Shown here one piece after another: positions 1-36,150 of a stretch of DNA of 36,150 nt. The stretch is from NCBI GenBank assembly GCA_902575965.1, contig CACGTM010000012.1, forward strand, positions 1 through 36,150. Direction: 5' to 3'. Below the pieces are notes generated by a model. That model was not told the origin of the DNA. It worked only from the letters and a program-made list of their open reading frames with translations, and made no database searches. The DNA comes from an uncultured Alphaproteobacteria bacterium (GTDB taxonomy: Bacteria; Pseudomonadota; Alphaproteobacteria; Rhodospirillales; Rhodospirillaceae). How positions within the stretch are numbered: position 1 is the stretch's first letter; every line of letters starts with the position of its first letter. A program made the position numbers and the translations under genes.

Positions 1-885
1 ACTAAAACTTTACATAAAAAAATTGATATACCTTTTTGGAATGGAGAAAGTATACCGGGAAAACTTCTTGTGTGGACTGAGCAAGGCCTTGGAGATGAAA
101 TTATTTTTGGGACAATCATCAATGACTTGATCAAAGATTTTAAAGACGTTAAAATTGCATGCTCAGAGAGAATGCAACCTATTTTTAAAAAAGCTTTTCC
201 ACAAAACCAAGTTATCCCAAGAGAAATTAATGGGATAGCATCAAAGCATTTAAGGGATATAAATTATCAAGCATCTCTAACCGAAGTTGCATCAATTTAC
301 AGGCCAAATGTAGAAAGCTTTAAGAGTGATGGCATTTATCTAAAATCAAATGAAAAAAAAACGGAAGAGCTAAAAGCAAAATATAGAAAAGGAAGAAAAA
401 TACCATTAATTGGAATATCTTGGAGATCATCTAACACTTTAGCACAAAATCAAAAAAGCATGCCCTTGATCAATTGGGAAAACATTATAAATCTATCTTC
501 GGCAGAATTTATATCCCTTCAATATGGTAACACCGATGCTGAAAAAAAATATTTTTATGAAAAGACAGGTATAGAATTAATTAGTGATAGTGAAATTATT
601 CCTGAAAAAAATTTTCAGGGTTTTATCAATCAAGTTCATGCAATGGATTTAGTAATCTCTGTTTCGAACACAACAGTTCATGTAGCTGGAGCCTTAGGCG
701 TCCCCACTTGGGCTATTATTGCAAAGGGGACAGGACGCCCATGGTATTGGTTTAATGGGCATGAGGAATGCTTGTGGTATAAGTCTGTTAAAATCTACAA
801 TCAAAGAAATAGTGGAGACTGGACAGAGCCAAGATTGAGAATAGAACAAGACCTTAATGACTGGAAAAAAGATTGGAAAAACTAG
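1..885 (+). CDS. TPR-linked GT-B glycosyltransferase-like protein, 5' truncated by window edge
   Basis: The reading frame is open from base 1, so the N-terminus, probably including a TPR array, lies outside the window. The visible 294 residues form a GT-B sugar-transferase domain. It has the family start motif LLVWTEQGLGDE (about residues 22-33), then IGISWRSS, LQYG, and the C-terminal block AMDLVISVSNTTVHVAGALG followed by WYWF and a Trp-Tyr motif. The SNTTxHxAGALG block resembles the donor-binding loop of GT9/heptosyltransferase-type enzymes. A GTG at 70 is an internal codon, not the start. The stop overlaps the next gene by 13 bp. The donor sugar and acceptor cannot be read from the sequence; by analogy with TPR-GT proteins such as FlmG it may glycosylate a protein. 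Confidence 0.85.
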   Translation, partial: TKTLHKKIDIPFWNGESIPGKLLVWTEQGLGDEIIFGTIINDLIKDFKDVKIACSERMQPIFKKAFPQNQVIPREINGIASKHLRDINYQASLTEVASIYRPNVESFKSDGIYLKSNEKKTEELKAKYRKGRKIPLIGISWRSSNTLAQNQKSMPLINWENIINLSSAEFISLQYGNTDAEKKYFYEKTGIELISDSEIIPEKNFQGFINQVHAMDLVISVSNTTVHVAGALGVPTWAIIAKGTGRPWYWFNGHEECLWYKSVKIYNQRNSGDWTEPRLRIEQDLNDWKKDWKN

Positions 886-3881
886 ATAATATTAAGAAAA
901 CCTTGCTTGAAAGAGCCATTAAATCTCACCAAACAGGGCAGCTTAGTGAGGCAGAGCTTCTATACAATAGCTATCTTTCTAATTACCCAAATGATCCTAA
1001 TGCGCTTCACTTGAGTGGTGTGCTGAATATACAACTAAAAAAGATAACAGAGGGTATTAATAGAATCAAAAATGCCATAAAAATAAAAAAAAATTTTCCC
1101 CAAGCACTATCTAATCTAGGTAAAATATTATGCGATATGGGAGATTATAAATCTGGAAGTTTAGCGTATTCTCAATCAGTACGGCAGAATAACAAAAATG
1201 AGTCTGTTTGGAACAGTTTAGCAATAAGTTTTTTTAATGATCAAAATTATTCCGCTGCTATAAATACAATAAACGAAGCAATAAAGTTACATCCACTTTC
1301 AGAATCACTTTATGATAACGGATGCCGATTTTATAAAAGAGAAAATAAAATAAATGAATGCTACCTTTTTGTTAAAGAGGGTTTAAAGAAATTACCTGAA
1401 AGCCCTCGCCTAAAAATGCATTATGCCCAATGCTGTTTTCTATTAAAAAAATTTGACCAGGCCTGGAAAGCTTATGAAATTAGGCTGGAAGAAAAAGAAA
1501 ACCCAAATCAAAATCCGTCATACCCTTTTCCCACATGGAACGGTGAGAATTTAAAAAATAAATCTTTTCTGATTTGGACAGAACAGGGCCCGGGTGAAGT
1601 GTTCCTTTGCTCATCAATGATCAAAAAAATCATTGATTTAACAGAAAAATGTTTAATTATTACCTCTAAACGTTTCATTGGAATTCTTCAAAGATCCTTC
1701 CCTAATGCAGAGATTTTGGATGGAGAAGAATTTTCTCCATCAAACAAAAATATTGATTACCAGAGCTCTACGATGAATCTTGGTAAGTATTTGATAAAAA
1801 AATTCAGTGACATAGAGTCATGCAAGGGGAATATAATACCAAACCCTGAGGTGACAAATAAACTAAGAAAAAGTTATCAATCAATCTCACCTGGCTCAAA
1901 ACTTGTTGGTATTTCCTGGAAGAGTATAGAATCTATTTACTCCAATAATAAAAACATAAATGTTACTGAAATTCTCCCTATTCTAAAAATACCAAACCTT
2001 ATATTTATAAATCTCCAATATGGGAATATTGATAAAGAACTAGTTGAGATAAAAAATAATGATATCAAATTTATTACAGATAAAAATATAGATCCTTTAA
2101 AAAACCTAGATGACCATGTAGCGCAAGTTGCAGCAATGGATTTAGTAATTACAACATCCAACACTACAGCTCACACAGCCGGGGCAATCGGGATAAAAAC
2201 CCTCTGCCTACTTCCTCACACTCTTGGAGAAGGGCTCTTATGGTATTGGTTTAAGGATATAGATAAGTCACCTTGGTACACCAATACAAAACTCTACAGA
2301 CAAAGAAAACATAATGAATGGTCTCAGCCATTAGGTGAGCTTGCAAATGATCTAATAGCGCACCTGCATCAAATTAATTTAATTGATAACCCTGGGGAAG
2401 TAGCAAAAAATCTTTCTGAATTATTCCTCAAAGCAAATAAAATAACCCCAGCAGGTATCTTAGCATTACTATCGATAAATTATGGCAAGAATGATGTAAG
2501 CTTATTTAGAACAGATGCAAGCTCAAAATCTACTGACGGGAAATACTCTAAAGCTTTGGATATTTTAAATAAAGCCCTATGCCTTCACAAGAATAATACT
2601 GACCTTCTCATAGACAAAGCAAATAATTTAACAAATCTATGCATGTATGATGAAGCATCCAAAACCCTTAAAGAGGCTCATGATATAGAAAAAGATAACT
2701 TTATCATCCTAAATAATTTAGCCTTAAGTAAAAGAAGAAATGGTAAAACACATGAGGCATTAAGAATATTTAAACAAATAAAACCTATGGAAAAAAACAA
2801 TGTAGCCATTAAATTATCAATGGCCGCTTGTTTGTCAGAAATAGGAGATTCTGAAAAAGCAATTGAAATATTTAATGAACTCATACATGAGAATGAAAAA
2901 TCATTTAAGGCAAAAACGTCTCTTGGTATGCATTGTTTAAAATATGGTAAACTAAAAGAAGGATGGCTTCTTCTCAAGAATAGACTTAATCTGGAAAGTG
3001 CAAATATAAATTATGATAATTTTCCATTTAGAATTTGGAATCAAGAAGAACTAAATGATAAAAAAATTCTTGTATGGACAGAACAAGGTATAGGTGAGGA
3101 AATACTCATTTCAACAATGATAAACGATGCAATAATAAAAACCAAATCTATAACACTCCTTTGCTCAGAAAGAATGATTCCCTTATATAAAAGAAGCTTT
3201 AAAAAAATAAATGTTATCGAAAGGAAAGAGCCGCTAGCACCTAAAGCACTTGATAGCTCATTAGACTATCAAATGTCTCTAAGCGATCTAGGTCTTCTTC
3301 TAAGACCTAACATACAAAGCTTTTCAGAAAAAAATAAACCGCCTCTAAAACCTAACAAAATATTAAAAGAAAAACTTAGAAAAAAATACAAAGAAGTAAC
3401 TAATTCTAAATTTCTTATTGGCATTTCTTGGGACAGTCAAACCCCAAAAATTGGTAAATTAAAGAGCATTAAACCACACTATTTCTCAACACTAGCAAAA
3501 AATAAAAAAATTAGACTTATCTCGCTGCAATACAATCCACATAAAGATGATCTAAATTTAATGAGAAAAGTATTTGGAAGTAATTTTTTTTATGATCACA
3601 AAATAGACCCACTTATCAACTTAGATAATTCAGCATCCCAAATCGCAGCTATGGACCTTGTTATAACTATTAGCAATACAACCGCGCACCTTGCAGGAGC
3701 ATTAGGAATTCCCACATTACTACTTCTTCCTAAAGGTACTGGGAGACATTGGTACTGGTTTAATGGACTAAAAAAGTCTCCATGGTATAATTCTATTCAA
3801 ATTTTTGAATGTGATTATGATTATGATTGGTCAAAACCTATCGAACTAATCCAAAATAAAATACAAGAGATAATCAGTTAA
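873..3881 (+). CDS. Double TPR-GT-TPR-GT fusion protein (two GT-B domains)
   Basis: This 1002-residue protein contains the whole TPR-GT architecture twice. A TPR array covers about residues 12-215. The first GT-B domain covers about 225-510, with IWTEQGPGE, VGISWKS, LQYG, SNTTAHTAGAIG and LWYWF. A second TPR array lies at about 565-715. The second GT-B domain runs from about 728 to the end, with VWTEQGIGEE, IGISWDS, LQY, SNTTAHLAGALG and HWYWF. In the first GT domain the usual G-L-G-D-E loop reads G-P-G-E-V, so that domain may have altered activity. The start is a TTG at 873 inside the previous gene (13-bp overlap); a TTG at 903 is an alternative, and neither has a strong ribosome binding site. 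It ends one base before the next gene, which suggests translational coupling. Function is inferred; the architecture is clear. Confidence 0.88.
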   Translation: MEKLDNIKKTLLERAIKSHQTGQLSEAELLYNSYLSNYPNDPNALHLSGVLNIQLKKITEGINRIKNAIKIKKNFPQALSNLGKILCDMGDYKSGSLAYSQSVRQNNKNESVWNSLAISFFNDQNYSAAINTINEAIKLHPLSESLYDNGCRFYKRENKINECYLFVKEGLKKLPESPRLKMHYAQCCFLLKKFDQAWKAYEIRLEEKENPNQNPSYPFPTWNGENLKNKSFLIWTEQGPGEVFLCSSMIKKIIDLTEKCLIITSKRFIGILQRSFPNAEILDGEEFSPSNKNIDYQSSTMNLGKYLIKKFSDIESCKGNIIPNPEVTNKLRKSYQSISPGSKLVGISWKSIESIYSNNKNINVTEILPILKIPNLIFINLQYGNIDKELVEIKNNDIKFITDKNIDPLKNLDDHVAQVAAMDLVITTSNTTAHTAGAIGIKTLCLLPHTLGEGLLWYWFKDIDKSPWYTNTKLYRQRKHNEWSQPLGELANDLIAHLHQINLIDNPGEVAKNLSELFLKANKITPAGILALLSINYGKNDVSLFRTDASSKSTDGKYSKALDILNKALCLHKNNTDLLIDKANNLTNLCMYDEASKTLKEAHDIEKDNFIILNNLALSKRRNGKTHEALRIFKQIKPMEKNNVAIKLSMAACLSEIGDSEKAIEIFNELIHENEKSFKAKTSLGMHCLKYGKLKEGWLLLKNRLNLESANINYDNFPFRIWNQEELNDKKILVWTEQGIGEEILISTMINDAIIKTKSITLLCSERMIPLYKRSFKKINVIERKEPLAPKALDSSLDYQMSLSDLGLLLRPNIQSFSEKNKPPLKPNKILKEKLRKKYKEVTNSKFLIGISWDSQTPKIGKLKSIKPHYFSTLAKNKKIRLISLQYNPHKDDLNLMRKVFGSNFFYDHKIDPLINLDNSASQIAAMDLVITISNTTAHLAGALGIPTLLLLPKGTGRHWYWFNGLKKSPWYNSIQIFECDYDYDWSKPIELIQNKIQEIIS

Positions 3882-3882
3882 A

Positions 3883-5475
3883 ATGTCAAACAATAATCTA
3901 GTAAGCACTAATCAGAAAAGCCCCCCAAACAAAATCAATGATAGAAACTTTATAGATACTATAGAAGCTTACAAAGATATCTTATCAAAGAATCATAATG
4001 ATATAGATGCAATTTTGGGAATAGGATTAGCCTTTGAGAAAATCAATGATTATAAAAATGCAGCCTTGTATTATGAAAAGGCATTAGGTTTAAAACCTGA
4101 AGATTCCAAAACTCTTCACAACCTAGGAAGAATTTATATTTTCTTAGATCAAAGCAGGGATGCAGAAAAAAAGATTAAAGAATCATTGCAGATTTCTCCT
4201 TCTTCAGAAGCAGCATGGTGTGATCTCGGCCTAAGCCAAATGCTTAATAAAGATTTTGACAGTGCAGAATTAAGCTTTAGAAATTCTATAAAACTTAATC
4301 CACGCTTCACAACTGCATATCATAATCTAGCTGAATGTTACCAACAGAGGTTTAAATATGAAGAAGCCATAAAAATGTTTTTAAATGCTTTAGAAATTAA
4401 TCCTAATCTTGAAAATACAATAGCGTCACTAGCAGAGACTTACGCAGATATATTTGAAACTGAAAAGGCATTAGATACACTTAATAAGCACATCGCAATG
4501 AACCCACAAAGCGTAACTTGTCGTCAGTCTCGTGCAATAATACTGCTAAAAGAAAAAGAATTTAATAAAGGCTTTCATGACTATGAATGGAGATTAAATC
4601 CCTCATCAAGCAATTTTATAGCAAGACCTTTTGCACAAAAACTCTGGAAGGGAGAAAATGAAAAAAGCAAAACACTTCTGATTTGGCTAGAACAAGGAGT
4701 TGGTGATGAAATTCTCTCATTAAATCTAGTTAAATATTTTTCAAAAAAAATAAATAACTTACTTATAGAATGTGACCCACGTCTTGAAAAGATACTTAGG
4801 AGATCATTCAAAAATATAGAAATATTTTCAAGGGTTGATGCGCCTTCGAAAAAAATAAAAGATACCGATTTTGTATGCCCTATATGGTCAGGTGCAAAAT
4901 TTTTTGACCTTGATAATAAATTTGAGACGCAAAAAAAACCTATACTAAAGCCAGATAAACTTAAGGAAGGTTTTTACAGGGAAAAATATAATAAACTGGG
5001 AAACGGAAAAAAAATAATAGGCATATCATGGTTTAGTGGAGGAAACTTTAGCCAACTTAAGACGCCTCCTTTAGAGTCATGGAAAAAACTTTTATCCCAT
5101 GAAGACATATTCTTCGTCTCTATTCAATATAACCCTTCAAAAAAAGATCTTAAAGTATTAGATAATTTTGCTCCTCATGGTATTTATTTTGATGATTCAC
5201 TTGATAATATTAATGATATTGATGAGATTGCGGCTCAAATTTGCTCCTTAGATGCAGTCGTAACAGTCAGTAATACTAATGCTCATCTAAGCGGTGCGCT
5301 TGGCAAACCAGTTGGAACAATTATTCCTTACTCCAGAGGGAGCTTCTGGTATTGGTTCAAAAATACTGAGGAATCTGCCTGGTATCCATCAATGACACTG
5401 TTTAGACAAAATAGCCCGGGAGACTGGGACTCAGCTATTGAAAAAAGTATCAACTGGGTGAGGAAAATAATATAA
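3883..5475 (+). CDS. TPR-GT-B glycosyltransferase-like protein
   Basis: The 530-residue protein has a TPR array (about residues 25-230; repeats such as AALYYEKALGLKPEDSKTLH and AELSFRNSIKLNPRFTTAYH). A GT-B domain follows from about residue 263, with LLIWLEQGVGDEI, IGISWFSGG, IQYNPS, VSNTNAHLSGALG and FWYWF, and a final region with AWYP and LFRQ. WLEQ replaces the usual WTEQ, and CSLDAVV replaces AAMDLVI, so this copy is diverged but keeps the conserved His and the GT loops. ATG 3883 lies one base after the preceding stop. The gene belongs to the + strand TPR-GT run and is probably co-transcribed with it. Acceptor and donor are unknown. Confidence 0.87.
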   Translation: MSNNNLVSTNQKSPPNKINDRNFIDTIEAYKDILSKNHNDIDAILGIGLAFEKINDYKNAALYYEKALGLKPEDSKTLHNLGRIYIFLDQSRDAEKKIKESLQISPSSEAAWCDLGLSQMLNKDFDSAELSFRNSIKLNPRFTTAYHNLAECYQQRFKYEEAIKMFLNALEINPNLENTIASLAETYADIFETEKALDTLNKHIAMNPQSVTCRQSRAIILLKEKEFNKGFHDYEWRLNPSSSNFIARPFAQKLWKGENEKSKTLLIWLEQGVGDEILSLNLVKYFSKKINNLLIECDPRLEKILRRSFKNIEIFSRVDAPSKKIKDTDFVCPIWSGAKFFDLDNKFETQKKPILKPDKLKEGFYREKYNKLGNGKKIIGISWFSGGNFSQLKTPPLESWKKLLSHEDIFFVSIQYNPSKKDLKVLDNFAPHGIYFDDSLDNINDIDEIAAQICSLDAVVTVSNTNAHLSGALGKPVGTIIPYSRGSFWYWFKNTEESAWYPSMTLFRQNSPGDWDSAIEKSINWVRKII

Positions 5476-5521
5476 TGAAGCTCACACCCTTTAGTAAGAT
5501 AAAAGATGAGAGAAAATAATA

Positions 5522-6211
5522 ATGATTAAAGCATTCATAGGATATGATAGCAGAGAGACTGTTGCCTTTCATGTTCTTTCACACAGCATACATAGCAGAG
5601 CCACCACACCTGTTGAGATTGCGCCATTAATGTTATCTCAATTGTCTAAAATTTTTTCCAGAGAAAAACACCCTCTGCAGTCAACAGACTTTTCATTTTC
5701 TAGGTTTTTGGTCCCTTACTTGTCAAACTATTCTGGCTGGTCAATGTTTTGCGATTGTGACATGCTAATGATAGATGATATTTCTAACCTTTGGTCACAA
5801 AGAAACGAAAAGTTTGCTGTGCAAGTTGTAAAGCACGATCACAAGCCAACTGAAGACAGTAAATTTCTTGATCAGCCTCAGAGTAAATATGAAAAGAAAA
5901 ATTGGTCGAGTGTTATTTTATTCAATAACTCCAAGTGTAAAGCCCTGACTAAGGAGTACGTAAATAATGCGTCGGGCCTAGAACTGCATCAATTTAAGTG
6001 GCTTGAGAATGATAGTCTCATCGGCGAACTTCCGCCAAGATGGAATCATCTTGTAGACTATGATCTCACCTTACCAAAAGAAGAACTTTCATTGCTTCAT
6101 TTTACTAAAGGGGGACCATATTTTAGTGATTACAAAAATTGCAGTTACTCAGATCTTTGGTTCGAAGAACATGATAAAATGATATATGCTGGTAGCGATC
6201 ACATTAGCTAA
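5522..6211 (+). CDS. GT-A fold glycosyltransferase with DxD motif
   Basis: This 229-residue protein has no TPR and no membrane segment. It begins with a beta-strand, MIKAFIGYDSRE, typical of small GT8-like nucleotide-sugar transferases. It carries the metal/nucleotide-sugar motif D78-C-D80 in MFCDCDMLMIDD, and later an HFTKGGPYF segment like the C-terminal metal-binding His region of such enzymes. The likely reaction is transfer of a sugar from a UDP- or GDP-sugar to an acceptor, in the cytoplasm. ATG 5522 follows a purine-rich GAGAGAAAA. It lies 46 bp after one TPR-GT gene and 20 bp before the next, so it is probably in the same operon. It may supply or extend a glycan used by the neighbours. 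The fold assignment is good; the substrate is unknown. Confidence 0.8.
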   Translation: MIKAFIGYDSRETVAFHVLSHSIHSRATTPVEIAPLMLSQLSKIFSREKHPLQSTDFSFSRFLVPYLSNYSGWSMFCDCDMLMIDDISNLWSQRNEKFAVQVVKHDHKPTEDSKFLDQPQSKYEKKNWSSVILFNNSKCKALTKEYVNNASGLELHQFKWLENDSLIGELPPRWNHLVDYDLTLPKEELSLLHFTKGGPYFSDYKNCSYSDLWFEEHDKMIYAGSDHIS

Positions 6212-6231
6212 ATCCATCAAAGTAAAATCTT

Positions 6232-7905
6232 ATGCGCGGAAACACCGTAAATAATTCTAATAAAGATGTCTATTTAAAGGCAGCTATTGAAGCTCATCAA
6301 AAGGGTAACCTTCAAGTAGCAAAGGAAATATATAGGGCAATACTTAGCCAAGACCCAAAGAATAGTGAGTCAATTTTTAGACTTGGCACAATGGCACTTC
6401 AACTAAATCAATATGAAAAAGCAGCTGAATATATTGGCAAAGCGATAAAAATAGGCCCCCCAAGAATTTCTATGTATATTAACCAAGGAGCTGCATTAAA
6501 GCATTTAGATCAACATGAACGGGCCATAAAAGCATATAACAAAGCATTAAAAATAGATAAACATTCAGTTGATGCTCTTTTTAACAAAGGTTGTGTATTA
6601 CAAGCGCAAAATAAATTTGATAAAGCAAAAGACCTATACCTAAAAGCTCTTTCCATAAATAGTGATGATGCTGAAATATGGATAAATTTAGGGTCAGTCG
6701 AAAAAGAGCTAGGTGATAATAAAAGGGCTATTTACTCATTTGAAAAAGCAGGAGAATTAAACCCTAAGCTTGGCGCTGTATATAGCAATATTGGAGCAAT
6801 CTTGTTTGAGGAGGGCTTAGAAAAAACAGGATTAAAACTCGTTGAAAAAGCAATAGAACTTGAACCAAAAAATTCAAAATATCTTTACGACATGAGCACA
6901 TTTTGGCTTGCTCGAGGTGACCTTGAAAGAGGATGGAAAGATTATGAAAAAAGATTTCTACATAGCAAAATATCTAAAGGACGCCGTCCTCCAGCACCAC
7001 CCCCCTACTGGGAGGGTCAAGATCTTACTGAACTTAAAGATAAGAATATTCTTTTCTGGACAGAGCAAGGACTTGGGGAAGAACTCATAAGTTCTAGTGT
7101 AATCCCAAAGCTAATAAAAAAAGGACTCAAATTTTCAATTGAGTGTACATCAAAACTAGTTCCTATTTTGTCTAAGACTTATCCTCATATAAATTTTTAT
7201 TCATGGGAAGAACATGAGGAATTAATTAGAAACAAAAAGGATGAAATTGATTATCAATACCCCTTATTGAGTACCTTAAAATTTTTCTTTAAACAACATG
7301 AGCAAATTAATTACGGCAGGACATTAATAAAACCAGATATAAAAAAAACAAATCTTTTAAGAAAAAAGTACAAAGAACTTGCTCAGGGAAGAAGAATCAT
7401 AGGCATTTCATGGAAAAGTACCAGTATGACTTTTGGGACTGATAAAACCATCCCTCTAAAAGAGTGGGATAGTATCATTAACAAAAAAGATATTTTTTGT
7501 GTAAATTTACAATATGGAGAATGCCAGAAGGAAATAAATAGTTTCAATAATAAATTCGGATCAGATATATATTTTGACAATAGCATAAAACCTCTTGAAG
7601 AACTTGAGACAGCCTTTGCCCAAATAGCAGCAATGGATTTAGTTATATCAATTTCTAACAGTAATATCCATTTTGCAGGATCAATGGGTATTCCAACATT
7701 TTCGATAATACCCCGGTCAAAAGGGTTAATATGGTACTGGTTTACAAAAGGGACACACAGCCCCTGGTATCCTTCTGTCCGTCTTTTTAGGGAGACATCT
7801 CCCCCTGATACCGGAACACCTTGGTGGCCAACGGTTATTGATAATGTTGATAAAGAGCTATCTGTCTGGCTCAAGAAACCTCTTGAACCACGAATAGATT
7901 CCTAA
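6232..7905 (+). CDS. TPR-GT-B glycosyltransferase-like protein; 3' end lies in the 815-bp repeat
   Basis: The 557-residue protein has about six TPRs (residues about 12-235) and then a GT-B domain from about 270. The GT domain shows ILFWTEQGLGEE, IGISWKSTS, LQYGE, ISNSNIHFAGSMG and WYWF. Its last 57 codons, from the WYWF motif to the stop, are identical in DNA to the end of the next gene, because both lie in copies of the perfect direct repeat. The TAA stop shares its last A with the ATG of the following gene (TAATG), the usual sign of translational coupling. The conserved loop reads SNSNIH rather than SNTTAH. The start at ATG 6232 has no clear Shine-Dalgarno sequence but places the first TPR right after it. 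The acceptor is unknown. Confidence 0.87.
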   Translation: MRGNTVNNSNKDVYLKAAIEAHQKGNLQVAKEIYRAILSQDPKNSESIFRLGTMALQLNQYEKAAEYIGKAIKIGPPRISMYINQGAALKHLDQHERAIKAYNKALKIDKHSVDALFNKGCVLQAQNKFDKAKDLYLKALSINSDDAEIWINLGSVEKELGDNKRAIYSFEKAGELNPKLGAVYSNIGAILFEEGLEKTGLKLVEKAIELEPKNSKYLYDMSTFWLARGDLERGWKDYEKRFLHSKISKGRRPPAPPPYWEGQDLTELKDKNILFWTEQGLGEELISSSVIPKLIKKGLKFSIECTSKLVPILSKTYPHINFYSWEEHEELIRNKKDEIDYQYPLLSTLKFFFKQHEQINYGRTLIKPDIKKTNLLRKKYKELAQGRRIIGISWKSTSMTFGTDKTIPLKEWDSIINKKDIFCVNLQYGECQKEINSFNNKFGSDIYFDNSIKPLEELETAFAQIAAMDLVISISNSNIHFAGSMGIPTFSIIPRSKGLIWYWFTKGTHSPWYPSVRLFRETSPPDTGTPWWPTVIDNVDKELSVWLKKPLEPRIDS

Positions 7906-8546
7906 TGTCAACGCAGCAAGAAATAATTTCCCTTTTAGATCAAGCGGTTAAAATGCATCAAGCAAACCGACTTAAGGAAGCTGAAAATCTATATAAAAAA
8001 GTTCTCACCTTGTCCCCTCGACAATATGACGCACTTAACCTCTTAGGTGTCTTAGCCCATCAGAGTGGAAACAATGATCAAGCAATAGACTTATTTGATC
8101 AGGCCATTGCTGCATCACCAAACCTTGCCTCAGCTCACTTTAATAAAGGAAATGTCCTCTATGGTAATAAACAACTGGAAGAATCGGTAAGTTGCTACAA
8201 AACTGCCCTTACCTACGATCCACAATCGCAAGATGCTCTTCTCAATCTTGGTGTGATACTTCAGGAACAAGAAAAAACAGGAGAAGCTCTGAGTATATTT
8301 TTAAAATTAATAAAGATTGCGCCTAATAACCCTAAGGCGCATTACAACAAAGGAAAGTGCCTACATGCGACAGGCAACCTTAAGGATGCTGAAAAATCCC
8401 TTAAGGACGCTCTGAAACTAGACCCAGAAAATGCAGACTGCTGCTTTGCCCTAGCAACAGTGAAGGAAGAGCTTCATCAAAATGAGGAAGCAATTAAATA
8501 CATTCAAAAAGCAATTAAAATTAAACCCGACTGGGCACAAGCGTAT
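7732..8546 (+). repeat. 815-bp perfect direct repeat, copy 1
   Basis: This copy starts at TGGTACTGG in the WYWF codons of the upstream TPR-GT and ends at the codons for the DWAQAY segment of the downstream TPR-GT. It matches 9768-10582 at a constant offset of 2036 bp, with no difference found on reading both copies. The flanking bases differ at both ends (A versus T before it, C versus T after it). It spans the last 174 bp of one gene, the TAATG junction and the first 642 bp of the next. Confidence 0.96.
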
Positions 8547-9941
8547 CTTATTCAAATAAGAATTCTAAAAAAAACAGACTCCAATGAACAAGCCTTAGTT
8601 ACTGCTAACAATGCTGTTAAAAATTCTAACAGGTCCCCCCTGTCCTTAATTTGCCTAGCTTGGGCTCAGGGTAATAATTTTGACCATTTAATTGAAGAAA
8701 TTCATAATAATAATCAGCTAGACCATAATGAACTAATAGCTCTATCCAACATAGCCAGAGATACTATTGGCTCTTGGCCAGCCATAAGACTTTTGAATCA
8801 ATCAATCAGTATTCGGGAAACAGAGGTTGCATTAAATAATCTTGGAGCCAATTTTGATGATCTAAGTTTATTTTCTAGTGCACGTGTTTGCTATGAATTA
8901 GCGGTGAGACTTAATAGAGACTATTTAAAAACGCTAAAGTCTTATGGTTGTGCACTATTAAGAAATACTCAGCTAGAAGAAGGCTGGGATATTCTTTCAG
9001 AAAGAATATATAACAAGAATTTCTCCGGCCTTAGACCTGGAAATACCCCAATCTGGAAAGGAGAAGACATCTCAAAGAAAACACTCTATGTGTTTTTTGA
9101 GGAAGGTCTGGGAGAACATATACTCCAAGCAAGCATGATTGGCTCTATAATTCCATCTGCAAAAAAATGCATAGTAGAATGCGCAAGAAGACTCGTTCCA
9201 ATTATTAAAAGGTCATACCCAAATGCTCAGGTTATATCCGGAACTGAAAAAAAAGATGTCCTTGATGCCCTAAAAGAAGCTGACTATCAAATACCAGGAA
9301 TTAATTTAGGTAGCCACACGCGAAGAGACTTAAAGAGCTTCCCTCAAAAACAATCTGGTTTTCTATCCGCAAACAAAGAAATATCAGATAAATTCAGGAA
9401 TAAATATAAGGCAATGGCAAATGGCAAACGTATCATTGGAGTAAATTGGATAAGTGGAAGCTCTAACCATGGAAAGTACAAATCAATAGACCTTAATGAA
9501 TTATTACCTATTATTGAAAAACAAGACGTTTTTCCAGTAAGTCTTCAATATGGACCTGTGTCTGAAGAATTAAAAAAATTTGCAATTAAGACAGGACATG
9601 AAATTTACTTTGACGATAGCTTTGATCAAATCAAAGATTTAGAGCAATTCTTCGGACAAATTAATGCAATGGATCTTGTTGTTTCAATATCTGGTACAAC
9701 TGTTCATGCCGCTGGCTCACTTGGTGTCCCAACCTGGATGATGATCCCCAGTGGTCGCGGGGCACTTTGGTACTGGTTTACAAAAGGGACACACAGCCCC
9801 TGGTATCCTTCTGTCCGTCTTTTTAGGGAGACATCTCCCCCTGATACCGGAACACCTTGGTGGCCAACGGTTATTGATAATGTTGATAAAGAGCTATCTG
9901 TCTGGCTCAAGAAACCTCTTGAACCACGAATAGATTCCTAA
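7905..9941 (+). CDS. TPR-GT-B glycosyltransferase-like protein with long TPR array; bounded by repeat copies at both ends
   Basis: The 678-residue protein has an N-terminal TPR array whose first 214 residues are identical to those of the next gene. A less regular helical TPR-like region follows (about 215-375), then a GT-B domain from about 390. The first GT motif is degenerate: VFFEEGLGEH instead of VWTEQGLGDE. The second is IGVNWISGSS, followed by LQYG, SISGTTVHAAGSLG and WYWF. Its C-terminus is identical to that of the gene before it. Both ends are therefore shared and only the middle (8547-9767) is private, which suggests a mosaic made by recombination. Start and stop are both in TAATG overlaps. 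The degenerate first motif may mean changed donor binding or weak activity. Confidence 0.87.
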   Translation: MSTQQEIISLLDQAVKMHQANRLKEAENLYKKVLTLSPRQYDALNLLGVLAHQSGNNDQAIDLFDQAIAASPNLASAHFNKGNVLYGNKQLEESVSCYKTALTYDPQSQDALLNLGVILQEQEKTGEALSIFLKLIKIAPNNPKAHYNKGKCLHATGNLKDAEKSLKDALKLDPENADCCFALATVKEELHQNEEAIKYIQKAIKIKPDWAQAYLIQIRILKKTDSNEQALVTANNAVKNSNRSPLSLICLAWAQGNNFDHLIEEIHNNNQLDHNELIALSNIARDTIGSWPAIRLLNQSISIRETEVALNNLGANFDDLSLFSSARVCYELAVRLNRDYLKTLKSYGCALLRNTQLEEGWDILSERIYNKNFSGLRPGNTPIWKGEDISKKTLYVFFEEGLGEHILQASMIGSIIPSAKKCIVECARRLVPIIKRSYPNAQVISGTEKKDVLDALKEADYQIPGINLGSHTRRDLKSFPQKQSGFLSANKEISDKFRNKYKAMANGKRIIGVNWISGSSNHGKYKSIDLNELLPIIEKQDVFPVSLQYGPVSEELKKFAIKTGHEIYFDDSFDQIKDLEQFFGQINAMDLVVSISGTTVHAAGSLGVPTWMMIPSGRGALWYWFTKGTHSPWYPSVRLFRETSPPDTGTPWWPTVIDNVDKELSVWLKKPLEPRIDS

Positions 9942-10582
9942 TGTCAACGCAGCAAGAAATAATTTCCCTTTTAGATCAAGCGGTTAAAATGCATCAAGCA
10001 AACCGACTTAAGGAAGCTGAAAATCTATATAAAAAAGTTCTCACCTTGTCCCCTCGACAATATGACGCACTTAACCTCTTAGGTGTCTTAGCCCATCAGA
10101 GTGGAAACAATGATCAAGCAATAGACTTATTTGATCAGGCCATTGCTGCATCACCAAACCTTGCCTCAGCTCACTTTAATAAAGGAAATGTCCTCTATGG
10201 TAATAAACAACTGGAAGAATCGGTAAGTTGCTACAAAACTGCCCTTACCTACGATCCACAATCGCAAGATGCTCTTCTCAATCTTGGTGTGATACTTCAG
10301 GAACAAGAAAAAACAGGAGAAGCTCTGAGTATATTTTTAAAATTAATAAAGATTGCGCCTAATAACCCTAAGGCGCATTACAACAAAGGAAAGTGCCTAC
10401 ATGCGACAGGCAACCTTAAGGATGCTGAAAAATCCCTTAAGGACGCTCTGAAACTAGACCCAGAAAATGCAGACTGCTGCTTTGCCCTAGCAACAGTGAA
10501 GGAAGAGCTTCATCAAAATGAGGAAGCAATTAAATACATTCAAAAAGCAATTAAAATTAAACCCGACTGGGCACAAGCGTAT
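9768..10582 (+). repeat. 815-bp perfect direct repeat, copy 2
   Basis: Second copy of 7732-8546, at a 2036-bp offset. It covers the last 174 bp of the 7905 gene, the TAATG junction and the first 642 bp of the 9941 gene. Perfect identity, including third codon positions, across a gene junction indicates a very recent duplication, active gene conversion or an assembly join. Confidence 0.96.
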
Positions 10583-11668
10583 TCAAATTTGGGGAATTTC
10601 CAAAAAAATAAAGGGGACCTTGAACAAGCGCTCTTAAGCTATAAAAAATGCCTTAAAATAAACCCAAAAAATTATACAAATCAGACAAACCTTGGAATTC
10701 TGCAACTTTATATGGGTAAATTTCAGGAAGGTTGGACAAATTACGGCTACAGATCTAAATCAGAAGCCCCTTTTTATATTAAACATAATTTTAATTTACC
10801 CCATTGGAAAGGAGAAGACCTATCTAATGAGAATATTCTCCTATGGAACGAACAAGGCCTTGGAGATGAAATTATCTTTTGCTCGATGCTAAAAGAATTA
10901 TCCTTTAAGGCTAAAGAAATAACACTGTTGTGCTCCCAAAAATTAAAAAGTGTCTTTGAGTATTCCTTTTCAGACCTTAAAAACCTAAAAATAATAGAGA
11001 ATCGAGACTTTAATATTCAACCGAATAATTTTAATAGGGCTATTTCTCTAACTGACCTTGGCAAATTTTTGCGCCCATCATTTAACAATTTTCCTCCCCC
11101 ACAAGCCTATCTGAAATTTGATGAAATAAGACAAGGAAATCTCAGAACAAAATTAAAAAATGAGCATGGGGAAAATATAAAATTCATAGGGATATCATGG
11201 GCAAGCAATAATCCAATTATTGGAAAAGAAAAATCCATACCTCTTGAAAACTGGTTACCCCTTCTTGAGCTTCCAGACATTAAATTTGTAAATCTTCAAT
11301 ATGGGCGTGCGTTAAGTGAACTAAATACTTTACCGGAGAGAATCCGCAAAAAAATCGTCACATTAAAAGAAATTGACCTTAATGGAGGTCTGAACAAACC
11401 CTTAGAACTCCTGTCAGCCTTGGACTTACTTATAACAAGCAGTAATACCACTGCACATTTGGCGGGCGCTGCGGGGCTACCTGTTTGGATTCTTACTCCT
11501 AGAGGCAGGTCACTCATGTGGTATTGGTTTTCCAGTGGAAGTAGGAGTCCTTGGTACAAAAATGCTATGATTTATAGGCTAAAAGCGGGTGACAAATGGA
11601 AAGATTTAATGAGTGAAATAAGTAAAATGGTAACTAAATTGGACCTAAATGATGGATTTTCACTATAA
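9941..11668 (+). CDS. TPR-GT-B glycosyltransferase-like protein; 5' end lies in the 815-bp repeat
   Basis: The 575-residue protein has seven or so TPRs (residues about 8-265); the first 214 residues are identical to the preceding protein. After residue 214 the sequence diverges into another TPR (SNLGNFQKNKGDLEQALLSY) and a GT-B domain from about 296. That domain shows ILLWNEQGLGDEI, IGISWASNN, LQYGR, SSNTTAHLAGAAG and WYWF, all close to family consensus, so it is probably active. It begins in a TAATG overlap and is the last gene of the first TPR-GT run. No convincing terminator was seen directly after it; a hairpin with a T-run at 11803-11830 could end its transcript. Confidence 0.88.
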   Translation: MSTQQEIISLLDQAVKMHQANRLKEAENLYKKVLTLSPRQYDALNLLGVLAHQSGNNDQAIDLFDQAIAASPNLASAHFNKGNVLYGNKQLEESVSCYKTALTYDPQSQDALLNLGVILQEQEKTGEALSIFLKLIKIAPNNPKAHYNKGKCLHATGNLKDAEKSLKDALKLDPENADCCFALATVKEELHQNEEAIKYIQKAIKIKPDWAQAYSNLGNFQKNKGDLEQALLSYKKCLKINPKNYTNQTNLGILQLYMGKFQEGWTNYGYRSKSEAPFYIKHNFNLPHWKGEDLSNENILLWNEQGLGDEIIFCSMLKELSFKAKEITLLCSQKLKSVFEYSFSDLKNLKIIENRDFNIQPNNFNRAISLTDLGKFLRPSFNNFPPPQAYLKFDEIRQGNLRTKLKNEHGENIKFIGISWASNNPIIGKEKSIPLENWLPLLELPDIKFVNLQYGRALSELNTLPERIRKKIVTLKEIDLNGGLNKPLELLSALDLLITSSNTTAHLAGAAGLPVWILTPRGRSLMWYWFSSGSRSPWYKNAMIYRLKAGDKWKDLMSEISKMVTKLDLNDGFSL

Positions 11669-11768
11669 GAACCGAAAAAAAACGCTAAATAAATGGTAAT
11701 TGAAGCCAAAATGTTGTATTTCAGCAACAACAGTTTAAGAAACTTTTATATAAATATCAACAAACTGC

Positions 11769-11797
11769 TTGACTTTTTTGCCCTAAAAAGTTGTTAT
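11769..11797 (+). promoter_or_regulatory. Probable sigma-70-type promoter of the secreted-protein gene
   Basis: TTGACT (11769-11774) is followed after 17 bp by TGTTAT (11792-11797). This is a good match to a vegetative promoter, and transcription would start near 11804, about 90 bp before the ATG at 11894. It fits with the gene being transcribed alone and strongly. Upstream, at 11712-11729, a short inverted repeat (TGTTG ... CAACA) could be a regulator site. Confidence 0.55.
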
Positions 11798-11802
11798 TGG
11801 CT

Positions 11803-11839
11803 TGCGCTGACGGGCGTAGGCGCGTTTTTTAAAAATGCG
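11803..11839 (+). promoter_or_regulatory. Structured 5' leader: two overlapping hairpins and a T-run
   Basis: GCGC at 11804-11807 can pair with GCGC at 11820-11823, with flanking U-G pairs, and is followed by six T (11825-11830). This looks like a weak intrinsic terminator. A second hairpin, pairing 11821-11826 with 11833-11838, uses the same GCGC bases, so the two folds exclude each other. It could be an attenuator, a 5' stabilising stem-loop, or the end of the upstream operon transcript. Confidence 0.35.
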
Positions 11840-11893
11840 TCTGAATTTAAATTAAATCTAGATATCTGGAAACCAAAAGGGGATCCTATTGTT

Positions 11894-13315
11894 ATGAAAA
11901 AACAAGTATTAAATTACGGTAGTGCATTGTTGGCAACAACAGCCCTATCGGGTGGTGCAGCTCACGCTGGATCATTAGTTACTGAAACAGCGGCTGCCGC
12001 TGTCCCAGCTACTACGTTAACAGCTGCAAAACTATCCGCTCAAGTTTTTGGCGGAACTACTACTGCTCAAAAAGCAGTTACTCTTGGACCTATTGGAGTT
12101 AGTCTTGATTTCTCAAACGCTTATACAACTAAGTTCGATGTAGAAATTGAGGGAACAAACTCAGACTTCACAGGTACTGTTGCTGCTGCTTCATACGCAA
12201 CAACAGCTGGTGGTATTTCACTTCTTGGTGGAACAGCTGGTTGTACTGTTCAGGTTTTAACTGAGCGTATTTTGATTGAAGATTGCCTCGTTTCTTCGGC
12301 AACAGCTATTGATCATCTGAACGTATCAGGTATTGCATTTAACCAAGCAAACGGTTTAGCAACAGCTGGTGCATCAATTGCTCTTAACGCAATTGTTCGT
12401 GGTCAAAGTAACAACACATTTGAAACATTGGCAGCAAGAAACCTAGTAACAAGTCAAAACAGTATTAAGGTTTCTTCATTCGCTTCAACTGCAGCTACTA
12501 TCCGTAACTCTGCAGTGCCGCCTTTCTCTGACCTAACAGGTGGAGCTACTGCCTTCTCAATGGGTGTAGTTACTATCTCAGGTACAGGCGCTGTCGGTAC
12601 TGACCTTTCTACTGCTATCGCAACAGGTGATGCATTAGCAGGTAGTATGGAGTTGACTGTAACACACGGTGTCTTGGCTGATGCTGCAACAACTGCAATT
12701 GACGTTGCTTCAAGTACAGTTGGTGGTGCCGCTGCTACTGCTAGTGTTAGAAAGTCAAACTTCAACGGAACTGTTGCATCATTTGATTATACAGCTTCAA
12801 ACACTGTTTTAGGTTCTTATGATATTGAGGTTAATTTCGATGGAACTACTTCTATCGCAACTTATGCCGCAGGAACTGTAGACGTAGTGTTCTCAGCTGG
12901 TACATCAAACCTAGGTGCACACCCAGCGGGTGCAGGCACATTAGCTGGCCTTAATCGTGATGGTTTCTCAACACAACTGAATACAGTCCAGTCATCAGCT
13001 GGAAATGGATCTACAGTATTCCAGTCATTCGTTCGTGTTGTAAACAATGGTTCAGTTGCTGGTGCGGTGAGTATTGTTGTTCGTGATGATGTAGATGGTA
13101 GCTCATATGGTACTTACACTGGAGGTACTATTGCCGCTAACTCAACATTACAGATCAGCATGCCAACTATTGAAACTGCTTTAGGCATCACTGCAGCAGG
13201 TCAGTATCAGTTATCACTGTCTGGTCCGTTTGACGGTTATGCACAGCATGTAATGTTTAATAGCGTTGATAATCACTTTGTTGATCTATCAGGCTTCAGG
13301 GCTGCAAACCCTTAA
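11894..13315 (+). CDS. Secreted Ala/Thr/Ser/Gly-rich surface-type protein with signal peptide
   Basis: I choose ATG 11894, preceded by AAGGGGA, giving 473 residues. The upstream in-frame ATG at 11693 precedes the promoter and would bury the signal peptide. Residues 1-25 form a Sec signal: MKKQ, a hydrophobic core, and cleavage after A-H-A. The mature protein is rich in Ala, Thr, Ser and Gly, is predicted to be mostly beta-strand, has only two Cys (in GCTVQVL and EDCLVSS), and has no membrane anchor. The C-terminal about 100 residues look like a discrete beta domain ending HVMFNSVDNHFVDLSGFR. The gene is clearly richer in G+C and in repeated GCT/ACT/GGT codons than its neighbours, as expected for a highly expressed or transferred gene. 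It has its own promoter and terminator between the TPR-GT run and the secretion cluster, so it is a good candidate for a T2SS substrate and glycosylation acceptor. S-layer, adhesin or secreted polymer-binding roles are all possible. Confidence 0.75.
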   Translation: MKKQVLNYGSALLATTALSGGAAHAGSLVTETAAAAVPATTLTAAKLSAQVFGGTTTAQKAVTLGPIGVSLDFSNAYTTKFDVEIEGTNSDFTGTVAAASYATTAGGISLLGGTAGCTVQVLTERILIEDCLVSSATAIDHLNVSGIAFNQANGLATAGASIALNAIVRGQSNNTFETLAARNLVTSQNSIKVSSFASTAATIRNSAVPPFSDLTGGATAFSMGVVTISGTGAVGTDLSTAIATGDALAGSMELTVTHGVLADAATTAIDVASSTVGGAAATASVRKSNFNGTVASFDYTASNTVLGSYDIEVNFDGTTSIATYAAGTVDVVFSAGTSNLGAHPAGAGTLAGLNRDGFSTQLNTVQSSAGNGSTVFQSFVRVVNNGSVAGAVSIVVRDDVDGSSYGTYTGGTIAANSTLQISMPTIETALGITAAGQYQLSLSGPFDGYAQHVMFNSVDNHFVDLSGFRAANP

Positions 13316-13333
13316 GCTAGCTATAAAAAGAGA

Positions 13334-13353
13334 TAATCTGTTCATTCAGATTA
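13334..13353 (+). promoter_or_regulatory. Perfect stem-loop in the 3' UTR of the secreted-protein gene
   Basis: TAATCTG (13334-13340) and CAGATTA (13347-13353) form a perfect 7-bp inverted repeat with a 6-base loop, 18 bp after the stop. It lies just before the intrinsic terminator and may stabilise the mRNA 3' end or bind a regulator. Confidence 0.5.
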
Positions 13354-13357
13354 CCGG

Positions 13358-13386
13358 AAAGGGAGGGTTCTTACTCTCCCTTTTTC
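13358..13386 (+). terminator. Intrinsic terminator of the secreted-protein gene
   Basis: AAAGGGAG (13358-13365) pairs with CTCCCTTT (13376-13383) around a 10-base loop, and the T-run continues to 13385. This is a strong GC-rich stem in an AT-rich background. It separates the secreted-protein transcript from the gsp operon. Confidence 0.85.
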
Positions 13387-13461
13387 GTTTTTAAGCCGTA
13401 AATACTGCATACTCGTTACACAATTAGGGCTTTATGACACTCAGTTAACTTATGAATCTCT

Positions 13462-13494
13462 GTGAATTAGTGTATTAATTTAACTATAATTCAC
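13462..13494 (+). promoter_or_regulatory. Probable gsp operon promoter within an 8-bp inverted repeat
   Basis: A perfect TATAAT (13485-13490) lies 17 bp downstream of GTGAAT (13462-13467), a weak -35. The start would be near 13497, giving a leader of about 20 bases before gspF. GTGAATTA (13462-13469) and TAATTCAC (13487-13494) are exact inverted repeats with a 17-bp spacer covering both promoter boxes, so a dimeric regulator could bind here. Confidence 0.45.
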
Positions 13495-13515
13495 TTCATT
13501 TGAGAAAACATAATT

Positions 13516-14724
13516 ATGCCATCTTTTAAATTTGAAGCGATTGACGAAACTGGAAGAACTGTATCCGGACAAATTAACTCAGATACAGATAAAAGTGCTC
13601 TCAGAACTTTAATATCTCGAGGTCTTTCCCCTTTAAATATTCAATTAAATGATGAAAAGAAAAATAACAAAAACTGGGCACTTGGCAGCATCCCTAAAAC
13701 ACAAGATTATATCTTATCTTTAAAGCAATTGTCCCTTCTAATTAGCTCAGGCGTTCCTCTTATTACAGCGGTTGAAACACTCAAAACTCAAAGTACTCAT
13801 AATAAGCTTCAAGAAGCCTTTAGTTTTGTTGCAAGAGATCTAAGGTCAGGACAAACATTTTCTGAATCATTAAAGAATTCTATCCCCGAATATCCACCTT
13901 ATGTTTACCAACTAAGCCTTGCCGGAGAATCTATCGGTGAATTAGGTAATTCTCTTAATGATGCAGCAAAACAAATGGAATATGAATATAAAATTAAACA
14001 AGAAATTAAGAATGCTCTAACTTATCCATCCATTTTAGTTTTAGCTGGGATTAGCGCTGTAGTATTTATTTTCATTGTTGTTGTTCCAAGGTTTTCAGCG
14101 ATGTTAAATAATCAAGATCAGCAGCTTCCTTACATATCCAAACTTGTACTCTCTACTGGCATGTTTCTTAGCGAAAACACTTTTCTGGTTTTTCTTTTAA
14201 CTATTATGTTGGCTCTAAGTATTTTTTGGATGTCAAAGAATAGGAAAATTAAAGACAGAATTAATGAGACCCTGATCAGGCTTCCAATACTGGGCAGTTG
14301 GATTATTGAAAGTGAGCTATCCAAATGGTCTTCTATGATGGGTACAATGATAAAACATGGCGTAGATCTAATTCAAGCGCTTAAGTTTGCCGAAAGCTCA
14401 GTATCAATAAAGTCTATGAAAATGAATATAAGTCAAATCAGCAAACTTGTAAGAAGTGGAAATAGTCTTTCTCATGCAATGAATGAACTAAATATTTTCT
14501 CAAATACAGCTCTAAGCCTTGTTAAAGTTGGTGAAGAATCAGGAGAATTACCACAGATGCTTAAATCTCTATCTAACCTTTATGAAGATTCAGGACGACA
14601 AAGGATGAAAAAGTTTCTTTTAATACTTGAACCTGCAGCTATAATTTTGATTGGATTAGTGATTGGCGGTATTGTGACTGCTATTATGTTGGCAATTACA
14701 AGTATTAACCAAATTAACCTTTAG
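13516..14724 (+). CDS. gspF: Type II secretion inner-membrane platform protein GspF
   Basis: The 402-residue protein has the normal GspF length. It begins PSFKFEAIDETGRTVSGQI, typical of the family, and contains two T2SSF domains: about residues 70-195 (LLISSGVPLITAVETL, YPPYVYQLSLAGESIGELG) and about 275-400 (MIKHGVDLIQALKFAESS, LSLVKVGEESGELP). Three membrane segments lie near 170-195, 222-242 and 373-395. GspF is the polytopic base of the T2SS assembly platform and works with the ATPase GspE and with GspL/M. It is the first gene of the gsp operon here, after a candidate promoter. GspE, which often lies just before gspF, is missing from this position. Confidence 0.95.
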   Translation: MPSFKFEAIDETGRTVSGQINSDTDKSALRTLISRGLSPLNIQLNDEKKNNKNWALGSIPKTQDYILSLKQLSLLISSGVPLITAVETLKTQSTHNKLQEAFSFVARDLRSGQTFSESLKNSIPEYPPYVYQLSLAGESIGELGNSLNDAAKQMEYEYKIKQEIKNALTYPSILVLAGISAVVFIFIVVVPRFSAMLNNQDQQLPYISKLVLSTGMFLSENTFLVFLLTIMLALSIFWMSKNRKIKDRINETLIRLPILGSWIIESELSKWSSMMGTMIKHGVDLIQALKFAESSVSIKSMKMNISQISKLVRSGNSLSHAMNELNIFSNTALSLVKVGEESGELPQMLKSLSNLYEDSGRQRMKKFLLILEPAAIILIGLVIGGIVTAIMLAITSINQINL

Positions 14725-14733
14725 GTAAGGATT

Positions 14734-15207
14734 ATGAAAATAAAAAAAACTCTTATGAATTTTTTTCAAGATAAATCAAGAAAGAACAAAGGTTTTACTC
14801 TTTTAGAAATGTTGGTTGTTTTAGTCATAATAGGATTAGTTGCAAGTCTTGTAGGACCACAACTTCTTGGGAGAGTTGATAGTTCCAAAGTGACTGCAGC
14901 TGAAGCTCAAATAAGGATGATTAAAGGAGCTCTTGATACATTAAGGCTTGATATAGGAAGATATCCCAGCAAGGAAGAAGGATTGTCGCTTCTTACATCT
15001 CCCCCCGCTGACTCAAGATTAAATCGATACTGGCAAGGACCTTATTTATCCGAGGATTTACCCCTAGATCCCTGGAAAAATCAATACCAGTATCAGGGAA
15101 GTAAATCAAATAGAGTAATTCTATTTAGCTATGGGGCAGATGGTAAGATTGGTGGTGAAGGAATAGATGCTGATATTGGATTTAAAGGATCATTATCGCA
15201 AAATTAA
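14734..15207 (+). CDS. gspG: Major pseudopilin GspG
   Basis: The 157-residue prepilin has a basic leader of about 20 residues ending KNKG, cleaved before FTLLEMLVVLVIIGLVA, with the key Glu at mature position 5. The mature part shows the GspG hallmarks IKGALDTLRLDIGRYPS, EEGL, a YLSEDLPLDPW segment and a C-terminal FSYGADGKIGGEG region (calcium-binding loop of GspG). It forms the shaft of the periplasmic pseudopilus after processing by the prepilin peptidase, which is not in this window. TAAGGA lies just upstream of ATG 14734, nine bases after gspF. Its end overlaps gspH by 41 bp. Confidence 0.96.
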   Translation: MKIKKTLMNFFQDKSRKNKGFTLLEMLVVLVIIGLVASLVGPQLLGRVDSSKVTAAEAQIRMIKGALDTLRLDIGRYPSKEEGLSLLTSPPADSRLNRYWQGPYLSEDLPLDPWKNQYQYQGSKSNRVILFSYGADGKIGGEGIDADIGFKGSLSQN

Positions 15208-15637
15208 TAATGTGAATGCAAAAGGTTTCACATTACTAGAAATGCTAACAGTTCTTTTCATAATTGGATTAGCTGCATCATTGGCCCTGCCAAATTTATC
15301 CCTGATCTTTGATAGGATAAAATTTTCTAATGAACAGAAAAATGTTTATAGGAGCATTAACCTTCTCTCCTACAAAGCGCTCTCTGAAAATAGGGACTTT
15401 GTGCTATTGAACAATACAGAAAAAAATTTAAGTAACCATAAGCTTGGACCCTATAATACAGCAAGGCTCTCAAAAATATCAGTTGAACTCCCTAAAGGGT
15501 GGATAATAAATGTTGACGAACCAATATTCTATAAGTCATCGGGTTTTTGTTCTGGTGGTAAGATTTCACTATCTGTTGGAGAGTATAGCTATCCATTAAA
15601 ACTAATTCCTCCATTTTGCCAAATAAATTATGATTAA
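15167..15637 (+). CDS. gspH: Minor pseudopilin GspH
   Basis: The 156-residue protein has a 20-residue leader ending NAKG before FTLLEMLTVLFIIGLAAS, with Glu at mature position 5. The C-terminal part is short and beta-rich, fitting GspH more than GspG. The start at ATG 15167 is preceded by GAAGGA four bases upstream and overlaps gspG by 41 bp. A GTG at 15212 would leave only a four-residue leader and no ribosome site, so I prefer 15167. Position between G and I supports H. It would sit near the pseudopilus tip with I, J and K. Confidence 0.88.
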   Translation: MLILDLKDHYRKINNVNAKGFTLLEMLTVLFIIGLAASLALPNLSLIFDRIKFSNEQKNVYRSINLLSYKALSENRDFVLLNNTEKNLSNHKLGPYNTARLSKISVELPKGWIINVDEPIFYKSSGFCSGGKISLSVGEYSYPLKLIPPFCQINYD

Positions 15638-16076
15638 TTTACCAATGAAAATGAATAAGGGATTTACTTTAATTGAGGCATTAATTGCTATTGCTATTCT
15701 CGGAGCAGCCTTACTGCCTATAATGGCATTAATGAGTCAAAGTATAAATCAGATACATAAGATTGCAGAATCTAACGCCAAATCTTCTGCACAAGACTCT
15801 GCGTTAGCAATAATAGAACCCATTAACCCTATGGAAAACCCGTCGGGAGAGGTAGAACTGGTTGGCTTTAATATGGTTTGGTCGAGCGAGCAAATTGTGC
15901 CTCCAAATAATACAGTTCAAATTGGAGCTGGACTGGCAGGGTACAAAGTGGCGTTTTACATTGTTAATATCGAAATTCTAAAAAATAGCGAACCCTGGTT
16001 TTCCTTTCAGGTAAGAAAAGTAGGGCATCGGCGTATCCAAAACTCAATTAACCCTTTTAGCGATACGGTGAGATAA
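15630..16076 (+). CDS. gspI: Minor pseudopilin GspI
   Basis: The 148-residue prepilin has the leader MINLPMKMNKG before FTLIEALIAIAILGAALLPI, with Glu at mature position 5. The FTLIEALIAIAILG pattern and a C-terminal segment ending in QVRKVGHRR suit GspI. It forms the tip complex with GspJ and GspK. The start overlaps gspH by eight bases; ATG 15645 and 15651 are in-frame alternatives that leave shorter leaders. The stop shares its last A with the ATG of gspJ. Confidence 0.88.
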   Translation: MINLPMKMNKGFTLIEALIAIAILGAALLPIMALMSQSINQIHKIAESNAKSSAQDSALAIIEPINPMENPSGEVELVGFNMVWSSEQIVPPNNTVQIGAGLAGYKVAFYIVNIEILKNSEPWFSFQVRKVGHRRIQNSINPFSDTVR

Positions 16077-16693
16077 TGGGAAGTAAAAATGTTAAAAAGA
16101 TAGGAGGTTTCACTCTTCTCGAAGTTATAGTAACTCTTGTCATTGCAAGTATGATTTCAGTGATACTAATGCAATCTCTTTCAACAATGCTTAATATGCG
16201 TCATAAATTTGGTAAAGAACTAATTAATTTAGAAAAAATTGGGATACAAAAAAGTGTCATCACAACCCCCATATCGGGGATATTTCCAGACTATAATGAT
16301 GGAGATGATCGGTTTAAGGGAAGCTTAAGCAGTATCAGAGGTTTAACTCTCTACCCTCTTCAAGGAATTACAGGTGCACCAACAGCGTTTGGAATTGATA
16401 TTATTTATGATTCATCTTCCAATCAGTCAGCTTTATTATACAAAGAACGTGGATTTGAATCTTTGGAAATTGCACGTTGGAACGGAAACGAGGGGTCATT
16501 TGAATACTTAGATATGAATGGAGTATGGTCAAAAAGATGGCCTATAGGAAATAATCCAAACACTCAAGTACCACGCTCGGTAAAATTTACTTCAGGTTTG
16601 ATTGAGTCATCATATATAATTCGCGTGACAACTACGTCAGATCGACCTGGAAGGCTACAAGACTCACCATTTAGGGTTAATAATCCAAGATGA
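16076..16693 (+). CDS. gspJ: Minor pseudopilin GspJ
   Basis: The 205-residue prepilin has a leader ending KKIGG before FTLLEVIVTLVIASMISVIL, with Glu at mature position 5. Its length and large beta-rich C-terminal part (LLYKERGFESLEIARWNG, FEYLDMNGVWSKRWP) match the GspJ family, including the W-x-x-x-WP feature. It begins in a TAATG overlap with gspI and ends in an ATGA overlap with the following TPR-GT gene, so the TPR-GT is translationally coupled to the pseudopilin genes. Confidence 0.9.
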   Translation: MGSKNVKKIGGFTLLEVIVTLVIASMISVILMQSLSTMLNMRHKFGKELINLEKIGIQKSVITTPISGIFPDYNDGDDRFKGSLSSIRGLTLYPLQGITGAPTAFGIDIIYDSSSNQSALLYKERGFESLEIARWNGNEGSFEYLDMNGVWSKRWPIGNNPNTQVPRSVKFTSGLIESSYIIRVTTTSDRPGRLQDSPFRVNNPR

Positions 16694-18141
16694 AAAATAA
16701 TAAAAAATTATACAAGCAACAAACTCAAAATGCTAAGTACCATTTTGACCAGGGTGTAATTCATCTTCGGGACTCTAACTTTATAGAAGCCGAAAATGAA
16801 TTTAAAAAAGGGATCTCTGCAGATCCTCTGTCTTTAGCATTAATAATAAACCTTGGAATTTCATTAGCAAAACAAAATAAAACTTTGCAAGCAGAAAAGG
16901 TTTATAAAAGGGCACTTAAATTAAAACCAAATTCTTTGGAAGCCTTGATTAACTTGGGTGATCTATACAAGTACTCTAAACCAAAGGTTGCAAGACATTA
17001 TTTGGATATGGCCCTCAATTTACAACCTGATAATAAGAATGCTTTAGATATATGTGGTTTTACTTGGTTTATGGAACAGAAATATGACCAAGCATTAAAA
17101 TATTACGAGGCAGCAATTCGGCTAGATTCTGATTTTAAAAGAGCATTATTTCATAAAACTGCAATATTTTTTTTAACTGGGAAGTTTGACATTGCTTGGG
17201 AAAATTATATTACAAGATACGGTGCCACAGGTAATATAGGCAGTCCCATTGGAGATAAACTACCTTTTTTTAAAGGAGAATTGAATTATTCATCAAAACT
17301 TCTAATTTGGACAGATCAAGGATTGGGGGATGAGATCCTTCAGTTAGGGATTATAAAAGAATTCATAGAAAAATTCCCTTTTGAGGTTTCAATCATTACA
17401 AATGTCCGACTTAAAGAAATTGTTGAAAGATCTTTGCCACAAGTTAACTTTTTCTCATTAACTAAAAGTGAAAATAATAAATATTCAATATCAGACTTCT
17501 CTTATCAAGCCCCCGCAATGAGCTTAGCAGTTCATATAAAAAGAGATTTAAATGAAAAATATAAAAATGATAAATATCTTGTCCCTTGCGAAAATAAAAC
17601 TAGAGAATTAAGAAAAAAATACTTAAAAATTAGCGAAAATAAACCGCTTGTTGGTATATCTTGGAGAAGCTATCACCCTGAGTTTGGAGAAAATAAATCT
17701 ATTAAATTAAGATTTTTTATGAATAAAATCATTGATTTAGACTGTCTTTTCGTAAATTTGCAATATGGTGATTATGAGTCAGAATTAAATAGTTTACCCT
17801 CGAAGTTTCAATCAAAATTATTCACTGATTTAACAATAAATCCAAAAGGTAAAATAGATAATTTTGCGAGTCAAATTAATGCTCTTGACTTCATTATTAC
17901 AACCAGTAATTCAACTGCTCACCTTTCTGGTGCAATTGGGAAAGAAACTATAACTTTAGTTCCAAAAGTTGGCCCCGGCTGGCTCTGGTATTGGTTTGAA
18001 GAGAGGTCATCAACGCCCTGGTACCCAAAGCTTAAAGTTCTAAGACAAGGTCAAAACAATAGCTGGAAAAATGCATTAAATAAATCAAGAATTGAACTGT
18101 CTAATTTCTTGAATAAAAGGGCTATGGTTACAAGTAATTAA
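16690..18141 (+). CDS. TPR-GT-B glycosyltransferase-like protein embedded in the gsp operon
   Basis: The 483-residue protein has a TPR array (about residues 14-165) and a GT-B domain from about 202. The GT domain shows LLIWTDQGLGDEIL, VGISWRSYHP, LQYGD, TSNSTAHLSGAIG and LWYWF. This is the same architecture as the genes at 1-11668, but with a shorter TPR array and SNSTAH in the key loop. ATG 16690 overlaps the gspJ stop by four bases, while the following gspK begins 55 bp after its stop. The other core gsp genes overlap or are separated by 16 bp or less. Its position suggests a job on a pseudopilin or on T2SS cargo before export, but this is inference from context. Confidence 0.9.
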   Translation: MKNNKKLYKQQTQNAKYHFDQGVIHLRDSNFIEAENEFKKGISADPLSLALIINLGISLAKQNKTLQAEKVYKRALKLKPNSLEALINLGDLYKYSKPKVARHYLDMALNLQPDNKNALDICGFTWFMEQKYDQALKYYEAAIRLDSDFKRALFHKTAIFFLTGKFDIAWENYITRYGATGNIGSPIGDKLPFFKGELNYSSKLLIWTDQGLGDEILQLGIIKEFIEKFPFEVSIITNVRLKEIVERSLPQVNFFSLTKSENNKYSISDFSYQAPAMSLAVHIKRDLNEKYKNDKYLVPCENKTRELRKKYLKISENKPLVGISWRSYHPEFGENKSIKLRFFMNKIIDLDCLFVNLQYGDYESELNSLPSKFQSKLFTDLTINPKGKIDNFASQINALDFIITTSNSTAHLSGAIGKETITLVPKVGPGWLWYWFEERSSTPWYPKLKVLRQGQNNSWKNALNKSRIELSNFLNKRAMVTSN

Positions 18142-18196
18142 TTAGATTTTTAGCGGCAATTTATTATCATATGACAAATTATGTGAGTCTAAGCTT

Positions 18197-19267
18197 ATGC
18201 ATTTATCAGATAAAAACATGAGAGGCTTTGTCCTGCCATTAACCCTATGGATAATCGCCGCAATGGGTTTAATATCAGCTATGATGTCTGAATGGGTATC
18301 TGAAGCAACGAATAATGCATTGATCATTAAAGAAAAATCCGAAGCAAATTTAATTTTTTCTAATATTAGAAATGAGTTAGCATTCATTTTTGCACGTCGG
18401 CCCTATACATTCAGAGGATTACAAGTAGGCAACTTTATAAATAAACCAAAAGGGGATTCGTTCAATGATATTTTGAATGCGGATTTCACATCTGATCAAA
18501 TGATTAAGCTTGATGGTACAAATTATATTATGTCAAGTGATAGACAATATGTAGTAAGAATTCATGATGGGAAGGGGTTAGTTAATCTAAATACTGTTAA
18601 TCTAAAATACCTAAAAAATATGTTTAGTGTATTAGAGATACCTGAGACGAGTCACAATGCACTTGCAGATGCTCTTTTAGATTATAGGGACGAAGATGAT
18701 TTCCGAAGACTATCTGGAGCAGAAGAAAATACATATATAGACCTAGGTCTTTACCCTCCCTCAAATAGCTTTCTGGTTACCCCCCTTGAAGCTCAACGTA
18801 TTTTAGGTTGGACAAATTTAAAAAAACTTTGGGATAAACACTTTGAAAAACCAATAATAACAACATGTAAATCATCAGGATTTAATCCAAATACAGCCTC
18901 AAAAGAAGCTTTATCAACATTTATTGACGGGATCTCATACGATAATTCAGATATTCTAGTATCATTAAGAAAAAAAATTCCATTTAGAAATATTAGAGAT
19001 GTTGGAGACTCAATTGGACTAATATTAAATGAGCAACCGTTTTTTTTCAGCTTTCTACCTGGAAGATGCTTTATTATAGATCTTATCAAACTTGAAACAG
19101 GAGAACACACTCGTTTTTCATTAACCCTTTTACCAAGGAATACGAGCCAACCATGGCAGATAGATTATGTTTATAAAATACCTAATGAAACTAAAAAACC
19201 ACTTTTATCCGTTAATACAGAAGAAACTTTTCCCAGCCCCGAAGATATATATCGAAGGGGAGGATAA
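18197..19267 (+). CDS. gspK: Minor pseudopilin GspK
   Basis: The 356-residue protein starts with MRG-FVLPLTLWIIAAMGLISAM near its N-terminus, a prepilin-like sequence without Glu at position 5, as is normal for GspK. The large alpha-helical domain shows GLVNLNTVN, ALLDYRDEDD, and later NPNTASKEALSTFIDG followed by a helix-hairpin-helix-like IPFRNIRDVGD, all typical of GspK/GspK-like proteins. It caps the pseudopilus tip with I and J. ATG 18197 gives a 10-residue leader; ATG 18218 is an alternative with almost no leader. Its 3' end overlaps gspL by about 100 bp in another frame. Confidence 0.9.
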   Translation: MHLSDKNMRGFVLPLTLWIIAAMGLISAMMSEWVSEATNNALIIKEKSEANLIFSNIRNELAFIFARRPYTFRGLQVGNFINKPKGDSFNDILNADFTSDQMIKLDGTNYIMSSDRQYVVRIHDGKGLVNLNTVNLKYLKNMFSVLEIPETSHNALADALLDYRDEDDFRRLSGAEENTYIDLGLYPPSNSFLVTPLEAQRILGWTNLKKLWDKHFEKPIITTCKSSGFNPNTASKEALSTFIDGISYDNSDILVSLRKKIPFRNIRDVGDSIGLILNEQPFFFSFLPGRCFIIDLIKLETGEHTRFSLTLLPRNTSQPWQIDYVYKIPNETKKPLLSVNTEETFPSPEDIYRRGG

Positions 19268-20279
19268 TGTTTCCGTTATTCCTGGGGCTGAAGAAAATAT
19301 AATTTGGGTCCCTAATCGGAAACAACTAAAACATACCTGTATTTCCTTGCCTGATACCCTAAAGGGTAAAAAGAGAGAGTCTGCACTACGTCTAAAAATA
19401 ATGGCCTGGTCCCCCTTCAAAGAAACAAAATACTGCACACAATGGAAGGGGAATACAGCAAGTGTTTTTTTATGGGATGCAAATCTCGTTGGAAAAATGA
19501 TAAAAGAAAATAATATAAACCCTAACGCTTGCGAAATAATTCCAGAAGTATTTATGAGAGAACCTATCGTTACAGGTATAAGATTAGTAGATACTACCTT
19601 TGGTAAAGAGGGACAAATATGGGACGATGGGTTACTAAAAGTCTCGCGTTGGTGGAAAGAGCAACCTAATCAATTAGAGTGGGACTTATTTGTAAGAAAT
19701 GCTGGCTCTATCTTAGAGCAGAGTAATTCTGGTGTACCCCAAAAAAGCAATCCTGATTGGCTTAAGGTTCCTTGGTTAAGAGAAGGTTTAGGAATAGAAA
19801 ATCTAAAATATTTTTTAAAAAATAGAACTATCATTATATCTTTGGCAACGATATTAACGATTCCATTAATTTTTTTAATGACGCAATTTATAACATATAA
19901 AATTATGACGGTTAACATTCAAAGTGAATTATCACTGATTAGAGAAGATACTCAAAATATTAGAGGCCAAAGAAGGAATGCAATAAGAAATCTATCCTCG
20001 ATAGAAAAATTGATATCGTTGAATAATCACCCTCAACAAATTGAAATCTTATCAAGTATTCATAGTCAAATAAGCCCACTTAATTTGTCTTTAGTAACAT
20101 GGGATTACTCTCCTGGAAAACTTGAGTTTAGTTTCGAAACTAATGATAATATTAATTCAATTTCCCTAATAAAAGATCTTGAAAAGAATTATCTCTTTTC
20201 TAATGTCAGCACCAGTACCAGAGGTAGTAGACAAATCTTCAAGATGAATATTAATACGAAAGAGGAGATCCAAAAATGA
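19167..20279 (+). CDS. gspL: Inner-membrane assembly protein GspL
   Basis: The 370-residue protein has a cytoplasmic actin-like/PilM-type N-terminal part (about residues 25-215; RESALRLKIMAWSPF), a membrane segment near 224-247, and a periplasmic ferredoxin-like part. This is the layout of GspL, which binds GspE in the cytoplasm and GspM in the membrane. The cytoplasmic domain is shorter than in enterobacterial GspL. ATG 19167 gives a 101-bp overlap with gspK (83 bp if ATG 19185 is used); no start after the gspK stop would keep the N-terminal domain. Identification relies on topology and on position between gspK and gspM. Confidence 0.82.
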   Translation: MFIKYLMKLKNHFYPLIQKKLFPAPKIYIEGEDNVSVIPGAEENIIWVPNRKQLKHTCISLPDTLKGKKRESALRLKIMAWSPFKETKYCTQWKGNTASVFLWDANLVGKMIKENNINPNACEIIPEVFMREPIVTGIRLVDTTFGKEGQIWDDGLLKVSRWWKEQPNQLEWDLFVRNAGSILEQSNSGVPQKSNPDWLKVPWLREGLGIENLKYFLKNRTIIISLATILTIPLIFLMTQFITYKIMTVNIQSELSLIREDTQNIRGQRRNAIRNLSSIEKLISLNNHPQQIEILSSIHSQISPLNLSLVTWDYSPGKLEFSFETNDNINSISLIKDLEKNYLFSNVSTSTRGSRQIFKMNINTKEEIQK

Positions 20280-20914
20280 ATTTTTTAGCTGATCCTATTT
20301 CGGAAATAAAAACACTTTATAATTCTAAAAAAGCTGATTTTTCGAATGAATTAAGAAATAATCAAAGACTACAATTAATGTCACTTAGTGGGTTTATAAT
20401 ACTTTATTTACTAATTTTATCTTCACTATTTAATATTACAAATCAAACAATTAAGGACCTACAAGATATAATCTCCGAAAGTTCTCAACTAAAATCTCAA
20501 ATAGGAAAACAAAATTGGTCAGAAAGAGAAGAAGAATCCAAAAAAATTCTTGGTCAATTAAAAAGCGGTCTATGGGCTGGAGAAACTCCAGGGCTTGCTG
20601 AGGCTGATTTTGAGGCATGGATAAGAAAAAACTTGAAGAATAATGGAGTAGATGTAAGACGAGTGCAATTAACAAGAGCACCAGTAGATAATGATCTGAT
20701 GCTCTCAGAAGAAGAAAGAGTTAGAGGAATTCAACGTATTAGAGCAAAGGTAATTACGCCATTAAAGGAGAGTGGTTTAGTTAAATTTCTAAACATAGCG
20801 TCACAAAATGACTCATGGGTTGTTGTTGAGAAATTAATAATCAGAGCTGGTAGGAATGATAGGATAGAAATGGAGCTTTCTGCATTTTATTTACCAAAGG
20901 AAGGTATTTTATGA
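20276..20914 (+). CDS. gspM: Inner-membrane assembly protein GspM-like
   Basis: The 212-residue protein has a short cytoplasmic part, one membrane segment (about 36-56), a coiled-coil region (about 58-95) and a small ferredoxin-like periplasmic domain (VDVRRVQLTRAP ... VVEKLIIRAG). This is the layout of GspM, partner of GspL. AGAGGAG lies eight bases before ATG 20276, and the gene overlaps gspL by four bases. Sequence similarity of GspM proteins is always low, so position and topology carry the call. Confidence 0.78.
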   Translation: MNFLADPISEIKTLYNSKKADFSNELRNNQRLQLMSLSGFIILYLLILSSLFNITNQTIKDLQDIISESSQLKSQIGKQNWSEREEESKKILGQLKSGLWAGETPGLAEADFEAWIRKNLKNNGVDVRRVQLTRAPVDNDLMLSEEERVRGIQRIRAKVITPLKESGLVKFLNIASQNDSWVVVEKLIIRAGRNDRIEMELSAFYLPKEGIL

Positions 20915-21420
20915 AAATATCAACCCAAGAAAATTATCTGAACACTATTAAGAAGTTAAGTAAATATAGAATCAATATCTTTATTATTTTCCTCTCAATA
21001 ATTTTAGCCATTCTAATATCCTTTTTTGGAGCCAATTCTTCATTATATAAAGAAATTAGTAATCAAGATTGGTCACTTCCTGTCTCGCCTGAAATAAAAC
21101 TAATGTCTGAACTCAATTCTATTCTTGCATCACCTTTATTTGGTGGTAAACCTGAAATAATTGAAACAATTGAAGAGATTAGTGGAAATGAAATAAATAA
21201 TGGAAAATGGAAAATTATTGGAATAATTGAAGATGGGGAAGAAAAATTTGCATTAATAAATGATTTCTCAGACAATAAGGTTAAACCTGTCTCAGTTGGA
21301 GATACTTTTCCAAATGGTGAAGTATTATTAGAAATATCAAAAAATAGTATCTCAGTAAAAAATATAAAAGAAGTTCGAACTATCTCCCTTTTTAATAAAA
21401 AAATTACAGAAGGAAAATAA
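20911..21420 (+). CDS. gspC: GspC-like inner-membrane protein with HR domain, no PDZ
   Basis: The 169-residue protein has a cytoplasmic tail, a membrane segment (about 22-42) and a periplasmic domain. That domain contains SPLFGG and then WKIIGIIEDGEEKFALI, VKPVSVGDTFPNGEVLLEI and ISVKN, the pattern of the GspC homology region that contacts the secretin N0 domain. The usual C-terminal PDZ or coiled-coil domain of GspC is absent. AAGGAAGG precedes ATG 20911, which overlaps gspM by four bases. The gene lies just before gspD, as gspC often does. GspN-like or PilP-like alternatives are possible. Confidence 0.75.
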   Translation: MKISTQENYLNTIKKLSKYRINIFIIFLSIILAILISFFGANSSLYKEISNQDWSLPVSPEIKLMSELNSILASPLFGGKPEIIETIEEISGNEINNGKWKIIGIIEDGEEKFALINDFSDNKVKPVSVGDTFPNGEVLLEISKNSISVKNIKEVRTISLFNKKITEGK

Positions 21421-21423
21421 GTG

Positions 21424-23463
21424 ATGGGAAAAAAACAATTACTATCTCTTATAAATCAATTTAAAAGTTACACCAAAGTACTTTTATTAATATTGCCTCT
21501 AGTGAGTTGTGCAGGAATGCCAAGAACACCTATTACAGAACCGTTATTAATTAAAAAAGAAATTAATGAAGGACAAGAGGGTCAAATCTTAGGAGTAAAC
21601 AGAGGAAGAAATCAAATTTCTTCCTCACCTGGCATAAGAACACCAAGCGGTCGGAGTTTAGGGGAACCCATAACGAGCACTAAAGCTCCACCATTAACCG
21701 GAGAAAGTATTAGTATAAATTTTGAAGGAGTTAGACTTCCGGCATTCATTAATACAGTATTTGGAGAGCTTCTTGAAGTCACCTTTGAAATTGATAGTCA
21801 GGTACTTCAAAAGGAACAGTTAGTTACACTAAGGACATCTGATGCGTTAAAACCAGATAACTTCTATCAATTAGTCACCCAAGTACTAGCAAATTATGGA
21901 GTTCGTGTAGTTTATGAAAATAATGTTTATAGGGTTATTCAGAACACCCAAGCTCAAAGTGAAATACCAAGAATAGTTAGATCTAGAGCATTTAGCACCG
22001 TTCCAGGTGACATGAGACCCGTATTTCTGTATGTTAAAATTGACAATGTGCGTGTGAAATCAATGCAGATATGGCTTGAGCAAGCACTAAAGGGAAGATT
22101 AAGGATTAATGGAGTTCCTTACACAAATGCTCTGATGCTCTTAGGAACAGCTGAGGATATTGCAGCAGCCACTGAAGTTATTGAAATACTTGACCAACCA
22201 AATTTTGCTGGAAACAGGAGTTTAAAAATATCACCAGCATTTTGGACTGCGGAAAAACTTACTCAGCAGTTAATAATTGTTCTTAAGGCAGAGGGTTTCG
22301 CTGTTGACTCTAATACTGAGAGTGATGCGCCAATAAAACTCATACCTGTTCAAGCACTTAATCAGATTATTGTATTTGCTTCTAAAGAAGAAAATTTACA
22401 ACATGTAATGGATTGGGCTTCCGAATTAGATAGGCCGGGACAAACCATAAACGCAACAGGAGTTTACTATCACCCAATTGAAAATACTAATGCTGAGGAT
22501 ATTGCTTCAATCATCGGACAGCTTCTAGGAGAAAGCAGTGAACAAAGTCAAGAGGCAAGCTCAGGTGACAATGACCAAACTAGTAAGGTGATAGTTGATA
22601 CTGGAAGGAATGCAATAATTTTTCAAGGAACAGCTGAGGAATATGCTCAATTTCGCTCCCTTGCAGAACAAATGGATCGAGCACCTTATGAAGTACTTAT
22701 CGAAGCAACAGTTGCAGAAGTTACTTTGGATAAAGGAGAATCTCTTGGTGTCTTATTAAATTTTGATGAAACTGGTATTTCAACGGCAAATCAAATCTCA
22801 GTAAGCTCAGATGGAGGTATACTAGCAAACCTGATACAAGACAGGGGTGATTTTACAGCAGCACTAAATGCAGCTGCAGATAAAAGCAAAGTTTCTATTC
22901 TCTCAAGCCCAAGATTAGTAGCAGCAAGCGGTAAATCTGCATCAATGCAAGTTGGCACTCAGGTTCCTATAATTACTACACAACAAACTGCACCTGATGG
23001 CTCAACACTAGGTACCAGTAATATACTTCAGCAAGTACAATATAGATCTACTGGAATAGTCCTAAACATTGAACCAATTGTAAATTCAAGTAGACGAGTT
23101 GAGTTAACGGTGAGGCAAGAGGTAAGTGATGCTCAAAATAATGATACGTATAACATACAAAGCCCCATAATCTTGACAAGAGGTATAGAAACAACATTAT
23201 CTGTAGATGATGGAGAAACAATCCTACTTGCAGGACTGATCTCAGAGAACTTTAGTGAGGGAGATAATGGAATACCTTTCCTCAAAGACGTTCCATTGAT
23301 AGGTAATGCCTTTAAAACACAATCAAGAGCACTTCAAAAGACCGAATTAATAGTATTACTAACGCCATATATTATTGATAGCCAAAGTACTGCCAGAGAG
23401 ATACGTGATGCTTTCCGGTCAAAACTAAATAATTTGTCAGAATCCTTCGAAAAAATTGAATAA
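21424..23463 (+). CDS. gspD: Type II secretion outer-membrane secretin GspD
   Basis: ATG 21424 (with AGGAAA eight bases upstream) gives 679 residues; a GTG at 21421 is an alternative. A signal sequence ends in LPLVSC, a lipobox with Cys29, so the secretin is probably a lipoprotein. The N0 domain starts at ISINFEGVRLPAFINTVFGE, followed by N1-N3 (VYYHPIENTNAEDIASIIGQ is a typical N3 start) and the secretin core: ILSSPRLVAASGKSASMQVG, VPIITTQQ, GIVLNIEPIV, LTRGIETTLSVDDGETILLAGL, and VPLIGNAF with ELIVLLTPYII. It forms the outer-membrane channel of the T2SS. The C-terminal S-domain is very short, which fits self-targeting by the lipid anchor. Confidence 0.95.
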   Translation: MGKKQLLSLINQFKSYTKVLLLILPLVSCAGMPRTPITEPLLIKKEINEGQEGQILGVNRGRNQISSSPGIRTPSGRSLGEPITSTKAPPLTGESISINFEGVRLPAFINTVFGELLEVTFEIDSQVLQKEQLVTLRTSDALKPDNFYQLVTQVLANYGVRVVYENNVYRVIQNTQAQSEIPRIVRSRAFSTVPGDMRPVFLYVKIDNVRVKSMQIWLEQALKGRLRINGVPYTNALMLLGTAEDIAAATEVIEILDQPNFAGNRSLKISPAFWTAEKLTQQLIIVLKAEGFAVDSNTESDAPIKLIPVQALNQIIVFASKEENLQHVMDWASELDRPGQTINATGVYYHPIENTNAEDIASIIGQLLGESSEQSQEASSGDNDQTSKVIVDTGRNAIIFQGTAEEYAQFRSLAEQMDRAPYEVLIEATVAEVTLDKGESLGVLLNFDETGISTANQISVSSDGGILANLIQDRGDFTAALNAAADKSKVSILSSPRLVAASGKSASMQVGTQVPIITTQQTAPDGSTLGTSNILQQVQYRSTGIVLNIEPIVNSSRRVELTVRQEVSDAQNNDTYNIQSPIILTRGIETTLSVDDGETILLAGLISENFSEGDNGIPFLKDVPLIGNAFKTQSRALQKTELIVLLTPYIIDSQSTAREIRDAFRSKLNNLSESFEKIE

Positions 23464-23495
23464 ATTTTTTTACAAATATTTTTTGGAGAAAATAA

Positions 23496-24287
23496 ATGTT
23501 AAGGAATATATTTTTTGTAGTAACTATCTTATTCATTTCAAATTGTTCATCTGTAACGGATCCAGCCAAAACACATGAATACTGGTATCCTAATGCAAAT
23601 AAATTAAGAGATGCCAGTACAGAAATTCTTCAAAATCAGTCACTTAATGGAGACGTTGAGGCCTCATTGATTCTTGGGATGAGAATGGCAAATGGAGATA
23701 GAATAAAAAATGATCCTGTCAGTGCTTTTTTAATTTTTCAAAAGTTAGCTAATAAAAATGATCCACGAGCACAATATCTTCTTGGTGCAGCTTATGCTTC
23801 TGGATTAGGTACAGATAAAGATGAACAAATCGCTGTTAAATGGTTTAAGAAATCAGCTCTTAATGGTTATGATAAAGGACAATATTGGTATGCACATATG
23901 TTATCAAGAGGCCGAGGGGTTAAATACACTGATTGGGAGGAAGCCATAAAATGGTTCAAGAAAGCTTCAATACAAGGTCATACCAACGCCCAATTTAGCC
24001 TTGGTGAAGCATATGAACAATGCAGAGGAAGACTTGATAGAAATTTTGATAAAGCTGCTCAATGGTATAGAATAGCAGATAAATACACTGATAATATGCT
24101 TGCAAGATATAATCTTAGAAGATTGATTGATCTAGGCCTTACGGATTGGAAAGAGGGTGATGCGGGTACATCTCCAAATAAGTTTCAAGATATAACTAAA
24201 GAAAGTTTTATTTCCTGTTCAAAAGGGATAAAGGATCCATTTTTATCTGAAGATTTTAAAATTAGACCAATACTGACTGCAGAATAA
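23496..24287 (+). CDS. Sel1-repeat lipoprotein, T2SS-associated
   Basis: The 263-residue protein has a short signal ending ISNC (Cys17; the Asn at -1 is not ideal for a lipobox) and then about four Sel1-like repeats (DPRAQYLLGAAYASGLGTDK, KGQYWYAHMLSRGRGVK, NAQFSLGEAYEQC). Sel1 repeats are alpha-helical protein-binding solenoids in the periplasm or at the outer membrane. GGAG lies seven bases before ATG 23496, and the gene starts 32 bp after gspD. The position suggests a secretin helper, such as a pilotin-like or scaffolding factor, but no known pilotin is recognised. Two further Cys near residues 185 and 240 could form a disulfide. Confidence 0.8.
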   Translation: MLRNIFFVVTILFISNCSSVTDPAKTHEYWYPNANKLRDASTEILQNQSLNGDVEASLILGMRMANGDRIKNDPVSAFLIFQKLANKNDPRAQYLLGAAYASGLGTDKDEQIAVKWFKKSALNGYDKGQYWYAHMLSRGRGVKYTDWEEAIKWFKKASIQGHTNAQFSLGEAYEQCRGRLDRNFDKAAQWYRIADKYTDNMLARYNLRRLIDLGLTDWKEGDAGTSPNKFQDITKESFISCSKGIKDPFLSEDFKIRPILTAE

Positions 24288-24288
24288 G

Positions 24289-24516
24289 ATGAAAATAGAA
24301 CTAATTATTACTCTAATTTTTCTTTTAATCGAAATAGGTGTCATAATTTACTTTTATCATAAAGCTAAACAGCCTCCGGATCCAGCCAGACCCCGAATGC
24401 TAAATTACGGGCTATTGATAATATTTTCTTCGTTAATATTTATTGCTACTCTTGCACACGTTGTAACACTTGTAACTGGTAATCAAGTTAAGCCCAGACG
24501 CAAAAGAGGTATGTAA
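24289..24516 (+). CDS. Small two-helix membrane protein of unknown function
   Basis: This 75-residue protein is not recognised. It has two hydrophobic helices (about residues 4-24 and 39-62) joined by a short loop KAKQPPDPARPR, and a basic tail KPRRKRGM. The start codon follows the Sel1 gene stop by one base, so it is probably translated from the gsp transcript. It may be an assembly helper or unrelated. Confidence 0.65.
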   Translation: MKIELIITLIFLLIEIGVIIYFYHKAKQPPDPARPRMLNYGLLIIFSSLIFIATLAHVVTLVTGNQVKPRRKRGM

Positions 24517-24555
24517 ACAAAAAAAGATTAGTTTAAAATAATAGAATATGGCTAT

Positions 24556-26397
24556 ATGAATAATCATAAGGATGAAATTAAAAAAGGGTATGACCTCCAT
24601 TCAAATGGTCAACTTCAAGAAGCCGAATCTATTTACAAGAATGTACTTCATGTAAATAAAGAAAATATAGAAGTTCAATACCTTTTAGGGTTGGTTAAAT
24701 ATGAACTTGGTAAACTTCATGAAGCATATGACCTTATAAAAAAAGTCTGTAAAAAAAATAACTCAAATAGTGATTACCTTTATAATTTATCTTTAATTTC
24801 ACTTAAACTAGAGAAAAAAAAAGAAGCCTTAACGCTTGCTCAAAGAGTAATAAGTCTAGCTCCTAATAATTCCTTATATTACAAACTTTATGCAGAATGC
24901 CTTCAAAGGTTAGGAAGGTATCAAGAAGCAATTGACACGTATAAAGATTATGAAAAAATTGCAAAACACGTTCCAGAAGAAATAATCTTAAATCAAGGTT
25001 TGCTTTTAACGGATATAAAGAAATATATTGAAGCAGAGTCTAAATTTAAAAATATTTTAAAAATAAATCCAGATTCTATAGACGCAGTTCTCGGAATAGC
25101 AAAAATAAATTTATTAAAGAAAAAATACACGAGAGCAGTTGAATTATTAAATAAGTTATCTAACAAGCACAAAGATAACAAAAAAATTGAAATAATGAGA
25201 GCTAATGCATACTTCCAATCTGGTGACCTGAATAATGCATTATCGATTATCACAGAGATACTCAAAAAAAATAAAAATGATTTAGCAATATTAAATAATA
25301 TTGGATATATACTTAGAGAAATGGAGAATTATTCAGAAGCAAAAGAATATTTTAAAAAAATAATAAAATTAGATCCCAAACATATAAATGCAAATGTAAA
25401 TTTAGGTCTTATTCTACTATCTGAAAAGTCATACAAAGAAGGATGGAAACATTATCAATTTAGAAATTCTCAAGAATCAGTTAAAAATAATACTCCAAAA
25501 ACTAATTCTCAAAAATGGAATAATAAAACATTACATAATAAAAAAGTATTAGTATGGACAGAACAAGGTTTAGGAGATGAGATACTTCAAGCAAGCCTTG
25601 TAAATGATCTAAGGGATTTTGTTGACGAATTAACTGTTTTATGCTCTGAAAGACTTTTGACAGTTTTTGAGCGATCATTTCCAAATGTAAATTTTTTTAG
25701 CAAAAATAATCCTGCTATCTCATCAATGAATTTCCAGGATCATTTATCATGTCCTTTACTAGATACAGCTATATTCTTAAGATCACATGAGTCAAAGTTT
25801 TCAAATCTAAATAATTATTTGCTCCCCGATAAAAATAAAAAAGAAATTCTAAGAAATAGATATTTAAATCTAATCCCAAATCAACCCAATAAACCAATTG
25901 TTATTGGCATATCTTGGAGAAGCGAGAATGAAAAATATGGAATTCAAAATACCATTAAATTAGAGAACTGGTATCCATTTTTTAATGTAATTAAGAACAT
26001 GAAGAGGAACATCGTTCTATTAAGCACTCAATATAAATGCTGCGAAGAAGAACTTGAATATGTTTATAAGCACTTTGGAATTGAGATTTATCTTGATAAA
26101 GAGATTGAGTATTCTAATGATCTTGATAGTCCAATTTCACAAATTGCATCATGTGATTATATTATTTCAACTAGTACAACTACTGCCCAAATTGCAGGTG
26201 CTTTAGGAAAAAAAATATGGCATCTACCGTCCAATGGAATTTCATGTGGATGGTATTGGCTTCACAAAGGTGATAAGACACCTTGGTACCCGCAAATGAC
26301 GCACATTAGACGTAAGGGTAATAATATCTCTGCTCAATTAAAAAAACTATCAGAAGAAATCTCAAGGCATTTTAAAAACAAAGAATTGATTATTTAG
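24556..26397 (+). CDS. TPR-GT-B glycosyltransferase-like protein with His-to-Gln change in the donor loop
   Basis: The 613-residue protein has a long TPR array (about residues 5-300) and a GT-B domain from about 328: VLVWTEQGLGDEIL, IGISWRSEN, TQYKC, STTTAQIAGALG and GWYWL. In all other GT domains here the loop carries a His (SNTTAH type); here that position is Gln545. The WYWF motif also becomes WYWL. This may be an inactive or altered transferase. Codon use is very AT-rich. It starts at ATG 24556 with no clear ribosome site, 39 bp after the small membrane gene, and ends overlapping the convergent TPR gene by eight bases. Confidence 0.87.
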   Translation: MNNHKDEIKKGYDLHSNGQLQEAESIYKNVLHVNKENIEVQYLLGLVKYELGKLHEAYDLIKKVCKKNNSNSDYLYNLSLISLKLEKKKEALTLAQRVISLAPNNSLYYKLYAECLQRLGRYQEAIDTYKDYEKIAKHVPEEIILNQGLLLTDIKKYIEAESKFKNILKINPDSIDAVLGIAKINLLKKKYTRAVELLNKLSNKHKDNKKIEIMRANAYFQSGDLNNALSIITEILKKNKNDLAILNNIGYILREMENYSEAKEYFKKIIKLDPKHINANVNLGLILLSEKSYKEGWKHYQFRNSQESVKNNTPKTNSQKWNNKTLHNKKVLVWTEQGLGDEILQASLVNDLRDFVDELTVLCSERLLTVFERSFPNVNFFSKNNPAISSMNFQDHLSCPLLDTAIFLRSHESKFSNLNNYLLPDKNKKEILRNRYLNLIPNQPNKPIVIGISWRSENEKYGIQNTIKLENWYPFFNVIKNMKRNIVLLSTQYKCCEEELEYVYKHFGIEIYLDKEIEYSNDLDSPISQIASCDYIISTSTTTAQIAGALGKKIWHLPSNGISCGWYWLHKGDKTPWYPQMTHIRRKGNNISAQLKKLSEEISRHFKNKELII

Positions 26398-27040
26398 AGT
26401 ATTCCTCGATGAGACGTTTATATTCTGGGTTATCTGGATCTAATTCTGAAGCTTTATTCATTAAATCAATTGCTTCTTCCTTATTTCCACCCTCAGCATT
26501 AATCACACTCAATCCATAATGGATTTGTGGAATAGAATTATCTTTTTCTAGAGCTTGTTCTAAGTATTCCCTTGCAGCTTCATGTTGTCCTGTAAATATT
26601 GCACATAACCCAGCACAAATAATATGTTTGATATTATCAGGCTCGATAACATTAGCCCTTTGATAAGCTGCAAGCGCGTCATGAAAGTTTTTGACTTTCT
26701 GATATGTATCACCGAGCGTAGCAAAAATTTCTGCACTCGAAGGATCTAACTCAGATGCTCTTTTTAGAGAAATAATTCCTTTATCAACTTCACCTTTATG
26801 TAAAAAAGCATTACCAAGTACAAGATGAAATTCAGCGTTATGTTCATCTAATTCAATAGCGGCATCTAAATAATTTATACCATCGTCAAATTTATTTTTC
26901 TGACAAGATAGGACACCTAATAGTTTCAATGCCTCAGCATTTTTGGTTTCTTCCACTATAATTTCTAGATAAATTTCTTCCGCTTTATCTAGTTGCCCCT
27001 CTTGGTGGTATTTTAACGCGATATCTAGCTTTTCACTCAT
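26390..27040 (-). CDS. TPR-only protein, possible adaptor
   Basis: The gene is read on the minus strand. ATG 27040 gives 216 residues starting MSEKLDIALKYHQEGQLDKA; I prefer it to ATG 27046 because AGGAAA lies seven bases upstream of it and only one base from the other. The protein is nearly all TPRs (about six units: AEEIYLEIIVEETKNAEALK, GINYLDAAIELDEHNAEFHL, ALAAYQRANVIEPDNIKHII and others) with no GT domain, signal peptide or membrane segment. It is more acidic than the TPR parts of the neighbours. It may be a free adaptor or a remnant of a TPR-GT gene. It converges on the TPR-GT gene with an eight-base overlap. Confidence 0.85.
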   Translation of the reverse strand: MSEKLDIALKYHQEGQLDKAEEIYLEIIVEETKNAEALKLLGVLSCQKNKFDDGINYLDAAIELDEHNAEFHLVLGNAFLHKGEVDKGIISLKRASELDPSSAEIFATLGDTYQKVKNFHDALAAYQRANVIEPDNIKHIICAGLCAIFTGQHEAAREYLEQALEKDNSIPQIHYGLSVINAEGGNKEEAIDLMNKASELDPDNPEYKRLIEEYSK

Positions 27041-27176
27041 TTTCATATTTCCTATTTCAAAGGATAAAGTTTTTTATATATATAGAATAGATTATAAAGT
27101 AAAATAACAAAAAATTAGTTACTTAATGAATTTTTTTATTAATAATAAGTATAAAAACATTCTCATAATAATCAAT

Positions 27177-27182
27177 TATAAT
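27177..27182 (+). promoter_or_regulatory. Possible -10 element upstream of the TPR/GT-A gene
   Basis: A perfect TATAAT lies 17 bp before ATG 27200, so the transcript would have a leader of only about 10 bases. No convincing -35 is seen, and the 153-bp region (27047-27199) is so AT-rich that chance matches are likely. The minus-strand gene must also have its promoter in this interval. Confidence 0.25.
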
Positions 27183-27199
27183 AATTCTATATTATTAAC

Positions 27200-28924
27200 A
27201 TGACAAATAAACAAGAAAATAACGAGGATATTTACCTGAGAGAGGGTGTACATTTTTTATCTAAAGGATTTATAAGCGAAGCTAAAGAATCCTTTAATAA
27301 TGCGCTTAAGTATAACCCCAAATCCTCTCCTGCATTACATAACTTGGGGCTAATTAGCCTTAGAAGTAATAATCTATTGAGAGCAAGAGAGTTACTTGAG
27401 AAGTCCGTGGGCTTAAATCCTTCTGTGGAAACATATACAATTCTTGGTGAATGTTATGAAAAAATGGGCGAACATCAAAATGCTTTAGTATGCTATAAAA
27501 TTATCCTAAAAAACTTTCCTAAAAAAATTCCAATTATAATTAAAAGCGCAAGCCTTTTTGAAACACTAGGTAAATTCGAAAAAGCTATAAAACTATATTA
27601 TAAAATTGTTCAAAATGAACCAGAAAATACTGAGATATCTATAAAATTAGCCTGGTTATTGTGGAAAAAGAATCGTCATGATGCAATCGAAATACTTGAG
27701 AAATGTCTATTATTAAACAAAACAAATACTCTTAAAAAAATTAAAATACTAAGTGTATTGATTCTCTTCAAGGAATGGTCATTTAGAATTAAAAATAATA
27801 AATTACCTTATCACGCCTTATCGATTGATGATATCTTCTTCAAAAGTACAAGTGATATATTACTTCAGCTTGATAATGAATCTTCTATTTTATTAGAAGA
27901 GTTTAAAGATCATCCTCAAGCATATATGATTAAGGGTATTGTTAACTTTGTGAGAAAAAAGAACCAAAATGCTCAAGATTTTTTTGATATGGTATCAAAG
28001 TATTCTAATAATAAAATGACAAGAGCTATACGATTTGATAATGAATTTTTCTCACATTTAAATGACTTTGATACTATAAAACTTATTAAACATTTACCTA
28101 AACTGTTAGAAGTTAAAGAACGGAATATCTTTGAAAATGATATTATATACCTTTCATGTAATTCTGATTACTTTAATTATTTTACAAAACCATTACTTCT
28201 TTCAATAAATAACCAGACCGAAAAAACTAGTGTTCATATTCATATTATGGACTCTGACACAAGACATACTGAATATGCCCTAGACTTTTGCTCACTTTTA
28301 ACAAATATTGATATCTCCATTAGTGTTGAGAGACCTAAACTACCACCAAATGATATTAACTATGCAAGATCATACTTTCATGCTATCCGTTTTATTAGAC
28401 TCTATCAACACCTGTTAAAGTTTAAAAAAAGATTGTGGCTGATGGATGTTGATGCTCTTTTTAATCAATCTCCAAAATTCTTATTTAATAAATTCAAGAA
28501 TAAAGATATTTCTCTTAGAATTAGACCTGCCAGGCTTGAACCCTGGAATCAATTTAATGCATGTTTATTTGGTGTAAATTACTCTAAAAAAGCAATTAAT
28601 TATCTTCATAAGATAGCAGCATACATTGCATATTTTCATCAAAATGCAGAGCTACCGTGGGGTATTGATCAATTAGCAATGTATGCCTCATATAATAATA
28701 TTGATACTAAAAACAAACCTTCTATTGGCTTCATGGATGATAAGGTCCTTGATTATGAATATAATAAGGATGGACTTGTATGGTGTAGCTCAGGGTCAAT
28801 TAAATTTGCGGCTCTAAATAAATCTAGAATAAAAAACAATGAAGAAGTAACGCCATATGAACTAAGATTTGAAAATTATAATAATAAAATTGAAATGCTT
28901 GACGAAAAGCTAAATTCAGGCTAA
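27200..28924 (+). CDS. TPR protein fused to a GT-A (DxD) glycosyltransferase-like domain
   Basis: The 574-residue protein has a TPR array (about residues 8-175), a helical linker (175-310) and a C-terminal GT-A-like domain (about 312-560). The latter starts with a beta-strand NDIIYLSCNSDYFNYF, contains LWLMDVDALF with the metal-binding D416-V-D418, and later GIDQLAMY, a motif common in GT8-type enzymes. No GT-B motifs are present. It therefore pairs the same TPR module with a different catalytic fold. It stands alone on the plus strand and its 3' end carries the likely metZ promoter. The acceptor is unknown. Confidence 0.8.
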   Translation: MTNKQENNEDIYLREGVHFLSKGFISEAKESFNNALKYNPKSSPALHNLGLISLRSNNLLRARELLEKSVGLNPSVETYTILGECYEKMGEHQNALVCYKIILKNFPKKIPIIIKSASLFETLGKFEKAIKLYYKIVQNEPENTEISIKLAWLLWKKNRHDAIEILEKCLLLNKTNTLKKIKILSVLILFKEWSFRIKNNKLPYHALSIDDIFFKSTSDILLQLDNESSILLEEFKDHPQAYMIKGIVNFVRKKNQNAQDFFDMVSKYSNNKMTRAIRFDNEFFSHLNDFDTIKLIKHLPKLLEVKERNIFENDIIYLSCNSDYFNYFTKPLLLSINNQTEKTSVHIHIMDSDTRHTEYALDFCSLLTNIDISISVERPKLPPNDINYARSYFHAIRFIRLYQHLLKFKKRLWLMDVDALFNQSPKFLFNKFKNKDISLRIRPARLEPWNQFNACLFGVNYSKKAINYLHKIAAYIAYFHQNAELPWGIDQLAMYASYNNIDTKNKPSIGFMDDKVLDYEYNKDGLVWCSSGSIKFAALNKSRIKNNEEVTPYELRFENYNNKIEMLDEKLNSG

Positions 28925-28927
28925 CAA
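28899..28927 (+). promoter_or_regulatory. Possible metZ promoter inside the end of the upstream gene
   Basis: TTGACG (28899-28904) is followed after 17 bp by TAACAA (28922-28927). Transcription would begin near 28934, right before the SAM-II aptamer at 28937. The -10 is weak, but the position suits the riboswitch leader. Confidence 0.4.
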
Positions 28928-28936
28928 AATATTGAA

Positions 28937-28987
28937 GTGGTGATTTGAGTACCGGATTGCGACCACATAAAAAAACGCTAAAAGGTG
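28937..28987 (+). ncRNA. SAM-II riboswitch aptamer upstream of metZ
   Basis: The segment has the SAM-II layout. A 5-bp stem, GTGGT (28937-28941) with ACCAC (28962-28966), encloses a loop containing the conserved TGATTTG and ATTGC. An A-rich linker and CGCTAAAAGGTG follow, matching the conserved GCUAAA pseudoknot strand. ACC at 28951-28953 can pair with GGT at 28984-28986. SAM-II elements are known before metA and metZ genes in Alphaproteobacteria and switch them off when S-adenosylmethionine is plentiful. The call is from memory of the motif, without a covariance search. Confidence 0.88.
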
Positions 28988-29021
28988 AATCAAACCTCAC
29001 CCTAGCGGATGAGGTTTTTTT
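28976..29021 (+). terminator. Riboswitch expression platform: intrinsic terminator with competing antiterminator
   Basis: Terminator: AAACCTCA (28992-28999) pairs with TGAGGTTT (29010-29017), and the T-run extends to 29021. Antiterminator: CGCTA (28976-28980) pairs with TAGCG (29003-29007), and GGTGA (28984-28988) with TCACC (28997-29001). The antiterminator uses the aptamer's GCTAAA strand, so ligand binding should free the terminator and stop transcription before metZ. Confidence 0.85.
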
Positions 29022-29038
29022 GTATGCAAGGAACGAAT

Positions 29039-30229
29039 ATGTCTAAAAAAAGTGATAGATCTAAATGGCGTTCAGAGACAAAAGCTGTTCATAGTGGAAC
29101 GCTTCGCAGTCAATTTGATGAAACAAGTGAAGCAATTTTTCTTAACTCAGGTTTTATTTATTCCTCTGCAGAAGAGGCAGAAGCCGCATTTGGTGATAAA
29201 ATTAATAGATACCTTTACTCACGTTTTGGAAACCCAACAGTTTCAATGTTTGAAGAAAAGCTCAAAATTATTGAGGATGCAGAAGATTGCAAAGCAACAG
29301 GAAGTGGTATGTCTGCAGTTTTTGCTTCGTTAGCTAGCTACTTAAAAGCTGGTGATAGGTTAGTTGCATCTAAAGCACTCTTTGGGTCATGTTACATAAT
29401 CTGTAAAGAAATTCTACCAAAGTTTGGAATTGAGGTATCTTTTGTTAATGGAACCAATACAGAAGATTGGGAGGAAGCTCTCGCCACGCCTACTAAAGCC
29501 ATTTTTTTAGAAACTCCATCAAATCCAAATCTAGAAATAATTGATATTTCCCAAATATGTAAATTAGCAAAAGTCTATAATACTAAAGTTTTTGTTGATA
29601 ATGTTTTTTCAACACCCATTTTACAAAAGCCATTGGACCTAGGCGCAGATGTAGTAATCTATTCAGCAACAAAACATATTGATGGACAAGGTAGGTGTTT
29701 AGGAGGTGCAATACTCAGTTCAGAGGAATTTATTAAAGACGTTGTTACACCTTTTATACGGCATACAGGACCATCATTGAGTCCGTTTAATGCTTGGGTA
29801 CTCTTAAAGGGCCTAGAAACATTAAGCCTCAGAATTAAAGAACATTCAAATAATGCACTTGAAATAGCTAATTATCTACATACAAAAAATATAGTTTCAA
29901 GAACAATCTATCCATCATTAAATACTCACCCTCAGAACGAAATAGCCAAAAAACAAATGAAAGCTGGTGGTGGAGTTGTTTCATTTGAGCTAAAAGGTAA
30001 CAAAGATAAAGTATTTAAATTTCTCAACAAACTTCAGATCATAAAAATATCAAATAATCTTGGGGATACTAAAAGTCTAATTTGTCATCCAGCTACTACA
30101 ACACATCAAAGGCTTAGTGATGATGAAAAACTTGAAATAGGAATTACCCAAAACCTTATAAGGTTATCTGTGGGATTGGAAAATGTAGATGATTTAATTG
30201 ATGATATAGAATATGCGCTTGATTCATAG
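29039..30229 (+). CDS. metZ: O-succinylhomoserine sulfhydrylase MetZ
   Basis: I choose ATG 29039 (396 residues, MSKKSDRSKW), preceded by AAGGA six bases upstream. An in-frame ATG at 29009 lies within the terminator hairpin and cannot be the start. The enzyme is a PLP-dependent Cys/Met-metabolism transsulfurase. It has RYLYSRFGNPT-like substrate motifs (RYLYSRFGNPTVSMFE), SGMSAVFASLASYL, FLETPSNPNLEI, and the PLP lysine K212 in YSATKHIDGQGR. The SAM-II riboswitch, the GQGRCLGGA variant and the apaG neighbour support MetZ, which uses O-succinyl- or O-acetylhomoserine and sulfide to make homocysteine. The cystathionine gamma-synthase family is the main alternative. Confidence 0.93.
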   Translation: MSKKSDRSKWRSETKAVHSGTLRSQFDETSEAIFLNSGFIYSSAEEAEAAFGDKINRYLYSRFGNPTVSMFEEKLKIIEDAEDCKATGSGMSAVFASLASYLKAGDRLVASKALFGSCYIICKEILPKFGIEVSFVNGTNTEDWEEALATPTKAIFLETPSNPNLEIIDISQICKLAKVYNTKVFVDNVFSTPILQKPLDLGADVVIYSATKHIDGQGRCLGGAILSSEEFIKDVVTPFIRHTGPSLSPFNAWVLLKGLETLSLRIKEHSNNALEIANYLHTKNIVSRTIYPSLNTHPQNEIAKKQMKAGGGVVSFELKGNKDKVFKFLNKLQIIKISNNLGDTKSLICHPATTTHQRLSDDEKLEIGITQNLIRLSVGLENVDDLIDDIEYALDS

Positions 30230-30275
30230 AGAATAATTGTTATTTTAAATTATAGTAATAATGCAAATTGTAGAT

Positions 30276-30668
30276 ATGTACGAAAAAACCACAAAATCTG
30301 TAAAAATTACAGTTGAATCTTTTTATTTAGATGAGCAATCCTCACCTGAGGATTCACATTATCTATGGGCCTATCAGATAAATATTGAAAACTCCAGTAG
30401 CAATACAATACAGTTAATCAATAGACATTGGAAGATAACTGATCAAAACGGAAAACTTGTTGAAGCCAAAGGGCCCGGAGTTGTTGGAAAACAACCCGTT
30501 CTAAAACCAGGAGAGTCATTTAATTATACAAGCGGTACTCCTCTAAATACTCCATCAGGTATAATGGTTGGAACTTACGAAATGGAGTCAGAAGAAGGTG
30601 AACGTTTTGAGGTTGAAATTCCTGCATTTTCTCTTGATAGCCCATATGACCCCGCGATTCTAAATTGA
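30276..30668 (+). CDS. apaG: ApaG domain protein
   Basis: The 130-residue reading frame from ATG 30276 starts MYEKTTKSVKITVESFYLDEQSSPE and continues YLWAYQINIEN, IQLINRHWKITDQNG, the hallmark GPGVVGKQPVLKPGE, and a YTSGTPLNTPSGIMVGTYEM segment. It is one DUF525/ApaG fibronectin-like domain at the usual family length. The in-frame ATG at 30261 would add five residues that the family lacks, and neither start has a clear ribosome site. ApaG is linked to cobalt/magnesium resistance in enterobacteria, but its biochemical role is not settled. It follows metZ at 46 bp, an order common in Alphaproteobacteria. Confidence 0.93.
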   Translation: MYEKTTKSVKITVESFYLDEQSSPEDSHYLWAYQINIENSSSNTIQLINRHWKITDQNGKLVEAKGPGVVGKQPVLKPGESFNYTSGTPLNTPSGIMVGTYEMESEEGERFEVEIPAFSLDSPYDPAILN

Positions 30669-30727
30669 AATGTATTTAAAACGATATATTAACTAACCCC
30701 CTAGACTTTAAAAATCAGAGATTACCT

Positions 30728-31357
30728 ATGAATTTTGAAAATGAAAATATCTCATCAGAAGGTTTTAATGAATTAAACGACAGAGTATCTAAGCCTGACT
30801 GGGATCAAGCAATAAATGCTGTAAAAACACTTATTAGGTGGGCAGGAGATGATCCTAATAGAGAAGGTCTACTTGATACACCAGACCGTGTACTGCGGTC
30901 TTATAAAGAATTCTTTTCTGGATACAAAATTGATCCTGAAGAGATTCTTTCAACTACTTTTGAAGAAACCGAGGGTTACGATGAAATGGTTTTATTAAAA
31001 GATATTAGATTTGAGTCACATTGTGAACACCACATGGTTCCAATAATAGGAGTAGCTCATGTCGCATATCTACCCCAAAATAAAGTTGTTGGTATATCAA
31101 AAATTGCCCGTGTAGTAGACGTTTATTCGAAAAGACTCCAAATACAAGAGAAGATGACATCCCAAATCGCAAATATAATTGATAAAGTTCTCCAACCAAA
31201 AGGTGTTGCAGTGGTAATTGAGGGTGATCATGAGTGTATGGGAACAAGAGGTGCATATAAGCCTGAAGCATCAATGATTACTAGTACAATGCTTGGAGCA
31301 TTCAGATCAGATGCATCAACAAGAAGAGAATTCTTGTCTTTGATCAGAAAAGAATAA
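30728..31357 (+). CDS. folE: GTP cyclohydrolase I FolE
   Basis: The 209-residue protein catalyses GTP to 7,8-dihydroneopterin triphosphate, the first step of tetrahydrofolate synthesis. It shows the family signatures [16 protein letters not shown], the zinc ligands C99 and H102 in CEHHMVP and C170 in HECMGTRG, the [19 protein letters not shown] block, and a C-terminal MLGAFRSD. A non-conserved N-terminal extension of about 20 residues precedes the core. Length and motifs indicate an intact type IA enzyme. A gap of 59 bp follows apaG, and it may share the metZ transcript. Confidence 0.97.
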
Positions 31358-31384
31358 ATAATATTACAAGTAATTAATCAATGC

Positions 31385-31463
31385 ATTCAGTGAATAATAT
31401 GATTTAAACTTAATTGACTGAACATTAAAATAATAAATAGCATATCTTATTTATAAATAAGGA
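31385..31463 (+). promoter_or_regulatory. trkH upstream region: possible promoter and palindrome over the ribosome site
   Basis: A perfect 5-1-5 inverted repeat lies at 31385-31395 (ATTCA-G-TGAAT). TTGACT (31414-31419) with TAGCAT 18 bp on is a weak promoter candidate. A perfect 16-bp palindrome, CTTATTTATAAATAAG (31446-31461), overlaps the Shine-Dalgarno AAGGA (31459-31463) of trkH; as RNA it could hide the ribosome site, and as DNA it could be an operator. Confidence 0.35.
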
Positions 31464-31468
31464 TTAAG

Positions 31469-32920
31469 ATGATTATAGATTATCGTCCTGTATTTTTAGT
31501 ATTAGGTTTCATGCTTTTAATACTCGGTATTGGCATGATCATCCCTATTTTAGTTAATCTATATTACGGAAATTCAGATTGGGCAGCATTTATCACTTCT
31601 TCCATGATAACTTGTTTCTTTGGCATTGCCATAATAATATCAACTAACACTAAAATTAATAACCTCAATATCAGGGAAGCATTCTTAATTACTATTATTT
31701 CATGGATTATTCTTCCTATTTTTTCTTCAATACCATTTATGTTATCTAAACTCGGGTTGAGTTTTACAGATGCATTTTTTGAGTCAATGTCTGGTATCAC
31801 TACAACTGGGGCAACAGTTATCTTGGACCTAAACAACACAAATCCAGGTATTTTAATCTGGCGGTCAATTCTTCAATGGTTGGGTGGTTTAGGAATCATA
31901 ATTATGGCTTTTACAATTCTACCAATATTAAAGGTTGGTGGAATGCAAATGTTTAGAATTGAAGGCTTTGAAACACAAGAAAAGGTAATACCAAGAGCCA
32001 CTCAAGTCGCTAAAAATCTTATTTTCATATTTTCTTCTTTGACTATCTTATGGATATTTTTGTATTTTCTCTCTGGAATGGGATTATTTGACGCAACAAT
32101 TCATGCGATGACTACCATTGCTACAGGTGGATACTCATCACATAATTCTTCAATAGGGCACTTTGATAATATTTCAATTGACGCAATAGCTATTTTTGGA
32201 ATGTTAGTTGGCAGCATACCTTTTCTTCTTTATGTGCAGTGCTTTAGAGGTAAGCCACTAAACTTATTTAAGGATAGTCAGGTACAATTATTTTTATTTA
32301 TTGTAATTTTTTTTGTTTCGATAGTAGCTATATATCTCTATTGGACAGATACTTATGGATTATTTAACTCTCTAAGATACTCAGCATTTAACGTTATTTC
32401 TGTCATTACTGGAACTGGATATGCAACTACAAATTTTAATGAGTGGGGAAATTTTGTATTAATTTTATTATTTTTTTTAATGTTTGTTGGTGGGTGTGCT
32501 GGGTCAACTACCTGTGGGATCAAGGTATTCCGATTTCAGGTGTTATTTGAAATTTCTAGGGCACAACTGAAACAATTACTTCAACCGCACGCAATTTATA
32601 CTCCACATTTTAAAAACAAGTCATTGGATGAAGAAATTGCATCATCTGTCATGGGTTTTTTTTATTTATATATAATAACAGTTTGTATCCTTGCAGTACT
32701 TCTTGCACTTTTGGGGTTGGATTTCTTAACGGCATTATCCGGTGCTGCGAGCGCGGTATCAAATGTGGGACCAGGTTTAGGTTCAATGATAGGACCTGCT
32801 GGTAATTATAATCTAATACCAGATTTGGGGAAATGGTTACTTGCATTAGGAATGCTCCTTGGCAGACTAGAACTTTTTACCGTATTTGTAATAATTCTTC
32901 CTCGATTTTGGAATGATTAG
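31469..32920 (+). CDS. trkH: Trk-type potassium uptake protein TrkH
   Basis: The 483-residue membrane protein has about ten to twelve hydrophobic segments and the four pore-loop repeats of the TrkH/KtrB family. These include MSGITTTGATV, MTTIATGGYSSH and VISVITGTGYATT, then VSNVGPGLGSMIG near the C-terminus, each with the Gly of the K+ selectivity filter. GGCAGSTTCGIK matches the conserved lysine/glycine region of M2 in the third-fourth unit. It imports K+ across the inner membrane, usually with the NAD-binding TrkA subunit, which is not nearby. AAGGA is six bases before ATG 31469. It converges on argF with 28 bp between them. Confidence 0.96.
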   Translation: MIIDYRPVFLVLGFMLLILGIGMIIPILVNLYYGNSDWAAFITSSMITCFFGIAIIISTNTKINNLNIREAFLITIISWIILPIFSSIPFMLSKLGLSFTDAFFESMSGITTTGATVILDLNNTNPGILIWRSILQWLGGLGIIIMAFTILPILKVGGMQMFRIEGFETQEKVIPRATQVAKNLIFIFSSLTILWIFLYFLSGMGLFDATIHAMTTIATGGYSSHNSSIGHFDNISIDAIAIFGMLVGSIPFLLYVQCFRGKPLNLFKDSQVQLFLFIVIFFVSIVAIYLYWTDTYGLFNSLRYSAFNVISVITGTGYATTNFNEWGNFVLILLFFLMFVGGCAGSTTCGIKVFRFQVLFEISRAQLKQLLQPHAIYTPHFKNKSLDEEIASSVMGFFYLYIITVCILAVLLALLGLDFLTALSGAASAVSNVGPGLGSMIGPAGNYNLIPDLGKWLLALGMLLGRLELFTVFVIILPRFWND

Positions 32921-32948
32921 AAATAAAGCCAATTATAATGAAAACAAA

Positions 32949-33858
32949 TTAGCTTTCTAATACCCATAATAAAATAGCTTTTTGAACATGGAGTCTGTTT
33001 TCAGCCTCATCCCATACAACTGAACGCGGACCATCAATTATATCTGATTCAACTTCTTGACCTCTATGAGCGGGTAAACAATGCATAAAAATTACATCCT
33101 TTGAAGCATAACTCATCAGTTTTTTATTCACGGTGTAAGGAGCTAAAGCCTTAACACGTTCACCTTCTGTATTGTGCATAGATACCCAAGTATCCGTAAT
33201 AATACAATCAGCATCTTTAACAGCTTCATAAGGGTCTGGGGTTAATTTTATTCTTCCACCATGTTCCTCTCCCCATTTAAGAATATCCTCATTGGGACCA
33301 AGAATAGAAGGACAGGCAAGGTGTAAAATGAAATTGAACTGAACTGCAGCATGAATAAGTGTATTTGCAACATTATTACCATCTCCAGTCCATGCTATAG
33401 TTTTATCTTGAATATTTCCTTTGTGTTCCTCAAAGGTCATAATATCTGCCATGATCTGACATGGATGGGTTGTATTGGTAAGGCCATTAATAACAGGAAC
33501 AGTAGAATATGATACAAGTTCATCTAGTTTTTTTAGAGTCATCAGTACGCACCATCAAGGCATCAACATACCTTGATAAGACTCTTGCCGTATCTGCATA
33601 GGTCTCTCCTCTACCAGATTGAATATTTTCATTAATAAGCGTTACAACATCTCCACCCAGCTGCCTCATTCCAACTTCAAAAGAAACTCTTGTTCTTGTC
33701 GAAGGTTTCTCAAAGATCATTGCAAGAGTTTTATTATTTAATATATTTGTAAATTTTTTAGACTTTGAAGATTTTAGTTTCTTACCTAACTCAATAATTT
33801 CTCTTAAAGTTTTCTTATCAACTTTATGTAAGTCAATAAAGTTCTTATTTTTTAACAT
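32949..33858 (-). pseudogene. argF: Ornithine carbamoyltransferase ArgF, reading frame broken at a 7-A run
   Basis: Two minus-strand frames together make one normal OTC. The N-terminal frame starts at ATG 33858 ([12 protein letters not shown]) and includes the carbamoyl-phosphate motif [17 protein letters not shown]. It ends with a stop soon after MVRTDDSKK. The C-terminal frame (32949-33542) continues [18 protein letters not shown] and has HPCQIMAD and HCLPAHRG. They join at seven A on the coding strand (33534-33528 in window numbering). Removing one A restores SKKLDEL. The enzyme makes citrulline from ornithine and carbamoyl phosphate. A sequencing indel, a recent mutation or slippage in expression could each explain it; all catalytic motifs are intact. 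It overlaps the argD end by 14 bp. Confidence 0.9.
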
Positions 33859-35038
33859 TGTCAATCTCAATTCTATTTGCCACTTCATCAATTATATTAA
33901 TCGCTATATCTATTTCTTCATATGAGATATTTAAAGGGGGTAACAATCTGACCACATTATCTCCTGCAACAACAGAAAGAAGGCCACCCTCAACAAGCCT
34001 ATCTACTATTAGTGAATTGGGAACAATACATTTAATACCAAGCATTAAACCCTGACCTTTTAATTTGAGGAATACATTTTGGTGCTTGGCTATAATCCTC
34101 TGCAGTCCATCAATAAGTCTTCTTGAAGACTTATTTACATTATCTAAAAAACCTTCAGATAATATAATATCTAATAATGCATTTGCAGCAGTCATAGCTA
34201 GTGGATTTCCTCCGAAAGTTGACCCATGGGTACCAGGTGTCATATGTTGACTAACCTTTTTTGTTGCAAGGCATGCACCGACAGGAAAACCACCCCCTAG
34301 ACCCTTAGCAAGACACATAATATCAGGAAAAACATTATACATTTCATGAGCAAATAATCTCCCCGATCTACCCATACCACACTGAACCTCATCAAAAATT
34401 AAAACCAGGTCTCTGTGATTACATATTTCTCTAATCTCCCTAAGGTATGTATCTGCGGCCTTATTTATTCCACCTTCTCCCTGAATTGGCTCAACAAGAA
34501 TCGCTATAGTTTCTTCATCTATATTTTCTTTTAGCTGCGAAATATTTCCAAATTCGACACGTGTAAAACCATCAACAGCAGGATAAAAACCCTCTAAGTG
34601 CTTTTCCTGCCCACCAGCAGAAATTGTTGCTAAGGTTCTTCCATGGAAAGCGTTTGTTGTAACAATGATCTTATATTTTTTTTTATTTTTATTCTGAGTC
34701 TGACTATATCTCCTTGCTACTTTTATAGCAGCCTCAACTGACTCAGCTCCAGAATTACAGAAAAAGACTGAGTCTGCAAATGATGAAGCCACAAGTCGGC
34801 TTGCTAAAAGCTCTTGACTCTCAATTCTATACAAATTTGAGCAATGCCATAACTTTTTTATCTGAGATTGTAAACAATCGACCAAGTGAGGATGACAATG
34901 ACCTAAGGCATTAACAGCAATACCACTATTAAAATCCAGTATTTTTTTTCCATCTTTCGTAAATAACCAAGAACCCTGACCAAATTCAAAAATAAGGTCT
35001 GTTCTAGAATATGTACTCATTATATCTTCTAATGACAT
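33845..35038 (-). CDS. argD: Acetylornithine aminotransferase ArgD
   Basis: The 397-residue protein is a class III PLP aminotransferase: [65 protein letters not shown], and the PLP lysine K245 in [13 protein letters not shown]. These match ArgD, which makes N-acetylornithine in arginine synthesis. ATG 35020 ([16 protein letters not shown]) is an equally good start by family comparison, preceded by AGAAGA; ATG 35038 is kept as the longest. It is followed by argF on the same strand with overlap, an order usual in Alphaproteobacteria. Confidence 0.95.
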
Positions 35039-35053
35039 ATCACACCAAAAATT

Positions 35054-35869
35054 CTAATTTTTAAGCTTGTATCCTGTCCTAACAAAACCATAGCTGATTA
35101 ACATCAATATTACAGATGTTAAACCAGTGACAAGAATCCCTATATTAATACTTATTGTCTCATGACCAAGAAATCCATATCTAAACCCATCTATAACATA
35201 GAAGAATGGATTATAATTACAGATAAAACGAAGAGCCTCAGGCAGCCTATCAATTGTATAAAATGTACCTGATAGAAAAGTTAGAGGCGTAATTACAAAA
35301 TTAGTTACTGCTGCCATATGATCAAACTTATCTGCCCATATTGCACCGATGATACCTGCAAATGCCATGAACATACTTCCTGTAAAGGAAAAATATAGAA
35401 TAAGCCAAAAATTATGAAAATGAATATTTGCAAATACTGACATAATAAGCCCGGCAACAAAACCTACAGCTAGCCCCCTTGTAATTGCCCCAAAAGACCA
35501 TGCAAACAACAGTTCTACAGGCCCTAAAGGAGGCATAAGAACATCAACTATATTTCCCTGAACTTTTGCTATCAAAATTGATGAGGAGGTGTTTGCAAAA
35601 GCATTTTGTATTATGGTCATCATTATTAATCCAGGAACTAAGAAATCACTAAAGGGGACTCCTCCAACAGATGGCCTATCGAATGCATATGAGAAAACTA
35701 TCAAAAATAATATAACTGTAATTGACGGAGCCAAAACAGTCTGTGTCCAGATTTTTGTAAACCTTCTCACTTCTTTTAAATATAATTCAAACATACCCCG
35801 ATAATTTATTGGCCCAACACTTCTCGGGTAAGGTATTTCGAATACTCTTGGGGTAGTAGCCCTTTTCAC
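35054..35869 (-). CDS. ABC-2 type transporter permease
   Basis: I choose GTG 35869, which has a perfect GGAGG five bases upstream; the longer frame from TTG 35881 would start over that site. The 271-residue protein has a cytoplasmic N-terminal part, six membrane segments and the ABC-2 signature near PLTFLSGTFYTIDRLPE, followed by NPFFYVIDGFRYGFLG, typical of the YadH/NodJ-like exporter permease family. It would work with an ATP-binding subunit probably encoded further along the minus strand outside the window or elsewhere. Possible cargo includes polysaccharide or drugs. It ends 15 bp before argD. Confidence 0.9.
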   Translation of the reverse strand: MKRATTPRVFEIPYPRSVGPINYRGMFELYLKEVRRFTKIWTQTVLAPSITVILFLIVFSYAFDRPSVGGVPFSDFLVPGLIMMTIIQNAFANTSSSILIAKVQGNIVDVLMPPLGPVELLFAWSFGAITRGLAVGFVAGLIMSVFANIHFHNFWLILYFSFTGSMFMAFAGIIGAIWADKFDHMAAVTNFVITPLTFLSGTFYTIDRLPEALRFICNYNPFFYVIDGFRYGFLGHETISINIGILVTGLTSVILMLISYGFVRTGYKLKN

Positions 35870-35907
35870 AGAATCCTCCAATTAATCATAGCTAGTTCAA
35901 ACATAAT

Positions 35908-36150
35908 TTACTCATCGAGAAAGCTAGTAACAATATCTGTCCATTCTTGAGAATTGTCGTAAACAAACTGATAACTACCACCTGAAAACTCAAAAAATTT
36001 GAAATCAGGTCTGGTTTTTGCTAAATAATTATCCTGGGGATTTAACATATCACCAGTGTTAGTAATTAATAAGGTTGGGCAATTGATACCATCAACTGCC
36101 TCCCAAATATTATGAGTGTAAACTGCATTATGGCCATACCACTCTTTTTC
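35908..36150 (-). CDS. Alpha/beta hydrolase-like protein, C-terminal part only
   Basis: The minus-strand frame is open from the window edge to a TAA at 35908, giving 81 residues that begin EKEWYGHNAVYTHN. CPTLLITNTGDMLNPQDNYL resembles the strand and acidic loop of alpha/beta hydrolases (I-x-x-x-x-G-D). FFEFSGGSYQFVYDNSQEW lies where the catalytic His normally follows GG. No His is present there, so either the fold is catalytically changed or the assignment is loose. It lies 38 bp upstream of the permease start (GTG 35869). Confidence 0.6.
   Translation of the reverse strand, partial: EKEWYGHNAVYTHNIWEAVDGINCPTLLITNTGDMLNPQDNYLAKTRPDFKFFEFSGGSYQFVYDNSQEWTDIVTSFLDE

Follow-up and report, generated by a model that had tools for sequence, protein, structure and literature searches.

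A type II secretion locus interleaved with TPR-glycosyltransferase genes in uncultured Alphaproteobacteria: a candidate glycoprotein-coat export unit

Gene content and order of the locus

The window considered here is a stretch of 36,150 nucleotides of uncultured alphaproteobacterial DNA, a single contig from a genome that is 58% complete. Its first 28.9 kb contain eight genes encoding TPR-GT-B proteins (nine GT-B domains; TPR-GTs below), the GT-A-like enzyme GTA1, a TPR-GT-A fusion, a type II secretion system (T2SS) cluster and a single gene for a secreted protein, SEC. This inventory had been proposed in an original prediction made from the sequence, and it is borne out by the open reading frames (ORFs), Pfam searches and alignment. 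The remainder of the window is housekeeping DNA (metZ, apaG, folE, trkH, argF/argD and an ABC permease), the genes of which serve as synteny landmarks; the argF-like gene (32949-33891) reads as two overlapping ORFs in different frames where relatives have a single frame, reflecting either a frameshift or a sequence error. Genes were called from ORFs together with Pfam and NCBIfam searches, and the features of the locus are as follows.

1..885, + strand: GT1, TPR-GT-B, 5' end cut by the contig start (Pfam Glyco_transf_9, weak, E 0.0022; GT-B alignment)
873..3881, +: GT2dbl, double TPR-GT-B fusion (TPR and two GT-B domains)
3883..5475, +: GT3, TPR-GT-B (Pfam, GT-B alignment, tree)
5522..6211, +: GTA1, GT-A-like enzyme (no Pfam or NCBIfam family; invariant DCD motif)
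6232..7905, +: GT4, TPR-GT-B (AF2 model, Foldseek)
7732..8546, +: direct repeat R, copy 1, covering the end of GT4 and the TPR start of GT5 (815/815 identical to copy 2)
7905..9941, +: GT5, TPR-GT-B between the 815-bp direct repeats (repeat comparison)
9768..10582, +: direct repeat R, copy 2, covering the end of GT5 and the TPR start of GT6 (815/815 identical to copy 1)
9941..11668, +: GT6, TPR-GT-B (Pfam, GT-B alignment, tree)
11894..13315, +: SEC, secreted protein with a Sec signal, candidate S-layer-like T2SS cargo (position, composition, model)
13356..13385, +: hairpin resembling an intrinsic terminator, after SEC (13-bp stem, then a T-rich tail)
13516..14724, +: gspF (PF00482, E 6e-51)
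14734..15207, +: gspG, major pseudopilin (PF08334, E 1e-31)
15167..15637, +: gspH, pseudopilin (N_methyl; TIGR01708 weak)
15630..16076, +: gspI, pseudopilin (N_methyl; position)
16076..16693, +: gspJ, pseudopilin (N_methyl; position)
16690..18141, +: GT7, TPR-GT-B inside the T2SS operon (start overlaps the gspJ end by 4 bases)
18197..19267, +: gspK (PF21687/PF03934)
19167..20279, +: gspL (position and orthology, conserved slot; no Pfam match)
20276..20914, +: gspM (NF040576, E 1.4e-6, below cut-off; conserved slot)
20911..21420, +: gspC (position, conserved slot; no family match)
21421..23463, +: gspD, secretin (PF00263, E 9e-44; best NCBIfam TIGR02517, E 3e-87)
23496..24287, +: putative Sel1-repeat lipoprotein, conserved at the operon end (adjoins gspD in maps reaching that far)
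24556..26397, +: GT8, TPR-GT-B (Pfam, GT-B alignment; long branch in the tree)
26390..27046, - strand: stand-alone TPR protein (same place conserved in the nearest genera)
27200..28924, +: TPR-GT-A fusion (TPR and a weak Nucleotid_trans match, PF03407, E 7e-4)

Pfam recognises gspF, gspG, gspK and gspD and identifies gspH to gspJ as prepilins, while gspL and gspC were assigned by gene order and the gene in the GspM position gave a weak GspM match. The gspE gene lies outside the window, where the contig stops; in relatives the GT cluster ends with it on the far side, the gene found there reading as the ATPase GspE. Several relatives also carry a prepilin peptidase gene a few kb beyond gspE on the same contig, and an A24 peptidase was found in 11 of 11 T2SS-positive relatives tested versus 0 of 4 T2SS-negative ones; the window's own genome, 58% complete, gave no prepilin peptidase match. 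With the ATPase and the peptidase supplied by relatives, the secretin, ATPase, GspF, pseudopilins and prepilin peptidase by which T2SS membership is judged are all present.

The consensus order across relatives is gspE-[TPR-GTs+GTA1]-SEC-gspFGHIJ-[GT7]-gspKLMCD-Sel1. GT genes and T2SS do share one locus, as had been predicted, but the enzymes lie within the gspE-to-gspD order rather than merely surrounding the secretion genes. The GT7 slot between gspJ and gspK is shared by eight genomes of the nearest genera and is without GT7 in G020, G038 and G009, and in genomes of the g20 type the operon is partly inverted with its parts still together. Judging from its sequence, the hairpin that follows SEC fits a separate transcript for this gene.

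Distribution of the locus among related genomes

GT enzymes were found between gspE and gspF in about ten genera of uncultured marine and freshwater alphaproteobacteria, and when GTA1 was used to scan named genomes, this arrangement reappeared in some thirty MAGs bearing Rhodospirillaceae, Alphaproteobacteria or Marinimicrobia labels; because it recurs in so many genera, the arrangement is far beyond chance. SEC stands immediately before gspF in all relatives where both are visible, with one SEC gene per locus. Of the 59 family genomes compared, 24 carried both gspD (E<1e-100) and SEC (E<1e-20), 1 carried gspD alone, 1 SEC alone and 33 neither (Fisher 3e-14), and for gspD versus GTA1 the counts were 22/3/1/33 (5e-12); as the genomes are related, these p-values overstate independence. 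Over 37 family genomes the number of TPR-GTs was 10-20 in those with the system versus 0-4 (9 in one case) in those without it (Mann-Whitney 3e-7), the difference giving p=1e-4 with one genome per genus. Genomes of genus g7 have kept the T2SS and SEC, with GTA1 mostly missing.

The co-occurrence in related genomes on which the original prediction depended is therefore found: TPR-GTs, GT-A enzymes, SEC and T2SS are genetically linked in about ten genera, and across the family they tend to be present or absent together. It could be argued that this linkage came about accidentally, through shared ancestry or mobility, and that the GT genes have unrelated targets, given that TPR-GT paralogues are partly dispersed in the genome away from SEC and that other families of the order possess many TPR-GTs without this system. 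However, the interleaving is conserved, the slots are orthologous, and repeated rearrangements keep the parts together, and we regard such an accident as very improbable.

Among the records recovered, those titled Candidatus Marinimicrobia that carry the alphaproteobacterial locus (L109, L112-L114, L116, L118-L119, L122-L124, L130 and L176) are probably mislabelled MAGs. One family member without this T2SS (G019; C88 and others) encodes nine TPR-GT domains, three of which lie in a single frame of 2045 residues.

The TPR-glycosyltransferases and their neighbours

Alignment indicated that the invariant residues of the family are kept in 9/9 GT-B domains of the window. When 121 GT-B domains from 13 genomes were placed in a tree (a quick method with SH-aLRT support only), they grouped mostly by locus slot, with cross-genus groups for GT1, both halves of GT2dbl, GT3, GT4/5, GT6 and GT7. 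The double fusion is kept across genera, as are the orthologue groups of both its domains; orthologues of GT1 are present in G001, G056 and G052, and those of the TPR-GT-A fusion in G024, G037, G043, G052, G007, G009 and G025. Because the domains group by slot, the set appears old and kept rather than a recent expansion, and the tree argues that it is ancient and probably non-redundant. GTA1 is 70-78% identical between genera and has an invariant DCD as its DxD motif.

The AF2 model of GT4 (pLDDT 87) comprises a TPR solenoid and a GT-B fold, and at full length its best Foldseek matches are SPINDLY and OGT (GT41), with which it shares domain order and overall fold. The catalytic half, in contrast, is GT9-like and aligns to the GT9 enzyme 3tov (Z 18.1, rmsd 3.6, 269 residues); the Pfam GT41 model, Glyco_transf_41, matched no protein of the window and did match another gene of the same genome. 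PDB sequence searches with GT-B, GTA1 and SEC profiles returned no convincing relatives. No signal peptide was seen on the TPR-GTs, and hence they are probably cytoplasmic. Kinship of the catalytic domain to GT9 heptosyltransferases might instead suggest a lipid acceptor, the enzymes making a part of a surface polysaccharide or LPS on which a SEC coat is anchored, and S-layers are often anchored on LPS O-antigen. We consider this improbable, since solenoids of the SPINDLY/OGT type and the flagellin and pilin links described below point to protein acceptors, and neither lipid-carrier nor flippase nor polymerase genes were found in the window.

GT5 is flanked by the two perfect 815-bp repeats, between which recombination would, from the sequence, excise it exactly. 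The sister genome G001 has a single repeat copy and no GT5, while G056 possesses GT5 between flanks of its own that are independently similar (86% and 93%) and its near relative G047 is without GT5. Although the window repeats are possibly an assembly artefact, the same presence/absence in the G056/G047 pair speaks for a real pattern, and it suggests variation by recombination. The TPR arrays of GT5 and GT6 are identical and their GT domains different, making a common substrate likelier than one substrate per array. This, along with the one SEC gene per locus, argues against the earlier suggestion that each TPR array recognises an exported protein of its own; several enzymes acting on one shared substrate fits better.

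The same GT families have telling neighbours elsewhere: in four order-level relatives TPR-GTs lie at a distance of 0.8-2.6 kb from flagellin genes, and in Betaproteobacteria GTA1 or TPR-GT genes stand beside type IV pilin (PilA-like) genes (L144, L150, L152 and L173). GTA1, which represents a widespread GT-A-like family without a Pfam or NCBIfam match that occurs near TPR-GTs and pilin or flagellin genes, also lies near flagellin in another genome (L211), and in a Beggiatoa MAG a TPR-GT and GTA1 adjoin a T2SS and two secreted proteins of ~488 residues. The shared thread is that the neighbours of this GT family are exported structural proteins (flagellin, pilin, surface-layer-like protein). The flagellin and pilin neighbourhoods strengthen the analogy, drawn at the outset, with FlmG of Caulobacter, whose TPR module binds its exported flagellin substrate (PMC7591256). 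The likeness is one of domain architecture, with an N-terminal TPR and a C-terminal GT-B domain in FlmG and window enzymes alike; the window differs in its many paralogues, including a double fusion, in their placement within a T2SS operon that includes the gene for a Sec-dependent protein, and in having no flagellin nearby.

Two further ideas were rejected. Flagellin as the main target does not accommodate the nearly complete, T2SS-positive genomes G005, G024 and G035, which gave no flagellin match yet hold 11-15 TPR-GTs, and the dispersed TPR-GTs of the same genomes do not lie beside flagellin genes, their neighbours being mostly housekeeping genes. Single TPR-GT genes outside the locus do occupy conserved places common to different genera (L181/L187, L182/L190, L184/L189 and L188/L191), one such position being beside rplM-rpsI.

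SEC and a candidate route for coat export

SEC has a Sec-type N-terminus and matched no Pfam or NCBIfam family. Averaged over relatives it contains 27% Ser+Thr and 8% charged residues, compared with 13-17% Ser+Thr and 16-23% charged residues in the pseudopilins and GspD. Its model shows several beta-sandwiches, for which the best structural matches are fimbrial and sortase pilins, AgI/II adhesins, integrins and one S-layer protein (Foldseek TM-scores ~0.2-0.25); on the model, the fold class is clear and the family not assignable. Ribosomal L16, sought as an expression yardstick, was not found in the 58%-complete genome of the window.

The C-terminal ~110 residues of SEC are found again, at as many as four copies, in secreted subtilases and reprolysin-like metalloproteases encoded by SEC-bearing genomes (L192:982-3231, L193:4205-7711, L195:4664-8149, L196:6577-8856 and L199:4808-8194). 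No match to this domain turned up outside the family, the genomes with a match being nearly all T2SS-bearing, and the distribution suggests that the domain, which has no Pfam name, is common to T2SS cargo. A Beggiatoa SEC-like profile run over a phylum sample of 397 genomes matched in two only, in both cases beside a T2SS; both genomes belong to one family, with loci that resemble Slr4 loci and have TPR-sulfotransferases and other glycan genes as neighbours. Aligned by hhalign to T2SS-adjacent proteins of the Beggiatoa MAG and of these two Slr4-locus-like genomes (a set distinct from Slr4 itself), the SEC profile scored 32.5 over 91 columns at a probability of 8% and in the C-terminal domain only, against a mean of 13.9 and a maximum of 21.6 in 40 shuffles, so that any homology to Slr4-type proteins is weak. 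SEC resembles the Slr4/NpdA type in that its gene lies beside a gsp cluster and its product has a Sec signal and no Pfam domain.

The original prediction left open whether the secreted protein or the pseudopilins are decorated. Genetic linkage is in keeping with decoration as such, which is plausible, and SEC appears the better substrate candidate because of its mean Ser+Thr content of 27% versus 13-16% in the pseudopilins alone. Modification of the pseudopilins (GspG-K) or other machine parts in place of cargo would suit the position that GT7 takes in the window clade, between gspJ and gspK, and the GTA1/TPR-GT genes beside PilA-like genes in Betaproteobacteria, and a TPR/OGT-domain protein is cited in PMC9260433 as modifying PilA in Synechococcus. 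However, the pseudopilins are ordinary in Ser/Thr and charge, it is SEC that most GT genes flank, the GT7 slot is empty in the three genomes named above, and some ten enzymes would be odd for a short periplasmic pseudopilus, making this reading rather unlikely.

We favour, at a probability of roughly 55%, the reading of the locus as a dedicated unit for exporting a glycoprotein coat, in which SEC is glycosylated by cytoplasmic TPR-GTs before Sec/T2SS export. Building on the gene content, order, co-occurrence, orthologous slots, folds and composition computed here, we infer its substrate, linkage, order of events and S-layer role as follows. SEC would be an abundant S-layer-like surface protein, bound before Sec export by the TPR solenoids of cytoplasmic TPR-GTs, which together with the GT-A enzymes would add sugars stepwise and directly to Ser/Thr (or Asn), with no lipid carrier, in the manner of FlmG with flagellin. 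The Sec signal peptide would then take glycosylated SEC across the inner membrane, followed by folding in the periplasm and exit via the surrounding T2SS, which probably also exports the subtilases and reprolysin-like proteases bearing the C-terminal domain of SEC. Whether the TPR-GTs act on this broader cargo as well, SEC plus the proteases sharing its domain, is a compatible extension that we think unlikely: the domain does recur in these proteases, and their Ser+Thr content is 16-22%, but their genes lie elsewhere in the genome whereas the GT genes cluster at SEC. More speculatively, and with considerable doubt, a lipid-independent line of about ten TPR-GTs might build a composite glycan on one S-layer protein within the T2SS operon, with GT5 as a recombinational cassette whose loss and gain alter the coat, for instance against phages.

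Such a unit would combine known elements, namely a T2SS-linked locus of the surface-layer type and glycosylation of the FlmG type, and its mechanism is plausible, genetic linkage being the level at which the interpretation is supported. HMW1/HMW1C offers a precedent for glycosylation ahead of Sec. As in that system (PMC3012730), a cytoplasmic GT would act on a protein that is afterwards taken across by Sec and then through the outer membrane, the difference being that HMW1C uses two-partner secretion and is a single GT41-type enzyme. The S-layer genes npdA, slr4 and vapA likewise adjoin a seemingly dedicated T2SS (PMC10765051, PMC7821379); we found no embedded TPR-glycosyltransferases described there, and the similarity of SEC to Slr4-like proteins is weak and falls in the C-terminal domain. 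In agreement with the initial claim of novelty, the open-access literature yielded no description of a T2SS locus with embedded TPR-GTs, most subscription papers lying outside this coverage.

Protein glycosylation and type II secretion tend to be treated as separate subjects, and here a T2SS operon carries its own predicted TPR protein glycosyltransferases and very probably its own cargo across about ten aquatic genera. If our reading is true, the locus offers genetic access to the way in which a cytoplasmic glycosyltransferase selects its exported substrate, makes the adjacency of this GT family to exported structural proteins a general rule, and shows how surface coats are built and altered among uncultured marine bacteria.

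Finally, loci of another family that pair a T2SS with an Slr4-like secreted protein carry TPR-sulfotransferases and sulfotransferases (L204:12688-17399 and L206:16887-17714), with TPR-sulfotransferases in place of TPR-glycosyltransferases at one Slr4-like locus, possibly representing a parallel decoration system.

Follow-up and report, generated by a model that had tools for sequence, protein, structure and literature searches.

A putative glycosyltransferase gene flanked by near-identical junction repeats and repeatedly missing from uncultured marine Rhodospirillaceae

In Salmonella Typhimurium, the gene wzy lies between 113-bp perfect direct repeats and undergoes a reversible 2558-bp deletion, with formation of a circle and reversion in co-culture (PMC12074656). 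In Helicobacter pylori, the tandem glycosyltransferase (GT) loci jhp0562/jhp0563 and HP1105 occur as one- and two-gene alleles, and intragenomic recombination has been proposed to change the glycan repertoire (PMC6892558, PMC1599737). More generally, tandem paralogues that undergo concerted evolution, through gene conversion or unequal crossing-over, are more alike within than between genomes.

The locus described here, an array of genes for TPR proteins with a predicted GT domain (TPR–GT), resembles each of these systems in part. As at wzy, a candidate surface-glycan gene stands between perfect direct repeats, its clean loss leaves a single repeat, and one- and two-repeat alleles are found among relatives. 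The wzy repeats are short and intergenic and their reversion has been demonstrated, whereas those of the array, known from genome comparison, are 815 bp long, span gene junctions within coding sequence and show homogenisation across genera. With the H. pylori loci it has in common adjacent paralogous glycosyltransferases and alleles that differ by one gene. Within the single species H. pylori, alleles occur in many combinations and some GTs are hybrid or frameshifted; here, by contrast, the limits are fixed, recombination yields intact genes and the arrangement recurs between genera of uncultured bacteria. Paralogues are more alike within than between genomes in this array too, but only at their junction-spanning ends, and the catalytic core between those ends stays distinct and orthologous. 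We found no open-access literature on this TPR–GT array or its repeats; the arrangement is new and the processes are known.

Identical repeats across two gene junctions

The window, that is, the whole stretch of DNA that was analysed (36,150 nucleotides), is one whole contig (G000:C12) of a 65-contig, 1.37-Mb genome assembly that is 58% complete. The features to which the text refers are as follows.

6232–7905, forward strand: gene 1, TPR–GT, 557 amino acids
7732–8546, forward strand: repeat copy R1, identical to R2, with the limits seen in genomes G096 and G024 at the residue level; last 57 codons of gene 1 (end of the GT-B domain, from WYWF), TAATG junction and codons 1–214 of gene 2, which encode about six TPRs
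7905–9941, forward strand: gene 2, TPR–GT, 678 amino acids; removable by recombination between the repeat copies and absent from MED667
8547–9767, forward strand: private segment M, open throughout (P0001); encodes the remaining TPR region of gene 2 and the greater part of its GT-B catalytic domain
9768–10582, forward strand: repeat copy R2, from the last 57 codons of gene 2 across the junction to codon 214 of gene 3
9941–11668, forward strand: gene 3, TPR–GT, 575 amino acids
11693–13315, forward strand: putative secreted surface protein, probable start at 11894 (MKKQVLNYG...); a conserved neighbour in the family
13516–23463, forward strand: type II secretion genes gspF, G, H, I, J, K, L, M, C and D
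16690–18141: a further TPR–GT gene inside the type II secretion block

Direct alignment of 7732–8546 with 9768–10582 gave zero mismatches over 815 bp at an offset of 2036, and the match could not be extended by a single base on the left or on the right. This bears out the initial annotation, which had claimed an 815-bp identity at that offset across two gene junctions, each copy holding the end of one gene, the TAATG and the TPR start of the next; these parts come to 57 and 214 codons. Such an exact match is far beyond chance. Self-comparison of the window revealed no second repeat of comparable length and identity in 36 kb, the next repeat family being a 64-nt motif at 61–75%, and in a search of the source genome the repeat (R) occurred at these two places only. 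If the contig comes from a short-read assembly, both copies may be one graph edge printed twice, which makes 100% identity an upper bound that assembly may have inflated.

To the left of R, genes 1 and 2 can still be aligned (48–62% in 100-bp bins over 7301–7700); to the right, identity drops to background immediately. The segment 8547–9767 had been taken for the only private part of the middle gene, and at the DNA level it is indeed unique, but the 3′ portion of the segment is paralogous to gene 1 and has diverged from it.

In relatives, too, the gene for the putative secreted surface protein follows gene 3 or gene 2 and precedes gspF, and its product had no Pfam or NCBIfam match in profile searches. 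From this conserved adjacency and the presence of type II secretion genes, it is a reasonable candidate for the acceptor of the glycosyltransferases. The gspD product matches TIGR02517, under the curated cut-off of that model; the names of the other gsp genes are presumptive, given from sequence and gene order. A site-specific recombination cassette (integron, invertase or phage att) was considered and rejected: the repeats are long coding sequence, and no recombinase-like ORF was recognised by eye among the translated neighbours at the locus. Elsewhere in the window, argF (ornithine carbamoyltransferase, 32949–33891) is split by a frameshift near a T run at about 33520–33542, probably through a sequence error or as a recent pseudogene, and an ordinary SAM_alpha riboswitch (28927–29001, 39.3 bits) lies just upstream of a metZ-like sulfhydrylase gene.

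Predicted enzymes of the array

Among the matches listed in Pfam searches with genes 1–3 there were TPRs only and no glycosyltransferase at E<0.01. In the AlphaFold (AF2) model of gene 2 (pLDDT 84.7), a TPR array is followed by a GT-B domain, and the GT domain modelled alone reached a pLDDT of 87.5. The top five Foldseek matches of the latter model were all GT9 enzymes, with TM scores of 0.46–0.58; the best matches include 3tov, 1psw, WaaC and TibC, and the nearest solved structures are a Veillonella GT9, WaaF, WaaC and TibC. Because the nearest fold is GT9 and Pfam gives no match, the domain is better described as GT9-like in fold than as a filed member of that family. The GT9 heptosyltransferases WaaC, WaaF and TibC thus appear to be its closest structural counterparts, from which the array enzymes differ in falling below Pfam detection and in being fused to a long TPR array. 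A GT41 (OGT/SPINDLY) catalytic domain was rejected: the similarity of the full-length gene 2 model to OGT and SPY lies mainly in the TPRs, and the GT domain alone ranks GT9 first and a bacterial OGT only 49th. In the models, R would encode about six N-terminal TPRs of one enzyme together with the C-terminal strand and helix of the GT-B domain of the preceding one.

A sister species without gene 2

The only same-genus genome found was the Rhodospirillaceae MAG MED667 (NZGX01000086, L010), treated here as one with G001. Its locus is syntenic with the window at 84–86% DNA identity, with a single difference, one missing 2036-bp unit: the alignment reaches window position 8573, 27 bp beyond R1, and restarts at 9768. 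Gene 1 (557 amino acids) is joined directly to gene 3 (575 amino acids) through a single R, both genes are intact, and the sole ambiguous base of the contig lies far from R. The predicted deletion of 2036 bp that leaves intact genes therefore exists as an exact allele, and one-unit alleles are also present in G092 and G094. The accompanying idea that such a deletion would swap the GT domain behind an unchanged TPR array was overstated, as the product is genes 1 and 3 unchanged with gene 2 missing.

Divergence between the two species is uneven along the locus. Four-fold-site divergence is 32–51% in most neighbouring genes (B, C, D, gspF, gspG, gspH and gspJ), 14–23% in R and much of gene 3, and 3% in residues 1–500 of gene 1; correspondingly, DNA identity is 95–99% in the gene 1 region (window 6101–7800) and 80–85% in the upstream neighbours. 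With silent divergence this low in gene 1 relative to its neighbours, the locus seems to have been exchanged between species, which, judged from sequence, suggests a recent exchange between the window species and MED667. Chimerism of the contig in the MED667 MAG is a live alternative for the low divergence of gene 1. In the apparent source project of the MED-numbered MAGs, contigs were merged with Minimus2 (overlap 100, 95% identity; PMC5769542), and there is some chance that a merging artefact lies behind the one-unit contig; if G092 and G094 come from other pipelines, their one-unit alleles are independent of such merging.

Two further observations concern this comparison. A GT-domain stretch of gene 3 (window 11137–11437) is 68–84% identical to MED667 between flanks at 88–95%, a diverged or replaced catalytic segment. 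In MED667, the same 2.1 kb, including a TPR–GT gene, occurs at 99.95% on two contig ends (L032, G001:C85, 1–2138; L033, G001:C10, 1362–3499), as either a real duplication or redundant contigs.

Age and losses of gene 2

In searches with P0001, the private part of gene 2, the best matches came from G096, G024 and G002 (40–42%, E about 1e-92 to 1e-98), and no equally strong match was found outside the family in 199 sampled genomes of the wider order (E <= 1e-55); no viral-contig relatives were found. The order gene 1–gene 2–gene 3–secreted protein–gspF recurs in other genera of the family, and the three-gene order reaches further genera at weaker similarity. In a tree of GT cores, sequences group by gene, with support of 100/98 for the gene 2 clade, 100/100 for gene 3 and 95/91 for gene 1. 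With orthologues of its core at the corresponding array position in other genera, gene 2 is an old gene that MED667 has lost, and its presence at this position is the ancestral state of the family.

The initial annotation had offered a very recent duplication as one explanation. A very recent tandem duplication of a TPR–GT gene, with subsequent replacement of the middle part, would account for the 100% identity of the copies; for the gene it is refuted by the core orthologues at the same position in other genera and by their separate clade, and the same repeat limits recur in another genus with 11% divergence between the copies. We therefore consider this reading highly improbable. Gene 2 is not recent; the identity of the two junctions is.

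Contiguous sequence running from gene 1 through R into gene 3, without gene 2, was found in G001, G092 and G094. In a comparison with one genome per species, the presence or absence of gene 2 changed at least three times on the tree of the neighbouring genes, at G000/G001, at G096/G094 and at G092 beside the G024–G095 pair. Because gene 2 is present in G002 and in outgroup genera, the three changes are read as losses. The single repeat of G094 is 82% and 83% identical to the two copies of G096, in a patchy pattern that gives no significant crossover footprint (runs test, p = 0.12).

Concerted evolution of the junctions

The ends of the genes behave differently from their cores. In a tree of N-terminal segments, sequences group by genome: the gene 2 and gene 3 segments of the window are identical and lie beside the gene 3 segment of MED667 (100/100), on a branch of 1.08 changes per site, and those of G096 each lie only 0.07–0.08 from their common fork. 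An AU test on this segment against monophyly of gene 2 was borderline (p = 0.066). Within genomes, the C-terminal ends of genes 1 and 2 are 100% identical in the window, 95% in G096 and 38% in G002; the N-terminal ends of genes 2 and 3 are 92%, 82% and 36% identical, respectively, figures that take in residues beyond R. Between the window, G002 and G096, the same ends are about 37–56% identical. R itself is 89–100% identical within a genome and, at the protein level, about 50% or less between genera; against G002 it reaches 42% and 43% at the N termini of genes 2 and 3, and 47% and 37% at the C termini of genes 2 and 1. In G002, gene 2 is present with junctions at 36–38%, so homogenisation is not universal. 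Ends that cluster by genome and cores that cluster by gene mark concerted evolution of these paralogues.

Could selection on the protein keep the ends identical, for example as a common docking TPR and C-terminal helix, without recombination? R does look like a coherent structural part in the models, with its six or so TPRs and the GT-B strand and helix. Among 111 four-fold sites of R (those of the MED667 comparison), however, none differs between the window copies. Zero silent differences, set against 32–51% in the neighbouring genes, are not explicable by protein-level selection. In the C-terminal part of G096, where the copies have drifted, there are 14 silent and 4 replacement changes: silent sites drift under such selection, which cannot keep them identical. 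Protein-level selection as the sole cause is ruled out on these grounds, and we find the reading as a whole scarcely credible, while such selection may be the reason for the position of the repeat limits.

Repeat limits and contig breaks in other genomes

The limits of R recur in a second genus. G096 contains an 817-bp repeat pair, 88.9% identical, with sharp edges at the residues found in the window; at its left edge, identity falls from 98% to less than 30% within 50 bp. Both repeats are bounded by W[YF]WF in the upstream gene of each pair and by KPxWAQAY in the downstream one. In G024, 119 bp are 100% identical up to the contig end. In four genomes, three of the second genus (G095, G093 and G024) and one of a third (G005), contigs end on both sides of R, inside its limits by 139/142 bp (G095), 138/145 bp (G093), 162/144 bp (G005) and 50/121 bp (G024). 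Short-read assemblers stop at long identical repeats, and these breaks fit that behaviour; as indirect evidence, they would extend the repeat arrangement to the third genus. Identical breaks would be expected, however, if strains that have gene 2 were mixed with strains that lack it. Since a unit of about 1.2 kb between two breaks could miss binning length limits, the lack of M in G005, G093 and G095 does not establish that it was lost.

The same assembly behaviour raises the question of an artefact, in which the second copy or its perfect identity was made by the assembler, from an unrolled graph loop or from a one-unit chromosome accompanied by a circular or minority R–M form. The contig comes from an incomplete 65-contig assembly, a perfect repeat of 815 bp is not normally resolved by short reads, contigs of related genomes end at this point, and the homopolymer frameshift in argF shows that small errors are possible on this contig. 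Against these points, the reading frame carries on from M into R on either side, the family ancestrally has gene 2 at this position, and G096 has the same architecture with copies that differ by 11% and so were separately assembled. An artefact is accordingly very unlikely.

Other junction-spanning repeats in the family have different limits: G082 (86% over 1.4 kb), G034 (73% over 1.07 kb), G063 (70%) and G025 (67%). The G082 repeat (L057, G082:C143, 4007–5401 and 6084–7478) runs up to the contig end and is probably a separate homogenisation in another genus. In G018 (L079, G018:C254), a 125-bp perfect repeat at the contig start (1–125 and 1622–1746) covers the C-terminal end of two adjacent TPR–GT genes and stops just past the stop codon. 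Repeats with other limits suggest that the same process recurs in the family.

Discussion

These observations make it probable that gene 2 is an old gene lying between homogenised, recombining junction repeats, in a TPR–GT-B array beside type II secretion genes. Each 815-bp copy would then mark a junction in an old row of three genes, 1, 2 and 3, and the two junctions would have been made alike by conversion, by unequal crossing-over or by loss of the unit and its regain from other strains, and kept near-identical within a genome while diverging between genera. Recombination between the copies would also remove exactly gene 2 and spare its two neighbours, and selection would keep the catalytic cores distinct; a single glycosyltransferase would, as the outcome, be polymorphic for presence and absence. 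The losses presumably arose by homologous recombination between R copies, which would be frequent, and the result is presumably a changed glycan on the surface protein or on another product handled with the type II system. The locus looks like a real, recurrent and long-lived recombination hot spot, not a fresh duplication.

Both features of the wzy system that can be read from genomes are found here: long, near-identical direct repeats flank a complete gene unit (815 bp at 100%; 817 bp at 88.9% in G096), and relatives carry exactly one repeat and no unit (MED667, G092 and G094). By analogy with the reversible deletion in Salmonella (PMC12074656), the locus might be a selected population-level switch, in which cells excise an R–M cassette, perhaps in circular form, and reacquire it from others by homologous recombination at R, varying a surface glycan, for example against phage. 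Repeat limits kept in at least two genera, repeated clean loss, and the 3% silent divergence of gene 1 beside R, compared with 32–51% in its neighbours, are consistent with such a switch; yet no regain is among the three changes, all read as losses, and neutral recombination with purifying selection on M predicts the same pattern. We regard a selected switch as unlikely. The initial annotation had likewise proposed a shuffling device; a dedicated device is possible, but nothing beyond homologous recombination and selection is indicated. An extension of this idea is that R–M is an exchangeable cassette, with R providing homology arms of fixed limits and populations carrying alternative M cores and an empty site, which is doubtful and, to us, quite unlikely. 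It is equally doubtful that cells gain, lose and swap whole GT genes at R, as a glycan-diversity system over several genera. Were the cassette reading true, the M segments missing from G005, G093 and G095 would be alternative cassettes, or cassettes in several copies, that assemblers working from short reads fail to place.

On the reading that we favour, that of an old gene between homogenised junctions, a glycosyltransferase gene has been lost repeatedly and cleanly between junction repeats, the limits of which hold to the residue from one genus of uncultured marine bacteria to another. Long-read metagenomes could thus be used to test both concerted evolution and switching of gene content. 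In MAGs assembled from short reads, variable surface-glycan genes of just this kind tend to coincide with contig breaks or to be missing, and their diversity may be under-counted.
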